Shown here in pieces: positions 1 to 64,000 of a stretch of 64,000 bases of DNA. The stretch is taken from the NCBI RefSeq assembly GCF_003332305.1, contig NZ_QOIO01000003.1, positions 62,001 through 126,000 on the forward strand, written 5' to 3'. Both the position numbers and the translations under genes were made by a program. The notes under the pieces were generated by a model that was not told where the DNA came from, did not search any database, and saw only the letters and a list, made by a program, of their open reading frames with translations. Positions within the stretch are counted from its first letter, which is position 1; each line of letters starts with the position of its first letter. The stretch comes from Microvirga aerophila. Lineage in GTDB: Bacteria > Pseudomonadota > Alphaproteobacteria > Rhizobiales > Beijerinckiaceae.

Positions 1-2928
1 ATCTCCACCGTCGAGGCCATGCCCCGGGATCTCGATCTCGCCTTCGTGGCCGTGGACGAGATCCAGCTCGCCAGCGACCTCGACCGGGGCCATGTGTTCA
101 CGGACCGCCTGCTGAACCAGCGCGGGCGCGAGGAGACGCTGCTCATCGGCTCCAACACCATGCGGCCCCTGATCGAGACGTTGATCCCCAACGTGCACGT
201 GATCACCCGGCCGCGCCTATCGAAGCTCACCTTCGCGGGCGAGAAGAAGGTGTCCCGCCTGCCGCGCCGCAGCGCCATCGTGGCCTTCTCGGCCGAGGAG
301 GTCTACGCCATTGCCGAGTTGATCCGCCGCCAGAGCGGCGGCGCGGCGGTGGTTCTGGGGGCCCTGTCGCCCCGCACCCGCAACGCGCAGGTCGAGCTCT
401 ATCAGAACGGGGACGTGGATTATCTGATCGCCACGGATGCGGTCGGCATGGGCCTCAACCTCGACGTCGACCACGTGGCCTTCGCGTCCGACAAGAAGTA
501 CGACGGCTTCCGCTTCCGCAAATTGTACAACCCGGAGCTGGCCCAGATTGCCGGTCGCGCCGGCCGCCACATGCGGGACGGCACCTTCGGCACCACGGGA
601 CGCTGCCCGGCCTTCGACGCGGAAACCGTCGAGGCGCTGGAGAACCACACCTTCGATCCCCTGCGCATCCTGCAGTGGCGCAACCCGGATCTCGATTTCT
701 CCACCCTCGGACGCCTGCGCGATTCCCTGGCCGAGCAGCCCCGCGAATACGGCCTCGTGCGCGCCCCCATGGGGGAGGACGTGGCGGCGCTCGAAGTGCT
801 GGCGCGGGACGACGACATCCAGGCCTTTGCGCGGTCCAAGGTCGCAGTGGAGAGGCTCTGGCAGGTCTGTCAGGTGCCCGATTACAGAAAAGTGTCCCCA
901 CAAACCCATGCGGATCTTGTCGGACAGATCTATCGTTTCCTCATGAAGGACGGAGCCGTGCCGGCGGATTGGTTTTCCCGCCATTTGTCGGCCATGGACC
1001 GTACGGATGGAGACATCGACACCCTGTCGAACCGAATCGCCCAGGTCCGGACTTGGTCCTTCGTCGCTAACCGTCCCGACTGGTTGAAGGATCCAGAGCA
1101 TTGGCAGGGTGTTGCGCGTCAGGTAGAGGACAAGCTATCGGACGCGCTTCATGAACGTCTCGCCCAGCGCTTTGTTGACAGGCGAACCAGCGTTCTCATG
1201 CGGCGCTTGAGAGAGAACACGATGCTCGAAGCGGAAATTACGACCACCGGCGACGTCACTGTCGAGGGTCAGCACATCGGCCACCTGCACGGCTTCCATT
1301 TCGTGCCTGATCCCCAGGCCGACACGGGAGAGGCCAAGACCCTGCGCAACGCAGCCAGCAAGGCCCTGGCCGGGGAGATCGAGGCGCGGGCGGACCGGTT
1401 CGCCGAGACCCCGGACACCCTGCTGGTGCTGTCGAACGACGGCACCATCCGCTGGATGGGCGACCCGGTCGCCAAGCTGGAGCCTGGGGACAAGCTCTTC
1501 GACCCGCGCCTGCGCGTCCTCTCCGACGAGCAGCTTACGGGGCCGGCCCGCGACAAGGTCGAGACCCGCCTGCGGGCCTGGCTCAAAGCTTATATCGTGC
1601 GGCTTCTCCGCCCACTCATGCAGCTGGAGGACAGCCAGGAACTCACGGGCCTCGCCCGGGGCATCGCGTTCCAGATCGGCGAATCCCTTGGTGTCCTCGA
1701 GCGCTCGAAGGTGCTCAACGACGTGCGCAGCTTGGATCAGGACGCCCGCGCGGCCCTGCGCAAGGCCGGCATCCGGTTCGGGGCCTATCACCTTTACCTG
1801 CCGGCCCTGTTGAAGCCCGCGCCCCGCACGCTGGCGGCGCAGCTCTGGGCGTTGCAGAACGGCGGCCTCGAGCAGAAGGGCATCGACGAGATCGCCCATC
1901 TGGCCCAGTCCGGCCGAACCTCGATCCCCGTCGATCACGACATCGCGCCAGGCCTTTACCGGGCCGCCGGCTTCCGGGTCTGCGGCAACCGGGCCGTGCG
2001 CGTTGATATTCTCGAGCGTCTGGCCGACCTCATCCGGCCCGCCATCACCTACAGGCCCGGCGTCACGCCGGGCGAACCGCCGGCAGGCGCGGCGGACGGG
2101 GACGGGTTCGTTCCCACCGTGTCCATGACGTCCCTCGTAGGCTGCGCTGGCGAGGATTTCGCCACCATTCTCAAGTCCCTGGGCTACGTGGCTGAGCGCC
2201 GCCCCGGCCCGGCCATCACCACGCCGATCGTGCCGGCGGCGTCCACCGAGGCGGCTCCTGCCCCGGCGCCCGAGGGCGAGCCTGCCGAAGCAGTGGTCGA
2301 AGAGGATTCGCCAGAAGCGTCGGAAGCCGAAGCCGCCGAGGCTCCGGTTCTCACGCAGGAGGTTGGGGCTGTCGCAGCGGAGGCTCCGGAGGGCACAGCC
2401 ACGGTCAATGAGGCCGTCGAGGCTGCCCATGAAGGCGCCGCTCCCGCCGAGGCTCAGGCTGCGGCGCCCGAGGGTGCAGCCGAAGCCCCGGCCGAGCCCG
2501 AGATGATTGAAATCTGGCGTCAGGGCCGTCGCCACCACGAGGGCGGCCATGCCCGCCACGGACGCGGACGCCCCAATCGGGGAGAGCGCACGGAGCAGCG
2601 CCCCGACCGGCGTCCCCGCCAGGGAGACACCCAAGGCGAGCGCCCGGCAGGCGGGCGTCCTGCGGGTGACCGCCCGCACCGTCAGGGCCCACGCCCGGAC
2701 CGCCAGCCCGAGCGCCGCGAGGCGCAAGGGGAGGGCGGCCGTCAGCAGCAGGATCGGCCGCACCGTGGGCCGAACCGGCCCGACGAGCGTCGCGGTCCCC
2801 GTCCGGACAAGCGGCCCGAGGGACGCCGCGACGGCGGGCCCGATCGCCGGGAGAAGCAGCCAGATCCGAACTCGCCTTTCGCCAAGCTGATGGCCCTCAA
2901 GGCCCAGCTTGAGGACAGCAAGAAGTGA
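1..2928 (+). CDS. SUV3-like DEAD/DEAH-family RNA helicase, 5' end missing
   Basis: The reading frame is already open at base 1, so the start and Walker A motif lie outside the window. What remains begins just before motif II, seen as DEIQ at residues 19-22 counted from base 1, and continues through a helicase C-terminal domain with ATDAVGMGLNLD and the motif VI sequence QIAGRAGRH. Residues of about 690-975 form a low-complexity tail, first A/E/P-rich and then R/G/Q/P-rich and strongly basic. This layout (SUV3-type helicase core, then a disordered basic tail) is common in alphaproteobacterial homologues of the mitochondrial RNA helicase SUV3, so a role in RNA unwinding or decay is inferred. 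An S4-domain gene follows 14 bp later, probably in the same transcript. Confidence 0.85.
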   Translation: MSTVEAMPRDLDLAFVAVDEIQLASDLDRGHVFTDRLLNQRGREETLLIGSNTMRPLIETLIPNVHVITRPRLSKLTFAGEKKVSRLPRRSAIVAFSAEEVYAIAELIRRQSGGAAVVLGALSPRTRNAQVELYQNGDVDYLIATDAVGMGLNLDVDHVAFASDKKYDGFRFRKLYNPELAQIAGRAGRHMRDGTFGTTGRCPAFDAETVEALENHTFDPLRILQWRNPDLDFSTLGRLRDSLAEQPREYGLVRAPMGEDVAALEVLARDDDIQAFARSKVAVERLWQVCQVPDYRKVSPQTHADLVGQIYRFLMKDGAVPADWFSRHLSAMDRTDGDIDTLSNRIAQVRTWSFVANRPDWLKDPEHWQGVARQVEDKLSDALHERLAQRFVDRRTSVLMRRLRENTMLEAEITTTGDVTVEGQHIGHLHGFHFVPDPQADTGEAKTLRNAASKALAGEIEARADRFAETPDTLLVLSNDGTIRWMGDPVAKLEPGDKLFDPRLRVLSDEQLTGPARDKVETRLRAWLKAYIVRLLRPLMQLEDSQELTGLARGIAFQIGESLGVLERSKVLNDVRSLDQDARAALRKAGIRFGAYHLYLPALLKPAPRTLAAQLWALQNGGLEQKGIDEIAHLAQSGRTSIPVDHDIAPGLYRAAGFRVCGNRAVRVDILERLADLIRPAITYRPGVTPGEPPAGAADGDGFVPTVSMTSLVGCAGEDFATILKSLGYVAERRPGPAITTPIVPAASTEAAPAPAPEGEPAEAVVEEDSPEASEAEAAEAPVLTQEVGAVAAEAPEGTATVNEAVEAAHEGAAPAEAQAAAPEGAAEAPAEPEMIEIWRQGRRHHEGGHARHGRGRPNRGERTEQRPDRRPRQGDTQGERPAGGRPAGDRPHRQGPRPDRQPERREAQGEGGRQQQDRPHRGPNRPDERRGPRPDKRPEGRRDGGPDRREKQPDPNSPFAKLMALKAQLEDSKK

Positions 2929-2942
2929 GACTGTGAGGCTCC

Positions 2943-3245
2943 ATGCGTGAGGACCGGCAGCGGCTCGACAAGTGGCTGTGGTTCGCGCGCTTCGCCAAAT
3001 CCCGGACCCTGGCCGCCAAGCTCGTCACCGGCGGCTTTGTCCGGATAAACGGCCAGCGGACGGACAATGCCGCCAAGGCCGTGGCGGTGGGCGACGTGAT
3101 CACCTTGGCTCTTGCCTGGACGACCCTCGTGGTCCGGGTCGAGGGGCTCGGAGAGCGCCGGGGCCCTGCAACGGAAGCAAGGCTGCTCTACGTTGACCTC
3201 AATGAGGCCGAAGGAACGCTTGTCAGCCGTGACGGCAGCGGTTAG
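2943..3245 (+). CDS. S4-domain RNA-binding protein, Hsp15 (HslR)-like
   Basis: The 100-residue protein starts with RLDKWLWFARFAKSR and VTGGFVRINGQ, the typical S4 RNA-binding fold of the Hsp15/HslR family, which in E. coli binds stalled 50S subunits carrying nascent chains. The S4 domain fills residues 7-60; the rest is a short C-terminal extension. It lies 14 bp after the RNA helicase gene and about 50 bp before fdxA, so it may be co-transcribed with the helicase. The family assignment is clear; the recycling role is taken from the E. coli homologue. Confidence 0.85.
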   Translation: MREDRQRLDKWLWFARFAKSRTLAAKLVTGGFVRINGQRTDNAAKAVAVGDVITLALAWTTLVVRVEGLGERRGPATEARLLYVDLNEAEGTLVSRDGSG

Positions 3246-3296
3246 AGCGACGCCAGACCGCCTGTTTCGATCGAACCGACCCTCGAAGGACTGTTC

Positions 3297-3635
3297 ATGA
3301 CTTACGTCGTCACGGAAAATTGCATCAAGTGCAAATATATGGACTGCGTGGAGGTGTGCCCGGTCGACTGTTTCTACGAGGGCGAGAACATGCTCGTCAT
3401 CCATCCCGACGAGTGCATCGATTGCGGCGTCTGCGAGCCCGAATGTCCGGCTGAAGCCATCAAGCCCGACGCGGAGCCCGGCCTGGAGCAGTGGCTCAAG
3501 ATTAACGCCGAAATGGCCAAGAGCTGGCCCAACATCACTCAGAAGAAGGACGCGCCGCCCGACGCCAAGGAGTTCGACGGCGTCCCCGGCAAGTACGACA
3601 AGTTCTTCACCCCGGCTCCCGGCGAGGGCGACTGA
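3297..3635 (+). CDS. fdxA: Seven-iron ferredoxin FdxA
   Basis: The 112-residue protein is a 7Fe bacterial ferredoxin of the Azotobacter FdI type. Cys9, Cys17 and Cys50 fit the [3Fe-4S] cluster, and Cys21, Cys40, Cys43 and Cys46 fit the [4Fe-4S] cluster. These positions match the FdI pattern shifted by one residue. The C-terminal extension of about 50 residues is normal for the family. The ATG at 3297 is preceded by AAGGA at 3286-3290, which supports this start. It is a low-potential electron carrier of the cytoplasm. In alphaproteobacteria fdxA is commonly next to carD, as here. Confidence 0.95.
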
Positions 3636-3701
3636 GAGACGAAACATCGGTTACGAAACGTGGCCGTACGCGAACTTTTTTAACACTGATTCTGAAATTT
3701 T

Positions 3702-3730
3702 TTGCTTTTTCGGGCGGACTGTGATAGGGT
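3702..3730 (+). promoter_or_regulatory. Possible carD promoter
   Basis: TTGCTT (3702-3707) and TAGGGT (3725-3730) are separated by 17 bp, in the 370-bp gap between fdxA and carD. The -10 match is weak. The position would give carD a leader of about 270 nt. Nothing else in this gap is recognisable. Confidence 0.3.
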
Positions 3731-4005
3731 CTCGTCAATGCCGTCGCATGCGCCCATTCCGTGCGCCGACCCCGCAGGTAGGCAGTCCACACGATGAAAC
3801 TATGACAGCACAACCGATGACCTAAGGTAGACTGACCAACCTTATGTCATGGGTTATGGGCGTTTTCCAGCTACTGGCTCATCAGGGAGATGCGCGGAGC
3901 AATCACGTTCCGCAACCAGTCATTTTCGTTCCTTCCGGGGCCCTGCCCGATGGAATTAAAGCGCCTCGCCTGAAAGCGAGGACCATGCAAGGAGGCCTCT
4001 CTCGC

Positions 4006-4581
4006 ATGACGACCACCAAAAAGTCCGCCCAGCGCCTGGGTTTCAAAACCGGCGAAGCAATTGTGTACCCCGCTCACGGCGTCGGCCGCATCACGGCTGT
4101 CGAGGAGCAGGAAATCGCGGGCTTTAAACTGGAATTGTTCGTGGTCTCCTTCGATAAGGACAAGATGGTCCTTCGCGTCCCGACCGGGAAGGTCTCCAGC
4201 GTCGGCATGCGCAAGCTGGCCGAGCCGGCCCTGGTCCAGAAGGCTCTGGACGTGCTGACCGGCCGGGCCCGCGTCAAGCGCACCATGTGGTCGCGCCGCG
4301 CCCAGGAATATGAAGCCAAGATCAATTCCGGCGATCTGATCTCCGTGACCGAGGTCGTACGCGACCTGTACCGCTCAGAGGCTCAGCCGGAGCAGTCGTA
4401 CAGCGAGCGTCAGCTCTATGAATCGGCCCTCGACCGGGTTGTCCGCGAAATCGCGGCCGTCAACAAGATCACCGATACGGAAGCCCTGAAGCTGATCGAG
4501 CAGAGCCTTGCCAAGTCTCCGCGCCGCGCCAAGGGCGACGTGGACGCCGACGGCGACGATCTCCAGGAGGAGGCAGCCTGA
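4006..4581 (+). CDS. carD: CarD-family transcriptional regulator
   Basis: CarD proteins bind the RNA polymerase beta subunit through an N-terminal Tudor-like domain and stabilise open promoter complexes. Here the N-terminal part reads FKTGEAIVYPAHGVGRI, the family hallmark, and the remainder is the helical DNA-contacting domain. I place the start at ATG 4006 because AAGGAGG lies at 3989-3995, ten bases upstream. The frame is open further upstream to 3844, but that part is not CarD-like and lacks a ribosome site. The product is 191 residues, slightly longer than usual because of an acidic C-terminus. A strong terminator follows. Confidence 0.93.
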   Translation: MTTTKKSAQRLGFKTGEAIVYPAHGVGRITAVEEQEIAGFKLELFVVSFDKDKMVLRVPTGKVSSVGMRKLAEPALVQKALDVLTGRARVKRTMWSRRAQEYEAKINSGDLISVTEVVRDLYRSEAQPEQSYSERQLYESALDRVVREIAAVNKITDTEALKLIEQSLAKSPRRAKGDVDADGDDLQEEAA

Positions 4582-4605
4582 TCCAGGCCCCTGTTCCGCC
4601 TTTGG

Positions 4606-4640
4606 AAAAGCCCGGCTTCCCGCCGGGCTTTTTTCTTTTT
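4606..4640 (+). terminator. Rho-independent terminator after carD
   Basis: A GC-rich stem (AAGCCCGGC paired with GCCGGGCTT) with a short TTCCC loop is followed by TTTTTTCTTTTT. It begins 25 bp after the carD stop codon. Confidence 0.9.
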
Positions 4641-4698
4641 CCAGCCTCTTGTTTTCGAAGGTCCGGAATCTATTTTCGCAACCTCAGCAGTTTTGTCC

Positions 4699-4723
4699 TG
4701 AACTTTTTCCCCAGTCGCTCGTT
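4699..4723 (+). promoter_or_regulatory. Possible ECF (EcfG-type) promoter of the rpoH gene
   Basis: TGAAC (4699-4703) and CGTT (4720-4723) are separated by 16 bp. The alphaproteobacterial general-stress EcfG consensus is GGAAC, 16-17 bp, CGTT, so there is one mismatch. The predicted start would leave a leader of about 17 nt just ahead of the AAGGAGG at 4735-4741. rpoH2 genes are under ECF control in some alphaproteobacteria, which makes this plausible but not proven. Confidence 0.35.
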
Positions 4724-4746
4724 GTGTCTCTGCCAAGGAGGACACA

Positions 4747-5619
4747 ATGGGAGAAATCTCAGGGGTTCGTCGCCGGTTCGTCCGCGCCGCCATGAATGCT
4801 CCTTTTCTCGAGAGGGAAGAAGAGCATCTGTTAGCCGTGCGCTGGAAAGAGAACCGCGATGAAACGGCTCTTCATCAGCTGACGGCTGCGCATATGCGTC
4901 TCGTGATCGCGCTCGCCGCCCGCTTCCGTCACTACGGACTGCCGATGGCCGATCTCGTTCAGGAGGGGCATGTCGGCCTGCTTGAGGCCGCCGCCCGGTT
5001 CGAACCCGAACGGGAGGTGCGCTTCTCGACCTACGCTACGTGGTGGATCCGCGCCTCCGTGCAGGATTATATCCTGCGCAACTGGTCAATTGTCCGTGGC
5101 GGAACTAGTTCCGCCCAGAAGGCCCTTTTCTTTAACCTGCGCCGCCTGCGCGCCCGTCTGACCCGGGGCGGTGAGGAGCGCATTGCTTCCGATGTCCATG
5201 CCAAGATCGCCGAGGCGATCGGCGTTTCCAGCGCCGACGTGGCGCTCATGGACGCCCGTCTGTCGGCACCGGACACATCCCTCAATGCCCCGGTTCTCGA
5301 CGCTGATGCGTCGAACTCCGCCGAGCGGGTCGAGTTCCTGGTCGACAACAGCCCCCTGCCGGACGAGAGCGTCAGCGAGGTGATCGACACCGAACGCCGC
5401 GTACGCTGGCTGCGGCAGGCGCTTGAGGTTCTCAACGAACGTGAGCTGCGCATCCTGCGGGCCCGCCGCCTCGAGGACGAGCAGGTCACCCTCGAATTCC
5501 TTGGCGACAGGCTCGGGATTTCGAAGGAACGCGTCCGCCAGATCGAGAACCGCGCGCTTGAGAAACTCAAGCGCGCCTTGATGGAGAAGTATCCTCAGGC
5601 GTCCGGAGCCTTCGTCTAG
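4747..5619 (+). CDS. rpoH: RNA polymerase sigma factor, RpoH (sigma-32) family
   Basis: The 290-residue protein has sigma-70 regions 2 to 4. Region 2 contains DLVQEGHVGLLEAA and the DNA-melting stretch FSTYATWWIRASVQDYI. The RpoH box is visible as QKALFFNLRRLR, which distinguishes heat-shock sigma factors from primary ones. Region 4 ends with the helix-turn-helix LGISKERVRQIE. AAGGAGG sits five bases before the ATG. RpoH factors direct heat-shock or, for RpoH2, oxidative and photo-oxidative stress genes. The sequence resembles the RpoH2 branch common in Hyphomicrobiales, but this sub-assignment is inferred. Confidence 0.9.
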   Translation: MGEISGVRRRFVRAAMNAPFLEREEEHLLAVRWKENRDETALHQLTAAHMRLVIALAARFRHYGLPMADLVQEGHVGLLEAAARFEPEREVRFSTYATWWIRASVQDYILRNWSIVRGGTSSAQKALFFNLRRLRARLTRGGEERIASDVHAKIAEAIGVSSADVALMDARLSAPDTSLNAPVLDADASNSAERVEFLVDNSPLPDESVSEVIDTERRVRWLRQALEVLNERELRILRARRLEDEQVTLEFLGDRLGISKERVRQIENRALEKLKRALMEKYPQASGAFV

Positions 5620-5667
5620 CGCGTCAGGCCAGACGCGGCACCCGGTTCTTCCGCTTTGACAGATCAA

Positions 5668-5706
5668 CATCGAACCCGGAAGCGGCCGCCGCTTCCGGGT
5701 TCGATG
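5668..5706. terminator. Perfect hairpin between convergent rpoH and M48 genes
   Basis: An 18-bp perfect stem (5668-5685 with 5689-5706) encloses a 3-nt loop. It lies between two convergent genes and is nearly symmetric, so it can serve transcripts from both sides. There is no long T-run, so it is a bidirectional terminator by position rather than by a full canonical signal. Confidence 0.7.
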
Positions 5707-5727
5707 CTTTCGCCACAGGCCTGCCTA

Positions 5728-7164
5728 TCACTCGACGATGATTTTATAGCGTTCGCCAGGTTTCAGGGGGGCGTTCCGGTCGAGTCCGTTCAGCAACAGA
5801 AAACGGTCCAGGGCCCGGTCGACCGGCATGCGGTCCGCCAGACGTTGGGCCGTATCGCCTTCCTGCGCGGTGACGACCTGCAGCTTCAACGGGCGGACCT
5901 GCCGGGCTTCGTCGCGCTTGACTTGGCGCACCGTGTCGAGGGTCCGCTGGAACATGCCTTCCAGATCGCCCCCGCCGCTGCGCGTCGCCATGATGAGCCG
6001 GTACGTGGTGCTGCCGATGCGGATGGCCGAGAGGCGGAACGACCATTCCTTGCCGACCGAGGTGGCGGTGGCGACCGGTAGGCCGTTGATGGTGGTGGTT
6101 TCCAGGCTGCCCGGCTCGATCGTGTCGGTCCAGGTCGAGCGCAGAACCTCCTCCAGGCTCTGGCCGCTCGGCGTATTGGCCGCGTCGAACAGAAGCCGGC
6201 GCGAGCCGTCCTGCGATGCCCCGAGCACCGCCTGCGAGGTATTCTCGAGCGAGAAGCCCTCGGGGGCCTCAAAGGCGACGCCCAGCCTCGCATGGGTGAA
6301 GCGGCGCCCCTTTACCACGCCGTCGGCCGGGTCGTCACCAAAGGCGATGCCGTCGAGGGAAGCCAGATAGTCGGACCGGGTCGCTTCGCCCATGCCTGGC
6401 TGCCCGGCGCGCTTGGCGGCCTGAAGGGCCTGCGAGATGCGGTCGTTGGTGCTGGGATGGGACGCCATCATGTCCGCCCCCGCATTGTCCTTGGATCCTG
6501 TGCCTGAACGACCCAGGGCCGTCAGGAAGCGCGGCGCTCCGTAGGGGTCGAACCCGGCCCGCGCCAGAACCCGCACGCCGGTCTGGTCGGCCTCCAGCTC
6601 CTGAGCGCGCGAGAAGTTCGCCAAGTTGGAGCGCGCCTCGCTTTGCTCCACGGCCGCCTGCTCGGCGTCGTTGAGCACATTTTCCGTCACCCGCTTGATC
6701 AGGGTCGACCGGGCCTGCAACTCATTGCGCTGGGAGGCATGCCGCAGGGTGACGTGGGCGATCTCGTGGGACAGCACGGCAGCCACTTCCGATGTGTCGT
6801 TGGCAAGCGCCAGGAGGCCGCGGGTGACATAGAGCCGACCGTTGGGAAGCGCGAAGGCGTTCACCACGGGGGAGTTCAGGATGGTCACCTGGTAGGACTC
6901 GTCCGGCCTGTCGGTCGCCATGACGAGGCGGTTGACGATGTCGTTGAGGCGGCGCTGCATCTGCGGCGCCTTGGCCTCCCCTCCGAACGCCGCCACCAGG
7001 CGCTCGTGATCCTGGTCCCGCGGCCTTTCCGGCCCGATCACCCGGGGCGCATCGGACGGGACCGACATGCTGCCGAAGCCCAGGGCGGCGCAGCCAGAGA
7101 GCAGGGCCGCGAGCGTCAGGCTGCCGGCAACTCGAAGTCCTGCTGAATAACGTGTTTCGCTCAT
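5728..7164 (-). CDS. M48-family metallopeptidase lipoprotein with LysM-like C-terminus
   Basis: The N-terminus is a lipoprotein signal with the lipobox LLSGC, so the protein should be anchored in the outer or inner membrane facing the periplasm. The M48 zinc motif HEIAH is followed by the downstream ligand region ELEADQTG, as in BepA/YfgC-type proteases that control outer-membrane protein assembly. The last 50 or so residues (QEGDTAQRLADRM...LNGLD...PGERYKII) resemble a LysM peptidoglycan-binding repeat. It is 478 residues long and is preceded by an SNase-like gene six bases upstream on the same strand, suggesting one operon. Confidence 0.88.
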   Translation of the reverse strand: MSETRYSAGLRVAGSLTLAALLSGCAALGFGSMSVPSDAPRVIGPERPRDQDHERLVAAFGGEAKAPQMQRRLNDIVNRLVMATDRPDESYQVTILNSPVVNAFALPNGRLYVTRGLLALANDTSEVAAVLSHEIAHVTLRHASQRNELQARSTLIKRVTENVLNDAEQAAVEQSEARSNLANFSRAQELEADQTGVRVLARAGFDPYGAPRFLTALGRSGTGSKDNAGADMMASHPSTNDRISQALQAAKRAGQPGMGEATRSDYLASLDGIAFGDDPADGVVKGRRFTHARLGVAFEAPEGFSLENTSQAVLGASQDGSRRLLFDAANTPSGQSLEEVLRSTWTDTIEPGSLETTTINGLPVATATSVGKEWSFRLSAIRIGSTTYRLIMATRSGGGDLEGMFQRTLDTVRQVKRDEARQVRPLKLQVVTAQEGDTAQRLADRMPVDRALDRFLLLNGLDRNAPLKPGERYKIIVE

Positions 7165-7170
7165 GCTTGC

Positions 7171-7986
7171 TCAGCGTGGCAGGCGTTCGCCTGCGAGGCG
7201 TTCCATCATCTCCGGAAGTACAATGGTAAGAGAGGCGCCTTGCCAAGGCTCCAAAATGCCTCGGGCTCGGACCCGCTGGCCTTTCAGCGCCGCAGCGTCG
7301 AGACCGCGTTCCGCCATCAGCTTCCATGTTTTCTTCGGCACGATGATCGTGAAGTCCTCTGCCCACTGCCCCCCGAAGTTTAAATAGGTTCGTTGAGTCC
7401 GCTCGCCGATGCTGCGGATGCGTCCCTCGACCAGAACGAAGCTGCCGACCCGATCGCGCAAGCGGTCGATCCGTTCGGCGTCCAAGGGCTTATAGCGGTC
7501 ATCCTTCCAGACACCAAGGCTTTGCTCCCTGGCCGTGGCCTCGAGCGCCAACAATTCCGGATGACAGAACGCGTCCGCCGCCCCCGGATCCACCAGCGCA
7601 AGGCCGGCCTCCACGAGGCCATGGGCCAGATCGAGAGAGGTCGATTCGCCCATAAGCCGGATCCGCGCAGGGATCCGGCCCCAGCGGTCGGGTTCAGGCC
7701 GGCCCTGCACCCGGACCTCGCGCCCTGTCCAGGCCCGAAGCCAGCCGAGGGCCTCTTCCCGGTGGACAGGATCGTCGGGCAGTCGGATCGACGCAAGGCT
7801 CGCGAGGCGGCCTGATCCCAGCGCGAGGTCGCCCTGGGCGGTCAGACCCTGCAACCGGTCGAGCTGGCTTTGCGTCGCGCATGGATCGGGCCCCTTGCCA
7901 CTAGCAGGCCGGGCCCCACGCTCCTGGCCCGCCGCCGACAGGGGCAGCAGACCCAACACCAAGACGAGGGCGCTCAAATTCCGCAT
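7171..7986 (-). CDS. Secreted staphylococcal-nuclease-like (SNase-like) protein
   Basis: The start is taken at ATG 7986 because AGGA lies six bases upstream; it gives a clear Sec signal peptide (RNLSALVLVLGLLPLSAAGQ). The mature part has SNase-like OB-fold features: VRVQGRPEPDRWGRIPARI, then the helix LDLAHGLVEAGLALVDP and EATAREQSLGVWK. The classic Arg/Glu catalytic set is not convincing by eye, so activity is uncertain. A second conserved part (residues ~170-260) looks like another OB fold. The M48 peptidase gene follows six bases later. Confidence 0.75.
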   Translation of the reverse strand: MRNLSALVLVLGLLPLSAAGQERGARPASGKGPDPCATQSQLDRLQGLTAQGDLALGSGRLASLASIRLPDDPVHREEALGWLRAWTGREVRVQGRPEPDRWGRIPARIRLMGESTSLDLAHGLVEAGLALVDPGAADAFCHPELLALEATAREQSLGVWKDDRYKPLDAERIDRLRDRVGSFVLVEGRIRSIGERTQRTYLNFGGQWAEDFTIIVPKKTWKLMAERGLDAAALKGQRVRARGILEPWQGASLTIVLPEMMERLAGERLPR

Positions 7987-8108
7987 GACCATTCCTGCGA
8001 GACACAGGACTATATCCGGCCTCAATGAAACAGCCACGCCAGCCAGCCCAGGAAGCGGTGCATGACCCGTTTACCTATCGAAGAATTGTGCTACTCATCC
8101 GTCTGTGC

Positions 8109-8185
8109 GGTCCCGTAGCTCAGCTGGACAGAGCGGCGGTTTCCTAAACCGTAGGTCGGAAGTTCGAGTCTTCCCGGGATCGCCA
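8109..8185 (+). tRNA. tRNA-Arg(CCT)
   Basis: A complete cloverleaf of 77 nt can be folded: acceptor GGTCCCG with CGGGATC, discriminator G and encoded CCA, D-arm GCTC...GAGC, anticodon arm GCGGT-TTCCTAA-ACCGT with anticodon CCT, and T-arm with TTCGAGT. It reads AGG codons. It marks the boundary between core genes and the accessory block to its right, as expected for an integration site. Confidence 0.97.
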
Positions 8186-8230
8186 ACGCCGTCAAAGGCT
8201 TACCTAACCCCCCAAGCCCATGCTGCAGGT

Positions 8231-8251
8231 GCCTAGCAACAGCCTAGCAAC
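8231..8251. repeat. Tandem direct repeat GCCTAGCAAC next to the tRNA
   Basis: GCCTAGCAAC occurs at 8231-8240 and again at 8242-8251, 46 bp after the tRNA end. Short direct repeats near an integration site can be integrase arm or Xis sites, but nothing here proves this. Otherwise the 281-bp stretch 8186-8466 shows no gene. Confidence 0.4.
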
Positions 8252-8466
8252 CGTCGCGCCGGCGTGCTTCGAATCATGCCGATTTCTGCCCGAGCCGGGT
8301 TGCACTAGGTTTTAGGCTCCCTTATAGAGGGGGCAGTTCTTAGTCGCACTAGTCCATGGGCCTTAGCATCGCTGATGCCCTGCGCTGCAAACCGTACCCA
8401 GTTCCAAGTCATGCCCTCGCACCGTTGTCTGTGCGAGCTCCTTGAACTCTGTGGAAAGGTGCGGCA

Positions 8467-8715
8467 ATGCCCCCTGAACAAAATAAAAACTTTTGTCTCC
8501 CTTCCAGCCCTGTGCTGCTGACCGAAGCGCAACTGGCGGAGCGATGGAGCGTAAGCCCCAAGACTCTCCAAGCTGCTCGTCTTCGTGGGGACGGGTGCGT
8601 CTACGTTAAACTTGGCCGCGCAATCCGATATCGTCTGTGCGATATCGAGGCCTATGAGGTAGCGGGTCTTCGGACAAGTACCTCAACCGCGTGCGTCGGA
8701 GCCTCACCATGCTGA
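8467..8715 (+). CDS. Excisionase-like helix-turn-helix DNA-binding protein
   Basis: The 82-residue protein contains LLTEAQLAERWSVSPKTLQAARLRGDG...VKLGRAIRYRLCDIEAYE, the MerR-like winged helix of the HTH_17 / AlpA-excisionase group. Such proteins act as directionality factors or small regulators in prophages and integrative islands. Being the first gene inside the tRNA-proximal element fits that. Its stop overlaps the next gene (ATGCTGA). Confidence 0.7.
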   Translation: MPPEQNKNFCLPSSPVLLTEAQLAERWSVSPKTLQAARLRGDGCVYVKLGRAIRYRLCDIEAYEVAGLRTSTSTACVGASPC

Positions 8716-9056
8716 CGCGGATTACCCTTCCGGAAGGGGCCGCCGCCCGCATTGACGATGACACTTGGCACTTGTTGGATCACCTTCGCTTGCTGTGTGA
8801 CACGACAGTACGGAACGCACACATCCTTCGTGACGACGACTTCTACGAAATTGCCCTGTTCGGTCTTCACGCCTGGAATATGATCCGCGTGATCCCCAAA
8901 CGGCGCGATGTCGTCTTCCGACGCACGGGTACACCACTCTGCCTGCAACCGGCGCATTTGGTGATCGACCTAGCCAGGGCGCAGGTGCGCGCAATCGAAT
9001 CAAGGCGAGGTCGCCTGTCATGCGTCTTCTCGGTTGCGGCCGAGTTCAAAGAGTGA
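8709..9056 (+). CDS. Hypothetical protein coupled to the excisionase-like gene
   Basis: I choose ATG 8709 because it overlaps the stop of the preceding gene in ATGCTGA; a GTG at 8691 is the alternative. The 115-residue product (LTRITLPEGAAARIDDDTWHLLDHL...) is not recognised. It contains no membrane segment or signal peptide. The overlap argues that it is translated with the HTH gene and belongs to the same element. A strong palindrome follows the stop. Confidence 0.55.
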   Translation: MLTRITLPEGAAARIDDDTWHLLDHLRLLCDTTVRNAHILRDDDFYEIALFGLHAWNMIRVIPKRRDVVFRRTGTPLCLQPAHLVIDLARAQVRAIESRRGRLSCVFSVAAEFKE

Positions 9057-9073
9057 CGTAACCCCCCGGTGAG

Positions 9074-9101
9074 CGGGTCGGCAGGGTACCCTGCCGACCC
9101 G
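9074..9101. repeat. 28-nt perfect palindrome after the small HTH operon
   Basis: CGGGTCGGCAGGGT and its exact reverse complement meet at the centre, giving a 28-nt perfect inverted repeat starting 18 bp after the stop at 9056. There is no T-run. It could be a terminator hairpin or a binding site for a dimeric protein. Confidence 0.6.
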
Positions 9102-9458
9102 ATAATAGGCCGCGGGAGGTCAATTGCTCGGGACCTTGCTGCGGTTTAGGAAATATATCCAGTGCCCGCGCAGATATGCGTGGGAGAGTGCCCCAATACT
9201 TGACTTCAAGAGCCAGAATCGAGTCTTTTAAATCTGATTTTCGACCTTATTGCAGTAAATTTAGGTAAAACTTATATCGATATCAGACTATTGCTGACGA
9301 ATAGGGTGAGATAGCTTCATCTTTAGAGTAACTAGTACGTGCACTCTGCGCGTTAATACCATCAGTTCCCAGGAAAAAATATCTGAAACTGAAGGTGGGC
9401 ATCCCTGTCTGCGCCTCCCTTCGCCGCGCGCCGCTGATGCGGCAACCATGGAACTGAC
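9102..9458. other. AT-rich intergenic region ahead of the primase-helicase gene
   Basis: No gene is seen. The stretch 9225-9330 is clearly more AT-rich than its surroundings, with TTTAAATCT and TTATATCGATATCAG. It probably holds the promoter, and possibly control sites, of the replication gene that follows. I cannot pick a single convincing promoter. Confidence 0.4.
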
Positions 9459-11564
9459 ATGCAATCGAACATCAAACATGCGCTCCGCTATGCTAGAGCT
9501 GGAATTCCAATCATCCTCCTGCACACGGTTAGAAAAGGAGTCTGTACTTGTAGCCAAGGTGCCTCCTGCGTACGACCTGGAAAGCACCCCCTCTTCACAG
9601 GCGGGGTCAATGGTGCGACCACCGACGAAAGTAAAATCCGGGATGCGTTCGCAGAACATCCGGACGCAAACATCGCCATCGCAACTGGTAAGCAATCCGG
9701 AATAATCGTTATCGACGTCGATCCTCGTAACGGTGGTGACGGCTCCCTCAAGCAGCTTGAGGCCGAACTTGGCGTCTTGCAGCCCTTGCTCATTTCCGAA
9801 ACGGGCGGCGGGGGAACCCATTACTTCTTCCGCTATCCCACATTCACGGTACGCACGAGCCATGGGACAACTCTTGGCAGTGGCGTTGACCTACAGGCGA
9901 ATGGAGCCTTTGTCGTCGTCCCGCCCAGTCGCCATGTCTCAGGCAAGCGATATTCGTGGCGAGGTGGTGGGACGCCCGAGTTTCAATCGCTTACCAAACT
10001 GCCGAAGAGCTGGCGTCAAAAAATTAGGGACGGTCAGAAGCGGAAGGAGCCTTCACCGCCAGTGCAGGGTAAGCCTGGTGAGCAGGAAATCCCGAAGGGA
10101 CGGCGCAACACTACCCTAACTAGCCTTGCGGGGCAGTTGCGCAACACCGGGCTTCAGCCTGCCGCAATCAAGGCCGCCCTCCTTGCCGAAAACGAGGCGC
10201 GTTGTCGGCCTGCACTCGATAGCTCAGAAGTCGAGCAGATTGTCACAAGCATCACACGGTACACGGCCGCAATTGCTCCAGGTGAAGACAAGGGGGAATT
10301 TATCATGCAAGCGGTGCTGGACCGCCGCTACGCCGGTGGAAACCATCTGATCCATGCGCCGGATGGACAGTTTTGGGCCTTCGATGACACGAAGTGGGCG
10401 CCTGTGGATCAAAAGGTGATGGGGCGCGTGGTTCTGGAAACGCTCCAGACTCTCAATGTCCCTCGATCGGCTAACACAGCCTCACTCGTCAAGCAGGTTA
10501 TGGCCCTGCTCGCGTCTCAGGTGGCTGTCGGTGATGACCGCCTGCGCTTCTTGTCGCCTCCGCCTGCGGTCATCAACTGTCGCAACGGCGAGCTCTGGAT
10601 TGGAACTGACGGAACGGTCGAGTTAAAGCCACACCGTGCACAGTCCTATCTGCGGCACGTTCTTGACGTCGATTATGACCCTCACGCCACCTGCCCCCAG
10701 TATGACAATGCCATTACCGAAATCTTCTGTGGCGACCGGGCGATGGTGCGGCACTGGCACGAGGTGTGTGGCTATGTGATTCAACCCATCCGCAAGATCC
10801 CGTCGGTGATCGTCTGCGAAGGGGGCGGAAGCAACGGTAAGAGTGCCCTTCTCCAGACTATGGTTAAGCTGATGGGTACCGAACTGGTAAGCGCGATTCG
10901 AGTCGAAGATCTTGGAAACAGTCGGTTCACTGTCGGCAGCCTACTCGGCAAGCTTCTCCTGCTCGATGACGATGTGCGGGCTGGGATCAAGCTCCCCGAC
11001 GGTGAATTGAAAAAGCTTAGCGAGGAAAAGGTTGTCACCGGTGAGAGAAAGTTCGGGCAGCCCTTCACCTTCACCGTTCTGACCGTTCCTATCCTGCTCT
11101 GCAACAACCCACCCTCGCTCGCAGATCTCAGTCACGGCATGATGCGGCGTCTCATGGTGATCCCCTTCAAGCGCACCTTCACGGAACAGGAAATCGACCG
11201 CGACCTGTTCGAGCGGATCTCGGCGTCCGAGCTTTCCGGCGTCCTCAACCGAGCCATTGACGGCCTACGACGAATAATCCGGCGTAGTTGGCGCTTCAAA
11301 GAGCCGGAAGCCATCAAGGCATCAAAGCAGCGCTGGTTGACGTTCGCGAACCCGCTCCCAGCCTTCCTTGACGACCGCTGCGAGCGAAACGGCAGTTGCC
11401 GGATGTTGGAACTCTATCAAGCGTACGCAGATTGGACACAGGAAATGGGAATTACAATGAGACAGCAACAACTGACGGTCCGACGCAATCTCGAAAGCTT
11501 CGGGTTCGAGATTGTCCACTCGAACAAGGGCCAGAAGGTGGTCGGCCTGAGCCTTCGTGGGTAA
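9459..11564 (+). CDS. PrimPol primase fused to SF3 (P4/D5-type) replicative helicase
   Basis: The 701-residue protein has an N-terminal bifunctional primase-polymerase domain with the metal-binding IVIDVDP motif (Asp86, Asp88) and the GGGTHYFF motif around His121. The C-terminal half is a D5/P4-type superfamily 3 helicase with Walker A EGGGSNGKSALL (Lys461) and Walker B LLLLDDDV. A short four-Cys-like patch (CTCSQGASC) lies near residue 30. Such proteins start replication of phages, satellites and integrative elements. This is the best evidence that the tRNA-adjacent block is, or was, an autonomous mobile element. A 16-bp inverted repeat follows it. Confidence 0.88.
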   Translation: MQSNIKHALRYARAGIPIILLHTVRKGVCTCSQGASCVRPGKHPLFTGGVNGATTDESKIRDAFAEHPDANIAIATGKQSGIIVIDVDPRNGGDGSLKQLEAELGVLQPLLISETGGGGTHYFFRYPTFTVRTSHGTTLGSGVDLQANGAFVVVPPSRHVSGKRYSWRGGGTPEFQSLTKLPKSWRQKIRDGQKRKEPSPPVQGKPGEQEIPKGRRNTTLTSLAGQLRNTGLQPAAIKAALLAENEARCRPALDSSEVEQIVTSITRYTAAIAPGEDKGEFIMQAVLDRRYAGGNHLIHAPDGQFWAFDDTKWAPVDQKVMGRVVLETLQTLNVPRSANTASLVKQVMALLASQVAVGDDRLRFLSPPPAVINCRNGELWIGTDGTVELKPHRAQSYLRHVLDVDYDPHATCPQYDNAITEIFCGDRAMVRHWHEVCGYVIQPIRKIPSVIVCEGGGSNGKSALLQTMVKLMGTELVSAIRVEDLGNSRFTVGSLLGKLLLLDDDVRAGIKLPDGELKKLSEEKVVTGERKFGQPFTFTVLTVPILLCNNPPSLADLSHGMMRRLMVIPFKRTFTEQEIDRDLFERISASELSGVLNRAIDGLRRIIRRSWRFKEPEAIKASKQRWLTFANPLPAFLDDRCERNGSCRMLELYQAYADWTQEMGITMRQQQLTVRRNLESFGFEIVHSNKGQKVVGLSLRG

Positions 11565-11595
11565 CCTGCCCTAACCATCGTTGTTGTTGTTATTG

Positions 11596-11686
11596 GTGAC
11601 GAAAGTGATCGAATTCTGAAATAAAAAACGAGAAAGAAAAAAGGGAAGGGGTGTCACACTTGTTTCAACCCGATCACTTTCGTCAC
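11596..11686. repeat. 16-bp perfect inverted repeat with 59-bp spacer
   Basis: GTGACGAAAGTGATCG (11596-11611) recurs as its exact reverse complement at 11671-11686. The spacer is A-rich (AAATAAAAAACGAGAAAGAAAAAAGGG). It lies 31 bp after the primase-helicase stop. It could be an origin-like initiator site or a large hairpin in RNA. Confidence 0.65.
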
Positions 11687-11840
11687 GCCCTTTCCAGTCA
11701 CCAATGAACTGAGCGACACAAGGCAAGTACCTGAAGGCGTTTGAGCCCAAGAAGGGACCCAATCCAGGTGGAGATCAATTCCCCTGCCGTGGTAAGCGGA
11801 CCTGTTTTACATCGAGATGTACCAGTGATGAGGGGCCATA

Positions 11841-12878
11841 ATGAGAAACCCAATGGTATGGCAGGTCGGCGCTGGGGATGCCGAGCGGAACTATGCAGAG
11901 CTTTGCCTGCGTTGGGGCGTGATCCTGAACGGTCCTGGCTACGACGGGCCTTGGCCAAACAGGAATGGCATCTCGCCGCGCAAAGCGCAGGACCTGCAGC
12001 GGTTCTGCGAGCGCATTCAGGATGGAGATTTGGTGGTTCTCAAGGTTGGAAAATCCGAAGTGTATGGTGTTGGTCATGTTCGCGGAGATTACGAATGGAA
12101 TGATCACTTCGGCGATGTTGATGGCTGGGATATACAGCACCTCCGGCGCGTAGACTGGGTTTGGCAGGCGAGCGGTGGACCGAAGCGCTTTAGTGGAGAG
12201 CCATTGAAATGGGGCGACACAACACAGGTGCTGACGTCGCCTGACGTATTGACGTGGATCGCGAGCCTGCAACTCACTCCCAATAGCCGAATTTTGCCGG
12301 TCTTGCCTCAAGCAAAGGAGTCTCTGATTGAGGTCAGGCCCCAAGAAATATCGGAATTCCTCTTCGACAACGGTGTCTCAGCGCATTCGACGGACCTCCT
12401 GATGGAGGAAATAGAAAAGCTGATCCGGATTGCGAAGTGGTACGAACGCTCACACACAACCCCGTCTGAATACGAAACAATTTCGTATCTCGTTATCCCG
12501 CTCTTCCGCGCACTGGGGTGGACACCGCAACGAATGGCGGTTGAGTGGGACCGAATTGATGTTGCATTGTTTGCGCGAATGCCACGGCAAAAAGATACGC
12601 TCACGGCTGTGGTCGAGGCAAAGCAGCGTAACCGAGCCTGCCTGACCGCCCGGTCGCAGGCATTCTCCTACGCACAGAGGATTGGATTTGAAGGATGCCA
12701 GCGCCTCATTGTTACCGACGGCATTCGGTATGGCGTCTTTCAAAAGCTTGATGGTGCTTTTTTAGAGAGGCCAACCGCGTACCTAAACCTTACCCGGATG
12801 GTGGAAGATTACCCTGTCTTAGGTTGCGCGGGCGTAAAACAGGCGCTCTACCTTATGGCCGCAGACTGGGTACGATAA
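11841..12878 (+). CDS. Putative restriction-type nuclease: PUA/EVE-like N-domain plus HSDR_N-like nuclease
   Basis: Residues 1-150 carry GDLVVLKVGKSEVYGVGHV and aromatic-rich blocks that resemble EVE/PUA-type modified-base reader folds; this is an inference from pattern. Residues ~205-320 look like the N-terminal nuclease domain of type I restriction subunits: YLVIPLFRALGW, then Asp240 and EAK (Glu259, Lys261), matching a D...ExK catalytic core. GAGGGG stands six bases before ATG 11841. Together the two parts suggest a single-protein restriction enzyme that reads modified or unmodified bases. It follows the primase-helicase gene but has its own 276-bp leader. Confidence 0.6.
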   Translation: MRNPMVWQVGAGDAERNYAELCLRWGVILNGPGYDGPWPNRNGISPRKAQDLQRFCERIQDGDLVVLKVGKSEVYGVGHVRGDYEWNDHFGDVDGWDIQHLRRVDWVWQASGGPKRFSGEPLKWGDTTQVLTSPDVLTWIASLQLTPNSRILPVLPQAKESLIEVRPQEISEFLFDNGVSAHSTDLLMEEIEKLIRIAKWYERSHTTPSEYETISYLVIPLFRALGWTPQRMAVEWDRIDVALFARMPRQKDTLTAVVEAKQRNRACLTARSQAFSYAQRIGFEGCQRLIVTDGIRYGVFQKLDGAFLERPTAYLNLTRMVEDYPVLGCAGVKQALYLMAADWVR

Positions 12879-13458
12879 TTCCATTCTACAAAGATAAACA
12901 GGGAACTCGACTGAGGCTTTGTCGGCTGGCTTCAACGCTGCTGTGTGCCAAGTTGATATGCTAATTTAATGGCCCATTTGGTTTCGAAAATACTCAATTC
13001 CTTGAGCTTTTTTAGCCTTTTTTCTGCGTGGCTCTTTGTCGAGGTAGGCACGCCGCTTTACTGACCATAGCGGTCCTGTTCAAATCAGCGTCGTGTTTCG
13101 GAAAGGAGCAACATCCTTCCGTTGATTCCTTCAGACGCGCAACGCCATTGTGATAGCTTTTGTTCTTTCCCTCCAGCAGTTGCCACAGGATATCCGCTTT
13201 GTGCATTGTGTCTGGCAGCAGAAGCTTGTCTAGCCTGCTGCCAGGAGTCGCATGGGCAGTGTTTTGTGAGGACTGCTCCCGCGATGGTCCAATGCGGTGC
13301 AGGTGAGAGCGAGACCAAGCAATCATCAAAGACAGGTCTCTCGAGGTCATGAAGCTACACTTGCTGCTGCAAGAAGAGACAAGGCAGAACTCCGAGGTGC
13401 CGCGCTCAGAGCTCTGCCGTTTTGGCAAGGAGTGTTCTGCAGAGGAGTTACGAACAGG
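12879..13458. other. Gene-poor stretch (580 bp)
   Basis: No ORF here has a believable start, ribosome site and protein-like composition. It separates the nuclease gene from the convergent cysteine protease gene and looks like decayed DNA. Confidence 0.4.
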
Positions 13459-13992
13459 CTATCGCTTGATCAGCAAAACCTCGCGGGCATCGAGGCAGTA
13501 ACGGGTGCGGGAGAGCCGGACTGTGCAGCGAGACCGATGGATCCGGCTCTGGCCAGAAGAGTCCAGAAGCCAGAGGGTCTTAGGCGTCACCCGGTACACC
13601 ACACACCAATGGTCGGTGGCACCTGTAAGGCCGACGATAGCCACACACATTGGCCCAAGCTCCTGGTCCAATGCAGCCCATATACGGGGTAGAGTGCGGT
13701 GATCCCGCTTTAGCCGCAGAGGACGAGCTTGGAAGGTGAGATACCTGCCCTGAATGCGGCTGTGACCTGCCACAACGGCGAGTTGCTTCAGTTGGGCAAA
13801 GTACATGCCTTGGATAAGAGGCTTGTGGAGGTGATAACAGTCTTGTTCAAGACTCTTGATCAGCCTTTCGAAGAGCTTTCGACATTGCTGATCCCGCAGC
13901 CGGAGGATGTGCTTGAGAGCGTTTACTATAGCATAGACGCCGCACAGGCCATCAAGGTCGCCTTGCCGGTAAGCGCGCTTGCGCCTGGCCAT
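13459..13992 (-). CDS. Papain-like cysteine protease-fold protein
   Basis: The 177-residue protein has DLDGLCGVYAIVNAL with Cys17, then TDHWCVVYR with His128 and LWLLDSS with Asp144. This order and spacing fit a papain-fold Cys-His-Asp triad, as in ubiquitin-like-protein or bacteriocin-type (C39-like) peptidases. There is no signal peptide, so it probably acts in the cytoplasm. The N-terminus is basic (ARRKRAYR). AGGAG lies only three bases before the ATG, a tight but usable ribosome site. Its gene stands alone, downstream of a putative small RNA on the same strand. Substrate is unknown. Confidence 0.7.
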   Translation of the reverse strand: MARRKRAYRQGDLDGLCGVYAIVNALKHILRLRDQQCRKLFERLIKSLEQDCYHLHKPLIQGMYFAQLKQLAVVAGHSRIQGRYLTFQARPLRLKRDHRTLPRIWAALDQELGPMCVAIVGLTGATDHWCVVYRVTPKTLWLLDSSGQSRIHRSRCTVRLSRTRYCLDAREVLLIKR

Positions 13993-14193
13993 CAGCTCCT
14001 ATTCGGGATAGGCGAGGGTGGTCGGGTTGGAGGTGAAGATCCGATATCACTGAATATATCATATACCGAACCAGAACGGGACCTGACGGCAAGGGTGCGC
14101 AGGACCTGGGATGCTGAGATCCTGACCCTAAACAGGGGTAGGGCAGAGCGACCGTGGCCAATTTGGTGAGCAAGGCACATGAGCATGGCTCCT

Positions 14194-14221
14194 CAAATAC
14201 AAAGGGAGCCCAGAGGCTCCC
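14194..14221 (-). terminator. Intrinsic terminator of the putative small RNA
   Basis: The stem GGGAGCC-TCTG-GGCTCCC (14221-14204) is followed on the minus strand by TTTGTATTTG. It would end transcription before the cysteine protease gene. Confidence 0.7.
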
Positions 14222-14348
14222 TCGTTGGGTGTTAGCCCAAGCGGCTAACTGATGATGATTTGGTACGTGACAAGCTTCGCAGTAACGTATGCTCAAGCTA
14301 ACTGATAAGCCCAAAGGCAACGCTTCAAGGGGCAAGTACCGGCGAAGC
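14194..14348 (-). ncRNA. Putative ~150-nt small RNA
   Basis: A perfect consensus promoter (14355-14383, minus strand) predicts a start near 14348. About 150 nt later comes an intrinsic terminator. Between them is no ORF with a start and ribosome site. The RNA has a perfect hairpin GTTAGCC-GCTTG-GGCTAAC (14249-14231) directly before the terminator hairpin, and a second CAGTTAGC copy further upstream. No known RNA family is recognised. The next gene on the strand, about 200 nt beyond, is the cysteine protease. Confidence 0.55.
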
Positions 14349-14354
14349 AACTTT

Positions 14355-14383
14355 ATTATAAAAGATACGTTATAAATTGTCAA
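14355..14383 (-). promoter_or_regulatory. Perfect consensus sigma-70 promoter
   Basis: On the minus strand TTGACA (14383-14378) and TATAAT (14360-14355) are separated by exactly 17 bp. Upstream of the -35, two direct repeats GAAGCTTA (14398-14405 and 14414-14421) are 16 bp apart and may bind an activator or repressor. A full consensus promoter is rare in GC-rich alphaproteobacteria. Confidence 0.7.
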
Positions 14384-14421
14384 TAACACCTTTTTTTGAA
14401 GCTTAACGACAACGAAGCTTA

Positions 14422-14787
14422 GCTATAAGGCTATTCGGCAAACCAGCCTTTACCTTGAGCGTGATCATTGATCCCGAAAGCCTGATCTGGAAGCGGCCAC
14501 CACCCAACGAGGATTTAATTTCGCGCCGGGGCTCCACCTGTGTTTGAAGAGAGAGGCCACTTGGCCTGCCTGCCTTAAGCGGGAGACTACCCGTTACATG
14601 ACGAGCGCCACGAGCAGGGAGATCGCCAACAAGCGGAGAACACCAGTTCGGTCGCGCCAGCGACGGGGTGAATTACCTTTGCTCAGCCACCCAGCACAGA
14701 CGGGGACCTCGATCTGGATTGGGTCTGGAACAGCGCCAGTCACCCTCCAGCAGAGGCGGACGAAAGTCCATCACCCAATGCCGGTGC
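14422..14787. other. Intergenic stretch without recognised gene
   Basis: Between the small-RNA promoter and the small minus-strand ORF I see no supported gene, repeat or RNA. Confidence 0.35.
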
Positions 14788-15039
14788 TCAGGAAGTAGTA
14801 CGGTCAAATAGGACGATGTCGCACAGTGTTGTGAGTTGATCGTCCATAAACGGCTTGAGGCTACTGTCGCCGAAGGCAAAGATTTTCGTAACGCCGCGTT
14901 GCGAAAGCGGCCGTTCAATCGTGTTGAGTGCCAAACGATAACGATGGCCTTCACGGCTTGCCGTATCGGTGCTAGCTGCAGCTTCCATTAACAATTCAGT
15001 GGCGACCTCCAACGCATCTGCCGTTTTCATTTCGTCCAT
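14788..15039 (-). CDS. Small hypothetical protein (83 aa)
   Basis: The protein (DEMKTADALEVATELLMEAAAS...) is acidic and helical, with no recognised domain. GGGAG lies seven bases before the ATG, which is the main reason to accept it as a gene. It could be transcribed towards the small-RNA region. It might equally be a chance ORF in decayed DNA. Confidence 0.4.
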   Translation of the reverse strand: MDEMKTADALEVATELLMEAAASTDTASREGHRYRLALNTIERPLSQRGVTKIFAFGDSSLKPFMDDQLTTLCDIVLFDRTTS

Positions 15040-15543
15040 CGTGGGCTCCCCTGATCAAGCACATTTGTAATTAGCTCTTCTGTCTTCGTCCATCTCAACC
15101 GCGTGTGCTTCGGATACATGGCTCGCCTCTCAGAGGCGCCTTAATCATAGCCCACACCGGTCGCCCTTTCCCGAATCGAGCGCCGAGACGCACTATCCAG
15201 GACAATTGTGGAGAACTGTCCCTAGCGCCGGCAACGGCACAGGGGCATCCACCAGGCCGGAACTGGCCAGCATGAAGTGCTAGAAGGATCCGAGTGGGTT
15301 CAACACGAGCCCACTCCACGTCTACTCTGTCCGAAGGGATGGGCCCCCATTATGCCTCTGCCTGGGCCGGGCCTCGCTACTTAACACCTGCTCGGGCGCT
15401 GAAATGGTGGCCGAAGCATACGGCACGCAGCGCAGGTCCATAGAAGAATTTTGAATACGTTGATGGTATCTCACTAGGCTTGCGAGCGCGCACTCCGAGG
15501 GCCAAGATGCACCTCACGTAGCTGTCCGTCAGGAAACCTGATT
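15040..15543. other. Intergenic stretch (504 bp)
   Basis: No gene is supported. One imperfect hairpin (GAGTGGGTT with AGCCCACTC, 15292-15316) is visible. Its role is unknown. Confidence 0.35.
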
Positions 15544-16014
15544 GTGAGAATGGATCTCGAGTGGCTTAAGTCGAAACTTCCGACCGAGCGTCATAACCTT
15601 TGGGTGAACGCAAGGAAGCGCGCGGACACTGGTGACCCAAAGGCAATTGCCTGGGTCGAGTTCATCGAACAATCAGGTCTCGATTACCGTTCCAACAAGT
15701 CTCTAACCCTGGATGACCCGATTTCCAAAGTGATGCACCGGATCATCTTCTCCCCAGAGGGCAAGCAGGTCGCTCTGACTGCCATCACACAAGGATTGCC
15801 CCCGCTGGCAAAAATTGATCCACTGCTTCAAGCCGCCTTGGGAGGCGATTACACCAAGCACAACGAAGGAACTGTCCAGGCCGGCTATATGGTCACAAAC
15901 ATGATGAGGCAGATGGGCTACAAACCAATTGGATCGAAGAAGCTTCCGCCTGACTGTGTCGCTCGAACCGGTCAAGTATTCGTGCGGGACCGCGGCAACA
16001 AGCCTTTGTTGTGA
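15544..16014 (+). CDS. Hypothetical protein (156 aa)
   Basis: GTG 15544 is chosen because AGGA at 15531-15534 lies nine bases upstream; ATG 15550 is the alternative. The product (DLEWLKSKLPTERHNLWVNARK...) has a helical N-terminus and a C-terminal part with AGYMVTNMMRQMGYKP and a basic tail. The composition is protein-like throughout, but no family is recognised. It stands alone between two gene-poor stretches of the element. Confidence 0.5.
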   Translation: MRMDLEWLKSKLPTERHNLWVNARKRADTGDPKAIAWVEFIEQSGLDYRSNKSLTLDDPISKVMHRIIFSPEGKQVALTAITQGLPPLAKIDPLLQAALGGDYTKHNEGTVQAGYMVTNMMRQMGYKPIGSKKLPPDCVARTGQVFVRDRGNKPLL

Positions 16015-17105
16015 AATGGTCGAACTTGCCAAGCGACCCCGGTCCTGGCTGCGTCTCGTACTCCGCGTACCAGCGACATGCTCTCGGCCTAGAATGGGCA
16101 GGCGAGACCAAAGTCGTGCACCCTCATCTCAGTACCCTCATGGCTGCTGACACTCATCAGCAGCGTGTCTAACCGCAACAGAGCCGCTACTAAATCTCAA
16201 GCTCCTCATAGGGGGTGTGGGCAGGCAAGAACCTCAGGGCAACAAGTCCGTGTGCAACGTCTTCAGGTGAACGCTTCGAGGCCTCACAAACCTCATCGAG
16301 GCTAACCGACGATGCGTACACCGCCTGCAGACGTAGATCGTCACGGGAACTCCATAGAGTCGATTGACACGAGGAGGATACCCGGGAGTCTCTTTGAGTT
16401 GATAGAACAAGCCTTGCGAGCGACCTCTGCGGCCCCCTTCAATCGAGTTCGGCAGGGGAAGGAACGTATCAGCTGTTGCCTATAGTCGATCGTGTTCAGA
16501 TGGATCGGTGGGCGCTCATTCGGTGCAGAAGAGGCAGTCCCGCGGCTAGGCTGCCCGTTCCAGTTCTCGTTTCAGCGGATTGTGCTCGTATGCATAGGGG
16601 CGAGCGACGATCGTACACTTACCTACGAGTTCTCCAGGTTCCGGGACAACCTCGTCGAAATACAGTTCTCCCAGATCTACCCGGATAATCCCGTGAACAG
16701 CGTAGCAAAATGAACTCATTGCTGAGCGCCGTTTCACACGCCCTACGAACGACCGCAAACTGATTTTATGGCCGACTACATCGACCGCGGCGACTGCAAT
16801 GCTGTGGTTGTGGGTTTGCGCCGTTTCGACACCGATAACTACATGCCCATCATATGATACAAAATTGCCATTAAGGCTGTTAACCTGCTGGTGGTGAATA
16901 ACCGCTTAACTCAACGCATCGACCTTACACGTGCAAACTCCAGAAAGCGCTTAGCCTGCCCGGCACCGCCGTCACGCTGTCCAGCGGCCTGCAGAAAACC
17001 TGTTAACGACCGACAATGGGGCAACAGTTAATTGAAATTGTGATGGCGTGTGTTACGTAGTTTCTGTAAGGTAGGTTGAGAGACTGAAGCAGTTTCAAGG
17101 TTGCG
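16015..17105. other. Gene-poor stretch before the Dpd island
   Basis: Apart from the remnant at 16190-16438, about 1.1 kb shows no convincing gene. A plus-strand ORF at 16492-16713 and a minus-strand one at 16546-16758 overlap each other, and neither has a good ribosome site. The stretch probably contains the promoter of the dpdC-to-transporter operon, but no strong promoter match was found. Confidence 0.4.
16190..16438 (-). pseudogene. Possible remnant of a protein-coding gene
   Basis: This frame is open for 83 codons and ends in a protein-like tail (SSVSLDEVCEASKRSPEDVA then HGLVALRFLPAHTPYEELEI), but no plausible start codon with a ribosome site is seen. It reads like the surviving C-terminal end of a degraded gene. 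Confidence 0.25.
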
Positions 17106-18020
17106 ATGAAACACGTTACCCTCATTACCACCTGCACTGGGCGCAAGCGCGTGCTTCCAAAAGAGGAGGCTCACTTTCGGAATGTGCCAAAGTGGGATCC
17201 CGACGCGGCTGCCCGGCATTGGCTCAGCCAGCTTGCTGGGCTCGGGCGAACCCGCGCAGATAAGATGTACAGTGGTCGCGGGTTTGCTGAGGCTCGACGT
17301 GCGGCGGAATTGCTCGGAGCTCCCCTGAAGATTATCTCTGCTGGGCTTGGGTTGGTTGATGCGGAGGCGGAGGTACCCTCGTACGAGGCGACCATCTCGC
17401 CAGGGTTGCCTAATGCGATCCCGACCCATCTCGGCATTGCTCCGGATCACTGGTGGGCTGTGCTAAAGCAGTATCAGCGGTTTGAATGGCCTTCTGGTTG
17501 TCGCCTTCTGCTCATTGCGGCCTCTGGCTCTTACCTGCAAATGGTTGAGCGGGACCTGCTCACATTGCCGGTGGAGCGTCTCCGTTTGTTCACCCGTACG
17601 GAGGTTGGTGCGCTCCCGGCTGACTTAAGGTCGGCCGTGATGCCGTACGATGATCGCCTAGAGGCTGAGGGTGGCCGGCCTGGTACTGTTGCTGATTTCG
17701 CGCAGCGGGCGATGGCGGATTTCACGCAGTTCATCCTGCCCAACTCATTTACGGGAGGTGTCGAGGATCACGCAGCCTTGGTCAGGTCCCGCCTTGAGCC
17801 GCTCGCTGCTCCAATGAAACGGGTCGGTCGTAGGGCAACTGACGACGAAATCAGGGCTGCTATCGGTGTCCATTACCATGCTGTTGGCGGGCAAAGTTCC
17901 CGCATGCTGCAGAAACTGCGGCGTGAACTCGGGATTGCTTGCGAGCAATCTCGTTTCCGAGATCTGTTCAACAATTTCGAGGAGCTTCAGGGGGAGGGCA
18001 TGGAATGTCTCCCGCTATGA
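17106..18020 (+). CDS. dpdC: DpdC-like protein (YaaA-like fold)
   Basis: The 304-residue protein opens with VTLITTCTGRKR and has MYSGRGFAEARRAAELL and ISAGLGLVDAEAEVPSYEATI, motifs of the YaaA/DUF6884-like fold. In the Salmonella dpd cluster DpdC converts preQ0 already in DNA to the amido form (ADG). The identity as DpdC rests on the fold and on its place at the head of the dpd train, so it is less certain than dpdA. AAGG lies five bases before the ATG. The end overlaps dpdB1 by 16 bp. Confidence 0.65.
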   Translation: MKHVTLITTCTGRKRVLPKEEAHFRNVPKWDPDAAARHWLSQLAGLGRTRADKMYSGRGFAEARRAAELLGAPLKIISAGLGLVDAEAEVPSYEATISPGLPNAIPTHLGIAPDHWWAVLKQYQRFEWPSGCRLLLIAASGSYLQMVERDLLTLPVERLRLFTRTEVGALPADLRSAVMPYDDRLEAEGGRPGTVADFAQRAMADFTQFILPNSFTGGVEDHAALVRSRLEPLAAPMKRVGRRATDDEIRAAIGVHYHAVGGQSSRMLQKLRRELGIACEQSRFRDLFNNFEELQGEGMECLPL

Positions 18021-19129
18021 GCCATGTCGTCGTTCGGGCGCTTCGCGCTGTCCAGGGTGATGGAGTTCCAGTCTACTCATTCTTTTTGCATGGATCTGAC
18101 ATCACAAAGGTGGCGGACATCAGTCGCATTGCCCGAGATGATACGGATGGATTGCGTGGGTTTCAGCGTAAGGAAATCCGGGAGCATGTGAACTCGATTC
18201 TCGAGTTTCTCAACAGCGGTCCTGTGCTGTTCCCCAATGCAATCATTCTGGCCCTTTCGCAGGAAATTGAGTTTCGGCAGTCGCGGGGGCCTGCCCCCGA
18301 GGGACTCATTGAGGCAGCGCAAGGCGGCACCCTGACGATCCCCATTCACCCAGAAGGCCAGCGTGCTGCGTGGATCGTTGACGGGCAGCAGCGCTCCCTA
18401 GCTTTGGCGAAAGCCAAAAATCCGAGGTTCCCGGTTCCGGTTGTCGGCTTCATCTCTCCCGACATCGGCACGCAACGCGAGCAGTTCATCTTGGTCAACA
18501 AGGCGAAGCCCTTGCCGACCCGGTTGATCAACGAGTTGCTTCCCGAAATCGGCAGCGTCCTGCCGCGAGACTTGGCTCCTCGGCGGTTGCCGTCAGAATT
18601 ATGTAACCTGCTGAACCGGGATCCGTCGTCGCCATTCTATCATCTCATCCGTAGAGAGTCCGACAGCGAGCGTGACAAGGCTGTCGTCATTGATACGGCG
18701 CTTGTCGAGGCGATCAAACGTAATCTTCGACCTCCACTCGGGGCTCTGAGCCAATTCAGTGGTTTGCCCAGCGCCGATACGGATGGGATGTACCGCAGCT
18801 TGATTATGTATTGGTCCGCCGTCCGAGACATATTTCCCCACGCCTGGGGGCGGAGGCCAACCGAGAGTCGCCTGATGCATTCAGCCGGCATTCGCGCCAT
18901 GGGGGCCCTCATGGACCCCATCATGCTGAGAGCGGAGACCTCGACAACCATCGAGGAGGAGGTGCGTCGTTCGCTGAGTCGGATTGCTCCGTACTGCCGC
19001 TGGACTGAAGGTGTCTGGGAGGAGCTTGGTTGGCGCTGGAATGAGGTTCAGAGCACCACACCCCACATCTCGAGGCTGTCTGATTACCTCGTTCGCCTCG
19101 ACCGAGATCTCGCAAGGCCACACCGATGA
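18005..19129 (+). CDS. dpdB: DpdB paralogue 1 (DGQHR/DndB-like domain)
   Basis: DpdB works with the transglycosylase DpdA to insert preQ0 into DNA and is reported to hydrolyse ATP. The diagnostic motif here is DGQQR at residues 126-130, with GFQRKEIREHV upstream and QFILVNKAKPLP downstream, as in DGQHR/DndB proteins. I place the start at ATG 18005, seven bases after GGGGAGG (17991-17997) inside the end of dpdC; ATG 18017 is a second option. The stop overlaps dpdA in ATGA. A second, clearly homologous copy follows dpdA. Confidence 0.82.
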   Translation: MSPAMSHVVVRALRAVQGDGVPVYSFFLHGSDITKVADISRIARDDTDGLRGFQRKEIREHVNSILEFLNSGPVLFPNAIILALSQEIEFRQSRGPAPEGLIEAAQGGTLTIPIHPEGQRAAWIVDGQQRSLALAKAKNPRFPVPVVGFISPDIGTQREQFILVNKAKPLPTRLINELLPEIGSVLPRDLAPRRLPSELCNLLNRDPSSPFYHLIRRESDSERDKAVVIDTALVEAIKRNLRPPLGALSQFSGLPSADTDGMYRSLIMYWSAVRDIFPHAWGRRPTESRLMHSAGIRAMGALMDPIMLRAETSTTIEEEVRRSLSRIAPYCRWTEGVWEELGWRWNEVQSTTPHISRLSDYLVRLDRDLARPHR

Positions 19130-20412
19130 AGTTCATCTTTGCCGACTCTCTGGATATGGTCGATCCGCACTACGACATGCTGGCCGACCGCCATGCGCCG
19201 ACCCGTAAACCGTACTGGGATGACCTCTACCCGCACGAGATCCTCGGGTATGCTCCTTATGATGGCATCCTTGTGTCGCGCGGAATCGTCGGCGATCATA
19301 GGGTCGCCGGAAAATACAGTGCCTCGCAGGCGATGCGATTCCAAATCGAAGGAGCTCGCAAGTTCCTGCGCCTCGACAGTGAACGGTATCGACATCTCGC
19401 CATTTATGGAGACTGCGGTGCCTTTACCTATGTGAACGAAGAAGTTCCTCCTTACAGCCCTGAGGAAATGATCGACTTTTACGACCATGGTGGTTTTACG
19501 CACGGCTGTTCGGTCGATCACATCATATTCGACTATGAGGATGGTCTGCAGAAACTCGAGGGCGAAACGGAAGAAAGGCGGCGGCGGTTCGACATTACGC
19601 TCGACAATGCGAGCAAGTTCTTCGCCTTGGCGCACCGAATCAGCAACCGGTTCACGCCCCTCGGTGTCGTGCAGGGCTGGTCCCCTGGCAGCATGGCGGT
19701 CGCTGCCGAGCGGTTGGTGCGTATTGGATATACCTATCTTGCCATCGGCGGCATGGTACCCCTGAAATCCAACCAGATTCAAAACTGTCTGCGGGCAATC
19801 CGTGCAGCCATCCCGTCGAATACGAGAATTCATGTGCTCGGCTTCGCCAAGGCTGACGACATAGAATCGTTCCTTGAATTCAACATCACGAGCTTCGACA
19901 CAACGTCGCCTCTGATCAGAGCGTTCAAGGACGACCGGCAGAACTACTACCTGCCTGCGGACAAGGGCCGCCTGAAGTACTACACCGCCATTCGGGTGCC
20001 TCAGTCGATCGAGAACACACGACTGCAGCGCCTGGTCAAGCGAGGGGCCTTTCGTGCGGAAGACCTGACTCGGTTGGAAAAGACGGCTCTTTCGGCACTT
20101 CGGGCTTTTGACCGAAATGAAAACGAGGTCGAGGAGACCACACAGGCCGTGATGGCTTACAACGCGGTCCTGGCAACGGAGCGCCCCTATGCGGACGTGG
20201 CTGAGACGCCGAAAATAAAGGCATTAGCGGACCGGTACCGTGAGACGCTCAGCGACCGCGCCTGGCGTCAGTGCTCATGTGCCATTTGCCAGAGTGCCTC
20301 AATCGACGTGATCCTCTTCCGCGCGAGTAACCGTAACAAGCGCCGCGGTATTCACAACCTGGGCGTCTACAAACATCTTATCAACAATCTCGACATCAAA
20401 GAGGCCGTCTGA
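19126..20412 (+). CDS. dpdA: DpdA, DNA guanine transglycosylase (TGT-like)
   Basis: The protein (428 aa) carries the queuine tRNA-ribosyltransferase fold adapted to DNA. YGDCGAF (Asp96) corresponds to TGT DSGGFQ; VVQGW and AIGGM match the base-binding loops; HVLGFAKADDI matches the GxG phosphate loop; FDTTSP puts the likely nucleophile at Asp258. The zinc site is intact as Cys383, Cys385, Cys388 and His410 (CSCAIC...H). It exchanges guanine in DNA for preQ0 with DpdB. It starts in ATGA overlap with dpdB1, and dpdB2 begins immediately after its stop. Confidence 0.93.
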   Translation: MKFIFADSLDMVDPHYDMLADRHAPTRKPYWDDLYPHEILGYAPYDGILVSRGIVGDHRVAGKYSASQAMRFQIEGARKFLRLDSERYRHLAIYGDCGAFTYVNEEVPPYSPEEMIDFYDHGGFTHGCSVDHIIFDYEDGLQKLEGETEERRRRFDITLDNASKFFALAHRISNRFTPLGVVQGWSPGSMAVAAERLVRIGYTYLAIGGMVPLKSNQIQNCLRAIRAAIPSNTRIHVLGFAKADDIESFLEFNITSFDTTSPLIRAFKDDRQNYYLPADKGRLKYYTAIRVPQSIENTRLQRLVKRGAFRAEDLTRLEKTALSALRAFDRNENEVEETTQAVMAYNAVLATERPYADVAETPKIKALADRYRETLSDRAWRQCSCAICQSASIDVILFRASNRNKRRGIHNLGVYKHLINNLDIKEAV

Positions 20413-21519
20413 ATGCGCCATCTGACCTTTAATGCAATCCGGGCGGATCAAAGCAAATCCCATACGGTCGTGTCATTCGCCGCGTCCGCCAGGGAGATTC
20501 TCACATTTGCAGCAATCGACCGAATTGGCCGGGACAGCGAAGGCAATCTGAGTGGCTTTCAGCGGCCACAAATTGCCACTCACATCCGAGAAATCCGGGA
20601 CTATCTTGAAAAGCCCGATGCGATCCTGCCCAACCCCATCGTGGTCGCCTTTACGAGGGGTGTAAAGGTGACAGACGGCGACGATTCAGTCTGCAAGATC
20701 AAGATCGATGTTTCGGAGGGGCCTCTCGGCCTCGTCGTGGATGGACAGCAGCGCCTAACCGCCTTGTCCCAGCTGGAAGATAAGGACTTCAGGGTGTTTG
20801 TGTCTGTGGTGATCTGCCGTGATGAGGCGGAGCTGCGCCGGCAGTTCGTGCTGATCAACAACACGCGGCCGTTGCCGAAGTCCCTCATCTACGAACTGCT
20901 CCCTGGTGTCGAGAGCCTGCCCCCGCGCTTTGAGAGCCGCTCGATTGCAGCAGAGTTCACCGACAAGCTGAATTATTCTTCAATTTCTTCCCTCAGGGGA
21001 CAAATCCACCAGCATACCAACCCTAATGGCATTATCAGCGACACGGCGATTCAGAAGGTCATCATGAACTCTCTGAATGATGGCATTTTGCGTGACTTCA
21101 TGCCGTCAGCGAATGGGCGCGAGCGAAGCCTGAAGCTGGTCAGTGAGTTCTACAAAGCCGTCCAGCGGGTTTTCCCAGAGGCGTGGTGGGGGCATACTCC
21201 AAAAACGTCCCGGTTGGTCCATGGCGCCGGCATTGGTGCCCTCGGCTATGTCATGGAGGTGCTTGCGACCCTGGACGGCGCACGATCCTGGGAGGAATTC
21301 GCAAAGGGCATGGGCTGCCTTGTGGACCGAACCGCCTGGACGGGGGGCGAGTGGGACTTTGGCGGTGGCGACGTCCGTCACTGGAAAGCCATCCAAAACG
21401 TCAATCGGGACGTCACCACGCTCGCGCAGTACCTGGTCAAGGTCGTGCGCGCCGATCTGAAAGCGCGGCGCTCAAAGGGTCTCGATTCAGCACCCTTGCT
21501 TGAGGCCATGACCGGATAG
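20413..21519 (+). CDS. dpdB: DpdB paralogue 2 (DGQHR/DndB-like domain)
   Basis: This 368-residue protein shares the DpdB pattern: GFQRPQIATHI, DGQQR at 110-114, QFVLINNTRPLPKSLIYELLP, and a C-terminal part with ARLVHGAGIGALG-like sequence (SRLVHGAGIGALG) also seen in paralogue 1 (SRLMHSAGIRAMG). The two differ too much to be a recent duplication. Its ATG abuts the dpdA stop with no gap. A DpdB heteromer or division of labour is possible; which copy is the canonical DpdB cannot be told from sequence alone. Confidence 0.82.
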   Translation: MRHLTFNAIRADQSKSHTVVSFAASAREILTFAAIDRIGRDSEGNLSGFQRPQIATHIREIRDYLEKPDAILPNPIVVAFTRGVKVTDGDDSVCKIKIDVSEGPLGLVVDGQQRLTALSQLEDKDFRVFVSVVICRDEAELRRQFVLINNTRPLPKSLIYELLPGVESLPPRFESRSIAAEFTDKLNYSSISSLRGQIHQHTNPNGIISDTAIQKVIMNSLNDGILRDFMPSANGRERSLKLVSEFYKAVQRVFPEAWWGHTPKTSRLVHGAGIGALGYVMEVLATLDGARSWEEFAKGMGCLVDRTAWTGGEWDFGGGDVRHWKAIQNVNRDVTTLAQYLVKVVRADLKARRSKGLDSAPLLEAMTG

Positions 21520-21525
21520 CAACCG

Positions 21526-22158
21526 ATGGCTTACACAGTCAAAGAGGTCTTCAAGACGTTACAAGGCGAAGGAGCGCAGGCTGGGCGAGCGGCTGTGTTT
21601 TGCCGGTTTTCCGGTTGTAACCTCTGGTCTGGGCGGGAGGACGACCGCAGCCGAGCCATATGCCAGTTCTGTGATACCGACTTTGTTGGAACAGATGGGG
21701 TCGGAGGAGGGCGGTTCCAGTCAGCGGAAGCCTTGGCCCAGGCGATAGAGGATGCCTGGGCAGGAGCGGGGCGCCAGCGGTTTGTTGTTTTCACCGGGGG
21801 GGAACCGCTGCTCCAACTCGATCAATTCCTAATCGAGGCTGTGCGAAGGCGTGGTTTCGAGGTTGCGGTTGAAACTAATGGGACGGTCGAGGCCCAGCCA
21901 GGGTTGGACTGGGTCTGTGTCAGCCCCAAAGCCGGCGCTCCCCTGCGCCAATCCCGCGGCAACGAACTCAAGCTCGTCTACCCTCAGGTCGGACTTGACC
22001 CTGCCACCGTGGCCGGCTTGGCGTTCGAGCACTTTTGGTTGCAGCCCATGGATGGACCAAGGCGTGAGGCAAATACAGTGGCTGCGGTCGAGTACTGCCT
22101 GCAGAATCCCCGTTGGAGATTGAGCTTGCAAACCCACAAACTTATTGGGATTCCGTAA
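21526..22158 (+). CDS. queE: QueE, 7-carboxy-7-deazaguanine synthase
   Basis: QueE is the radical SAM enzyme that turns 6-carboxytetrahydropterin into 7-carboxy-7-deazaguanine on the way to preQ0. The unusual cluster motif C-x14-C-x2-C typical of QueE is present as Cys31, Cys46 and Cys49. The substrate-binding start FKTLQGEG and the SAM motif FTGGEPLLQ are also present. The 210-residue length is normal. It lies six bases after dpdB2 and its stop is followed directly by queD (TAAATG). Confidence 0.95.
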   Translation: MAYTVKEVFKTLQGEGAQAGRAAVFCRFSGCNLWSGREDDRSRAICQFCDTDFVGTDGVGGGRFQSAEALAQAIEDAWAGAGRQRFVVFTGGEPLLQLDQFLIEAVRRRGFEVAVETNGTVEAQPGLDWVCVSPKAGAPLRQSRGNELKLVYPQVGLDPATVAGLAFEHFWLQPMDGPRREANTVAAVEYCLQNPRWRLSLQTHKLIGIP

Positions 22159-22542
22159 ATGTTTGGGCTGAGCAAACAGTTTTGGTTCGAGGCTGCTCAC
22201 ACGCTTCAGCGGACAATTGACGCTGAACCCAGTCGGCGCATCCATGGTCACTCCTATCGGGCTGAGGTGACGGTCCGCGGCGTTCCGGATCTCTCAACTG
22301 GCATGGTGGTAGACTTAGGTCTGTTCGAACGGGCGCTTGATGAGGCGCGCGACGGACTCGACCACCGGTTCTTGGACGAGGTTCAGGATCTGGGGCCTGC
22401 AACCATGGAAAATCTGTCGGCGTGGATTTGGCGAAAGGTTGCGCCAACGTGCACCGGGTTGGCTCGGGTCACCATATACCGCGACAGCAGCGGCGATATG
22501 TGCGGCTATCTCGGTCCACTCAATGGGGAGAACCGGCTGTGA
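22159..22542 (+). CDS. queD: QueD-like 6-carboxytetrahydropterin synthase, Ser in place of catalytic Cys
   Basis: The zinc ligands of the COG0720 family are present: His14 (FEAAH) and His29/His31 (HGH). QueD should convert dihydroneopterin triphosphate to 6-carboxytetrahydropterin. In QueD the catalytic Cys lies four residues before the first His of HGH (CxxxHGH); here that residue is Ser25. The downstream Asp-His-Arg of the active site (LDHRF) and the later Glu (PATMEN) are kept. The protein may be less active, use another residue, or be helped by a chromosomal QueD. The stop overlaps the GTG of queC. Confidence 0.88.
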
Positions 22543-23258
22543 CGCATGGCGCTCTCGTCTTATTCTCGGGTGGGCAAGACTCGACCACGTGCTTAGCCTG
22601 GGCCTTAGATCGGTTCGAGACCGTTGAGACAGTGGGGTATGATTACGGTCAGCGGCACATTGTCGAACTTGAGTGCCGCAAAACGATTCGCGACCGCCTT
22701 GCCCGTGAGTTTCCCCAATGGGCAGGTCGGATCGGAGAAGACCATACGATTCGGATCGATGCTCTCAAAGAGATCTCGAACACGAGCCTCACCCAAGACG
22801 TCGAAATCGCCATGGGGAATGATGGCCTCCCCAACACCTTTGTGCCAGGGCGCAATCTCATCTTTCTCACGTTCGCGGCGGCCCTCGCCTACCGCCGTGG
22901 CCTGAAGCATATCGTCGGCGGCATGTGCGAGACGGATTTTTCCGGCTACCCTGATTGCCGGGATGACACCGTCAAAGCCATGCAGTTGGCACTCAACCTC
23001 GGCATGGATCGCCGCTTCGTCCTGCATACCCCTCTCATGTGGATCAACAAGGCCGAGACCTGGGAACTCGCACAGGAGCTTGGGGGTGACGCTTTGGTCG
23101 AGATCGTGCGAACCGAGACACATACTTGCTACCGCGGCGACCGGGGCGACCTGCATGACTGGGGGTATGGATGTGGTGAATGTCCGGCCTGTGAGTTGCG
23201 CGCAGCAGGTTATGAGCAATGGGGCGTAGCGTCTGTCCAAGAAGGAGTCTCTCAATGA
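22539..23258 (+). CDS. queC: QueC, 7-cyano-7-deazaguanine (preQ0) synthase
   Basis: QueC uses ATP and ammonia to make preQ0 from 7-carboxy-7-deazaguanine. The PP-loop LFSGGQDST is at the N-terminus, and the zinc cluster is visible near the end as GCGECPAC plus an earlier Cys (HTCYRG). I choose GTG 22539 because it overlaps the queD stop (GTGA), has GGGGAG about eight bases upstream, and puts the PP-loop where the family has it. The stop overlaps the ATG of the transporter gene (ATGA). Confidence 0.95.
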
Positions 23259-23818
23259 ATTTGGAAGCTCGGCGTAGAGTCGAAGGCTATGTATTTTTGG
23301 CAGCATTTGCCGCATGCATTCCAGCCGCCAACTGGTTCATTGGCCATATCGGGACAGTGTGCCCTCCAAGCAGTCCATGCCTGTTGCCAGTCGCGCCAGG
23401 AATTTTGGCACCGAGTGGCGTTTTGATGGTCGGACTGGCTTTGGTGCTGAGAGACCTCGTGCAGCGCAGGCTTGGTAAGGTGTGGACGCTCGGAGCAGTG
23501 CTGGTGGGTGCGGTGTTGTCGGCCCTGCTGGCACCGCCGGCGCTCGTGGTCGCCTCCGGTCTGGCGTTCCTGATCTCAGAACTGGCGGATTTTGCCGTTT
23601 ACACGCCGCTGCAGCGCCGTGGCCTCGTGTTGGCTGTAGCCGCCAGCAGCGCAATAGGGCTCGTGGTCGACAGTGTCCTGTTCCTATGGCTAGCATTTGG
23701 AGACCTGTCCTTCTTGGTCGGCCAAGTTCTGGGCAAGAGTTGGATGGTGCTTCTCGCTTTGCCGGTGATTTGGCTGCTCCGCGAGCGGGACGCTCGAATC
23801 GGCTTTCAGCCGGCATAA
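23255..23818 (+). CDS. YhhQ-like (VUT family) queuosine-precursor transporter
   Basis: The 187-residue protein is strongly hydrophobic with about six membrane segments. [13 protein letters not shown] is a hallmark of the YhhQ/VUT family of preQ0/preQ1 importers. ATG 23255 overlaps the queC stop in ATGA, which fixes the start. Its place at the end of the preQ0 biosynthesis genes suggests it brings in 7-deazapurine precursor to supplement synthesis. It is somewhat shorter than E. coli YhhQ. Confidence 0.8.
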
Positions 23819-24117
23819 AGAGGCGGACTGATCTCGAACTCCGTTGTTCACTACAGTGAAACGACATCCCGGCAACAGTATCATAGCCGCAATGACATTA
23901 CTTACACAGGCAAAATAACCTGGTCTATTATAACGACATAGCGTTTATAGGAGCTCGGTTCACCAGAACATCTGTGCTACAATCACCTATTGGTTGTGTC
24001 CCCGGCGCCACATGGACATTCAGGAGTCCCTAGACGTGGTGCATTCCCCTTGGAATTCTCATCCTTTCCTCTACGCTGAGCCGAAAAAGGGGCAGTGGAG
24101 CACTGCGGGGGCAATTC
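23819..24117 (+). other. Junction between the modification and restriction operons
   Basis: About 300 bp without a gene separate the transporter from dpdE. The dpdE frame is open back to 24034 but without ATG or GTG before 24118. A weak promoter candidate lies at 23902-23931. The stretch 23880-23950 is AT-rich, as expected for a promoter. Confidence 0.5.
23902..23931 (+). promoter_or_regulatory. Possible promoter of the dpdE-D operon
   Basis: TTACAC (23902-23907) and TATTAT (23926-23931) are separated by 18 bp. The -35 is imperfect. It is the best match in the gap. Confidence 0.25.
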
Positions 24118-27100
24118 GTGCTTGTAAGGGCAAATGGCGGCAACTGGGCATCACTTGGGGTAGGCAAGATAATCAAGAGGCTAGGCGAGCACTGCGCAGT
24201 CGAGTATTTTGATGCGCCTACCTCTGCACCTGTCGTCCACGAGATTGAGGTCGTCCACTTAGAAGCAATAACTCTGCCCGAGCAGACACGTGTTTACCAC
24301 TATAATTCTGTGGGCGCTTGGGAGATCGGGCGTATTCTCGACGATCAGGGCGATCGCCAATTAGTCCGGTTTCCCAACGGCGTGACCAAGCATCTAGACG
24401 TGAGCGATGTCTTCGTGCGTTGGTCAGTGCCCATTGCTGACCCAACGCCATTTCTTGCGAATAAAATCAATGAGAGCCCCCGCTTCTCTGATGGAAGAAG
24501 CGCGTTCATGCGCTCGCTCATTGCTCAGCGCGCAGCTTCTATGGGCATGTCCGCGCTGCTCTCGTCTGCAGTAGAGCTCGAAGCGCACCAGATTGAGGTG
24601 GTTCGGCGCATTCTGCAGGATCCAGTCCAGCGCTACCTCCTTGCGGATGAGGTCGGGCTCGGCAAAACCATCGAAGCCGGGGTGCTCATCCGGCAATGCG
24701 TTCTCGACTCAGCCGACGATGCCTGGATTCTCGTACTCGTTCCTGAGCCTCTTATCGCGCAGTGGCGTTCTGAGCTTTCAAGCAAATTCTTCCTTGAGCA
24801 CAGTTTGGACAAACGGGTTCACGTCATTGCTCATGGAGATGCCGACCGCATCCGATCACTGATCGGTAAGGCGACGATGCTGGTGATCGACGAAGCGCAT
24901 CACCTGACTGATATGAGGTCGACTGGAGACCAGGGCATCTACCACGAGATTGCCGCAGCAGTTTCTGAAATCGAGCGGATCCTACTCCTCTCTGCTACGC
25001 CCGCACTGCACAATGAGCGAGGCTTCCTACGAATGCTGCACCTTCTTGATGCGAAGACCTATCCTCTCGACGGGGAAGCCGCGTTCCGCCGCAAGATCGA
25101 AGCGCGTCAGGTGCTAGCCGAGATCGTCGCCGGACTCACACCAGAGAACGTGCTTTACCTCGATTATACGATCGATCAACTGGCCCACCTTTTCCCAAAC
25201 GATGGGCTGATGCAGGAACATGCCTCTGCGCTTCACGCCGTGATTGACCAGATGCCTGGGGAAGACGACCCGGGGTTGATCGAAGCCATCGGGCGGGTTC
25301 ATGCCCATCTGAGTGAAGTCTACCGGCTCCATCGACGCATCCTACGCCACCGTCGGCGCAGCATTGGCGGTCTCACACCAGACAGGTCAGGTGTCCAGAT
25401 CATCGAATATTCTTCTCCTGACATGGCAGCATTGACGGCTGCCATGGATGATTGGCGTTTCGCCGAGGTCTCTCATCTCGGAGACGACCAGAGCGGTAAG
25501 GTTTGGTCGGATCGTGTGCGCGCGTTCTGGCAGGTGCTAGACCGAGCGTCTCATTATCCAATCTCCGGCAGCGGGGGAATTGGTTTTCTAGCTCGCCGCC
25601 CCGCACTCATCGGTGACGCTGAGAGGTTTGGCCGGATTGAGAGGTTATTGGCGCGACCGGGGCTGTTCCAGGACCGCGCGACAGCTTTAGCTGATGCCCT
25701 TCCGCCTTTGCTCTCCCGCAAAGCCCAGTGCGTAATCTTCTGCTCCGACCCAAAAACCGCAGATGCATTAGCGAAATTCTTGGCAGATCGTCTGAATAAG
25801 ATTGTCGACCGGCACAGCCCAGATGATGACAGCTGGCTCGTCTTCAACGATGATCCAACTCACGCTATTCTTGTCTGTGACCGCCGCGCTGAGGAGGGGC
25901 TGAACCTTCAGGGCGGAAGGAAAATCGTTGTCCATTATGATGTTCCGTTCAACCCCAATCGCATCGAGCAACGTTTGGGGCGCGCCGACCGCTACGGGTC
26001 AGGGGATCCGGTTCTGTCTCTGGTCCTCCAATGCAACGATGATCCGCTCGGCGGTGCCTGGACAGGCTATCTGAGCACAGGCCTGCGGGTCTTCAGTCGC
26101 TCGGTCGCAAGTCTCCAGTACCTGATTGATGACACCATACGTGGCCTGTCTTCTGCGCTTTTCTCTGATGGATCCGAAGCGCTTGCCGACCTAACCAGAG
26201 AGAGTGCCGGAGAGCAGGGGATCATTGAGCGCGAGATTCGCAACATCGACCAGCAGGATGCCCTTGACGCCTTGGGCATGCCGCCGACACAACTCCTCGA
26301 CGATCTCTCAGATATCGATGATGACTGGCGTTCGATCGCCGCCGATACCACAGTCTGGCTCGAGCGAACCCTGCAGTTCGTCCGCGCAGAAGATCGAACT
26401 GTGGGATCACTGGACGTCAGCGATGCTACGCCATTTCGTTACCACTACTCGACTTCGAGTCGGCACACACTAATTCCCCTTGCAACGGTCATGGAGCATT
26501 GTGAACCTTCACTCGACGTCGTCTCGAACTCGCATCGGGCCCGGGCTATACGAACCATTCCGTATACGTTTCGGCGCCGCACCGCCCTGACCCGAGGCGC
26601 ACGTAATGCGGGTGTCGGACTCTTGCGCTATGGTGATCCGTTCATTGCCGGTATGACCGCGATTACTGAGGCCGATGACCGTGGGCGGTCCTTTGCGATG
26701 TGGCGCTTCGTGCCCGGCTACAAGTCTCATCAGAGTGCCGACATTTTCCTAAGGTTCGATTTCGTGGTCGAAGCTGATCTCGAACTTGCCCACAATGTGC
26801 TCGACCGCTTTGGGCGCAATCAATCAGCATCGACGGCGGCAATAAGGCGCCGCGGTGATATGGCGCTGCCGCCATTTTTTAAGACGGTCTGGCTCACTCA
26901 GGAGTTTGAGCCAGTCGAGGACCCGGCGCTCCTCGAAGTGCTAACCCGACCATATGTGCCCGAGCCACAGGATGCCGGTGGACGAGACTTCAACCTGAAT
27001 GCCCGGCGGTGGGAAAGCGTCCGCCGACTGAATATCCCAGAGCTCGACTACTGGTCCGAGTTTTGCAGCAAAGCCCGTATCGAGGCCGAAGTGGCACTGC

Positions 27101-27369
27101 GTATTCAGGGTGACCTTACAGACAAACTCGCTATGGCCGAGCGACGCGCGGCAACTGTTGACCACGGCCGACTCGGTCAATTGCGCGCCCGCATCCAAAA
27201 TGACGCTATCGGCGATACCCCCGAGCATAGCGAACTGCTGTTCGAGGAAGCTTTGTCTGCGGCCCTTCGTGATGGTATTCGAGCGCCCCATGTTCGCGTC
27301 GACACGATTGGCGCTGTATTCCTAAGCAATAATCAAGCGGCAACCATTGCCATTAGTGGGAGCACCTAG
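24118..27369 (+). CDS. dpdE: DpdE, SNF2-like helicase of the Dpd restriction arm
   Basis: The 1083-residue protein has a small N-terminal SH3-like part, then an SNF2/RapA-type ATPase core. Walker A is DEVGLGKT (Lys183), motif II is DEAH (258-261), motif III is LLSATP, and the C-lobe has EEGLNLQGG and RIEQRLGRADRYG. The long C-terminal region is unassigned. In known dpd clusters DpdE is one of several helicases required to restrict unmodified DNA. GTG 24118 is the first usual start in the open frame; a CTG shortly upstream cannot be excluded. The stop overlaps dpdF by one base (TAGTG). Confidence 0.85.
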   Translation: MLVRANGGNWASLGVGKIIKRLGEHCAVEYFDAPTSAPVVHEIEVVHLEAITLPEQTRVYHYNSVGAWEIGRILDDQGDRQLVRFPNGVTKHLDVSDVFVRWSVPIADPTPFLANKINESPRFSDGRSAFMRSLIAQRAASMGMSALLSSAVELEAHQIEVVRRILQDPVQRYLLADEVGLGKTIEAGVLIRQCVLDSADDAWILVLVPEPLIAQWRSELSSKFFLEHSLDKRVHVIAHGDADRIRSLIGKATMLVIDEAHHLTDMRSTGDQGIYHEIAAAVSEIERILLLSATPALHNERGFLRMLHLLDAKTYPLDGEAAFRRKIEARQVLAEIVAGLTPENVLYLDYTIDQLAHLFPNDGLMQEHASALHAVIDQMPGEDDPGLIEAIGRVHAHLSEVYRLHRRILRHRRRSIGGLTPDRSGVQIIEYSSPDMAALTAAMDDWRFAEVSHLGDDQSGKVWSDRVRAFWQVLDRASHYPISGSGGIGFLARRPALIGDAERFGRIERLLARPGLFQDRATALADALPPLLSRKAQCVIFCSDPKTADALAKFLADRLNKIVDRHSPDDDSWLVFNDDPTHAILVCDRRAEEGLNLQGGRKIVVHYDVPFNPNRIEQRLGRADRYGSGDPVLSLVLQCNDDPLGGAWTGYLSTGLRVFSRSVASLQYLIDDTIRGLSSALFSDGSEALADLTRESAGEQGIIEREIRNIDQQDALDALGMPPTQLLDDLSDIDDDWRSIAADTTVWLERTLQFVRAEDRTVGSLDVSDATPFRYHYSTSSRHTLIPLATVMEHCEPSLDVVSNSHRARAIRTIPYTFRRRTALTRGARNAGVGLLRYGDPFIAGMTAITEADDRGRSFAMWRFVPGYKSHQSADIFLRFDFVVEADLELAHNVLDRFGRNQSASTAAIRRRGDMALPPFFKTVWLTQEFEPVEDPALLEVLTRPYVPEPQDAGGRDFNLNARRWESVRRLNIPELDYWSEFCSKARIEAEVALRIQGDLTDKLAMAERRAATVDHGRLGQLRARIQNDAIGDTPEHSELLFEEALSAALRDGIRAPHVRVDTIGAVFLSNNQAATIAISGST

Positions 27370-29951
27370 TGGCAGTGCTTGACTTTGCGGTACTTCAGGA
27401 AATCCTCGCCAATCTGCCGGGTAGCGCAATCCCAAGTGCCAGCGAGGATGGGGTATTTGCGCGCCTGGGGCAGATCCTGCTGATGTCCCAGCAGGAGCGC
27501 CGTCTTGTGCATGCAACCGATTTCATCCCGCTGATTCGCCACGTCTTGCGTCGCCACTCACTTCGCTCCGGACAGTTGGCACGGCTGCGGGTTCCGACAA
27601 CCGCTTCTTGGCCGAGTCGCGAACAGTGGAGCCTTTTCGGCGTCCGAGCTCACAGTGAATTTGACGGGCTACACGTGATAGAGGCCTTGCCTTGGCAACC
27701 TGAATGGCTTGCAGCCACGGATACTCCTGTATTTGAGGATGTCTTCGCCGAAGCCAATGTGCGCCTCGACTGGTATCGTCCCATAGATCCATTCCTCGGT
27801 GAGGCAAGCGGGTTCGAGGCCTATGTATCGCCCGGACAGCGCGAAGCTGTGCGTAGTGCTTTCCTTCTCCCAGGCGGGGAAACGCTGATCGTTGCACTGC
27901 CGACGGGATCGGGCAAGAGCTTTGTTGCGCAAGCGCCCGTGCTCGTGCGCGGGCTCGAGGGCGGCCTCACGGTGTGTGTGGTTCCCACGACAGCACTCGT
28001 GCTCGATCAGGCGCGCCAGATGTCTCGATTGCTCAAGCGCCGCTATCCGCATCGAGAGATCCCACCATTGGCGTGGCATGCTGGGCTGACGGCCGACGAG
28101 CGCGTTACCATAAAGGCTGCAATCCGCGAAGGCCGCCAGGGAATCCTATATTGTTCGCCTGAGGCAGTAACGGGTGCACTGCTACCCGCGCTCTACGATT
28201 GCGCGCGCGCGGGCTTGCTCGCATATTTAATCGTCGATGAGGCACATCTCGTGAGTCAGTGGGGTGATGGCTTCCGGCCGGCCTTTCAGATGCTCGCCGG
28301 TGTGCGGCGCGGCCTGTTGAGCGCATGCCCGAGTGCTCCGTTTAAAACCTTGCTGATGTCAGCGACCCTCACGCCGGATACGATCAACACAATCGATGCG
28401 CTTTTCGGCCCAACGCGAACCGTGCAGATGGTTTCATCCGTCCACCTGCGGCCGGAACCTCAGTACTGGGTACATCGGGAAGACGACGCGCCCCTTAAGG
28501 AACGGAAGGTCCTCGAAGTCCTGCGGCACGCTCCACGGCCATTTATCTTGTACTTAACAAAGCGGAGTGACGCGGAGCGCTGGTTCAAGATGCTCAAGAC
28601 TGCTGGTTTTGGACGTCTCGACTGCTTCCACGGTGAGACGGGTCATGCTGATAGACTCCGGATCATCAACGCTTGGTCAGACAATCAACTCGATGGGATC
28701 GTTGCAACTTCGGCCTTCGGCGTCGGAATTGACAAACGTGATGTTCGAACGATTGTGCATGCCGCCGTTCCAGAAACGCTCGATCGCTTTTATCAGGAGG
28801 TAGGCCGTGGCGGCCGGGATGGCTGCGCTGCGGCGTCGTTCCTCATTTATTCGAAAGAGGATCAGGAGACTGCCAACCAGATCGGCTCACCAGCGCTTAT
28901 CAGCGAGGATCTCGCGTTCGAACGCTGGACTGCAATGTTCGCACATGCGGAGCGACTTGACCCGCTCGGACAGTTGCTGCAGCTCGACCTTAGCATCGTT
29001 CCTCCAAGGCTGCGGCAGGAGTCCGATTACAACGAGTCCTGGAACATGCGCACGCTTATCATGATGGCGCGCGCCAATATGCTTGAACTCGAGTCGCTGC
29101 CGCCAGTACGCATTGCACAGCAAGAGAACGAGACAACCTCGGCCTTCGACCTGCGCAGCGACGAACTCTGGACCGAGTATTTTCGGCAGACGGTGGTTCG
29201 TGTTATTGAGTACGGCCATCAGAATCGCGAGATCTTTGATCGAGCGATTAGGGAAGAGCGCATGCGCTCCTTCGAGGCAGCGTCTGACAACCGGATGCTG
29301 CTCGCTAGACTTTTGAGTGGCACCGTCGAGATTTCTAGCCTTCTCGACCACCTCTACCGCAGCCATGCACCCGGCCGATCTGTAATTGTATCCCGCGCCT
29401 GTGGTGGATGTTCTGACCACAGAGTTCGTGGACAGGTTGAGACCGCTTATGCCGAACCCCCTGCCTTCGGAATCGAACGGGTCGCCACCACCGACACGAC
29501 CTTATGGCACGCCCGCTTTCCACACCTCGATGTTCGCGCTCCGATTGTACTGCCGCTTCCCGAGCCACTCGATAACGGGCTGATCCTGTCAGTTCTGACC
29601 GATCTCGTCGCAATGTTCGGCATCGCTGAGGTTGCCGTGTCGGCCCATTTCAGAGCGGCGAACGCGGGGCTGTCACACCTGCATCGCCATGCCGCGGGAG
29701 GGATCCTGTTACTTCAAGGTATTGAAGAGGAGAGGCGCCAACCCTCCACGTATGGACTGCCGCGCGCTACCGTTTGGACGGACATCAGTGGGCAAAGTCC
29801 TCCACAATATTTCTTCAACATGAGCCGGCCGTTACACGTCATTCTAGCGCCAGCCTCAACCCGCGACCCATGGCACCCAGGACGACGGCTGTGTGACTCC
29901 GGATCCAATCTTCTTCCGTTGGATGTATTTAAGCTCGGAGCCCGAACATGA
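27369..29951 (+). CDS. dpdF: DpdF, RecQ-like helicase
   Basis: The 860-residue protein is a superfamily 2 helicase of RecQ type. Walker A is LPTGSGKS (Lys183), motif II is DEAH (290-293) with SQWGDGFRP as in RecQ, motif III is SATL, and motif VI reads YQEVGRGGRDG. A Cys-containing patch (ACGGCS) lies in the C-terminal part. It starts with a GTG inside the dpdE stop codon and ends in ATGA overlap with dpdG, so its translation is coupled at both ends. It acts with the other Dpd restriction proteins. Confidence 0.87.
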   Translation: MAVLDFAVLQEILANLPGSAIPSASEDGVFARLGQILLMSQQERRLVHATDFIPLIRHVLRRHSLRSGQLARLRVPTTASWPSREQWSLFGVRAHSEFDGLHVIEALPWQPEWLAATDTPVFEDVFAEANVRLDWYRPIDPFLGEASGFEAYVSPGQREAVRSAFLLPGGETLIVALPTGSGKSFVAQAPVLVRGLEGGLTVCVVPTTALVLDQARQMSRLLKRRYPHREIPPLAWHAGLTADERVTIKAAIREGRQGILYCSPEAVTGALLPALYDCARAGLLAYLIVDEAHLVSQWGDGFRPAFQMLAGVRRGLLSACPSAPFKTLLMSATLTPDTINTIDALFGPTRTVQMVSSVHLRPEPQYWVHREDDAPLKERKVLEVLRHAPRPFILYLTKRSDAERWFKMLKTAGFGRLDCFHGETGHADRLRIINAWSDNQLDGIVATSAFGVGIDKRDVRTIVHAAVPETLDRFYQEVGRGGRDGCAAASFLIYSKEDQETANQIGSPALISEDLAFERWTAMFAHAERLDPLGQLLQLDLSIVPPRLRQESDYNESWNMRTLIMMARANMLELESLPPVRIAQQENETTSAFDLRSDELWTEYFRQTVVRVIEYGHQNREIFDRAIREERMRSFEAASDNRMLLARLLSGTVEISSLLDHLYRSHAPGRSVIVSRACGGCSDHRVRGQVETAYAEPPAFGIERVATTDTTLWHARFPHLDVRAPIVLPLPEPLDNGLILSVLTDLVAMFGIAEVAVSAHFRAANAGLSHLHRHAAGGILLLQGIEEERRQPSTYGLPRATVWTDISGQSPPQYFFNMSRPLHVILAPASTRDPWHPGRRLCDSGSNLLPLDVFKLGART

Positions 29952-30847
29952 GTGTTCTCAACCAAGCCAGTGACGGACTGTTTAACGTTTTGATCGTGCT
30001 GGCGCGGGCCCTCATACGGTTTGGGCCACACCCGCGTGAGGAACTTCTCGCGGCCTGCGGCGGAGACGTCCAAGGTGTTGATCCTGGGCATCTCACACGA
30101 ACTTTGAATCGATGGACCGAACTAGGGCTCTTTGGGACCGACGGCGGCATGGTTGTCATGTGCGAGCCCTTTCGATCGGCGCTCAACAAGTCCGCTGACG
30201 ATGTAGAAGACCGGCTTCCCAGGATTGTCCGGACTATTGCGCTTGCGCCCCAGAATAATGCTCGTTTATGGGAGAGCGAAGAGTCGAAGAGCGCCGACCT
30301 GTCGCGCGGCATCGCCTGGATGCTTGCACAGGACGTTTATACGATCGATACGACGGTCGACAGACTCGCGGAACTTGAGGCGCACCAATTGATCGACCGC
30401 GGCCGTCCAATAGTGCAAAACAACACGCGCTGGAACGGACTGCGCACCTGGATGGTGTACCTCGGCTTTGCGCGTCATGGAACCCCCTGGACGATCGATC
30501 CAACTGTTGCTGTACGCGACAGCCTAGCTGAAATATTTGGACCCAACCAACAGTTGACAGCTCCAGCCTTTGTCGAGCGGGTCGCCGCGGTACTGCCTGT
30601 CATGGACGGGGGCTTGTATCGTGCCGAGGTGGAGGGTGCGTTGAAAGATGCGGCCTGGTTCCGGATGCGTCCGGGCCTGATCTCGACATCGCTGTCACGT
30701 GCCATCCAGAGACTCGATCGGGAGGGTTATATTCTGGTCGAGCAAAGGAGTGACGCGGAGGGCAGTGTGACGTTGACCGGCTACGATCAAAGGCAATGGC
30801 GAGACATCACTCATGTCAGCCTCAAGTACGCAAAGAGGGCCAGTTGA
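29948..30847 (+). CDS. dpdG: DpdG, unassigned Dpd restriction component
   Basis: The 299-residue protein has no enzymatic motif. Helical patterns such as HLTRTLNRWTELGLFGTDGG and the C-terminal IQRLDREGYILVEQR look like winged-helix modules, so DNA binding or bridging is possible. It is named by position between dpdF and dpdH, matching the conserved gene order. It overlaps dpdF (ATGA) and dpdH (TGATG). Confidence 0.75.
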   Translation: MSVLNQASDGLFNVLIVLARALIRFGPHPREELLAACGGDVQGVDPGHLTRTLNRWTELGLFGTDGGMVVMCEPFRSALNKSADDVEDRLPRIVRTIALAPQNNARLWESEESKSADLSRGIAWMLAQDVYTIDTTVDRLAELEAHQLIDRGRPIVQNNTRWNGLRTWMVYLGFARHGTPWTIDPTVAVRDSLAEIFGPNQQLTAPAFVERVAAVLPVMDGGLYRAEVEGALKDAAWFRMRPGLISTSLSRAIQRLDREGYILVEQRSDAEGSVTLTGYDQRQWRDITHVSLKYAKRAS

Positions 30848-33800
30848 TGCTCGAGAGTTATTGGCCTGAGGCGCAGCAGGTCAACGCCTGCATCAAGAAC
30901 GAGGCTGAAACTGCAGATGTTTCAGTCCTGTTGGCTGTTCATCAGCCTTCGCACCTGACCACACGAAATGCTGGCACGAATATCGAAAACGCAGCGAACG
31001 AGCAGGATCTTCTTGACGCCTTCCTGAGCGACAATGTGCCTGGCGGTTATTTGCTGGTTCCAATCACCGGCCCGTCGGGAGCTGGTAAATCACATATCGT
31101 CCGGTGGCTTGACGCGCAGTTGCGGCGCTCTCCGAAGCGAGAGAAGCTTCACATTATCCGCGTTCCCAAAAGCGCGAGCTTACGGAGGGTCGTCGAGCTG
31201 ATTCTTGAGCCGCTCGCAGGGGACCCGCGCTATGCGAAGCCCCGCGAGGCGCTGACGCGGGCAGTTGCCGAGGTCGATAAGAGGCAGGCGGTTGTTCTTT
31301 TTCGGGCGCAGCTAGAAAACGCACTAGCCATACGCTTTGAGCAGTTGTCCAACGAAGCACGCGAACACAAGGATCGTGCTCCTGAACTACGACCCCTTAT
31401 GGGGCACGCGAAGTCCCTTCCAACGCTATTCTCCGATGCGGCCCTTGCGGAACATTTTGTCGACAAAGTGTTGTCGCGGGTTGTGGCGAGGGCACTGCAG
31501 GGGCGATCTGGAGAGAACGAGGGCGACGAGACGCAGTCGCAGTTCTCGGGCGAAGATCTGATCTTGCCCGACGACGTGAACCTCAATGACGCGGCGTTTG
31601 CCGTGAGAAGTTACTACCAATCTCAGTTGGCAGTAAGTGATACTAGCCGCCGTCAGGCTGCAGTCGACCTTCTCAACTCTGTCGTCGACACCGCAATCGG
31701 CAATGTCTTTCAGCTTGAGCAGAGCACGGGCGGTATGACGCTTCAGGACATCATCCTAGGCGTGCGCGAGATACTGTTCGAGGACGGCAAGGATCTAGTC
31801 CTTCTTGTTGAGGATTTCGCTGCACTAGCGGGCATTCAGGATGTGCTTCTGAAAGTCTGCATCCAAGAAGGAGAATACGAGGGCCGCAAGGTGCGCGCCA
31901 CAATGCGGACTGCGCTTGCGCTGACCGATGGTTACCTCGTATCACGCGATACGATCCTTACCCGTGCGCAGCGCGTCTGGATTGTCGGCAATCGGCAGCA
32001 GACTGATAACGAAATCAAGTCGAGCGTTGTTGACATGGTCGGCGCTTACCTAAATGCTGCCCGGTGGGGGGCAGAGGGGCTTCGCAGGCGCTACGACAGC
32101 TGGGCGACAAGTGGATTGGTAACTGATTGGCTCCCAACCTGGCACGATGAGAGCCAAGCAGACGACGAGACAGCGGTCCTCAATGCTTTTGGCTTTTCGA
32201 GCCGCGGCTCCGCGCTCTTCCCATTCAATCGGGCAGCCATTGATCAAATGGTGCAGCGCCATCTCACCGAGGGCGGCCGTCTTGTCTTCAACCCGCGCCG
32301 CGTGATCAACGAGATCCTGCGTAGCACGTTGCTAATGCGGTCCGCCTATCTAAGCGGCAATTTCCCACCTGCTGATCTACAGGGCATCAGGCCTAACGGC
32401 TTCCTCGCGGGCTGGATTCGCCAGGCCAGTCAACCGGACGCCGTCAAGCGGAGGCTTGGAACTCTGTTGGCGATCTGGGGTGGCAATGCGCCGGACCAAG
32501 CCGCGCTATCTCACCTAGCCCCCGCGATCTTTACCGCATTCTCTCTGCCGACTCCGGGTGATCTCGCGAACATCAAGTATGCTCCAAAACCCGAGAAGCC
32601 GACGCCCGCAGCCGCAGCCGCTAGCGCGCTGACACCAGACGAAAGCATTGACGGTCATCCCTCAAGTGGAGTGGCCCCGCCGCCACAGGATCCCCGCATC
32701 GCCGAGTGGTCTGCGCGGCTCGACGCATGGGCTGCCGGAGCCCAGCTTGTTCAAGCAGAGGCACGTGAGATCAGGAGTGTGCTCGCCAAGATGCTCGAGA
32801 GCACCATAAACTGGGCAAGCTTGCGAATACCCGTTCAAGAGATCAAGCCCACTTGGCTCTCGATCGCCAATGCCCGAAGCAATCCAACCGGTGGTCGCGT
32901 GCTCATTGTATGCGACTCGCATGAGGACGAGGATGGAACCATCCGCGAAGGCTTGCTCGGTGCACTCCGCTTTGGCATCAACGATTGCCGCTGGGCATAT
33001 CCCGAGGCCGATGTCGACTATTGCGCAAGTGCGGCGATCATTGACTCTCTGCTCAGGCAGCTGACACCGCTGTTGACGGAGCAGGCCCAGACCCAAACGG
33101 CAGTGCTCGGTCGAGCCCTGATGATCCAGGCTCGAGTCGCCGGTCTGTCTCCCCCGCTTCGGCTGTCGGGAACCGATGGTCTCCTCCGTGGCCTGTTTGC
33201 ACCGGTGCCCGTGATGGGCGCCCAAACATTCGAAGAGAATTGGGACCAGTTGCGTGGGCAGGTACTGGGAAATATTAATGACCAGCGCGCACGGGACCTA
33301 TTGCAAACGTTGTTGTTGGAGCGGGTTGCCAGCTTCCAGGGGACAGGCAACAAGCCATTTGCAATCGATACGGTCCGCTTGTTGGAAGCATTAGGGGCGG
33401 ACGTTCCGGCAGCCGGACCTGTACCGGAAGGCCTGCCCGAACACGTCCGTACTTTTCTCCCAACTATCAGCGAGGTTCGGATCTGGGCACGGCTTCAGCC
33501 CGTTATAGCGAAATTGCGAGCGTTCAAGGACGAGATCGGCGACTTCATTGACGAGAAGCTGGATAAAACCGAGTTCGTCAACGACCTGCGCGAGATCATT
33601 CTCATGCTTCAGAAAACCGGCACCTGGCCGAGGGGAGCAACGATGAAAGTCGTGGAATTCGATTCGCGGCTGACTGAGTTTCAGTCAAGCCCTATTGTGG
33701 ACCTCGTCGGAAAGACCACCACGATTGTCGACGAAGCCGACCGCGAGCAGATTCCGAAACTCCTGAATGCCCTCGGGTCGATCGACCTCGGTCTAATTCA

Positions 33801-33978
33801 GCGAACGATGTCATTCCTGCATGCTGCCGACGAGATCCTCACCCTTGCGGAACCCCGGGTGGTACAGGAGGAAGCCTCCCGCAAACAGGCTGACCCAGGT
33901 GCAATAGCTGGTGAGATCGCCGGTCTCTTCAATATCCTTCTCGATGCCGGCCTCGTAGCAACGGAGGCCGCGACATGA
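30847..33978 (+). CDS. dpdH: DpdH, large P-loop ATPase
   Basis: The start is set at ATG 30847 in TGATG overlap with dpdG, which gives 1043 residues; the frame is open further upstream. A Walker A motif GPSGAGKS (Lys81) lies near the N-terminus, and DLVLLVEDFAAL could be Walker B. The rest is helical with no other recognised domain. In the dpd gene order this is DpdH, needed for restriction. A STAND-like or AAA-type sensor/motor role is an inference. It ends in ATGA overlap with dpdI. Confidence 0.8.
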   Translation: MLESYWPEAQQVNACIKNEAETADVSVLLAVHQPSHLTTRNAGTNIENAANEQDLLDAFLSDNVPGGYLLVPITGPSGAGKSHIVRWLDAQLRRSPKREKLHIIRVPKSASLRRVVELILEPLAGDPRYAKPREALTRAVAEVDKRQAVVLFRAQLENALAIRFEQLSNEAREHKDRAPELRPLMGHAKSLPTLFSDAALAEHFVDKVLSRVVARALQGRSGENEGDETQSQFSGEDLILPDDVNLNDAAFAVRSYYQSQLAVSDTSRRQAAVDLLNSVVDTAIGNVFQLEQSTGGMTLQDIILGVREILFEDGKDLVLLVEDFAALAGIQDVLLKVCIQEGEYEGRKVRATMRTALALTDGYLVSRDTILTRAQRVWIVGNRQQTDNEIKSSVVDMVGAYLNAARWGAEGLRRRYDSWATSGLVTDWLPTWHDESQADDETAVLNAFGFSSRGSALFPFNRAAIDQMVQRHLTEGGRLVFNPRRVINEILRSTLLMRSAYLSGNFPPADLQGIRPNGFLAGWIRQASQPDAVKRRLGTLLAIWGGNAPDQAALSHLAPAIFTAFSLPTPGDLANIKYAPKPEKPTPAAAAASALTPDESIDGHPSSGVAPPPQDPRIAEWSARLDAWAAGAQLVQAEAREIRSVLAKMLESTINWASLRIPVQEIKPTWLSIANARSNPTGGRVLIVCDSHEDEDGTIREGLLGALRFGINDCRWAYPEADVDYCASAAIIDSLLRQLTPLLTEQAQTQTAVLGRALMIQARVAGLSPPLRLSGTDGLLRGLFAPVPVMGAQTFEENWDQLRGQVLGNINDQRARDLLQTLLLERVASFQGTGNKPFAIDTVRLLEALGADVPAAGPVPEGLPEHVRTFLPTISEVRIWARLQPVIAKLRAFKDEIGDFIDEKLDKTEFVNDLREIILMLQKTGTWPRGATMKVVEFDSRLTEFQSSPIVDLVGKTTTIVDEADREQIPKLLNALGSIDLGLIQRTMSFLHAADEILTLAEPRVVQEEASRKQADPGAIAGEIAGLFNILLDAGLVATEAAT

Positions 33979-34697
33979 CGAGGTCCCTGCCGTCTCGAGC
34001 AAAGGCACTTAGGATCCGATTGGCTCGTCTCGACGAGTTGGGATCCAATGTCGCTGAAGCCGGTCTCCTTGATGATCTTAGGTCTGAACTCGCCACGCCA
34101 GTTGTCAGGCTCAAGAGGCATCTTGATCAGCGGGCAGTTCTCACTGCCGCAGGCATTACTGTCGAACAGCCAGCATCGCTCAGCGCTGGGCAGAAACGGG
34201 CCGCGGTCTTGCTTGAGAGGTTTATGGCTGAAAAGAAGGCAGCCACGCTCAAGAAAGGACGCCATTGGACCCAACTGCTCGAGGATATCGAGGCTGCCTC
34301 AAATGATGTCGCGAAGGCGACATCGGCCGGGTGGCGAGCTTACCGCCAAGAACTCTTTGGCGGTGATAACCCATCCGTCATCAGATCACGCCTTGCAATG
34401 ACTAATAACAATATGACCGCCTTCAAACGCTACGAGACTCTTTATCAGGAATTCCGCGTTGCCTTTGACACACTGCCCCAGGATGCCGCGACGGTCACGC
34501 GCATCAAGAGGCTCGCGGCCGAACTGGCGGCGACAGCAAAATCGTTTGACTTCGACGTACCCGCCGAGGTCAAAGCGTTTCTTGAGGCCGTCCAGACGGG
34601 TGGTGCGCCTCTAGCCCTGCTCACCGACACCGTGCAAAGCTGGTTGAAGGCTAACAGTGCACTCGACAGCTACCGCGTATGGGCATGGAACCGGTGA
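33975..34697 (+). CDS. dpdI: DpdI, small helical Dpd component
   Basis: The 240-residue protein is charged and almost wholly helical (RAKALRIRLARLDELG..., LVRIKR-like repeats), without enzymatic motif. It is named by position between dpdH and dpdJ. Its start overlaps dpdH (ATGA) and its stop overlaps the preferred dpdJ start (TGATG). A structural or adaptor role for the large ATPase or helicase next to it is inferred. Confidence 0.72.
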   Translation: MTRSLPSRAKALRIRLARLDELGSNVAEAGLLDDLRSELATPVVRLKRHLDQRAVLTAAGITVEQPASLSAGQKRAAVLLERFMAEKKAATLKKGRHWTQLLEDIEAASNDVAKATSAGWRAYRQELFGGDNPSVIRSRLAMTNNNMTAFKRYETLYQEFRVAFDTLPQDAATVTRIKRLAAELAATAKSFDFDVPAEVKAFLEAVQTGGAPLALLTDTVQSWLKANSALDSYRVWAWNR

Positions 34698-37600
34698 TGC
34701 CAAGCGGTGATGACTTTCTTCTGGCCGCGCTCGACAGGGTTGAACAACGAGAGGCGCGGCTGCTGACCTGGGGACTCGTCGACGGCTTTGTGTCGGGCGA
34801 GGAGCTCCATGGGATTATCGATGGACTTTTAGATGACCCGCATTTTGGCGCGACCGTGAGCTTCCAAAGTGCAGCTGAGGTCATTGACGCGCTCAAGTCA
34901 CGGGCGCTCCTGTTCGATGTAGGCGACGAAAAGGGCACCCGCTTCCGTTCGCGAATGGCCGAGGCTGTCCGACTGTTCTTCCGATTGCGCCAGTTGTTCA
35001 CCAAACACAATGGACCGACAGGGTGGCAGACTGCGCCGACGCTCGTCGCGGACTTCCGCTTCCTTTGGCGCCGACGTCGGTACCCCAGGCGCGATATCGA
35101 TGCCGAGGCAGCCCTCGCATCGATCAGCACCGCCACGCCTGATACGGCAGCCCGCGTGGCCATAAAGGCATTGATCGAGAGCTACGGGCCCAGCTTCGCC
35201 CTTGCCCAGTTCCAGGTCAACGCCGCGCGCCGCATCCTTAGTGGGTTCGAGAGCCCTCGGTCTTTGGCTACCCTGGTGAGCGCTGGGACCGGCAGTGGCA
35301 AGACACTCGCTTTCTATTTGCCTGCGTTATCGCGTATAGCCTCCAACATTCAACACGCCGCCGCAGACAGTCGATGGGTCAAGGTCCTTGCACTGTACCC
35401 ACGCAATGAACTGCTCAAGGACCAGTTCTCCGAAGTTTATAGCCAAGCGCGACGGCTCGACGCTACACTGGCCGCAAAGGGCCGCCGCAAGATCCTGATC
35501 GGAACGTTCTTCGGTCCGACACCGAACGATGCTGATACGGCGCACCAGGCCCGCAGCGGTTGGCGAACTCATTCCGCTGGCCTGATCTGCGAGTATCTGC
35601 GCTGCCCATGCAATGGCTGTGATGGCGATCTGGTTTGGCGCGAGTCCGACCGAAAGGCAGGTCGTGAGAGATTATCGTGTCTCGCTTGCGGACACGTGGT
35701 CGACAATGATGAAGTTATTCTCACCCGGCGGCGCCTCGAAGCCGAAAGTCCCGACATTCTGTTCACGACAACCGAAATGCTGAACCAGCGGATCGGGGAC
35801 AATCGCTTCCGTCATCTCTTCGGAATTGGCGACAGGGCCGAGCGTCCCGTCGAGATGATGCTGCTTGACGAGGTTCACACCTATTCTGGCAGTTCAGGCG
35901 CTCAGGTCGCATTTCTCCTCCGCCGCTGGCGATGGATGCTGCGCAGGCCTGTCAGCTTCGTTGGCTTATCGGCGACGCTTAAAGATGGGGCACGTTTCTT
36001 TGCTCGTTTAACGGGCCTCTCCGAACAGGTATCACTTGAGGTCACGCCACGCAGCCGTGACATGATCGCCGAGGGCGCCGAGTATCTCCTTGCACTGCGC
36101 GGCGATCCGGTGTCCCGCACCGCTCTTCTGTCAACCACTATCCAGACCACGATGCTGCTGTCGCGCGTGCTAGATGCACCGGACACACGGAAGAGCGGAG
36201 GCGTTCTGGGTGAGCGAGTATTTCTCTTCACCGACGATATTGACGTTACCAACCGCATGTATTTCGCGATGCTTGACGCTGAGGGCCGGAAGAGCGATGG
36301 CGTGTTCGACATGATTAGGCATCGCACCGGTGGCTTGGCCGCCCTGCGTCGCCCCCTGCCGAGCCAGCATCGAAAGATCCACGGTCAAGATTGGGAGGCT
36401 GCGGTCGCAATCGGCCACAGCCTTCAGGCTCAAGACCGCAAGGCGGTCGGCCGCGTCATGTCGATGGATCCGGGCGTGGGCAATAATCTCGATATCGTCG
36501 TCGCCACCGCTTCGCTTGAGGTGGGGTTTAACGATTCAAAGGTGGGGGGTGTCATCCAGCACAAGGCGCCCCGCGACATTGCACAATTTCTCCAGCGGAA
36601 AGGGCGGGCGGGTCGGTCACGGCGCATGCGACCCTGGACCATCGTCGTTCTCTCTGATTATGGCCGTGACCGTCTCGCCTATCAGGGATACGACATGCTG
36701 TTCGATCCTGAACTTCCGCTCCGTACTCTTCCGACTGGAAATCGTCATGTCCGTCGCATGCAGGCTGTCTATGCCACTCTCGACTACTTGAGCCAAGCGA
36801 TCGGGCCAGTTAAGCGTGGCAGCGTCTGGGCCAACTTGGCTGGCCCAGTTGAGCATTCGAGTCAGCGCGAGCGTCAGCGAGTCTTGGCAGATGAAATCAA
36901 GCGCATCATCAGCGTTCCCGCTGAGCAGGAGCGCTTTGCCACCTATCTTGGGCAAGCGCTGCGCATCAACGAGGATGAGGTGCGGCTCCTGCTATGGGAT
37001 CATCCACGGCCGCTGCTGACTCAGGTCCTCCCGACGGCGCTCAGGCGCCTTGAGAGCGGTTGGTCTGCCTCTGGCCGCACTGGCGAGGACTACCACATAT
37101 CAAACTCGCCGCTTCCCGAGTTTGCACCCGCCAACCTCTTTAGCGACCTAAATTTACCCGAGGTGAATATTGTTCTGCCTCGACCGGGCAGTGAGACGCC
37201 TGAAGGGGTTACCATGCCTATCACTCAGGCGATGCGTGAGTTCGCCCCAGGCCGGGTGTCGCGACGCTATGGCATCAGTCATGCGTTCGAGCGCCATTGG
37301 CTTTGTCCCCCACTTGACCAGAACCGGGCGCAGACCGTTCCGCTCGCGCCCAGTCTGCAAACCGATCGTCTCGGCAACTGGATGATCCACAGCGAGGCCG
37401 GACCATGCTGCCTGCCGGTGTTTCGTCCTCGGGTCATCAACGTGCAGCAACCGCCTGCAAATGTAATCGATACGTCAAACGCACGTCTCAAATGGCGCAC
37501 GCAGCTCGTCGCGCGTGACCCCGGCCTCATTCTTGATCCACCACGCGGAAGTCCCTGGACCAATCTTGTCGCCGATGTCCGATTTTTCACCCACCAGGGC

Positions 37601-39250
37601 ATGAACCCGATCGAGGCCAGGCGCATGGCACTCGGCAGTGATGCCGTGCTCCGCTTTCGGGACGGGAGTTCGCTGAACAAGGACTTCAGTTTTGAGGTCA
37701 ACGGCACGGCAGCGGCGCTTGGCTTCAGCCTTGCGGTTGATGCACTGTGCATCAGGTTACGTTTCCCAGAAGCATTGTGGTCGGATCTCGGCGAGGAAAC
37801 CAGTCAACGTTACCGCGCAATGAGAACGGCGCGCTTCCATCACGAGGCAATTTATGGACCCTATCTCCGCGCCGTCGACAACCCATTCGCACGGGAGTGG
37901 TTGGCCCATCTCCTGCTTGCCACACTCAGCAACGAGGCGATTGCCAAGTTGATCAGTCTAAAGCAGGCTGCAGACAATCTTACTAACGGTAAAGCCGACC
38001 TTAACCTCGAGCAAACGCTGAACGTCTTGTTCCAGTCACCCGTCGTCGACGACGCTGACGGCCAGGGCAATGTCCAGGATAAGCTCAGACAGGAGCTCGC
38101 AGGATATCTCGGCGATGCGCAGGTCAATGCGGGCCTGCTTAGCTTGGCTGCTGTCCTCTGGACTCCGATCGATGCAAATTGGGAACCGTGGTTGCGTGAG
38201 CGTTTCGCCACCACGGCCGGCGCCGCTGCGTTCAATGCAATCCTGAGTACTTGCCCAGAGATCGACGGCGAGAGCCTTGTCGTCGACGTTGATGCCGGAC
38301 CCCGCAGCGAGGAAGATGTGCTGGAGGGCGATCGGGAGACTGAGATATGGATCAGCGAACTGACGCCAGGCAGCAACGGGCATATTGAGGAGGTTCTGCG
38401 CCAGTATTCGGAGGATCCACGCCGCTTCTTCAGCCTCATGACAGGTGCGCTGCGCGACAATGACTTTTCCTTGAGCGATTTCCAGCTGCGCCGTTTCCTT
38501 GAGAATGTCGTTGAGGGCGATAGCAACAGTGAGATTGGTGTTGCGACGCGCGCTTTTCGTGACGCCTACGGCGCCGACGAAAGCCACCGTACTTTTACCG
38601 CGCTCCGACAAAGCTTGGCAGAGGAGGGCTTTATCACCTTCCATGCATTCATGGTCGCGCTTGCCAATCGTGTGCTGCGACCCGGTTCGGGACCAGAGAG
38701 CGACTCCTTTTTCCTTGACGCTATCCGGATGTGGAGCCAGCAAGAAGAACGGCTTGGGGTCGAACTCGATGCGCGGGTGCTCGCTTATCGGTTAGCACGC
38801 AGCAGCGACATCGATGCGGCGCTCGGATTGGCCGGAATCGAAGCGCCAACGGTTAACCCCGACCAGTGGCGGTTCGGCGTCGTGTATGGCCTGTTGTGGC
38901 CCCGCGGTGCCCATATTCGGCAATCGGGCCTCCGCCTCTACTCGCCTTTTGCCGACCTGCCCTCGCCCGAGACACTACTAGTCAACGCGTATCTCAAAGA
39001 AGGGGCCGCACTAGTCGATTTGTGCGACCCCGCATGGCGCGACCAGTGCCTCGATCAACTCGCGCGCACCGGCGCAGTTACCTTATCATGCCCTATGACG
39101 GCAGCTTCTGTTCTCGCCGACGCTTTCAGCTTTCTTGCGACTAACCCGGTTCAGACAAACTATCTTTCTGTCTTCGCTCGGATCCAGGCGGTTCGCCGTG
39201 TCACTGACAGGTTCCACGTTGATGTTGACATCGCGGAGGCAATCCAATGA
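34697..39250 (+). CDS. dpdJ: DpdJ, very large DEAD/DEAH helicase with zinc motifs
   Basis: This protein of about 1517 residues has Walker A AGTGSGKT (Lys202), motif II DEVH (391-394), SATL, and a C-lobe with LEVGFNDSKVGGV and FLQRKGRAGRS. Between motifs Ia and II sits a Cys cluster (C305-x2-C308 and C328-x2-C331), probably a zinc ribbon. The domain order resembles YprA/DrmA-like helicases of defence islands. The start at 34697 is chosen for its TGATG overlap with dpdI and GGAA upstream; 34679 is the alternative. It overlaps dpdK (ATGA). Confidence 0.85.
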   Translation: MPSGDDFLLAALDRVEQREARLLTWGLVDGFVSGEELHGIIDGLLDDPHFGATVSFQSAAEVIDALKSRALLFDVGDEKGTRFRSRMAEAVRLFFRLRQLFTKHNGPTGWQTAPTLVADFRFLWRRRRYPRRDIDAEAALASISTATPDTAARVAIKALIESYGPSFALAQFQVNAARRILSGFESPRSLATLVSAGTGSGKTLAFYLPALSRIASNIQHAAADSRWVKVLALYPRNELLKDQFSEVYSQARRLDATLAAKGRRKILIGTFFGPTPNDADTAHQARSGWRTHSAGLICEYLRCPCNGCDGDLVWRESDRKAGRERLSCLACGHVVDNDEVILTRRRLEAESPDILFTTTEMLNQRIGDNRFRHLFGIGDRAERPVEMMLLDEVHTYSGSSGAQVAFLLRRWRWMLRRPVSFVGLSATLKDGARFFARLTGLSEQVSLEVTPRSRDMIAEGAEYLLALRGDPVSRTALLSTTIQTTMLLSRVLDAPDTRKSGGVLGERVFLFTDDIDVTNRMYFAMLDAEGRKSDGVFDMIRHRTGGLAALRRPLPSQHRKIHGQDWEAAVAIGHSLQAQDRKAVGRVMSMDPGVGNNLDIVVATASLEVGFNDSKVGGVIQHKAPRDIAQFLQRKGRAGRSRRMRPWTIVVLSDYGRDRLAYQGYDMLFDPELPLRTLPTGNRHVRRMQAVYATLDYLSQAIGPVKRGSVWANLAGPVEHSSQRERQRVLADEIKRIISVPAEQERFATYLGQALRINEDEVRLLLWDHPRPLLTQVLPTALRRLESGWSASGRTGEDYHISNSPLPEFAPANLFSDLNLPEVNIVLPRPGSETPEGVTMPITQAMREFAPGRVSRRYGISHAFERHWLCPPLDQNRAQTVPLAPSLQTDRLGNWMIHSEAGPCCLPVFRPRVINVQQPPANVIDTSNARLKWRTQLVARDPGLILDPPRGSPWTNLVADVRFFTHQGMNPIEARRMALGSDAVLRFRDGSSLNKDFSFEVNGTAAALGFSLAVDALCIRLRFPEALWSDLGEETSQRYRAMRTARFHHEAIYGPYLRAVDNPFAREWLAHLLLATLSNEAIAKLISLKQAADNLTNGKADLNLEQTLNVLFQSPVVDDADGQGNVQDKLRQELAGYLGDAQVNAGLLSLAAVLWTPIDANWEPWLRERFATTAGAAAFNAILSTCPEIDGESLVVDVDAGPRSEEDVLEGDRETEIWISELTPGSNGHIEEVLRQYSEDPRRFFSLMTGALRDNDFSLSDFQLRRFLENVVEGDSNSEIGVATRAFRDAYGADESHRTFTALRQSLAEEGFITFHAFMVALANRVLRPGSGPESDSFFLDAIRMWSQQEERLGVELDARVLAYRLARSSDIDAALGLAGIEAPTVNPDQWRFGVVYGLLWPRGAHIRQSGLRLYSPFADLPSPETLLVNAYLKEGAALVDLCDPAWRDQCLDQLARTGAVTLSCPMTAASVLADAFSFLATNPVQTNYLSVFARIQAVRRVTDRFHVDVDIAEAIQ

Positions 39251-39786
39251 GCTTCGAGTCGCGCCGCATTTTTAAGAGCGCAGTGACGAGCCAGAACCTT
39301 GTCCGCGAGTTGTTGCAACTCATGCTGCTGGGCGAACTGCTGGCGCCTGGAGGCGATCGCGTTTGGTTTGTGAGTCCATGGATTAGCAACATCGTTCTTT
39401 TCGACAACCGAGCCGGCGGCTTCGGGTCGATCAATCCGGAATGGGGCATACGCGAAGTCCGACTTGTCGAAGTTGTTACGGACTTGATCGTGCGAGGGAC
39501 GCCGCTCGGGATCGCGACCAGTTTCGATGCGCACAATGATACCCTGATTGACGCAATTGGCGAAGCGACTGACGAGGCTGGTGTGCGCGACAAACTCACA
39601 ATCGTGCGCCGGCAACACCTTCACACCAAGGGGGTGCTTCTGAAACGCGGGCTCCTGACGGGCTCAATGAATCTTACGTACAACGGCCTCGAACTCAACG
39701 ATGAGGTGGTTGTCTACGACACAACTCCCAAGACGCTAGCCGAAGCTCGGCTCAACTTCGAGTCCTATGTTGAGAGTGGCACATGA
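39247..39786 (+). CDS. dpdK: DpdK, phospholipase D-like nuclease
   Basis: A single HKD-type active site is visible: His126-x-Lys128 followed by GSxN (Gly139, Ser140, Asn142) and an acidic residue in NDEVVV. PLD-family nucleases with one motif usually act as dimers. In Dpd this is the most likely DNA-cutting subunit. The N-terminal half (WFVSPWI, LGIATSFD) fits the same fold. It overlaps dpdJ and dpdD by ATGA at either end. Confidence 0.87.
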   Translation: MSFESRRIFKSAVTSQNLVRELLQLMLLGELLAPGGDRVWFVSPWISNIVLFDNRAGGFGSINPEWGIREVRLVEVVTDLIVRGTPLGIATSFDAHNDTLIDAIGEATDEAGVRDKLTIVRRQHLHTKGVLLKRGLLTGSMNLTYNGLELNDEVVVYDTTPKTLAEARLNFESYVESGT

Positions 39787-42050
39787 TCCACGCTCTGCCC
39801 GAACCAGAAACTGCCTGGCTTGGAGCGTTTTTTGCCGCGCCGAACGCACTTGGATGGGAAGCAATCGTCGACGGATCCGCCCCTGCCGATGTGATCGAGC
39901 AGATCCGGCTGTGGCTCCAACCCCTGCTGAAGGGAGAGAGTAACGTGCCGATCATTCTCCCGTTCGCTCGGACTGTGCCTCACGCTGTCACCGGTTGGTA
40001 CGCCACTACTCCAGGCCCACGGGGTGGCTATGAGCTCGGGGAAGAGCTGCAAGCCTGGCTCGGGCCAACCTACCTGAATGTTTTCGAGTTGGTGCCAGCG
40101 GGAGGCAAGGACCCTATGGCGGGCGCCATGCGTGCTCGTTTCAGCGGGACCGTCTATCGCTTCGCGGGGTCCGATGCTGCTGCTAATGGCAGGATTGCTG
40201 CACGCGTTGCGGACTACGGTGCATTACTGCGCAGACGCCCAGCCATTCTTAGGCGTAGCACTCGGCCTGTTGGGAGCATACGGGCCGATTTTGAGCGGGC
40301 ACTCCTGGCGCGGGACGAAACCCGTGCCGAGGAATTGATAGTTGAATTGCGGGAAACTGGCCGGCTCAACGAGGAGAACCTCCGCTACCTTGATATCCGC
40401 CTCAAAGCGGGACTCGGCCTTTGGCCACAGGTCGCACGCGATCATTGGCTGATTCTAACGATGTCAGACTTGGCCCTGCCACCGCAGACCCTCGCTGACA
40501 TCATCGAGGCGCTTTTTCGCACCTACGTTGATGAGGTGGAGGCAACCGGGGATTTTGCCGCCACGCGCCAGGCGTTCGACCAGCATATTGCTAAGCGCTA
40601 TCCACGCTTATTCGCTTCGCGGCGGGGAATCCGGATTCCCCATGTCGTTAAAGCTTTCCTCCTTTACGAACTCCTTCAACCCCGACCAAATCCGCAGATC
40701 ATCGGCGATTTGGTAGCACTATTGCCGGAAAGGGAGCATGGATCGGTTCTGATGCAGGCTGCCGTGAGCGCCGCTAATGCGTCAACGGCGCCTGCTACGA
40801 GCGAGGCAAATGCTGATGAGGCATTCGACGACGCGCAGTATGATCGCGCGTTCGAGCTGTATCTCGCTCTTCCGCTCAGCCGCAGATCGATCACCCGGCT
40901 TCTGTCCTGCGTATTGTTCATCGGTACTGAGGAGGCGACGCGGCGGCTCCGAGCTGCGGTGGATGGTGCCGACAGCGAACTCATTGCAACTCTCCCGCCG
41001 CCGGTCCAGCAGAGAATATCCGATCTGCGTACATCAACTCCTGACGTATCTGAGACTTCGGACGTCAATTCAGCGTCGAGTCCCTGGACGCGTTGGGCTG
41101 AGCAGTTAAAGCGCGGGACGGACCCCGCCGACGCCGAGAGGTCCGTCCAGGCGGCAGCGACCAGTTGGGACATTGCGCCTTTTCAGGAGAGCCAGCACTT
41201 ATCAAAGGCTTTTGCTGACACACTCGGGAATCTCAGCGGGGAGGCCGAAGCAGTCGTTCGCCGGTCGGTCCCACAGATTTTCGCGGCCTTCTTCCCATCA
41301 GCGGCTCAGACTGCGCCCGGGGTGAAGCCGATAGCCGCCGTCCTGTTTGTCCTGATCGCGATGGGCGAATCTCTATCGCGCACTGACCTAGACCTCCTAG
41401 CGCAACTCCTGAACTCCTTGCTGAGCTTTGGTTTGTCAGCAGACGACTATGTGTCTGTCATCGCTGATCTGGAAGACGTTCAGAGCCGCGTCGGATCTTA
41501 CACGCATTTGCCCTGGAGCCTTGATGTCTGCGAAGCGCTCGCTGTCGCACCGTGCCCCTCCGACGCTGGGCACAATGCCCGGCTCCAGTTATTTCTGAAG
41601 GTGCTTGGCCAAGCGCAAGCCTTCGCACATCGGCTAGGGCCTCAGGACCTGCTGCCAATTGAATTTGTGGCCAAAGATTACGGCATTAGCCACGAAGCAA
41701 TTGTTTCGCTGAAGCGCGTGAGTGATGAGGACACCTCCCGACCCACGCTTCCGACTCTGGACGGCAAAACGCTCGGCATCTACACACTTGAGGAGGCTGC
41801 AGGCAGCAGAGCGAAACAGGCTCTCGAGATGATGTTCCCCGGTTGCCGTGTTGAGGTAAATTCCGATCTCGTATGCACCGCTAAACTCACGAGTCTCGCA
41901 AGAGCGGCTGACCTATTTGTGTTCGCCTGGAAAAGCAGCAGTCATCAAGCCTTTTACTGCGTGAAGGGGGCCAGTCCAAGTGAACCCGTCTGGGCACTTG
42001 GCAAGGGTACGGCGAGCATTCTTCGGGCCGTTCTAGATAACCTGGAGTAA
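39783..42050 (+). CDS. dpdD: DpdD, unassigned Dpd restriction component
   Basis: The 755-residue protein is the last gene of the train and matches DpdD by position and size; no catalytic motif is evident. It is mostly helical, with a low-complexity S/T/D-rich linker at about residues 415-440 (TPDVSETSDVNSASS). The C-terminal 100 residues (DGKTLGIYTLEEAAGSRAKQ, then ADLFVFAWKSSSHQA) look like a separate alpha/beta domain. The two 20-residue pieces hint at a nucleotide- or NAD-binding-like fold of the kind seen in defence sensor domains, but this is weak. Confidence 0.7.
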   Translation: MIHALPEPETAWLGAFFAAPNALGWEAIVDGSAPADVIEQIRLWLQPLLKGESNVPIILPFARTVPHAVTGWYATTPGPRGGYELGEELQAWLGPTYLNVFELVPAGGKDPMAGAMRARFSGTVYRFAGSDAAANGRIAARVADYGALLRRRPAILRRSTRPVGSIRADFERALLARDETRAEELIVELRETGRLNEENLRYLDIRLKAGLGLWPQVARDHWLILTMSDLALPPQTLADIIEALFRTYVDEVEATGDFAATRQAFDQHIAKRYPRLFASRRGIRIPHVVKAFLLYELLQPRPNPQIIGDLVALLPEREHGSVLMQAAVSAANASTAPATSEANADEAFDDAQYDRAFELYLALPLSRRSITRLLSCVLFIGTEEATRRLRAAVDGADSELIATLPPPVQQRISDLRTSTPDVSETSDVNSASSPWTRWAEQLKRGTDPADAERSVQAAATSWDIAPFQESQHLSKAFADTLGNLSGEAEAVVRRSVPQIFAAFFPSAAQTAPGVKPIAAVLFVLIAMGESLSRTDLDLLAQLLNSLLSFGLSADDYVSVIADLEDVQSRVGSYTHLPWSLDVCEALAVAPCPSDAGHNARLQLFLKVLGQAQAFAHRLGPQDLLPIEFVAKDYGISHEAIVSLKRVSDEDTSRPTLPTLDGKTLGIYTLEEAAGSRAKQALEMMFPGCRVEVNSDLVCTAKLTSLARAADLFVFAWKSSSHQAFYCVKGASPSEPVWALGKGTASILRAVLDNLE

Positions 42051-42150
42051 CGCCAGAATATCGGTAGTAGGACATGGAAGCTGTACTGAAGGGGCTACAG
42101 CGCGAGAGCGAGTTTCTGCGCCACGAGCAAAGTTGAGCGTTCCGACGATT

Positions 42151-44400
42151 TTAGTTTGGAGAGCGGCGATCAACCGAGCCGAACCATGCCCCGAGACGTT
42201 CAAGTGTACTCCGGGCGCGGATGACCTCGTCCTGCCAACTATAAGTTCTCCGCGGGGGGAAAGGCGCCGGATCCGTCATATCGCTCCCGAACATGATGAC
42301 CAAATGTTCGGCTCTAGTCACGGCGACATAGAACAGGCGCATTTCCTCTTCCAGTGAATGCTGCAAAGCGGCGGCGGATTGCCTTCTGAACCCTTGCGAT
42401 AAAGTATCGATCGGCGCGCCTTGGACGCTCACTTCAAGACCATGATCTGGATCGACCAATGACGATGGTCTTGAGTTACCACGGCGGTTCTGATGAATTT
42501 CGGGGATCACCACGATCGGGAACTCGAGGCCTTTTGCACGGTGTATTGTCATCACGCGGACAAATGACGGGTCGCCTGCTGCAGGATCATCAGCTTCCGG
42601 AAGGTCGCGATCATTCTCAATATCTCTGCGTAGGATGCTGATAAAGGTCCGAAGAGTTAGAGCTTCATCATCATCGAAAAGTGTTCGCGCATAGTCGCGT
42701 AAACGATCGAGAGCTAGTGCCGCATCGCTGAGACCTAACTCTCTGTAGTGATCCTTTAGACCAAAAGCACGTTCAACTGCACCGAGAAACTGAGGCACCG
42801 TCGCAGTACGTGCAGCAAAGCGAAGATCCATAATGGTTTTGTGGAGGTCAGTATGACGCGCGCTCAAAGCGTCTGTCAGCGGAGTTCCACGTTGGTGTCC
42901 ATAAGCGAGCAGGTGCGCTTCCCGATCATTAATATCAACCTCCGAAAAATGCGGTGTTGCAAGTGCCTCAACCAAGGCGGCATCGTCGGGATAGCGGACA
43001 AGGAAATGTAGAAACCGGTACATCGCAACGACTTCCGGTCGGTGGAAGAACGGTGTTCCACTATCAGCCCTAGCATCGACTCCAACGTTGCGTAACGCTG
43101 CAACGCACTCTGCGACCTCTTCGTTAGTCCGAGTTAATACCGCGATGTGTCCTTCCGCAATTTTTCTGTCGGGTACATCCTCGCGGTCAATCTCGGTGCC
43201 AATCATACCCTTGATGCGGATGGCCAGTCGCAACAGGCGATCTCTGTCGTCTGCCGGAGCTGAAAAGATCACAAAGGGTGGCAGCTTATCTTTAGGTTCA
43301 GGGCTCGTATCTCTTGGGAGCAGTGGATCTCCTAGAGCTCGAAAGTTCCTGCGCATGCTCTCGAACAAAACGTTCTGTATGGCTAACAAAGGCTTGGTTG
43401 GGCGCCCGGACAGTCTAAGGGACAGCGGTTGTGTGCTGTTCTCCTCAGCGAAGCGATCGATCAACGCTACATCGGCTCCGGTAAATGCATAGATTGCCTG
43501 TTTTCTATCGCCAACTACGAGTGTCTTTATGTACCGTGAGAGCGCCCTCGCGATGACCAGTTGTGTCTCGCTTGTATCTTGAAATTCATCAATGAAGAAG
43601 AACCGGAAGCGCTCAGCTATCTGTTTCGATATTCGATCATCCTCGCACGTCGTCAGCAACTGAGCGGCCTTGATAAGCAATGCTGCGGCGTCTAACTGCT
43701 GGAGATTACGACAAGCCGTTTCGTAGTGCTCCTCAACTTCAAGAACTATTTGCGCAATTCTAACTCTATAGCGCTTGCTCTCCTCATCTGGCTGGCGCTC
43801 TGTGGCCTGGAGAAGAGCCTGCGCGCTGATGCCCTGATTCCGCGATTTCGTGAAAATCTCTGTGAGGCGCTTGCGCAATTGATATTCCTCCCATCCGCCA
43901 GGAAACGTAAGCGGTGAGAGTGGATCGTCATCCCGAGTAGCGAGTGCCTCGACAGTTTCGGTTATGGCTTGCGATAGCAACTGTTGCGCTGTGCTAACTG
44001 AGGCTTCGCGAGCAATCCCGATCGAATACCCGTATAGCTCGAGAATGCTCCGGCAAAATCCATGGATTGTTCCAATGTAAGCGGCTGTAATGCGCTCACG
44101 CTGCTCCTCCCAAAATCCACGCTGATCAGCGTCGCTTAAACTCGATGCCCGTTTAGACATCGCTTCCTGCAATCGATTCTTAAGTTCGTTGGCAGCTTTC
44201 CTTGTAAAAGTGATCAGGATGAACTGGTCAGCCTGCGCTCGTCGCGTCTCTATCAATTCTAGCACCGACGCGACTGTTGTGTACGTCTTTCCTGAACCGG
44301 CACCTGCACTAACCACTGTCACCGGGTTCTCAATCAGATGCTTTATTACGTCCCATTGTTCTTCAAAAACCTCAATCCCACAGGCGAGGGTCCGAGTCAT
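42151..44400 (-). CDS. UvrD/RecB-like superfamily 1 helicase (AddA-like, no nuclease domain)
   Basis: The 749-residue protein has the full UvrD-type motif set: SAGAGSGKT (Lys38), TRKAANELKNRL, IDEFQDTS, GDRKQAIYAF, TIHRAKGLEFP and YVAVTRAEHL. It stops soon after motif VI, so the C-terminal nuclease domain of RecB/AddA is absent. It lies 11 bases after an AddB-like gene on the same strand, and the pair probably forms one helicase-nuclease complex. Convergent to dpdD, it is not part of the usual Dpd set. DNA here is visibly less GC-rich than in the core genes. Confidence 0.85.
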   Translation of the reverse strand: MTRTLACGIEVFEEQWDVIKHLIENPVTVVSAGAGSGKTYTTVASVLELIETRRAQADQFILITFTRKAANELKNRLQEAMSKRASSLSDADQRGFWEEQRERITAAYIGTIHGFCRSILELYGYSIGIAREASVSTAQQLLSQAITETVEALATRDDDPLSPLTFPGGWEEYQLRKRLTEIFTKSRNQGISAQALLQATERQPDEESKRYRVRIAQIVLEVEEHYETACRNLQQLDAAALLIKAAQLLTTCEDDRISKQIAERFRFFFIDEFQDTSETQLVIARALSRYIKTLVVGDRKQAIYAFTGADVALIDRFAEENSTQPLSLRLSGRPTKPLLAIQNVLFESMRRNFRALGDPLLPRDTSPEPKDKLPPFVIFSAPADDRDRLLRLAIRIKGMIGTEIDREDVPDRKIAEGHIAVLTRTNEEVAECVAALRNVGVDARADSGTPFFHRPEVVAMYRFLHFLVRYPDDAALVEALATPHFSEVDINDREAHLLAYGHQRGTPLTDALSARHTDLHKTIMDLRFAARTATVPQFLGAVERAFGLKDHYRELGLSDAALALDRLRDYARTLFDDDEALTLRTFISILRRDIENDRDLPEADDPAAGDPSFVRVMTIHRAKGLEFPIVVIPEIHQNRRGNSRPSSLVDPDHGLEVSVQGAPIDTLSQGFRRQSAAALQHSLEEEMRLFYVAVTRAEHLVIMFGSDMTDPAPFPPRRTYSWQDEVIRARSTLERLGAWFGSVDRRSPN

Positions 44401-44411
44401 AACTTAATCTC

Positions 44412-47400
44412 TCAAGGTAGTAGGCCCATGCAGGTGTCGTGCACTGGGCAATAGCGGCAATGATCGCCTGGATTCTTCGGGAAAGCGCCGGCTTGAATGT
44501 GCCGTACTGCTTCACGTAATTCGTCTGCCTTGGACACCTCCATCTTAGCCGTGCGAGACAGATGGAAGCTCATGTCGCCCCACCAACTCACAGCATCGTA
44601 GAGACGTGTGAATAATGATAGTTCGCCCTGCTGTGCAGGAATCCCAACATCCCTGCGCCCATATTGAAGCCACACCGCGCGGCGATTGGTCTCCCACAGG
44701 GGATTTGCCCATGTGCCCCGGAGTTCTAGGAAATCAGCAGACGCCTCGATGATAACGGTGCGTTCTGAATCGATACTCAACTCCTTAGAGAAGGAATTGG
44801 TGGACGATGTGATGCCGCACTCGGCGCCTCTCTGGATCATTTTGTTGGCCAACCATACGACTGATTGCCGGACGTCGCGTTCGACGGAAATCCAGGTCAG
44901 GGGATGCAGTCCTCTGAACCGATCAACAACAGCACACTTTGTAGCGGCAACTGCCGTTTGCAGGAGTTCCGACATCTCGATTGGGGCATGGCGACCGGGC
45001 GCAACTGCGTGAACGTGGGCGAAGATCTCAGCAATCCAGACCCCGCGCGCTATCCAGGCGAGTTGCCATGAGTTGGAATAGCAGCGTGCCCAGTTAGTTA
45101 GGGCCTCCAGCTTGAAGCGATAGGGACACAGCTTAAAAATGGCGATTTCGGCGATATCATACCGGCTGCGATGAACGCTGATATGGTGCCGCGCGGGGAG
45201 GTCGGCCGTTACGACCTCCTGGCTCGGAGGTGAAGGTCGGGGAGCAACCACATTTGTGCGAACAAAGCTCCCAACCATGTCTAAATAAAGCGAGGCTCGG
45301 TAGGTCTGCTCCCAGTCCCGTCCAGCATAGGAAAGATAGAGTCTGTGCTCGGCGGCTCTAAGTACAGCGAGGAATCGATAGCGCTCACGCTTTATATGCT
45401 CCTCCAGGTTCCACTCGGCTCGCGGCCACCGCGGTCCGCCCGAGGCCGGCATATTACGGTCATCAAGACCGAGGAAGAAGACCGTGTGGCATGTTACGTT
45501 ATCGATGCCTTCTGGACCAACAACCCAAATCCGGTCCGGCTGCTTTCCCGCTTGGCTGCCGGGCAACTCACCGTCACTGATACCAGTGCCATCAGCACGT
45601 TCGCGAATTAGCCCGTTAAGAACCTGACCAAACTCCCCTGCGTCCATCAATACGGAGTTAGCGGACGCTAGGTCAGCGAAGGCATCCCGGATACTCGTAA
45701 GAACCTCCCGCTCTGCCAGCAATATTCTGTCTGGATCAAGACGCTCAATCTCGTCCAACAGCAGAGCAATGTGATCACCAATCGGCTTCTCGCCCGATTG
45801 AAAGAGCTTTCGGCATAGGCGCACGACCGTATGGATTGTTTCGCGCCAAAGCCTCAGATGAGTGTCCTCAATCAGAGATGAGGGTAATCGAGCGTATAAA
45901 CTTCCGAGTAGCCCCGGTCCTGCCTTACGTTGTAGCTCAAGGCGACCAAAAGCCTCCAACCAATCTCTGGCTGTGCGACACGAAAGGAACTGCTGGGCTG
46001 CAATTGCAGTAAAGGGTTCAATACTGCGCTGCGCGGCAGCTCCAAGCCAACCTGAAGCCAATAGTGTAGCAAACTGCTCGGCGTCGAGATCTAAACCGTC
46101 TGATTCCCAGACTTCGTAGAGGGTTAGTGCAAAGCGGCCCACCGGCGTTAGCAGTAGTTGACGCGGCGGCACTGAAAACAGGTCCGGTTTGCCACGCACC
46201 TCTGCTTCCTCCCGCAATAGAGGAACGGTTCCTTGTGGATCGCTACACACAACCGCTATGTCTTTCGGTAAACGGGAATCGTCTGGATCAGACAAGGCTG
46301 CCAGAATGCGCTCAACGCAGGCAGCCACCTCATCATTCCTGTGTTCAAATCTATCGACCCGAACACTGCCATTGGAAGGATTTGCCCCTGCAGGTACTTG
46401 ATTTGAAAAGAGTCCTTGCTGAAGTTGAACAAGCATGTTTCCTTGGCCGACAGGATCTGTGCGGATGTCGAGGATTGTCGCGCCATTCAGGAAGTCTTTA
46501 TAGGTGTCATCTAGAGCCGCGAAGCCCCGACTCTGTTCTGATCGGTAGGGTTGAACCACCCAAACCCGAGCACCCTTTTCTGCACATCGCCATATGAAAT
46601 GGCGTTGAAGCGGCGTTAGTCGCGTGAAACCCTCCATCACGACCGTCGGCGTCGGCTCATAGACGTGGTCCAGATAATGCCGGGCTGCTCCCTCGAAGGT
46701 CTCGCGCCTTCTCCCAGCATTTTGTCGCTGACGCCGGAAAGAAGCCTGTAGTCTGACAGCGAGATCCCGCAGTGCAGGGTCGGCCCAATCATGGTTGGTG
46801 GAACCGCTGCTAACTGCAAGATCAATTCCTGCCTCCTCCAATTCTGCAAGCACATCTCGCCATGCGAATACATCGTGGCGGAGTTGCTCCGCGGCATAGG
46901 CATCGTGCTCGGCTACCTCACGGATTGCCCGGCGGATTAGGACGCGCTCCTCGGAACGAGATAGAATTGGTCGAGAGATGAAGTGGCGCAGCGCCTTACT
47001 GAAGAGGAGTTGCACCTCCTCAGTTTGTTCGGCATCTGAACGCAGATTCTTCCTTACCTGATGCTGTCCTCCTAAAGCCTCAGCACTCCGACGACGTTCG
47101 AGTGCCGCGGTAGCAACAAGATATGTGTAAGGAGCTTCCAGACCGATCCCAATCGTCGAGCATAGTTGCTGGGCCGAGGGTGGGGTCCCGGTATACCGTA
47201 GGATAGTGACTCGTCTGGCGATGGCGGTACGATCGTCGGGATTTACCGTTGGGCTCCCCTGTACCCTAGCTCCTCCAGATGACCAACGATCCGAACTGCC
47301 GAGTACCTCCGATAGCCGGCCCCAACTGGCTTCATCAACCATGTCATGGGTCTGGATGGCTTCGATACGCCGAATAAGGGCCTCTGGGGCAAGGTCCTCA

Positions 47401-47846
47401 GTAAATAAAATACTGTCCCCGGCAGCCAAGCCGCCAAATCTCTCCTGCCATTCCTTTCTGCTGACGAAGGGCAGTGCCACGAGATATTCCACCGGCATAC
47501 CGGCGATCCCCCTATCCCGTAGCATATCCTTCAAGGCGAACATCTGTGTTCGTGCCTGACTGTGTGGCTGCTCCTGTGTGCGGTACCACCCTGCCATTTG
47601 CCAGACACTGCCATTGATTGCGTCGATATTCGCAATGCGGCAGCCCTTGCATTCCAGGATCAGGAGACGCCGAAAAGGCAAGACGAGGAGAATGTCGGGT
47701 TCATATCGGGTAAAACCATCAGATCCGGTTATCGGCAGTCGATAGTATGCACCACCTAGCACGGCCTCGAGACCGACCTGTAACGCTGTCCAGACAGCGT
47801 CTTCGCCGGCATTGGCATCATACAGAGAAGTCGGATAGAACTTCAT
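44412..47846 (-). CDS. AddB-like protein with N-terminal NERD-type nuclease domain and C-terminal Fe-S cysteines
   Basis: Residues 1-120 look like a NERD nuclease: Glu15, Asp51 (EPDILL) and Glu65-x-Lys67 (LILECKG). The long middle part resembles the inactive helicase-like fold of AddB/Cas4-type partners. The end has LCPYRF followed by Cys1130, Cys1133 and Cys1139 (C-x2-C-x5-C), the iron-sulfur staple of AddB nucleases. Between these cysteines I do not find an intact D...ExK: the region ADFLEL...WLQYGRRDV lacks the E-x-K. So the C-terminal nuclease may be dead and the added N-terminal domain may do the cutting. Product 1144 residues. Confidence 0.7.
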   Translation of the reverse strand: MKFYPTSLYDANAGEDAVWTALQVGLEAVLGGAYYRLPITGSDGFTRYEPDILLVLPFRRLLILECKGCRIANIDAINGSVWQMAGWYRTQEQPHSQARTQMFALKDMLRDRGIAGMPVEYLVALPFVSRKEWQERFGGLAAGDSILFTEDLAPEALIRRIEAIQTHDMVDEASWGRLSEVLGSSDRWSSGGARVQGSPTVNPDDRTAIARRVTILRYTGTPPSAQQLCSTIGIGLEAPYTYLVATAALERRRSAEALGGQHQVRKNLRSDAEQTEEVQLLFSKALRHFISRPILSRSEERVLIRRAIREVAEHDAYAAEQLRHDVFAWRDVLAELEEAGIDLAVSSGSTNHDWADPALRDLAVRLQASFRRQRQNAGRRRETFEGAARHYLDHVYEPTPTVVMEGFTRLTPLQRHFIWRCAEKGARVWVVQPYRSEQSRGFAALDDTYKDFLNGATILDIRTDPVGQGNMLVQLQQGLFSNQVPAGANPSNGSVRVDRFEHRNDEVAACVERILAALSDPDDSRLPKDIAVVCSDPQGTVPLLREEAEVRGKPDLFSVPPRQLLLTPVGRFALTLYEVWESDGLDLDAEQFATLLASGWLGAAAQRSIEPFTAIAAQQFLSCRTARDWLEAFGRLELQRKAGPGLLGSLYARLPSSLIEDTHLRLWRETIHTVVRLCRKLFQSGEKPIGDHIALLLDEIERLDPDRILLAEREVLTSIRDAFADLASANSVLMDAGEFGQVLNGLIRERADGTGISDGELPGSQAGKQPDRIWVVGPEGIDNVTCHTVFFLGLDDRNMPASGGPRWPRAEWNLEEHIKRERYRFLAVLRAAEHRLYLSYAGRDWEQTYRASLYLDMVGSFVRTNVVAPRPSPPSQEVVTADLPARHHISVHRSRYDIAEIAIFKLCPYRFKLEALTNWARCYSNSWQLAWIARGVWIAEIFAHVHAVAPGRHAPIEMSELLQTAVAATKCAVVDRFRGLHPLTWISVERDVRQSVVWLANKMIQRGAECGITSSTNSFSKELSIDSERTVIIEASADFLELRGTWANPLWETNRRAVWLQYGRRDVGIPAQQGELSLFTRLYDAVSWWGDMSFHLSRTAKMEVSKADELREAVRHIQAGAFPKNPGDHCRYCPVHDTCMGLLP

Positions 47847-48705
47847 AGAGCTCTCAGACGTCGACCAACATGGGTATGGACCACCGTTCGCTTAATGCGG
47901 GGCAGAAATCTTGTTATTGTACTCATCAGCAGAAGCAACATTGTATAGAGTTACATTATCGGCGGAACTTACTAATATTGCTCGATATTGCTGCTGGGAA
48001 CGCCAATAACCAATCTTGGTGGTAAAGTTCAGTCGGACGCTGCTTTCTTCGCACAAAACGGGTCATAATCTTAAATTTCGCTGCTCAATTTTGCGCTCTG
48101 ATCACTGTTGCGAGCCTCATCTATGGTGCACCCATTCTGTTCTGCCCACTGCTCAGCAATACACTCGTCGACGCCGCCTTCATCGATCCGCATTACGACA
48201 GTTTCGTTATTCTAGTCTTGGCGCCGAGTCTTTTGCCTGACCCATCAATTTTCCCTAGCTGTAGGATGGGAATATAAGGGGGCCGAGAAAATACTTCTAG
48301 CGCATCAGGCGACTCTTTAGAACTATGCCCCTAGCCAACTATGCTCTGCTTTCCGAGTTGGTCCGGAAGGAGGGGAGAGAGCAACATTATTGCGTTTTAG
48401 GGCGACGAACTGGGTAAAGTTGTGCCTAAAAGAAAGCAGTCATGAACTGCTGATCATCGCAAGTTGCGGAACCTCCAGCACTACGGATAAGAGCACTCCG
48501 CTCCCTAAGCTTGGCGTTAACGCGGACTATCCTCAAAGCGTGACAACGGATGCGGATTGGTGTCTGGGCGAAAACCCTCCAGGGCCTACCTGGGCGTCGC
48601 ACGTGAAACGACCCCACACGAATGCCCCCAAGGTCTTATTGAACGGTGACTTCATTCCTTCTCCTGTTACCTTTGCATTCAAAGAACAGGGGGGCTCGAT
48701 TCGAA
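47847..48705. other. Intergenic region between divergent operons (859 bp)
   Basis: This AT-rich gap separates the minus-strand AddB-like gene from the plus-strand zinc-finger operon and must hold both promoters; I could not choose a single convincing pair of hexamers. A minus-strand ORF of 40 codons (48071-48193) without a ribosome site is probably chance. AGGGGGG at 48688-48694 is the ribosome site of the next gene. Confidence 0.45.
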
Positions 48706-49857
48706 ATGCCAACGTTCGGCTGGGTCCAAGAGGACGCTTGGGACAGGATACTGACTGCCACCGAAAGCGTGCCGGAGCCATCCGGTGAGCGGGCGCCAAC
48801 ATTCGCATGTCCGTTCTGCTCCCGCATTCTCCAGACGCCGGCCGAGTTCCAGGCCCATTTGTCGGCGTCGCACCATGTCGCGCGTCCCATGATGCTGATC
48901 GCCGGTAAGGAGCCGACCTCCTCCTTCGTCTTACGGGAGCGTGTGCTGCCCTCCGACATCGTCCTCGCCAACGTGACCTCTGCCAGCCTTTCAATCGACG
49001 GTATCTCCTTCAAAAAGATCACTGCGACAGAGCTCGGGCGGGCATTGGCGAGGACTAACCTGGCGACAGTGCGAGTGCGGCTTGAGAACGCTGCCCAGAA
49101 GGGGACCACCCCGGTCACTGGCGGCTATGACCTCTCGATCCGGGTCGCCAGCTCCGCCGCGCTCCAGGCGGTCGAGCGCGCCTTCGAAGAGCACCTCAAC
49201 GTCGAGGGGCTGTCAGTTGGGACGGTCGACAGGTTCCTGGCGGATCCAAGGTGCGCCGGCGCCGCGAGCGATTACGCGACAGGCATGGCCGAGTATGCCT
49301 TAGGGCTGCTGATCAAAGAGCGACCTCATGGCCAGGGCATCACCTCGCCTTTGGAGCGCTTCCGCGAGCACTTCGGGTCCGCGAATTTGAAGCTTTCGCC
49401 CCACAATCGACCGTTACCCGCGCTCTTGTGCGCTCTCATGCGCTTTGCGCTGAACAACTTCTCTGGCGCCGGCGTACCAACCGGACATGCTGGGCTAGAT
49501 GCAGCCACTGCGATCCTGAGGGGACCGAGCTTCCACGGTCCGCCAATTCCGACCAGCCCAGGGGGCGCGACGCGGCGGGTATGTCCCATCGATCACGGTA
49601 CGAGCCGTATTCTCCTCCTGGCGGATCGCCTTGCCGGCACAGGACGGTGGAGCAGTGTCCTACAGGACGAGTGCCGACAGGTGGCAGGTGCCGGGACCTT
49701 GGACCTGATGGACCAACAAAAGGCCCTAGCCCTGTGGGCCTTGGCGGCTTGGCGCCTTGGGGCTACCCGTGATGCCATTGAACCCTTGGAACGCATTGCG
49801 GCGACATACCCATTCGCCGAGTGGGCTTCCTCCTATCTTGAAGCGGTGAGCGCGTGA
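48706..49857 (+). CDS. C2H2 zinc-finger protein, first gene of a Zn-finger/coiled-coil/Hsp70 operon
   Basis: A single C2H2 finger is formed by Cys35, Cys38, His51 and His56 (FACPFCSRILQTPAEFQAHL...H). The rest of the 383 residues is not recognised; the last 100 are helical and TPR-like (QKALALWALAAWRLGATRDA). ATG 48706 is preferred for the AGGGGGG 11 bases upstream. Its stop overlaps the GTG of the next gene (GTGA), so it is translated together with the coiled-coil and Hsp70-like proteins. Nucleic-acid or protein recognition by the finger is inferred. No known system with this trio is recognised. Confidence 0.7.
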   Translation: MPTFGWVQEDAWDRILTATESVPEPSGERAPTFACPFCSRILQTPAEFQAHLSASHHVARPMMLIAGKEPTSSFVLRERVLPSDIVLANVTSASLSIDGISFKKITATELGRALARTNLATVRVRLENAAQKGTTPVTGGYDLSIRVASSAALQAVERAFEEHLNVEGLSVGTVDRFLADPRCAGAASDYATGMAEYALGLLIKERPHGQGITSPLERFREHFGSANLKLSPHNRPLPALLCALMRFALNNFSGAGVPTGHAGLDAATAILRGPSFHGPPIPTSPGGATRRVCPIDHGTSRILLLADRLAGTGRWSSVLQDECRQVAGAGTLDLMDQQKALALWALAAWRLGATRDAIEPLERIAATYPFAEWASSYLEAVSA

Positions 49858-50879
49858 ACGACCAATCCCCTGAAACCCCCGCCCAGCCGCTGCAGCAACC
49901 CGATCCGGATGCGCCCAGGGCTGCGAAGTCTGCAAAGAGCAAGCGTGCTGAAGGTCCTCCTGTGGAACCGACCCTGACAGCCTATTTCGGCAAGGACGTG
50001 GTTCAGCCTGGTCCCTTCATCAGGGCGGTCCGGTCGGCAAAGATCCATCGGTTCATGGATGACGACATCAAAGCTGCGTCCTCCCTGGCTCCCGAAACAG
50101 ATCCAATCGGATCGCGCTTGCTCGCACTCGCCGCCATGCCGACGCTGCCGAAAGCAGTTGAGCGCTGGATCTGGCCCGAAATCCAGGCTTTCCTGCAGAC
50201 AAGGGTGCCTGCGGCCTTCGAGCCGTTCGACGCCGATGCCGATGTGACGTTCAGGCGTATCCACCGCGAGGTATCGCCTACCCTAGACGCTTCGGACCAG
50301 CAGCGGCGTCAGCAGGGCGAGACCCTTCTCCTGATTTCGCTTGCATGGCTCGGTACGCAACGGTCGCTCGACATAGTCTCGACATTGGACACCTTGCGGG
50401 ACACCTTTCCAGGTACCGAGGACTCAATCCGAGACGTGGTTCGGAAGGGTCTCGTCTCCGGCAAGTTTTCGGAGGTGAAGAGAACGGCCGCGGTGGCCAC
50501 CTTCATTGGGCACGCCCTGAAAGAGGCCCGCGCTTCGCTTGATATGGAGCGGCAGCGCCGGGCAGCCGTCGAGGACAGGCTTGGGGAAGCCAAAGCACAG
50601 ATCTCGGATCTGACGGCACAGAATGAGGTTCTCTCCCAGGAGCGGGGCCGCCTCGCCTCCGAGTTGGAGGCGGCGAAGCGCAGGCTTGAGGAAAGTCAGC
50701 AGCACGCCGGGCATGACATCGTGGAGCTGAGGTCCCAGCAGACACTTCTGTTGAAGAGACGCATCGCACCGCTGCTGAGTGACGCGGTGGACGCGTTAGA
50801 GATCGAGCCTCCTGTGCCTCACATCGCGATCAAACGCCTGAAATCGGCCATCGGCACCATTGAGGAGACCACCCGATGA
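49854..50879 (+). CDS. Coiled-coil protein, second gene of the Hsp70 operon
   Basis: The 341-residue protein has a disordered P/A/K-rich N-terminus (to residue ~45), a helical middle, and a coiled coil at about 225-300 (EARASLDMERQRRAAVEDRL, then QNEVLSQERGRLASELEAAK). A short helical C-terminus follows. A coiled-coil partner next to an Hsp70 brings to mind GrpE-like exchange factors, but no GrpE signature is seen. It is coupled at both ends (GTGA with the zinc-finger gene, ATGA with the Hsp70 gene). Confidence 0.65.
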   Translation: MNDQSPETPAQPLQQPDPDAPRAAKSAKSKRAEGPPVEPTLTAYFGKDVVQPGPFIRAVRSAKIHRFMDDDIKAASSLAPETDPIGSRLLALAAMPTLPKAVERWIWPEIQAFLQTRVPAAFEPFDADADVTFRRIHREVSPTLDASDQQRRQQGETLLLISLAWLGTQRSLDIVSTLDTLRDTFPGTEDSIRDVVRKGLVSGKFSEVKRTAAVATFIGHALKEARASLDMERQRRAAVEDRLGEAKAQISDLTAQNEVLSQERGRLASELEAAKRRLEESQQHAGHDIVELRSQQTLLLKRRIAPLLSDAVDALEIEPPVPHIAIKRLKSAIGTIEETTR

Positions 50880-52831
50880 CCGGGATGACATTTGGAATCG
50901 ACTTCGGCACCACCAACAGCCTTGCCGCCTCCATCATCGGCGACCGTCCGGTCCCGCTGGCCGACGACGAGGGGCGGCCGCACCCTTCCGTGATCTGGTA
51001 CCGCGGAAGCGACATCGTGATCGGTCGCGAGGCGAAGCAGCATCTCGATATCGACCAGGGTGGTGCGCCTCCAGGCTTCGTCCGCTCGCCAAAGATGAGC
51101 CTGCGCCGCCAGGGGCCGATCTTCGTGGATGGACGTCCCGTCGATCCGGTCGATGCGGTTGCGGAGGTTCTAAAGCACCTCAAGAAGGATGCGGCGGTCG
51201 CCCGCGAGAGGGCGCCGGGCCGCGATCTTGGACGCGCCGTGATGACGATCCCCGTTGACTTTGGTGGGCCGGAAAGGCGAGCCCTCCGGCAGGCCGCTCG
51301 TGCCGCCGGCATTTCGGTCGTCCAGTTTGTGCATGAGCCCGTTGCGGCTCTCTACGGTTACCTTCGTTCGCAGCCGGACATGAATCGTGAGCTCGCCCGT
51401 CTGGAGGGGCGGTCTGTCCTGGTGTTCGACTGGGGTGGCGGCACCCTCGATCTGACGCTCTGTAAGATCCAGGGTGGCTCCATCATGCAGGTGGCCAACG
51501 CGGGTGACAACGAGATCGGAGGCGACGAGTTCGACAACAGACTGCGGAACCTGTTCCGTGCCAAGCACGCCACCGCGCACAGACTCGATGACATCTCGGC
51601 CCTGGAGCAGCCTGGCATGGCCGCGAAGCTCCTGAACCAGTGCGAGTTGGTTAAGATCCACCTTTCGAACCCGAACACCGAGAGCGAGGAAGTCTTTATC
51701 GGCAACTATCTCAAGGTGGAAGGCCCTTCTAGGCACCTTGTCAACTCGGTCACCCGGGCCGAACTGGAGGAGGCAAGCCAGAGCATCGTTGCACGAGGCC
51801 TCGCGCTCATCGACTCGGTCCTCGCAAGGGCCCGCCTGACCTACCAGGACATCGAGCTCTGCCTCGCAACAGGCGGCATGGTGAACATGCCGGCGATCCA
51901 GGCTGGGCTAACCGAGCGCTTCGTGGGACGAGTTCCAAAATTGGGCAACGGCGACCGCATCATCGCGGAAGGAGCTGCCTGGATTGCCCATGACGGGCTC
52001 CGTCTCACCTTGTCCAAGCCGATTGAGATCCTTGTGGCCGACAGTTCCGGGCGAGGAGCCTATTACCCCCTCGTGCCAGCCGGCCTGCAGCTGCCCGTTG
52101 AGAACCAGGTCATTCCAGCCACCAATACCCGGCTTTACTGCGTCGATCCGCGGGAAGGGATTGCGGTCGTTGAATTGGCGAAACCTGCCCGAATTGGAAC
52201 AGCCAACCCGGAGGATCCGCGGAGCACCCTTTGCGTGCTCAACCTGCCGGTCGACCCAAAGGCGCAGCCACTCCTGGAGCGGCTTGAGTGCCACCTCCAG
52301 ATTGATCACGACTATGTCTCCACCGTCATCCTGCGCTCGACCGGGCGCGGTGCCGAGGCCAGGTCTGAGTTTCACGACCTGGAATTCGGTTTGGCGCTCC
52401 CGGTCAGCCATTCGGCCGAGGCAGGCGGAGACCCGGAAGGAGGCCACGGGAAGCCCAAACGGGGACCAGCATCGGTTGTGGCCACCGCGACCAGTACTGT
52501 TACCCAGCGCACGAACCTTGCTATCAATCCAAATGGGACGCTTTCCACCGACGACCTTTGGAAGCTCGTCCCGGGTGACATCCTTGCACAGTGGCGGCCA
52601 CACCACTTTGACAATCGAACTGCCACACTTAGTTCGCGGCAAACGTTGGAGCGTTCCTTCTATACTCCATGCTCACGTTGCAAGCGTCTGGAATCCCAAA
52701 TCCTCTCCGAGGGGCCGGTTGAGGAATGCCGTGGCCGACGCTGTGGTGCTGACCTGCCACCTAAAGCTCCCGACCACCCACCGCTGGCAAAGGGTTCGCC
52801 AAGGGACCAGTTTACGGGGCCAAATGCTTGA
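50876..52831 (+). CDS. Hsp70-like ATPase with C-terminal zinc ribbon
   Basis: The actin-like Hsp70 nucleotide-binding domain is well formed: GIDFGTTNS (phosphate 1), VFDWGGGTLDLT (phosphate 2) and LATGGMVNMP (adenosine). The usual DnaK substrate-binding domain and lid are not evident; instead there is a beta-rich stretch, a linker, and a four-Cys module (Cys599, Cys602, Cys618, Cys623), likely a zinc ribbon. A housekeeping DnaK would have neither this tail nor these neighbours. It is coupled to the coiled-coil gene by ATGA. Role inferred: ATP-driven switch of an accessory, possibly defensive, system. Confidence 0.85.
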   Translation: MTGMTFGIDFGTTNSLAASIIGDRPVPLADDEGRPHPSVIWYRGSDIVIGREAKQHLDIDQGGAPPGFVRSPKMSLRRQGPIFVDGRPVDPVDAVAEVLKHLKKDAAVARERAPGRDLGRAVMTIPVDFGGPERRALRQAARAAGISVVQFVHEPVAALYGYLRSQPDMNRELARLEGRSVLVFDWGGGTLDLTLCKIQGGSIMQVANAGDNEIGGDEFDNRLRNLFRAKHATAHRLDDISALEQPGMAAKLLNQCELVKIHLSNPNTESEEVFIGNYLKVEGPSRHLVNSVTRAELEEASQSIVARGLALIDSVLARARLTYQDIELCLATGGMVNMPAIQAGLTERFVGRVPKLGNGDRIIAEGAAWIAHDGLRLTLSKPIEILVADSSGRGAYYPLVPAGLQLPVENQVIPATNTRLYCVDPREGIAVVELAKPARIGTANPEDPRSTLCVLNLPVDPKAQPLLERLECHLQIDHDYVSTVILRSTGRGAEARSEFHDLEFGLALPVSHSAEAGGDPEGGHGKPKRGPASVVATATSTVTQRTNLAINPNGTLSTDDLWKLVPGDILAQWRPHHFDNRTATLSSRQTLERSFYTPCSRCKRLESQILSEGPVEECRGRRCGADLPPKAPDHPPLAKGSPRDQFTGPNA

Positions 52832-52889
52832 ACAAACACGAACGCCATAAGCAAAGATATTTTTGGGAAAAAGGACGTCCTGCATCCCA

Positions 52890-52918
52890 TTGACTCATTC
52901 ATGCAATCTCCCCATAAC
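52890..52918 (+). promoter_or_regulatory. Candidate sigma-70 promoter of the HTH-like gene
   Basis: TTGACT (52890-52895) and CATAAC (52913-52918) are separated by 17 bp. A 22-nt palindrome begins eight bases after the -10, right where transcription would start. Confidence 0.5.
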
Positions 52919-52925
52919 TTCGCCA

Positions 52926-52947
52926 GGAAGCGGGATATCCCGCTTCC
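52926..52947. promoter_or_regulatory. 22-nt perfect palindrome, likely operator
   Basis: GGAAGCGGGAT and its exact reverse complement form a gapless palindrome just after the promoter and 14 bp before ATG 52962. Its position over the transcription start fits an operator for a dimeric repressor, perhaps the HTH-like product encoded next. Confidence 0.6.
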
Positions 52948-52961
52948 CAAGTGGAGTGGGC

Positions 52962-53945
52962 ATGGACACAAACGATTTATATGAATTGCGTCAGAACGAA
53001 TTCGGCGCCGAGTACGAAGACTTCGAAGGCGCCGACATCGTCGGCTTGGTCGTAAAGACCGGCGATTGGTTGGAGGCTCTTCTGATGAACCAGAATGCCG
53101 TCAACGCGACGATGACGGTCCTCTACGAGCAGCTGTTTGGTGCCGAACACAACGACGGGCCTAAGGGCTGGCGCGAACTCTGGGATAGCGTCTCCCTAAA
53201 CGACCAGCTGATGCCGCGCGGTGCCCAGTTCATTGTCTCGTTGAATGCCTTCGCCTTCTGGGGCCTGCGCCCGGACGCCGCATTCTTCGAGCTGGGATGC
53301 CAGGACAACATCGATGCCGCCGTCGAGGCTTACGTGGCACGTGCCCGTACGCTGCTTGACGCCATCCCACCTGGCTGGGGCGAGGTGTCGGAACTGCGCC
53401 GAACGGTGTTGGCCTCAGAGGCGCGCATCCGCATCGACACTGGCAAGGATGTCACGTCCGAGCAATTGGCTGCCTTGGCCCGCATCAGCCTGAAGAGCAT
53501 CAAGAACATGCTGACGCCCAAGGCGGGAGCAAGTGACCTCCGTCTCAACGCGGCTGGCGAGATCCCTGGTGCCGACGCTCTCCGGTGGTTGGAAGGCCGT
53601 GAGGATTTCAAGTCGTCGATCTGGCGCTCCGGGTCTGCAGTATCTCTGGTGCCTTCATCGGTCGAAGCCGAGGATGTTGGTGAGGTCGTATTCGTTCCCG
53701 TGGCCAAGGACGGCAGCTGGTTCGATCCGGTCGAATGCCGGAACTCGCGGGGCTACACCATCGGTCCTAAGGGGGCCGAGGAGCCAGTCGAGGATTACCG
53801 CCTCGCACTGGAGCGCTTGGCGCGCATGCGCACTCCCTACTGGCGCCGTCGCAACAGCGCCGGGAACTGGGGCATCGTCGCTGGCGTCTCATGGCAGCGC
53901 CGAGTCGTTCAGGAGCTCCCTGCCGTGGAAGGGGAGGGCCTCTGA
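52962..53945 (+). CDS. Putative HTH DNA-binding protein (327 aa)
   Basis: The N-terminal 150 residues are helical and unassigned. Residues ~165-215 (SEQLAALARISLKSIKNMLT..., then IPGADALRWLEGREDF) read like a helix-turn-helix followed by a Xre/MerR-type wing. The C-terminal part carries VVFVPVAKDGSWFDP. ATG 52962 has GGAG upstream and a promoter-palindrome before that, suggesting autoregulation. The stop overlaps the next small gene (TGATG). No family name can be given. Confidence 0.55.
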   Translation: MDTNDLYELRQNEFGAEYEDFEGADIVGLVVKTGDWLEALLMNQNAVNATMTVLYEQLFGAEHNDGPKGWRELWDSVSLNDQLMPRGAQFIVSLNAFAFWGLRPDAAFFELGCQDNIDAAVEAYVARARTLLDAIPPGWGEVSELRRTVLASEARIRIDTGKDVTSEQLAALARISLKSIKNMLTPKAGASDLRLNAAGEIPGADALRWLEGREDFKSSIWRSGSAVSLVPSSVEAEDVGEVVFVPVAKDGSWFDPVECRNSRGYTIGPKGAEEPVEDYRLALERLARMRTPYWRRRNSAGNWGIVAGVSWQRRVVQELPAVEGEGL

Positions 53946-54226
53946 TGCAGGACGATCGCACGGTTCACGTCCGCGAGCGGCTCAAACAGCGCGCCATCCC
54001 GCCCTTCATCGTCGACCTCCTGCAGCGTTTCGGATCCTCGATGCGTTGCGGCGGTGCCGAGCGGCTGTTCTTCGACAAGGCGGCCAGGCGCCGTCTGAAG
54101 GATTATCTGGGCGGATCGCGCGGACTGCAGGCCATAGAGACTTGGCTCAGCGTATACATGGTCCTCGGGGACAACGGCCTCGTCGTTACGGTTGCCCATC
54201 AGGAGGGGCGCTTCCGGCGCCCCTGA
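53945..54226 (+). CDS. Small protein (93 aa) coupled to the HTH-like gene
   Basis: The start ATG 53945 overlaps the stop of the HTH-like gene, so the two form an operon. The product (VRERLKQRAIPPFIVDLLQR..., RLFFDKAARRRL, MVLGDNGLVVTVAHQEGRF) is a small basic alpha/beta protein. The last strand resembles DUF4258/RelE-like small proteins, so a toxin-antitoxin-like arrangement with the HTH protein is possible. I have no catalytic residue to support this. Confidence 0.5.
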   Translation: MQDDRTVHVRERLKQRAIPPFIVDLLQRFGSSMRCGGAERLFFDKAARRRLKDYLGGSRGLQAIETWLSVYMVLGDNGLVVTVAHQEGRFRRP

Positions 54227-54324
54227 TCACCCACCTCATTCTGTAGCTCTAAAATTTCGGCTGGGGCCGATCCTGCATCGTCCCGTGACGGCCGTCCCAT
54301 GTCCAACAGCGAGTGCACACCATC

Positions 54325-55104
54325 ATGGAAGACCTCCTTCCCCGTTTTGCCGAGATCATTGCAGCCTCCTCTCAGGCTGAAATCCAGTCCGACCCGTCCT
54401 TGGGTGGCCGCCTTGTCCTGGATAGCCAAGACCCGTTTTGCGTGACCTACGCTCCGTTCGATCATATCAATAGTGGTGCCCGTGTCGTGCTCGTTGGCAT
54501 CACGCCAGGTCGCCAGCAGGCGGTGAACGCCCTTGTGGAGGCCCGGAGGCAGTTGGCGGCTGGTGCGGACATCGGGGCCGCCTCGAAGGCTGCGAAGGAG
54601 ACGGCCTCCTTTTCTGGCCAGATGCGCCCCAATCTGGTGGAGATGCTCGATTATATCGGCTTGCATAGATGGCTAGGCATCCGGTCGTCCCTGGAGCTAT
54701 TCGGTACCAGTGCTGGACTGGTCCACTACACATCCGCGCTCCGTTACCCAGTCTACAGTCAGGGCGAGAATTACTCCGGCTCATCCAAGATCACCTCGCA
54801 TCCGTTGCTGCGCCGCTATGTCCGGGAATTCCTCGGTGGTGAGACGCGCGCGCTGCCCAATGCTGTGTGGGTCCCGCTCGGCCCTTGGCCAACTGCGGCT
54901 CTCAACCTGCTGGTGCGAGAGGGACAGCTTGATCCGGCCAGGGTTCTCGACGGCCTTCCGCATCCGTCGGGCTCTAATGGTGAGCGCATCGCATACTTCC
55001 TGGGACGCAAGACCCGGGAGCTCCTGTCGAACAAGACCAACCCAGACCTAATTGATGCCGCCCGTGCTAAACTTGTGGGCCGCATGGCTGGATTGGCGGC
55101 ATAG
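54325..55104 (+). CDS. Uracil-DNA glycosylase superfamily-like protein
   Basis: Motif A is visible as VGITPG (residues 58-62 for GITPG), and motif B as HPSGSN (His213-Asn218), the two signatures of the UDG fold. The catalytic Asp/Asn found after motif A in active family members is not evident; the residues after GITPG are RQQ. So it may excise another base, bind without cutting, or act on the 7-deazaguanine base. ATG 54325 is chosen; GTG 54313 is possible. A 12-bp stem hairpin follows the stop. It is the only gene between the small coupled gene and the HEPN gene. Confidence 0.65.
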   Translation: MEDLLPRFAEIIAASSQAEIQSDPSLGGRLVLDSQDPFCVTYAPFDHINSGARVVLVGITPGRQQAVNALVEARRQLAAGADIGAASKAAKETASFSGQMRPNLVEMLDYIGLHRWLGIRSSLELFGTSAGLVHYTSALRYPVYSQGENYSGSSKITSHPLLRRYVREFLGGETRALPNAVWVPLGPWPTAALNLLVREGQLDPARVLDGLPHPSGSNGERIAYFLGRKTRELLSNKTNPDLIDAARAKLVGRMAGLAA

Positions 55105-55114
55105 GCGTGATCTT

Positions 55115-55154
55115 CGATCCTCCACCCGCCGATTTTAGGTTCGGTGGAGGATCG
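55115..55154 (+). terminator. Hairpin after the UDG-like gene
   Basis: CGATCCTCCACC (55115-55126) pairs perfectly with 55143-55154 around a 16-nt loop. No T-run follows. It is probably a terminator or transcript-stabilising hairpin. Confidence 0.6.
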
Positions 55155-55229
55155 CTCAGTCGACTAGGGTGACGCCAGCCATGGCTAAATTCCCCTAGCC
55201 TAGTTGAGCGCAACTCACGGAGTGAGCAA

Positions 55230-55835
55230 TTGTCGGAATACAGGGACTTTGTGCGTGATTTCCCATTGCGCTGTCACGATCTCCTCAAGACCTTCGAGCC
55301 AGGTGCGAAGCTACGGGACAGGGAGGTCACGCTCCTTTTGGCCGTGGCGTCCGCAGGGCTGGTAGTGCCATACGAACGGCTGCGTCCTGATCGCCCTCAC
55401 ACAAGCGGCGATGCCCAAAGGTTTAGCCAGGCTGCCGCGGCGTTGGCAGAAGAACTGGACAAAACGCTAGAGAGCTTCCTGGGAGAGGCAAGCGCGCGGG
55501 AATGGCTGGTCGGCACGACGAGCGGCCTGAACGGCCCCCCAGACGCATGGTCAGGTTTCGGAGCGGTGAAGCCGGCCAACAAAAAGCGTGCAAGGACTAT
55601 TCTTAAGACCGTCCGGAATGCGCTTGCCCACGGAAACGTATGGGCGCGGGGAAACCCTATAGGTGAGCTGGTCCTGGCCCGCGAGATCTGGGTTGACGAG
55701 AAACTGCGAGAATTCGAGTTCTTAAGGGCGTCCCCTCAAGCCTTCCGAGGCCTGCTGGACACTTGGTTCGATGGCCTCAAGAAGCAGGACATCAACCACA
55801 TCGCTGGAGCCGTGGCCCTCGACGAGGCTGCCTAG
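55230..55835 (+). CDS. HEPN-domain-like protein
   Basis: The 201-residue protein is helical and carries RNALAHG, the R-x4-H motif (Arg129, His134) of HEPN RNases and nucleotide-binding proteins. A TTG at 55230 with GGAG seven bases upstream is the best start. HEPN proteins act as RNases in many toxin-antitoxin and abortive-infection systems. It is not obviously paired with an MNT or other antitoxin; its neighbour is a convergent unassigned gene. Confidence 0.6.
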   Translation: MSEYRDFVRDFPLRCHDLLKTFEPGAKLRDREVTLLLAVASAGLVVPYERLRPDRPHTSGDAQRFSQAAAALAEELDKTLESFLGEASAREWLVGTTSGLNGPPDAWSGFGAVKPANKKRARTILKTVRNALAHGNVWARGNPIGELVLAREIWVDEKLREFEFLRASPQAFRGLLDTWFDGLKKQDINHIAGAVALDEAA

Positions 55836-55842
55836 GGCTAGA

Positions 55843-56370
55843 TCAGACGGCACCAGGCAACCTTTGGACTGCGATAGGGGTCAGCCCAGCGGCCTCTATG
55901 GTAGGCTCGATGATTGGTGAGAAAGAATATCCATGCCTGATGAGACCCGACGGCCGTCTCATCTTTCGAAACAGGCCACCCCGCTCGTTTGAACCATCCG
56001 TGATGATCAGACCTCGCCCATTATGGAACAGAGGGAGGAGCTTCCTCATGAAAACGTCGCCAAGGACGAAGACGCGGCTGCCGCCCTCCCCATCGCTGTC
56101 TCTCCGGTAGAACAGAACATCGAATTCACCCAGTTCCTCCAGTGCCTCTACCGCGCCCTTCCGGAGCCAGGTGACCCGAGGCTTGGTGGCAGAGCGCCAA
56201 CGAGAGAAAGCGGGAGCGAGCGCATCGTTCGGGTCACAGAAGACCACTTCATCGACAAGCGGGGCGATCAGGGAAAGTGGCTCCTCGATGTCGCTCTTGC
56301 AGGCGGGATAGAAGGCCCGCCCAACATGGCGGGAGATGTGAGCCCGAAGTCCTTGAGCTTGCTCGGTCAT
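55843..56370 (-). CDS. Unassigned protein (175 aa)
   Basis: The protein contains FYPACKSDIEEPLSLIAPLVDE followed by VVFCDPNDA, a beta-alpha-beta pattern that could be a Rossmann-like or SAM-binding core, and further strands FDVLFYRR and RGLIITDGS. No catalytic motif is certain. I prefer ATG 56370 over 56376 because of GTGGA six bases upstream. It is convergent with the HEPN gene with only a 7-bp gap. Confidence 0.5.
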   Translation of the reverse strand: MTEQAQGLRAHISRHVGRAFYPACKSDIEEPLSLIAPLVDEVVFCDPNDALAPAFSRWRSATKPRVTWLRKGAVEALEELGEFDVLFYRRDSDGEGGSRVFVLGDVFMRKLLPLFHNGRGLIITDGSNERGGLFRKMRRPSGLIRHGYSFSPIIEPTIEAAGLTPIAVQRLPGAV

Positions 56371-56466
56371 GCGCATTCCACGTCATATACTTCGTGACGG
56401 CGAAGGATTGGTCCCGTTGTCGTTCGCAAACCATGACCAACGACAGTAGGCCGTCTCGCCTTCCAG

Positions 56467-56976
56467 TCAGAAAGGAATGCCGACAATCCATCTCAGCACC
56501 GACAATGCGCTGAATGGGTTGACGTAATCCGTGAACAGCGTTTCCGTAACCGCGTGCTCCAAAGCCTCGTTGGATATGTCCGAGTCAATGAGGTGAGCGT
56601 GAGAGATCCCGTCCGCCACTTCCGACGTGACCACGAAGGGGATGTCCGGGTTTTCGCTCATGGACGAGAGGACGTATCCGGGGCTGTCGGTGGCCTTGAG
56701 CTGCATCTCCAGCATCAGACCCGAGCCCTGGTCGACAGATATGTCAACCAGGGGATGATTCGTGGCCTCGAACACAGACGCGGCAATCCCTTGGTCGGCC
56801 AAGTTGTTGACGTAGAGTCGCTCGAAGAGGATGCCCTTGATGTTGCTGACATGTCCCATCCGGAACTCATCCTCAACGTTCGCGAAGTAGTCCAGGATCT
56901 GCCGGGAGTCGGCCAGTTCGAGATCGTCGTACCCCCTGCGGACGGATTCGAAGATATCTTCCGCTTTGATAGCCAT
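56467..56976 (-). CDS. PD-(D/E)XK-like nuclease candidate coupled to an ankyrin protein
   Basis: The 169-residue protein has GILFERLYV (Glu52), HPLVDISV (Asp78) and LEMQLKA (Glu90, Gln92, Lys94), a spacing that fits the G...E, D, (E/Q)xK core of PD-(D/E)XK nucleases. There is no signal or membrane segment. Its ATG overlaps the ankyrin stop (TGATG), so the two proteins are made together. Ankyrin protein as inhibitor or target-finder of the nuclease is an inference. Confidence 0.5.
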   Translation of the reverse strand: MAIKAEDIFESVRRGYDDLELADSRQILDYFANVEDEFRMGHVSNIKGILFERLYVNNLADQGIAASVFEATNHPLVDISVDQGSGLMLEMQLKATDSPGYVLSSMSENPDIPFVVTSEVADGISHAHLIDSDISNEALEHAVTETLFTDYVNPFSALSVLRWIVGIPF

Positions 56977-58145
56977 CAGTAGGTGGCACCTTTCTCCCTA
57001 AGAGCCGCAATGATCGCTTCTTCCTTATCGTTTTTGAACGAAGGCGCGCTAGCAATTGAGAGCGCAGTCTTATTGGAAGGTGTCTTGGCATTGACATCCG
57101 CGCCATGCGAAATGAGTACCTTCACCGCAGACAGGTGCGTGTTTTTGCAAGCCCGCATCAATGGTGTCCAGCCCTCACGGTCAGCTTTGTTGATCGCAGC
57201 ACCGCGTTCGATAAGGATGGCGCAGAGACGATCATTACCGTGCGTCGCCGCCAGATGAAGGGGAGTGTTATCGTTAGCATCCCGCACGTTCACAGTACTG
57301 ACCCGCGCCGCCAGCACCTCAGCGATCTCGTAATGTCTTAGCCTGATGGCCAATGATAGAGGCGAACTGCCATCGCTAGACTTCGCGTCGACGTCAGCCC
57401 CCTTTTCGATGAGTGTCTCTACAATTTCCTTGTCGCCGCGAATAATCGCGAGTGAGAGCAATGGAGTGCCGTCATGGAAGGCGAGATTGGGATTGGCACC
57501 ACCTGCGAGCAGAGACCGGAGCACGTCGTAATAGCCGCCGAGGAACGAGGATATTAAGGCAGCGCTCTCGTGCTTTGGACCAAATTTAGCGCCGCGCTCA
57601 CGTAAGTCGTTCGCGATCTCATGGTTCTGCTTGAAGAATGCGCCAGCGAGAGCGTTCCAACCGTCGCTGGTACAGATATGGATGTCTGCACCGTGTTCGA
57701 TCAGGAAGTCGTAGGCGGGGCGGTTGCCAGTGATTGAGGCCCATATCAGAGCAGTCCACCCATTGCTGTCACGCACCGAGATCTCTGCACCATGGCTGAT
57801 CATGAAGCGCGCTAGATCGAAATATTCGTTCTCCAGTGCAGTTCTGAGCGGGCTGCGCGAATTGTCAGCGATCAGGTTCAGCTTTGAGCCCTTAGCTATA
57901 AGAATTTGAGCGACATCCACGTATCCGAGGCTCACGGCCTTGCTTAGGTTGGGGCAGGCCTGCTCGCCCGGATCGTAGTTTGGATCATTCGCCAGTCGGC
58001 GTGAGATCGTGGAAAAGCCGGCGTCGAGTGCGAATGTCAGAGCACTCGGTAGCTCGTAACGGACTTCTTCAGGGTCGCCATTGACGAGGATTCTCTCGAC
58101 TTCCGAGATGCAGCCAGACTCCACTGCTTTTTGTAAAATCGACAT
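56976..58145 (-). CDS. Ankyrin-repeat protein
   Basis: About ten ankyrin repeats fill the 389 residues, with clear units such as NGWTALIWASITGNRPAYDF, DGTPLLSLAIIRGDKEIVET and NTPLHLAATHGNDRLCAILI. No enzymatic domain or signal peptide is present. Ankyrin proteins bind other proteins. The first gene of a two-gene operon with the nuclease-like protein. Confidence 0.9.
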   Translation of the reverse strand: MSILQKAVESGCISEVERILVNGDPEEVRYELPSALTFALDAGFSTISRRLANDPNYDPGEQACPNLSKAVSLGYVDVAQILIAKGSKLNLIADNSRSPLRTALENEYFDLARFMISHGAEISVRDSNGWTALIWASITGNRPAYDFLIEHGADIHICTSDGWNALAGAFFKQNHEIANDLRERGAKFGPKHESAALISSFLGGYYDVLRSLLAGGANPNLAFHDGTPLLSLAIIRGDKEIVETLIEKGADVDAKSSDGSSPLSLAIRLRHYEIAEVLAARVSTVNVRDANDNTPLHLAATHGNDRLCAILIERGAAINKADREGWTPLMRACKNTHLSAVKVLISHGADVNAKTPSNKTALSIASAPSFKNDKEEAIIAALREKGATY

Positions 58146-58290
58146 GCTTTCTTGCTCTCATGGATCGAAGAAAATCTATTATGAATAGTGGTCAATGCAT
58201 CTTGGAATTGATCGCGGTTAAACGCCTCAACCACAGGCACCGGCCGGGAACGATCTTCCACCCGGCGCCTTTTGCAGCTTGGGTAGTATC

Positions 58291-60312
58291 TCAATCGTTA
58301 TCGTCCCAGGTTGTGTCGTCCTCTGCATCGCCGTCAGAGCCGCCGAGGGATGTGGCCCTGATAGCCTTCCAGCCCCATGTGTTCCGCTTCTTATTGTAAC
58401 TAATCACGGCAACACCTTCCACCGAGTCTCTGTCGGAAATGCCAGCAGACGCGACAAGGTCGGGTGGAATGAAGACCCCGTCAGAGGTGAAGCCAAGGCC
58501 GTTGCGGACCTCAACCTCATCGCTGAAGGCCTTCCAGATATCTTCGCCTGGCCTTCTGGTTGTGGGTGCAATCGAGAGAACGCGGGACCGAAGGCCGTTG
58601 CGGCTGTGATGCCGGGCCATGCGCACGGAGACTGCCACACCGGGTTCCGCCAGGCCCTGAAACTCGGCCAAAGGACAGGTTCCGTCTACATCCCTTGCCA
58701 CTATGAAATGCAGAAGCGCCTTCTTATGATTGATGTGGTCGATGATCCCGTACAGCTCCGGAAAGATGTCATAGGGTGCACCGTCCTCGCGCGCCTGGAT
58801 GCGGTGTACGGTGGATCTCCACGGCTCCTCTTGCGACGTCTCCATCTGTAGTCTGATCGGAACACCCGGTGCCTTTCCTTTCACGTCAGGATGCGAAGCC
58901 GAGACGCTGATTTCCAAGGGAAAGGGAGAAGCCTTGACATAGATACGTTGGCGACTCCGATTTTTCTGTCCATCCTTACCTTCAATGACGAATTGCTCTC
59001 CGAGCGTTGCGTCAGTCCAAGGAAGGTGGCGAAAGAGCAATTCCTCGGCTTGCGTCTTGAAGCGGTCATAAAACGGTCTGCCGGAGGGAGCAGAGGTGGC
59101 TCCTTGAAACCAGTCGCTCTGTGCAAGCTGATCAGCTTCAGAGGGAATGCGAGTTCCTTCGCGCCGCTTGTGCTCGATCACCCTCTCGACCTCGGCCCTA
59201 GCCTGTGCGGGATGGCCATCCGACAAAAGGCGTGCGAACTTGAGCCGAACCTTGCTGACGAAGCTGTCATCCTCCGAGCATGATAGGGCCTTGGCGTAGC
59301 AGGATAGGCGCATCGGCGGATCCGCTTCCAGGTCACCGAGAATTTCCCAAGCCCAGTACTCTCCGGCTTTTTTACGCGCGAACTCTACAGCGAGCTGGCG
59401 AGCCTCATTGAGCCGCCCCAAACCACGTAGCAGCTTCACCATGTTGAGCTTCAGCCAGATGTTATCCGGGAAGCGTTCCAGTGCGCGCTCCACATAGGGC
59501 AAGATGAACTGCATCTCATCGGGACGCTGCCCCTCGGCCGCCTCCTTTGAGGCACGCTGCAGTACCAGTTCGGCAAGAGCCGGAAAGACCTTGCCATCTT
59601 CGGAGGTAGACGCCTCATAATCCTCAGGGCGGAAGCTCTCCAACTTCCATAGCCGCGCGAAAGCCACGAGACGCAGATGGTCAGCCTGGGAGAGCCGCAA
59701 TGCGTATTGTAGGATGCCGCTGTGTAGCAAATCCGGGTCGGATAATTCGAGTTTGATATAGGTGTTGAGGTGCTGCTTGATCGCGCCGACAGCAGACTGA
59801 GACAGATCTTTGCCTCCGGCCGCCTTCAGAATGGACTGAATGGCGCGAAACAACTCCCAACCAAATGATCGCTTATCTTCGACCTTCAATTTGCCCTGGG
59901 ATCGAAGTGCCGCGAAGACACGGATAGCTTGCTCATGCTGCCCATTCTTGCTGAGCTTTTTTGCCTCCATGACTGCTCGTCGGTCTTCATCAGCCAGCGC
60001 CAGTGCCCGCTCTCTGTGTTCAGTAAGAAGGTCGTCTCCTTGTGGAACCTGGAAGGCGGAGAGCTGTCCTATGTACTCTTGCAGGGGGCCAGGTTCCCTG
60101 TCGGAGGCATGCCGCTTGACCAGGTCAATAAGGCACCAACCATAGGCCCTCCAGGTCCATTCGTCGGCCTCAGGAGAGGAGATGAGGTCAAGCGCCAGCC
60201 GATATGCATCATCGAGACTGCCGCCCTTGCGTAGCGCGGTGACCTCCTGCGAGAGCCTCGCAGAACCCGGTCTACCGCTCTTGGGTCGCGCCGCGAAATT
60301 CAAGATGCTCAC
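58291..60312 (-). CDS. TPR protein with C-terminal OB-fold-like domains
   Basis: The N-terminal ~430 residues have helical repeats of TPR type (LDDAYRLALDLISSPEADEW, QHEQAIRVFAALRSQGKL, NEARQLAVEFARKKAGEYWA). The C-terminal part (from ~450) has two beta-rich units: KKALLHFIVARDVDGTCPLA and SVEGVAVISYNKKRNTWGWK, which look like cold-shock/S1-type OB folds that bind nucleic acid. The end is acidic. Its ATG overlaps the stop of the upstream helicase gene (ATGA), so they are co-translated. Confidence 0.65.
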   Translation of the reverse strand: MSILNFAARPKSGRPGSARLSQEVTALRKGGSLDDAYRLALDLISSPEADEWTWRAYGWCLIDLVKRHASDREPGPLQEYIGQLSAFQVPQGDDLLTEHRERALALADEDRRAVMEAKKLSKNGQHEQAIRVFAALRSQGKLKVEDKRSFGWELFRAIQSILKAAGGKDLSQSAVGAIKQHLNTYIKLELSDPDLLHSGILQYALRLSQADHLRLVAFARLWKLESFRPEDYEASTSEDGKVFPALAELVLQRASKEAAEGQRPDEMQFILPYVERALERFPDNIWLKLNMVKLLRGLGRLNEARQLAVEFARKKAGEYWAWEILGDLEADPPMRLSCYAKALSCSEDDSFVSKVRLKFARLLSDGHPAQARAEVERVIEHKRREGTRIPSEADQLAQSDWFQGATSAPSGRPFYDRFKTQAEELLFRHLPWTDATLGEQFVIEGKDGQKNRSRQRIYVKASPFPLEISVSASHPDVKGKAPGVPIRLQMETSQEEPWRSTVHRIQAREDGAPYDIFPELYGIIDHINHKKALLHFIVARDVDGTCPLAEFQGLAEPGVAVSVRMARHHSRNGLRSRVLSIAPTTRRPGEDIWKAFSDEVEVRNGLGFTSDGVFIPPDLVASAGISDRDSVEGVAVISYNKKRNTWGWKAIRATSLGGSDGDAEDDTTWDDND

Positions 60313-63053
60313 AGGATGATCTCCGAGGTCAGGATCTCAACCACTTCAGGGACCAGACGGGCGGGTATGGCACTTGTTTTCACCGGCATGCAGCTCTTGA
60401 ACCGGTTCCTTCCGTCGTAGAAGATGTCCACGACGGCTGTGTCACCTTCGCGCGCGAAGGTGTACCTCTGGCACCACTGGCGCTCCTCAAGTGAAGCGAC
60501 GCGGATGCTCCTGGGCTCAAGCAGGGGCAACAGGCGGTCATGAAGATCCCTCAGGAAGGGGAGGGCCGGACCTGCACCCAGTCCGGTCGCCGTGCCCGCT
60601 GCAGCAGACATGGGCGCGGACCAGTTCTGGCCGACCAGCGGGGCAAGGAGAGCGCGAAGCTCCTCACCCAAAGGTCCCGTCTGTTGTGGCATAACCGAGC
60701 CGATCTTGAATTTGCCGTTGTAACTGATGTTGACCCGGCACGTCGCGGCGCCTCGACTCAGGTAATAGGCCTCCTGATACTGATGATGGGCGACATCATC
60801 GATCACGATCCCTGTATCGCTCAGGATCACCCGAATCTTGGCGAGCACTCCCGATTGAAAGGCTTCCCGTGGCGACACCATCCCTCCGGCAGGCGTGGAG
60901 ACCGCACCGGTATCTGGAGCAACTGGTGCCTCCGCTGCAGGGCTAGACCACCAGTCGGCGCCGGCGACCTTGAGCCTGATCTCAGGAGGGTTAACGAGAT
61001 ACAGCTTGCCACTTGCACGGGTCATCGCCGTGTAGAGCCAGCGGAAGTAGTCCGCAGTGCGGGGGTTCTGCCCCGTCTGGCAGGAGACGAAGACATCGGT
61101 CCATTCACCGCCCTGCGCCTTATGACAGGTCACGGCGTAGCCGAACTTGGTTCGGAGGGCGTTGAAGTAAGGGTCCTGCCGCAGAACCCGACTGAGTTCA
61201 TCGCGGTTCTCGCGCCTTCTGAGATCCGGGTGGCGTTTGAGGAAGTCGACATAGAGCGCGCGTTGCTGAACCCCTGAAAGACCGGACTGCCTTCCATGCA
61301 GAAGGTCATCGAGGATCTTGACCCTCACTGTGGAAGCATCTTCATCGAGGGCTGGAAGCGCAATCTCGACATCCCGGAATGTCAGAACAATCTCGACGTC
61401 CTCCACGACCCCGGTATCGGGGTTACGATCCTTAAGGGTGACGGTTCGCCGTTCGATTGCAGTCTCCACGCCGGAGACGTGGACGAACTCTCCATTGGCC
61501 AGGAACCTATCGCTCACGTGACCATTGGCGGTGACGATCAGGACGTCTCCTGGAGTAATGAAGTCCTTGTCGGGGAAGAGATGATTTCGGATGCTTCGAT
61601 TGGACTCTGCAGCCTCAGCATTCGAATACGTGATGACGATGGGCTGGCCTCCCCCGGTTCGGGCTGCCATGTAGAGCGGGAGGACATCGTCGGAGCGGAT
61701 GCGGCAGACATCCTCTCCGAAGTCGAAGCTGAGCCCGCTGAACTTGGCTTTCTCCAGGCTGTCGCGAAGAGGCATGACGTTGCGGATCACGCCGCTGTCC
61801 GCCTTCTGGCGCACAATTTCCTTCAGTTCATACGCCGCCGGCTCCAAGCGGAAGTGCTTGCGAAGGTAGTCGGAATCGAGCGCCGGGGAGTTCGACATTC
61901 CAACAGGCGGCAGCTGTGACGGGTCCCCCACAAAGATAATTTTCCTGTCATTGGCGCCGTTTGCAAAGTCGGCGTATGACATGAAATCCTGCAGCAGGTA
62001 TCCCGATCCTGATTGAAAGAATTCGCTTTCGGCATAGGCGTCCGACACCAGGGAGGCTTCATCCACGATGTAGATCGTGTTTGCCTGGTCTGAATTGGTC
62101 CTGATCGGGGCGTGAAATTTGAATGTCTCGGAGCCTGCAGGAGTATCGCGATACTCCTGCAGGTCCCCGTAGCCGTATAGGAAACTGTGCAGGGTCCGGG
62201 CTTCGCGCCCGGTTTTTTCAAGGATAACTTTTGCCGCTCGCCCGGTGGGCGCCAACAGTTGAAATGCTCGTCCCTGGGCGGAGAGATACTCAGTGATCCC
62301 TTTGATAAGGAATGTCTTGCCGGTCCCGGCATATCCCTTGAGCATAAAGACGCGCTGATCACGATCCGCCAGGAAGCCGGAAACTGCGGCCAAGCAACCG
62401 TTCTGATCGTGGTTCAAATCGTCCGAGAACGCATCGTGCAGCGCAATCCGGGTGCGCAGCGTCCGCACCCTCGGATCGACCTGCGCCATCGCCTTTGCGA
62501 CCGCCTCTTGTATCCGGAGGATGCGGTCTGCAGGAAACTTCAGAATACGACCGGGTGCCCCCGTTGCTGTCGACTGCCTCGCGGGGGTGGCGTCAGCCTC
62601 CACCGGCGACGATGAGGGCGCTTCGGTTTCCTTTATGTCCCGTTGCGGCGTGAGCCACTCGATGTCTGGGCGCATGAAACGACAGAACCAACAGGCGAGC
62701 GACCAAGCGTCTTCAAGAAGGCTTTCCGCCTGCGCTGGCGCCACCCGGCCATTGTGAGCGGCCTCGTTGCCCAGCTTGCGGATGGTGTGGAACTTGGCAA
62801 GCAATCGGGCATCCAGCAGGTCGCCCTGCTCCAGTCGAACGAGTCGATCAAAGTGCGTGTCGTTTTCGACGCGATCCAGACCAAATCGGTTGAACAAATG
62901 CATGACCATGGCTTCGGTGAAGCCCCGCAGGCGGATCGCGGCCCGGTCAGGCTGCTGGGCGCCCGCCTCTTCGGCCATCCGGGCAGACTCATGGAGGTCC
63001 GGCCAGAACGGTTCGAGAAACCGGAAGCTGTTCTTGTTGATTGCCGATTCCAC
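60309..63053 (-). CDS. HEPN/DUF4145-like domain fused to SF1 (RecD/Pif1-like) helicase
   Basis: The start is GTG 63053. Residues 1-150 form a helical DUF4145-like domain with RKLGNEAAHNG, close to the HEPN R...H motif. Residues ~220-720 are an AAA_30/UvrD_C_2 helicase: GYAGTGKT (Lys246), VDEASLV, GDPSQLPPVG, CHKAQGGEW and YTAMTRASGKLY. A C-terminal ~200 residues are unassigned. The product of 914 residues should unwind DNA or RNA. It heads an operon with the TPR-OB gene. Confidence 0.8.
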   Translation of the reverse strand: MESAINKNSFRFLEPFWPDLHESARMAEEAGAQQPDRAAIRLRGFTEAMVMHLFNRFGLDRVENDTHFDRLVRLEQGDLLDARLLAKFHTIRKLGNEAAHNGRVAPAQAESLLEDAWSLACWFCRFMRPDIEWLTPQRDIKETEAPSSSPVEADATPARQSTATGAPGRILKFPADRILRIQEAVAKAMAQVDPRVRTLRTRIALHDAFSDDLNHDQNGCLAAVSGFLADRDQRVFMLKGYAGTGKTFLIKGITEYLSAQGRAFQLLAPTGRAAKVILEKTGREARTLHSFLYGYGDLQEYRDTPAGSETFKFHAPIRTNSDQANTIYIVDEASLVSDAYAESEFFQSGSGYLLQDFMSYADFANGANDRKIIFVGDPSQLPPVGMSNSPALDSDYLRKHFRLEPAAYELKEIVRQKADSGVIRNVMPLRDSLEKAKFSGLSFDFGEDVCRIRSDDVLPLYMAARTGGGQPIVITYSNAEAAESNRSIRNHLFPDKDFITPGDVLIVTANGHVSDRFLANGEFVHVSGVETAIERRTVTLKDRNPDTGVVEDVEIVLTFRDVEIALPALDEDASTVRVKILDDLLHGRQSGLSGVQQRALYVDFLKRHPDLRRRENRDELSRVLRQDPYFNALRTKFGYAVTCHKAQGGEWTDVFVSCQTGQNPRTADYFRWLYTAMTRASGKLYLVNPPEIRLKVAGADWWSSPAAEAPVAPDTGAVSTPAGGMVSPREAFQSGVLAKIRVILSDTGIVIDDVAHHQYQEAYYLSRGAATCRVNISYNGKFKIGSVMPQQTGPLGEELRALLAPLVGQNWSAPMSAAAGTATGLGAGPALPFLRDLHDRLLPLLEPRSIRVASLEERQWCQRYTFAREGDTAVVDIFYDGRNRFKSCMPVKTSAIPARLVPEVVEILTSEIIL

Positions 63054-63404
63054 GATGCCCCGCCTCTTGGATTTTATTTCGAATCCTAGAATGGGATCCT
63101 AGGCTGAGGACTTACTGCCGCCAAATCCGTTTGATGGGAATTGTTTGGTTAAGGCGTCGCATCAGACAGCATGGTTACCCGGCAACATGACGGCTGGCCG
63201 CTCGCGGGTGAATCGAGCCATCGCCTCCATGCCCCATGAAGGACTCCCTGGCCGGACCATCGGTTTGCGGCTGCGAAGGCTTAGGGAAGGTCAAACGGCG
63301 CACCACACGGCGTTGACCCCGTTGAAGCGGATGCCCAAGATGAATGAAACGTTGTTCCGCAGGGCTGCCAAGCGCAACCCAGTGGCGTAGGGAGAAGATT
63401 CGCA
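63054..63404. other. Intergenic region (351 bp)
   Basis: The region upstream of the minus-strand helicase contains its promoter and that of the small plus-strand gene. ATCCTAG occurs twice within 20 bp near 63085-63100. No gene is supported. Confidence 0.35.
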
Positions 63405-63656
63405 ATGGCAGCGCGGGAGCGAACCTATCGGTGCGTGGGAGGCCCATGCGAAGGCATGCTCTGCACCTTGGGCGAAGAGCGGCGGATCCGCCTCTCACTC
63501 CAGGACGGCAAGGCTCCCACCACTCCCCCAGACAGGGCCCCGGCCCTATCGGGCGAAGCCGCCGACTATGATGTGCGCCGGCTTCTGGCACCCAATGGCC
63601 GGTGGCACGAGTTCCTGGTGCTGTCGGCCTGGACCAGCATGCAGGCGACAGTCTGA
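63405..63656 (+). CDS. Small hypothetical protein (83 aa)
   Basis: ATG 63405 has GGGAGAAG about seven bases upstream. The product starts AARERTYRCVGGPCEGMLC and has three Cys in this stretch, possibly metal-binding, then a R/L-rich middle and WHEFLVLSAW. No family is recognised. Confidence 0.45.
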   Translation: MAARERTYRCVGGPCEGMLCTLGEERRIRLSLQDGKAPTTPPDRAPALSGEAADYDVRRLLAPNGRWHEFLVLSAWTSMQATV

Positions 63657-63783
63657 CTCAACCGCGGGCGACGGTGTTGATAAAGGCCTGCACACGGCGC
63701 CCGGCGGCGTCAGGGGGGCTTGAAGTTGCTGAAGCTGTCCGCAACGATGGTTCTGACATCTGCCCGAAACTGCTTGAGAGGTA

Positions 63784-64000
63784 GTGGTTCATCGGGAGGA
63801 AGACTTATCGAGATCACCTAGAGGGCGGCGTCCCAGCGATCTATTGAAGGCGGCCGAGGCTGCGTTCAAGAAAGTTACGGCGAAGCCTGTTGGGGGGCCT
63901 CCCAAGGCTTCGGCCATCCCGGGCGTGAATGAGACTGTCACCCTGCGCATTGACCAGGAGGTGCTCGAATCCTTCCAGCAGGACGGCCCTGGATGGCAGG
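63784..64000 (+). CDS. BrnA-like antitoxin, 3' end missing
   Basis: The frame runs off the window. The tail VTLRIDQEVLESFQQDGPGW is the C-terminal ribbon-helix-helix signature of BrnA antitoxins, which neutralise the RelE-like toxin BrnT. The start at GTG 63784 is tentative (GAGAGG just upstream); there is no ATG. The partner toxin, if any, lies upstream or outside the window; I do not see brnT in the 130 bp before it. Confidence 0.6.
   Translation, partial: MVHREEDLSRSPRGRRPSDLLKAAEAAFKKVTAKPVGGPPKASAIPGVNETVTLRIDQEVLESFQQDGPGWQ

Follow-up and report, generated by a model that had tools for sequence, protein, structure and literature searches.

Within the window, a stretch of 64,000 nucleotides from the soil bacterium Microvirga aerophila, an island of sixteen intact genes occupies positions 17106-42050, all on the forward strand and with no internal stop in any of them. 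The genes form two trains, a modification train (17106-23818, +) with the order dpdC-dpdB1-dpdA-dpdB2-queE-queD-queC-yhhQ and a restriction train (24118-42050, +) with the order dpdE-F-G-H-I-J-K-D. After correction of the start codons of dpdB1 (18017), queC (22539), yhhQ (23255), dpdH (30847) and dpdJ (34697), the intergenic gaps are -4, -4, 0, +6, 0, -4 and -4 bp in the modification train and -1, -4, -1, -4, -1, -4 and -4 bp in the restriction train. The 299 bp between the trains (23819-24117, +) contain two weak promoter-like matches (9/12). All eleven Dpd families were matched with PADLOC, DpdI only weakly (5e-8). The original prediction had placed a complete dpdA-K set in two coupled trains at these coordinates, and both the coordinates and the gene content were confirmed. 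Its division into modification and restriction genes agrees with the family assignments and with the layout given in the accessible part of a published description, a synthesis operon dpdA-C and a restriction operon dpdD-K (PMC11888242), and the coupling holds as a gene layout with gaps of -4 to +6 bp, as far as genes can tell. A second dpdB (20413-21519) and a yhhQ-type gene (23255-23818) were missing from its gene list.

The marking enzyme is represented by dpdA (19126-20412, +), a predicted DNA-guanine transglycosylase gene with 553 bits against the NCBIfam DpdA model (cut-off 200) and a PADLOC E-value of 8.8e-166, found at a single locus in a scan of the genome contigs. Over residues 1-418, the protein aligns collinearly with 7ui4, a DNA-guanine transglycosylase of solved structure (7.5e-97), and the alignment shows that two aspartate motifs and a CxCxxC...H motif are retained, whose roles we take to be those of the corresponding residues in TGT enzymes. 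DpdA is flanked by two DpdB proteins that share 31 % identity, DpdB1 (18017-19129, +), of the DGQQR type, and the divergent DpdB2 (20413-21519, +). Against the NCBIfam DpdB cut-off of 300 they reach 449 bits, measured for DpdB1 on the longer ORF 17939-19129 before start correction, and 383 bits, with PADLOC E-values of 1.4e-133 and 2e-120 for the two copies. An over-called ORF was considered for dpdB1 and rejected, as profile positions 2-352 of 352 fall at 18029-19090, inside the corrected gene. The first gene of the train, dpdC (17106-18020, +), encodes the proposed hydrolase converting dPreQ0 to dADG (PADLOC DpdC 1.7e-77); its match to DUF6884 lies under the cut-off. Neither DpdC nor DpdB2 matched a PDB entry at 0.1.

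The remainder of the modification train is devoted to the supply of preQ0. The queE gene (21526-22158, +), of the Cx14CxxC type, scores 354 bits against TIGR04508 (cut-off 240) and is the only match to this model in the genome at E 0.001. Likewise, queC (22539-23258, +; PF06508 4e-72, TIGR00364 over cut-off) is the one gene of the genome with a QueC match over the full length. Between them lies a gene for a QueD-like PTPS protein (22159-22542, +) that exceeds the PF01242 cut-off (2e-28) and reaches 68 bits against the NCBIfam QueD model TIGR03367, below its cut-off of 89.25. Of the queE/D/C set originally predicted, QueE and QueC both exceed their NCBIfam cut-offs, and the third protein is QueD-like. 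According to the accessible part of the literature, CxxxHGH is the signature of QueD (PTPS-I) (PMC5041015); the island protein has SRRIHGH (SxxxHGH) instead and has also lost the C-terminal Glu. The train ends with a gene for a yhhQ-type (Vut_1) preQ0/queuosine precursor transporter (23255-23818, +; PF02592 over, TIGR00697 below cut-off), and the genome encodes a second YhhQ at C108:59489-59938. The FolE, QueF, QueA and TGT genes are located outside the island. Since the island holds the only full-length QueC and the only QueE match of the genome, this set may also feed queuosine.

The restriction train starts with dpdE (24118-27369, +; PADLOC 5e-275) and dpdF (27369-29951, +; 5e-211), annotated as SNF2-type and DEAD helicases, followed by dpdG (29948-30847, +; 3e-58), the AAA ATPase gene dpdH (30847-33978, +; 4e-135) and dpdI (33975-34697, +). 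The profile match of DpdI is weak; a 54 % identical match lies at the same place in the Agrobacterium vitis and Shinella clusters. The PLD-type nuclease gene dpdK (39247-39786, +; 6e-47) keeps HxK and GSMN. The HKD motif includes an Asp, whose position is taken by Lys in this DpdK and likewise in four of the seven DpdKs aligned. The train also comprises dpdJ (34697-39250, +; E=0), a helicase assigned to the YprA family in the accessible part of PMC12458937, and ends with dpdD (39783-42050, +; 4e-77). With a simple pattern, Walker A was found in DpdH and DpdJ and in neither DpdE nor DpdF, and DpdJ gave no match to a DExx box.

The Dpd kind of system is already known, and the island is a full member of it. 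The Salmonella Montevideo and Kineococcus systems, compared by description only and as far as the accessible part of the source reports them, contain the dpdA-K families found here and are likewise divided into a synthesis and a restriction operon; the island differs from them in its two dpdB genes flanking dpdA, in the inclusion of queE/D/C and yhhQ in the modification train, and in the lack of folE in the cluster (PMC11888242). The Enterobacter cloacae plasmid pPOL9A carries annotated dpdA, dpdB, dpdD-H, J and K, and its DpdA is 41 % identical to that of the island. However, it has a single dpdB, its restriction genes are convergent with dpdA-dpdB, and no queE/D/C or yhhQ was found in the 41-kb stretch. 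Plasmid clusters of A. vitis and Shinella are closer, sharing the B1-A-B2 order, queE-queD-queC-yhhQ and a restriction module 54-82 % identical to that of the island, but their modules are convergent and their QueD is canonical (CxxxHGH). The A. vitis cluster has two more genes after yhhQ and, close by, a third DGQHR gene flanked by IS elements. In Microvirga alba BT350, the dpdC, B1, A, B2, queC and yhhQ proteins are 67-94 % identical to those of the island, whereas the restriction genes, in opposite orientation, are only 26-43 % identical over the alignable parts. Because a related modification module thus stands beside a very different restriction module, the two halves appear to be exchangeable. 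In M. alba, moreover, queE-queD is deleted down to a queE remnant of about 66 bp, and the cluster lies close to tRNA-Ser (and tRNA-Leu), where the island has tRNA-Arg.

It has to be considered whether the second DpdB is mere redundancy, one copy decaying or having been swapped in with no role of its own. Extra dpdB copies are indeed common, with 801 given in the accessible part of the published survey (PMC11888242). The comparison was based on 25 plasmid records matching DpdA, 11 of them alphaproteobacterial. The B1-A-B2 order was found in nine of these 11 and in M. alba. A common core of DGQQR, GxQR, PN and SRxxH is retained by both copies throughout the 11 aligned loci, which speaks against redundancy. 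Within a locus, the copies are 28-32.5 % identical and show lineage-specific positions, such as K188 in B1 against N150 in B2 and C353 in B1 against T307 in B2. In the DpdB tree, all 11 B1 rows from Alphaproteobacteria group together (100/100). Their 11 B2 counterparts make up a separate clade (93/84), which together with Variovorax comprises 12 rows (100/99); the deep B1/B2 split connects long branches and was flagged as unsafe by the tree tool. Pairwise distances correlate between A, B1 and B2 (0.82-0.95). Judged by their sequences, the copies are two conserved lineages, and redundancy is rather improbable. The pair is not universal in Alphaproteobacteria, since no DpdB was found in the plasmid loci of Acetobacter and M. 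extorquens AM1, which carry dpdC and dpdA. A survey of the class with DpdB returned matches in 7 of 385 genomes, one of them over the cut-off, which was the genome of the window itself; this left no set to compare, hence the use of plasmid records above.

A different explanation concerns the supply line. The modification half could work with preQ0 obtained by YhhQ uptake or from another PTPS, the island QueD-like protein not being a working QueD. In addition to the altered motif, lost Glu and low score of this protein, the yhhQ gene within the train and the second YhhQ are compatible with this. A PTPS paralogue on contig C174 (CRLIHGY, KE retained) does carry the cysteine, without the full HGH, and a cysteine-free Aminobacter relative (36 % identical) adjoins neither queE nor queC. 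On the other hand, five closer cysteine-free relatives (Tistrella, M. lotononidis, Microvirga VF16, Skermanella and Caulobacter; 51-75 % identical) are all encoded between queE and queC, which indicates that the cysteine-free form is kept in preQ0 operons. Moreover, M. alba holds an orthologue-like CRLMHGY gene besides a canonical CxxxHGH gene adjoining queC and queE, so the HGY form probably serves a different function; having lost the island queE-queD, M. alba retained this separate canonical set. Supply by uptake or another PTPS in place of a working island QueD is considered unlikely. That the island might be a silent relic, with intact genes and no expression, is suggested by a G+C content below that of the left flank and by a Pfam scan of part of the window's ORFs in which no integrase turned up, which together point to a foreign, possibly old insertion. 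For the tRNA-Arg region (8101-8260), no exact direct repeat of at least 14 bases was found elsewhere in the window. Sixteen closely packed ORFs free of stops and the motifs kept in DpdA, DpdB, QueE and QueC make such a relic highly improbable.

With a probability of roughly 85 %, the island is a complete Dpd system for telling self from non-self and belongs to a two-DpdB subtype of Alphaproteobacteria. Its chemistry, the roles of the ATPases and the restriction of DNA are inferred from the genes. PreQ0 would be made by QueE, the QueD-like protein and QueC, with YhhQ possibly importing it; partnered by two specialised DpdB ATPases, DpdA would exchange guanine in DNA for preQ0, part of which DpdC would convert to the amide (ADG), and DNA lacking the mark would be the target of DpdE-K and DpdD. 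The presence of dPreQ0 and dADG in the DNA of this strain, predicted from these genes, depends on the cysteine-free QueD-like enzyme, another PTPS paralogue or preQ0 uptake by YhhQ. The reading is supported by the intact families, the collinearity of DpdA with 7ui4, the shared DpdB core and the preQ0 genes in the same train, as well as by the conserved B1-A-B2 order, the two clades and the correlated distances. It is weakened by the DpdI match, the QueD-like protein, the DpdB-less loci in the class, the unsafe deep split, and the missing Walker A (DpdE, DpdF), missing DExx (DpdJ) and Lys for the HKD Asp (DpdK).

Adjoining dpdD and convergent to it, a pair of genes (42151-47846) encodes candidate Dpd companions, a UvrD/AddA-like helicase (42151-44400, -; PF00580 4e-52) and a protein with an AddB/RecC-like part and a C-terminal PDDEXK_1 domain (44412-47846, -). 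The latter matches RecC weakly (E=0.003) and has an N-terminal NERD-like ExK pattern, with NERD present in the Deinococcus homologue; a single-sequence AlphaFold model of this 1144-aa protein was discarded (mean pLDDT 35.5). AddAB consists of the AddA helicase and AddB, which has a Fe-S nuclease domain. The pair resembles AddAB/RecBCD in that a clear UvrD-like helicase adjoins a protein with a weak relation to AddB/RecC and a CxxC...C pattern at its C-terminus, and differs by the lack of a detected nuclease domain in the helicase, by the NERD-like pattern of its partner, and by the distribution of long homologues of both members, confined among the records searched to two plasmids (Bacillota, Deinococcota) that both also carry Dpd restriction genes. 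The search of the plasmid records for DpdA gave no match on the Deinococcus plasmid, which makes a role of the pair in Dpd less likely. The hypergeometric value for this co-occurrence (about 2e-8 to 1e-7) presupposes that the records are independent and equally large, a condition broken by defence islands, and does not represent a probability. Tentatively, the pair could be an undescribed AddAB-like companion that processes unmarked or Dpd-opened DNA and has moved together with the restriction genes of Dpd between Pseudomonadota, Bacillota and Deinococcota, although we would sooner bet against it than for it. If true, Dpd, many of whose genes are poorly assigned, would gain an effector.

The island copy is a little-described variant of the Dpd system, in which one of the marking genes is present twice and the preQ0 supply includes an unusual enzyme. 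Conservation of both DpdBs suggests that the two divide the work between them, in site choice, strand or ATP-driven loading, which single-DpdB systems cannot reveal, and the QueD-like protein offers a chance to test how essential the signature cysteine is. How Dpd restriction recognises its target becomes testable with the two Microvirga islands. If both pairings work, the restriction half would read the shared mark rather than depend on a matched protein fit.

The segment from 17106 to 42050 of the window (G000:C108:62001-126000, within a 6.0-Mb genome of 184 contigs) comprises sixteen plus-strand genes in two trains, none of which contains an internal stop. Neighbouring genes overlap by at most 4 bases or are at most 6 bases apart, the single exception being a 299-base gap. 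Based on PADLOC, NCBIfam and Pfam, the first train (17106-23818) consists of dpdC, dpdB1, dpdA, dpdB2, queE, a QueD-like gene, queC and yhhQ, and the second (24118-42050) of dpdE, F, G, H, I, J, K and D, in that order. These matches bear out the original prediction of a Dpd island in two trains, in its family identifications as well as its layout; the second dpdB in the train had been missed. The match for DpdI is weak (5e-8), but Agrobacterium vitis and Shinella have a 54% identical match in the equivalent position. The DNA-guanine transglycosylase structure 7ui4 aligns with residues 1-418 of DpdA. A pattern check found Walker A in DpdH and DpdJ and not in DpdE and DpdF; DpdE, DpdF and DpdH, unlike DpdJ, have a DExx box. 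DpdK keeps HxK and GSMN and has Lys at a position that is Asp in three of seven aligned DpdKs.

With this gene content, preQ0 would be made by QueE, the QueD-like protein and QueC, or imported, and would be inserted into DNA by DpdA together with DpdB1 and DpdB2. ADG would then be produced through DpdC, and unmarked DNA would be the target of DpdE-K and DpdD. The DNA chemistry originally proposed for this strain (preQ0/ADG) is a reasonable prediction from the genes present.

The two DpdBs encoded on either side of dpdA (B1 and B2) are 30.7% identical and belong to separate lineages. DpdA matches occur in 25 plasmid records; eleven of these are alphaproteobacterial (46-66% identity), and nine of the eleven carry a B1-like gene before and a B2-like gene after dpdA. 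The order in Microvirga alba is likewise B1-A-B2. The Acetobacter pasteurianus and Methylorubrum extorquens AM1 plasmid records have dpdC-dpdA, with no DpdB found, and an Enterobacter plasmid encodes a single DpdB, in contrast to the two of the window island. A 26-row tree recovers one clade comprising all 11 alphaproteobacterial B1 rows (100/100) and another comprising the 11 B2 rows (93/84; 100/99 for the 12 rows that include Variovorax). With the root placed at the midpoint, Enterobacter, Euzebya and Nonomuraea group on the B2 side; long branches meet at that root, and the deepest splits are unsafe. All 26 DpdBs keep DGQQR and a common core, and lineage-specific positions in the alignment separate B1 from B2. 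Distances across the 11 loci correlate at 0.82 for A-B1, 0.95 for A-B2 and 0.86 for B1-B2. Since the remaining seven pairs among A, B1, B2, C and QueC also correlate (0.67-0.83), part of this signal is shared descent. The existence of extra dpdB copies in general is already published: PMC11888242 reports 801 additional copies, more than for every other dpd gene, and mentions YhhQ as neighbouring. No description of the B1-A-B2 pair was found in the open-licence literature among the matches listed. A third DGQHR-domain gene, flanked by IS5 transposase genes, lies beside the A. vitis Dpd cluster (stretch L046:28018-29058). In the two-DpdB plasmids of Skermanella, Methylobacterium and Caulobacter (L047, L054, L055), the restriction-like genes form a divergent set; the alignment with their DpdJ-like helicase covers 41-46% of the window DpdJ.

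The pairing of modification and restriction modules is mixed, which points to exchangeable halves. When 84 kb of the window genome were compared with 60 kb of M. alba, DNA similarity was confined to 17127-21591 (80.3%) and 22500-23814 (85.7%), which is the modification train minus queE-queD. The divergence of ordinary genes between these genomes is comparable (e.g. 82% over 3 kb around queF); judged from this divergence, the modification module may therefore date back to the separation of the species or may have moved between the two genomes. The M. alba restriction genes, in contrast, share 26-43% protein identity with those of the window over the aligning parts, with DpdH and DpdD partial and no DpdI match found among them. 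In M. alba the two modules are convergent, and a tRNA-Ser gene lies 3 kb away. The restriction modules of A. vitis and Shinella are 54-82% identical to that of the window. The M. alba dpdH (L014:2459-5442) is read in two overlapping frames and is either disrupted or affected by a sequencing error. The five plasmid DpdJ relatives at 69-90% coverage are 35-43% identical to the M. alba DpdJ.

DpdA was detected above cut-off in two of 25 genus genomes examined (the window's own and M. alba) and in none of 16 other relatives in the order. DpdB was detected above cut-off in one of 385 genomes of the class sample, the window's own, with weaker matches in six others. This rarity is more in keeping with an island than with a core trait. 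The G+C content per kb is 0.52-0.60 at about 9-49 kb and 0.60-0.72 in the first 8 kb; the contrast on the right side is weak because values beyond 49 kb are 0.55-0.64. A satellite-like layout is seen at 8109-12878, where a tRNA-Arg(CCT) gene at 8109 is followed by a primase-polymerase/D5-like gene (9459-11564); no integrase was found among the ORFs scanned. A tight train at 48646-52831 consists of two genes without Pfam match, followed by an Hsp70-like protein gene (50876-52831). TOTE-type conflict genes with S1/CSD and TBP-TOTE domains, matching the PADLOC candidates PDC-M16B and PDC-M16A, occupy 58291-63053 on the minus strand.

Two minus-strand genes (42151-47846), located 100 bases from the dpdD end and separated by 11 bases, encode a UvrD-like helicase (749 aa) and a 1144-aa NERD/AddB-like protein. 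The latter has matches in 14 of 72,556 plasmid records, 12 of which are restricted to the N-terminus (12-21% of the length) and two of which reach at least 80% coverage (81% and 100%); the helicase matches at 1e-40 exclusively in the same two records. In Paenibacillus sp. 37, the pair lies 3 kb after a dpdJ. In Deinococcus taeanensis, its neighbours are yhhQ and queC, and the plasmid also has dpdE, F and H annotations; as the plasmid-record search gave no DpdA match there, the link in this case is limited to genes of restriction and preQ0 supply. The N-terminus of the Deinococcus homologue matches NERD (1.7e-6), that of the window protein has a PD...ECK pattern with no Pfam NERD hit, and the Paenibacillus copy is without the NERD-like part. 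The remainder of the window protein matches RecC weakly (E=0.003) and has a C-terminal CxxC...C pattern, as in AddB. No companion match at 1e-10 was obtained in 15 other stretches tried (M. alba and ten plasmids), and a literature search on this combination with Dpd gave nothing relevant. The association is a candidate one, the number of cases being small (three, each from a different phylum) and clustering being usual for defence genes anyway. The Paenibacillus plasmid (L063, L070) carries two restriction-type gene sets one after the other, which together contain two dpdJ genes.

The QueD-like protein (22159-22542) has SRRIHGH at the site of CxxxHGH, and RDS where canonical forms carry the C-terminal Glu. 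SRRIHGH also occurs in two island relatives (Skermanella, Caulobacter) and in Tistrella, in a queE-queD-queC operon whose 24-kb stretch contains no annotated dpd gene. The form in M. lotononidis and Microvirga VF16 is SEEIHGH, encoded likewise between queE and queC. Aminobacter has a cysteine-free relative that is more distant (36% identical) and encoded away from queE and queC, which counts against a tie of the cysteine-free form to this neighbourhood. Canonical CxxxHGH forms were found at six loci (three rhizobial genera, Shinella, Bradyrhizobium and Methylobacterium), and Azospirillum encodes a different CxxxHGH protein after queC. In PMC5041015, CxxxHGH is the PTPS-I signature, and additional PTPS subfamilies with their own motifs are mentioned, one with unclear function; the island form may be one of these. 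Elsewhere in the genome, a PTPS-family gene on contig C131 has ALHGATF and no CxxxHGH, and a paralogue (G000:C174:145459-145860, stretch L031) has CRLIHGY in place of CxxxHGH, as a similar M. alba gene has CRLMHGY. Having the cysteine, the C174 protein could be an alternative QueD.

FolE, QueF, TGT and QueA genes are located elsewhere in the genome, and a second YhhQ is encoded 2 kb left of the window. QueC matches better than 1e-20 occur in 11 of 25 genus genomes, the other 14 having short, weak ones alone. The M. alba island has lost queE-queD save a short queE stub, and a separate queC-queD-queE set is present on its contig C18. In the window's genome, a single full-length QueC match and a single QueE match (TIGR04508) were obtained. 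Since both lie inside the island, it may be the strain's only maker of preQ0, for queuosine and DNA alike.
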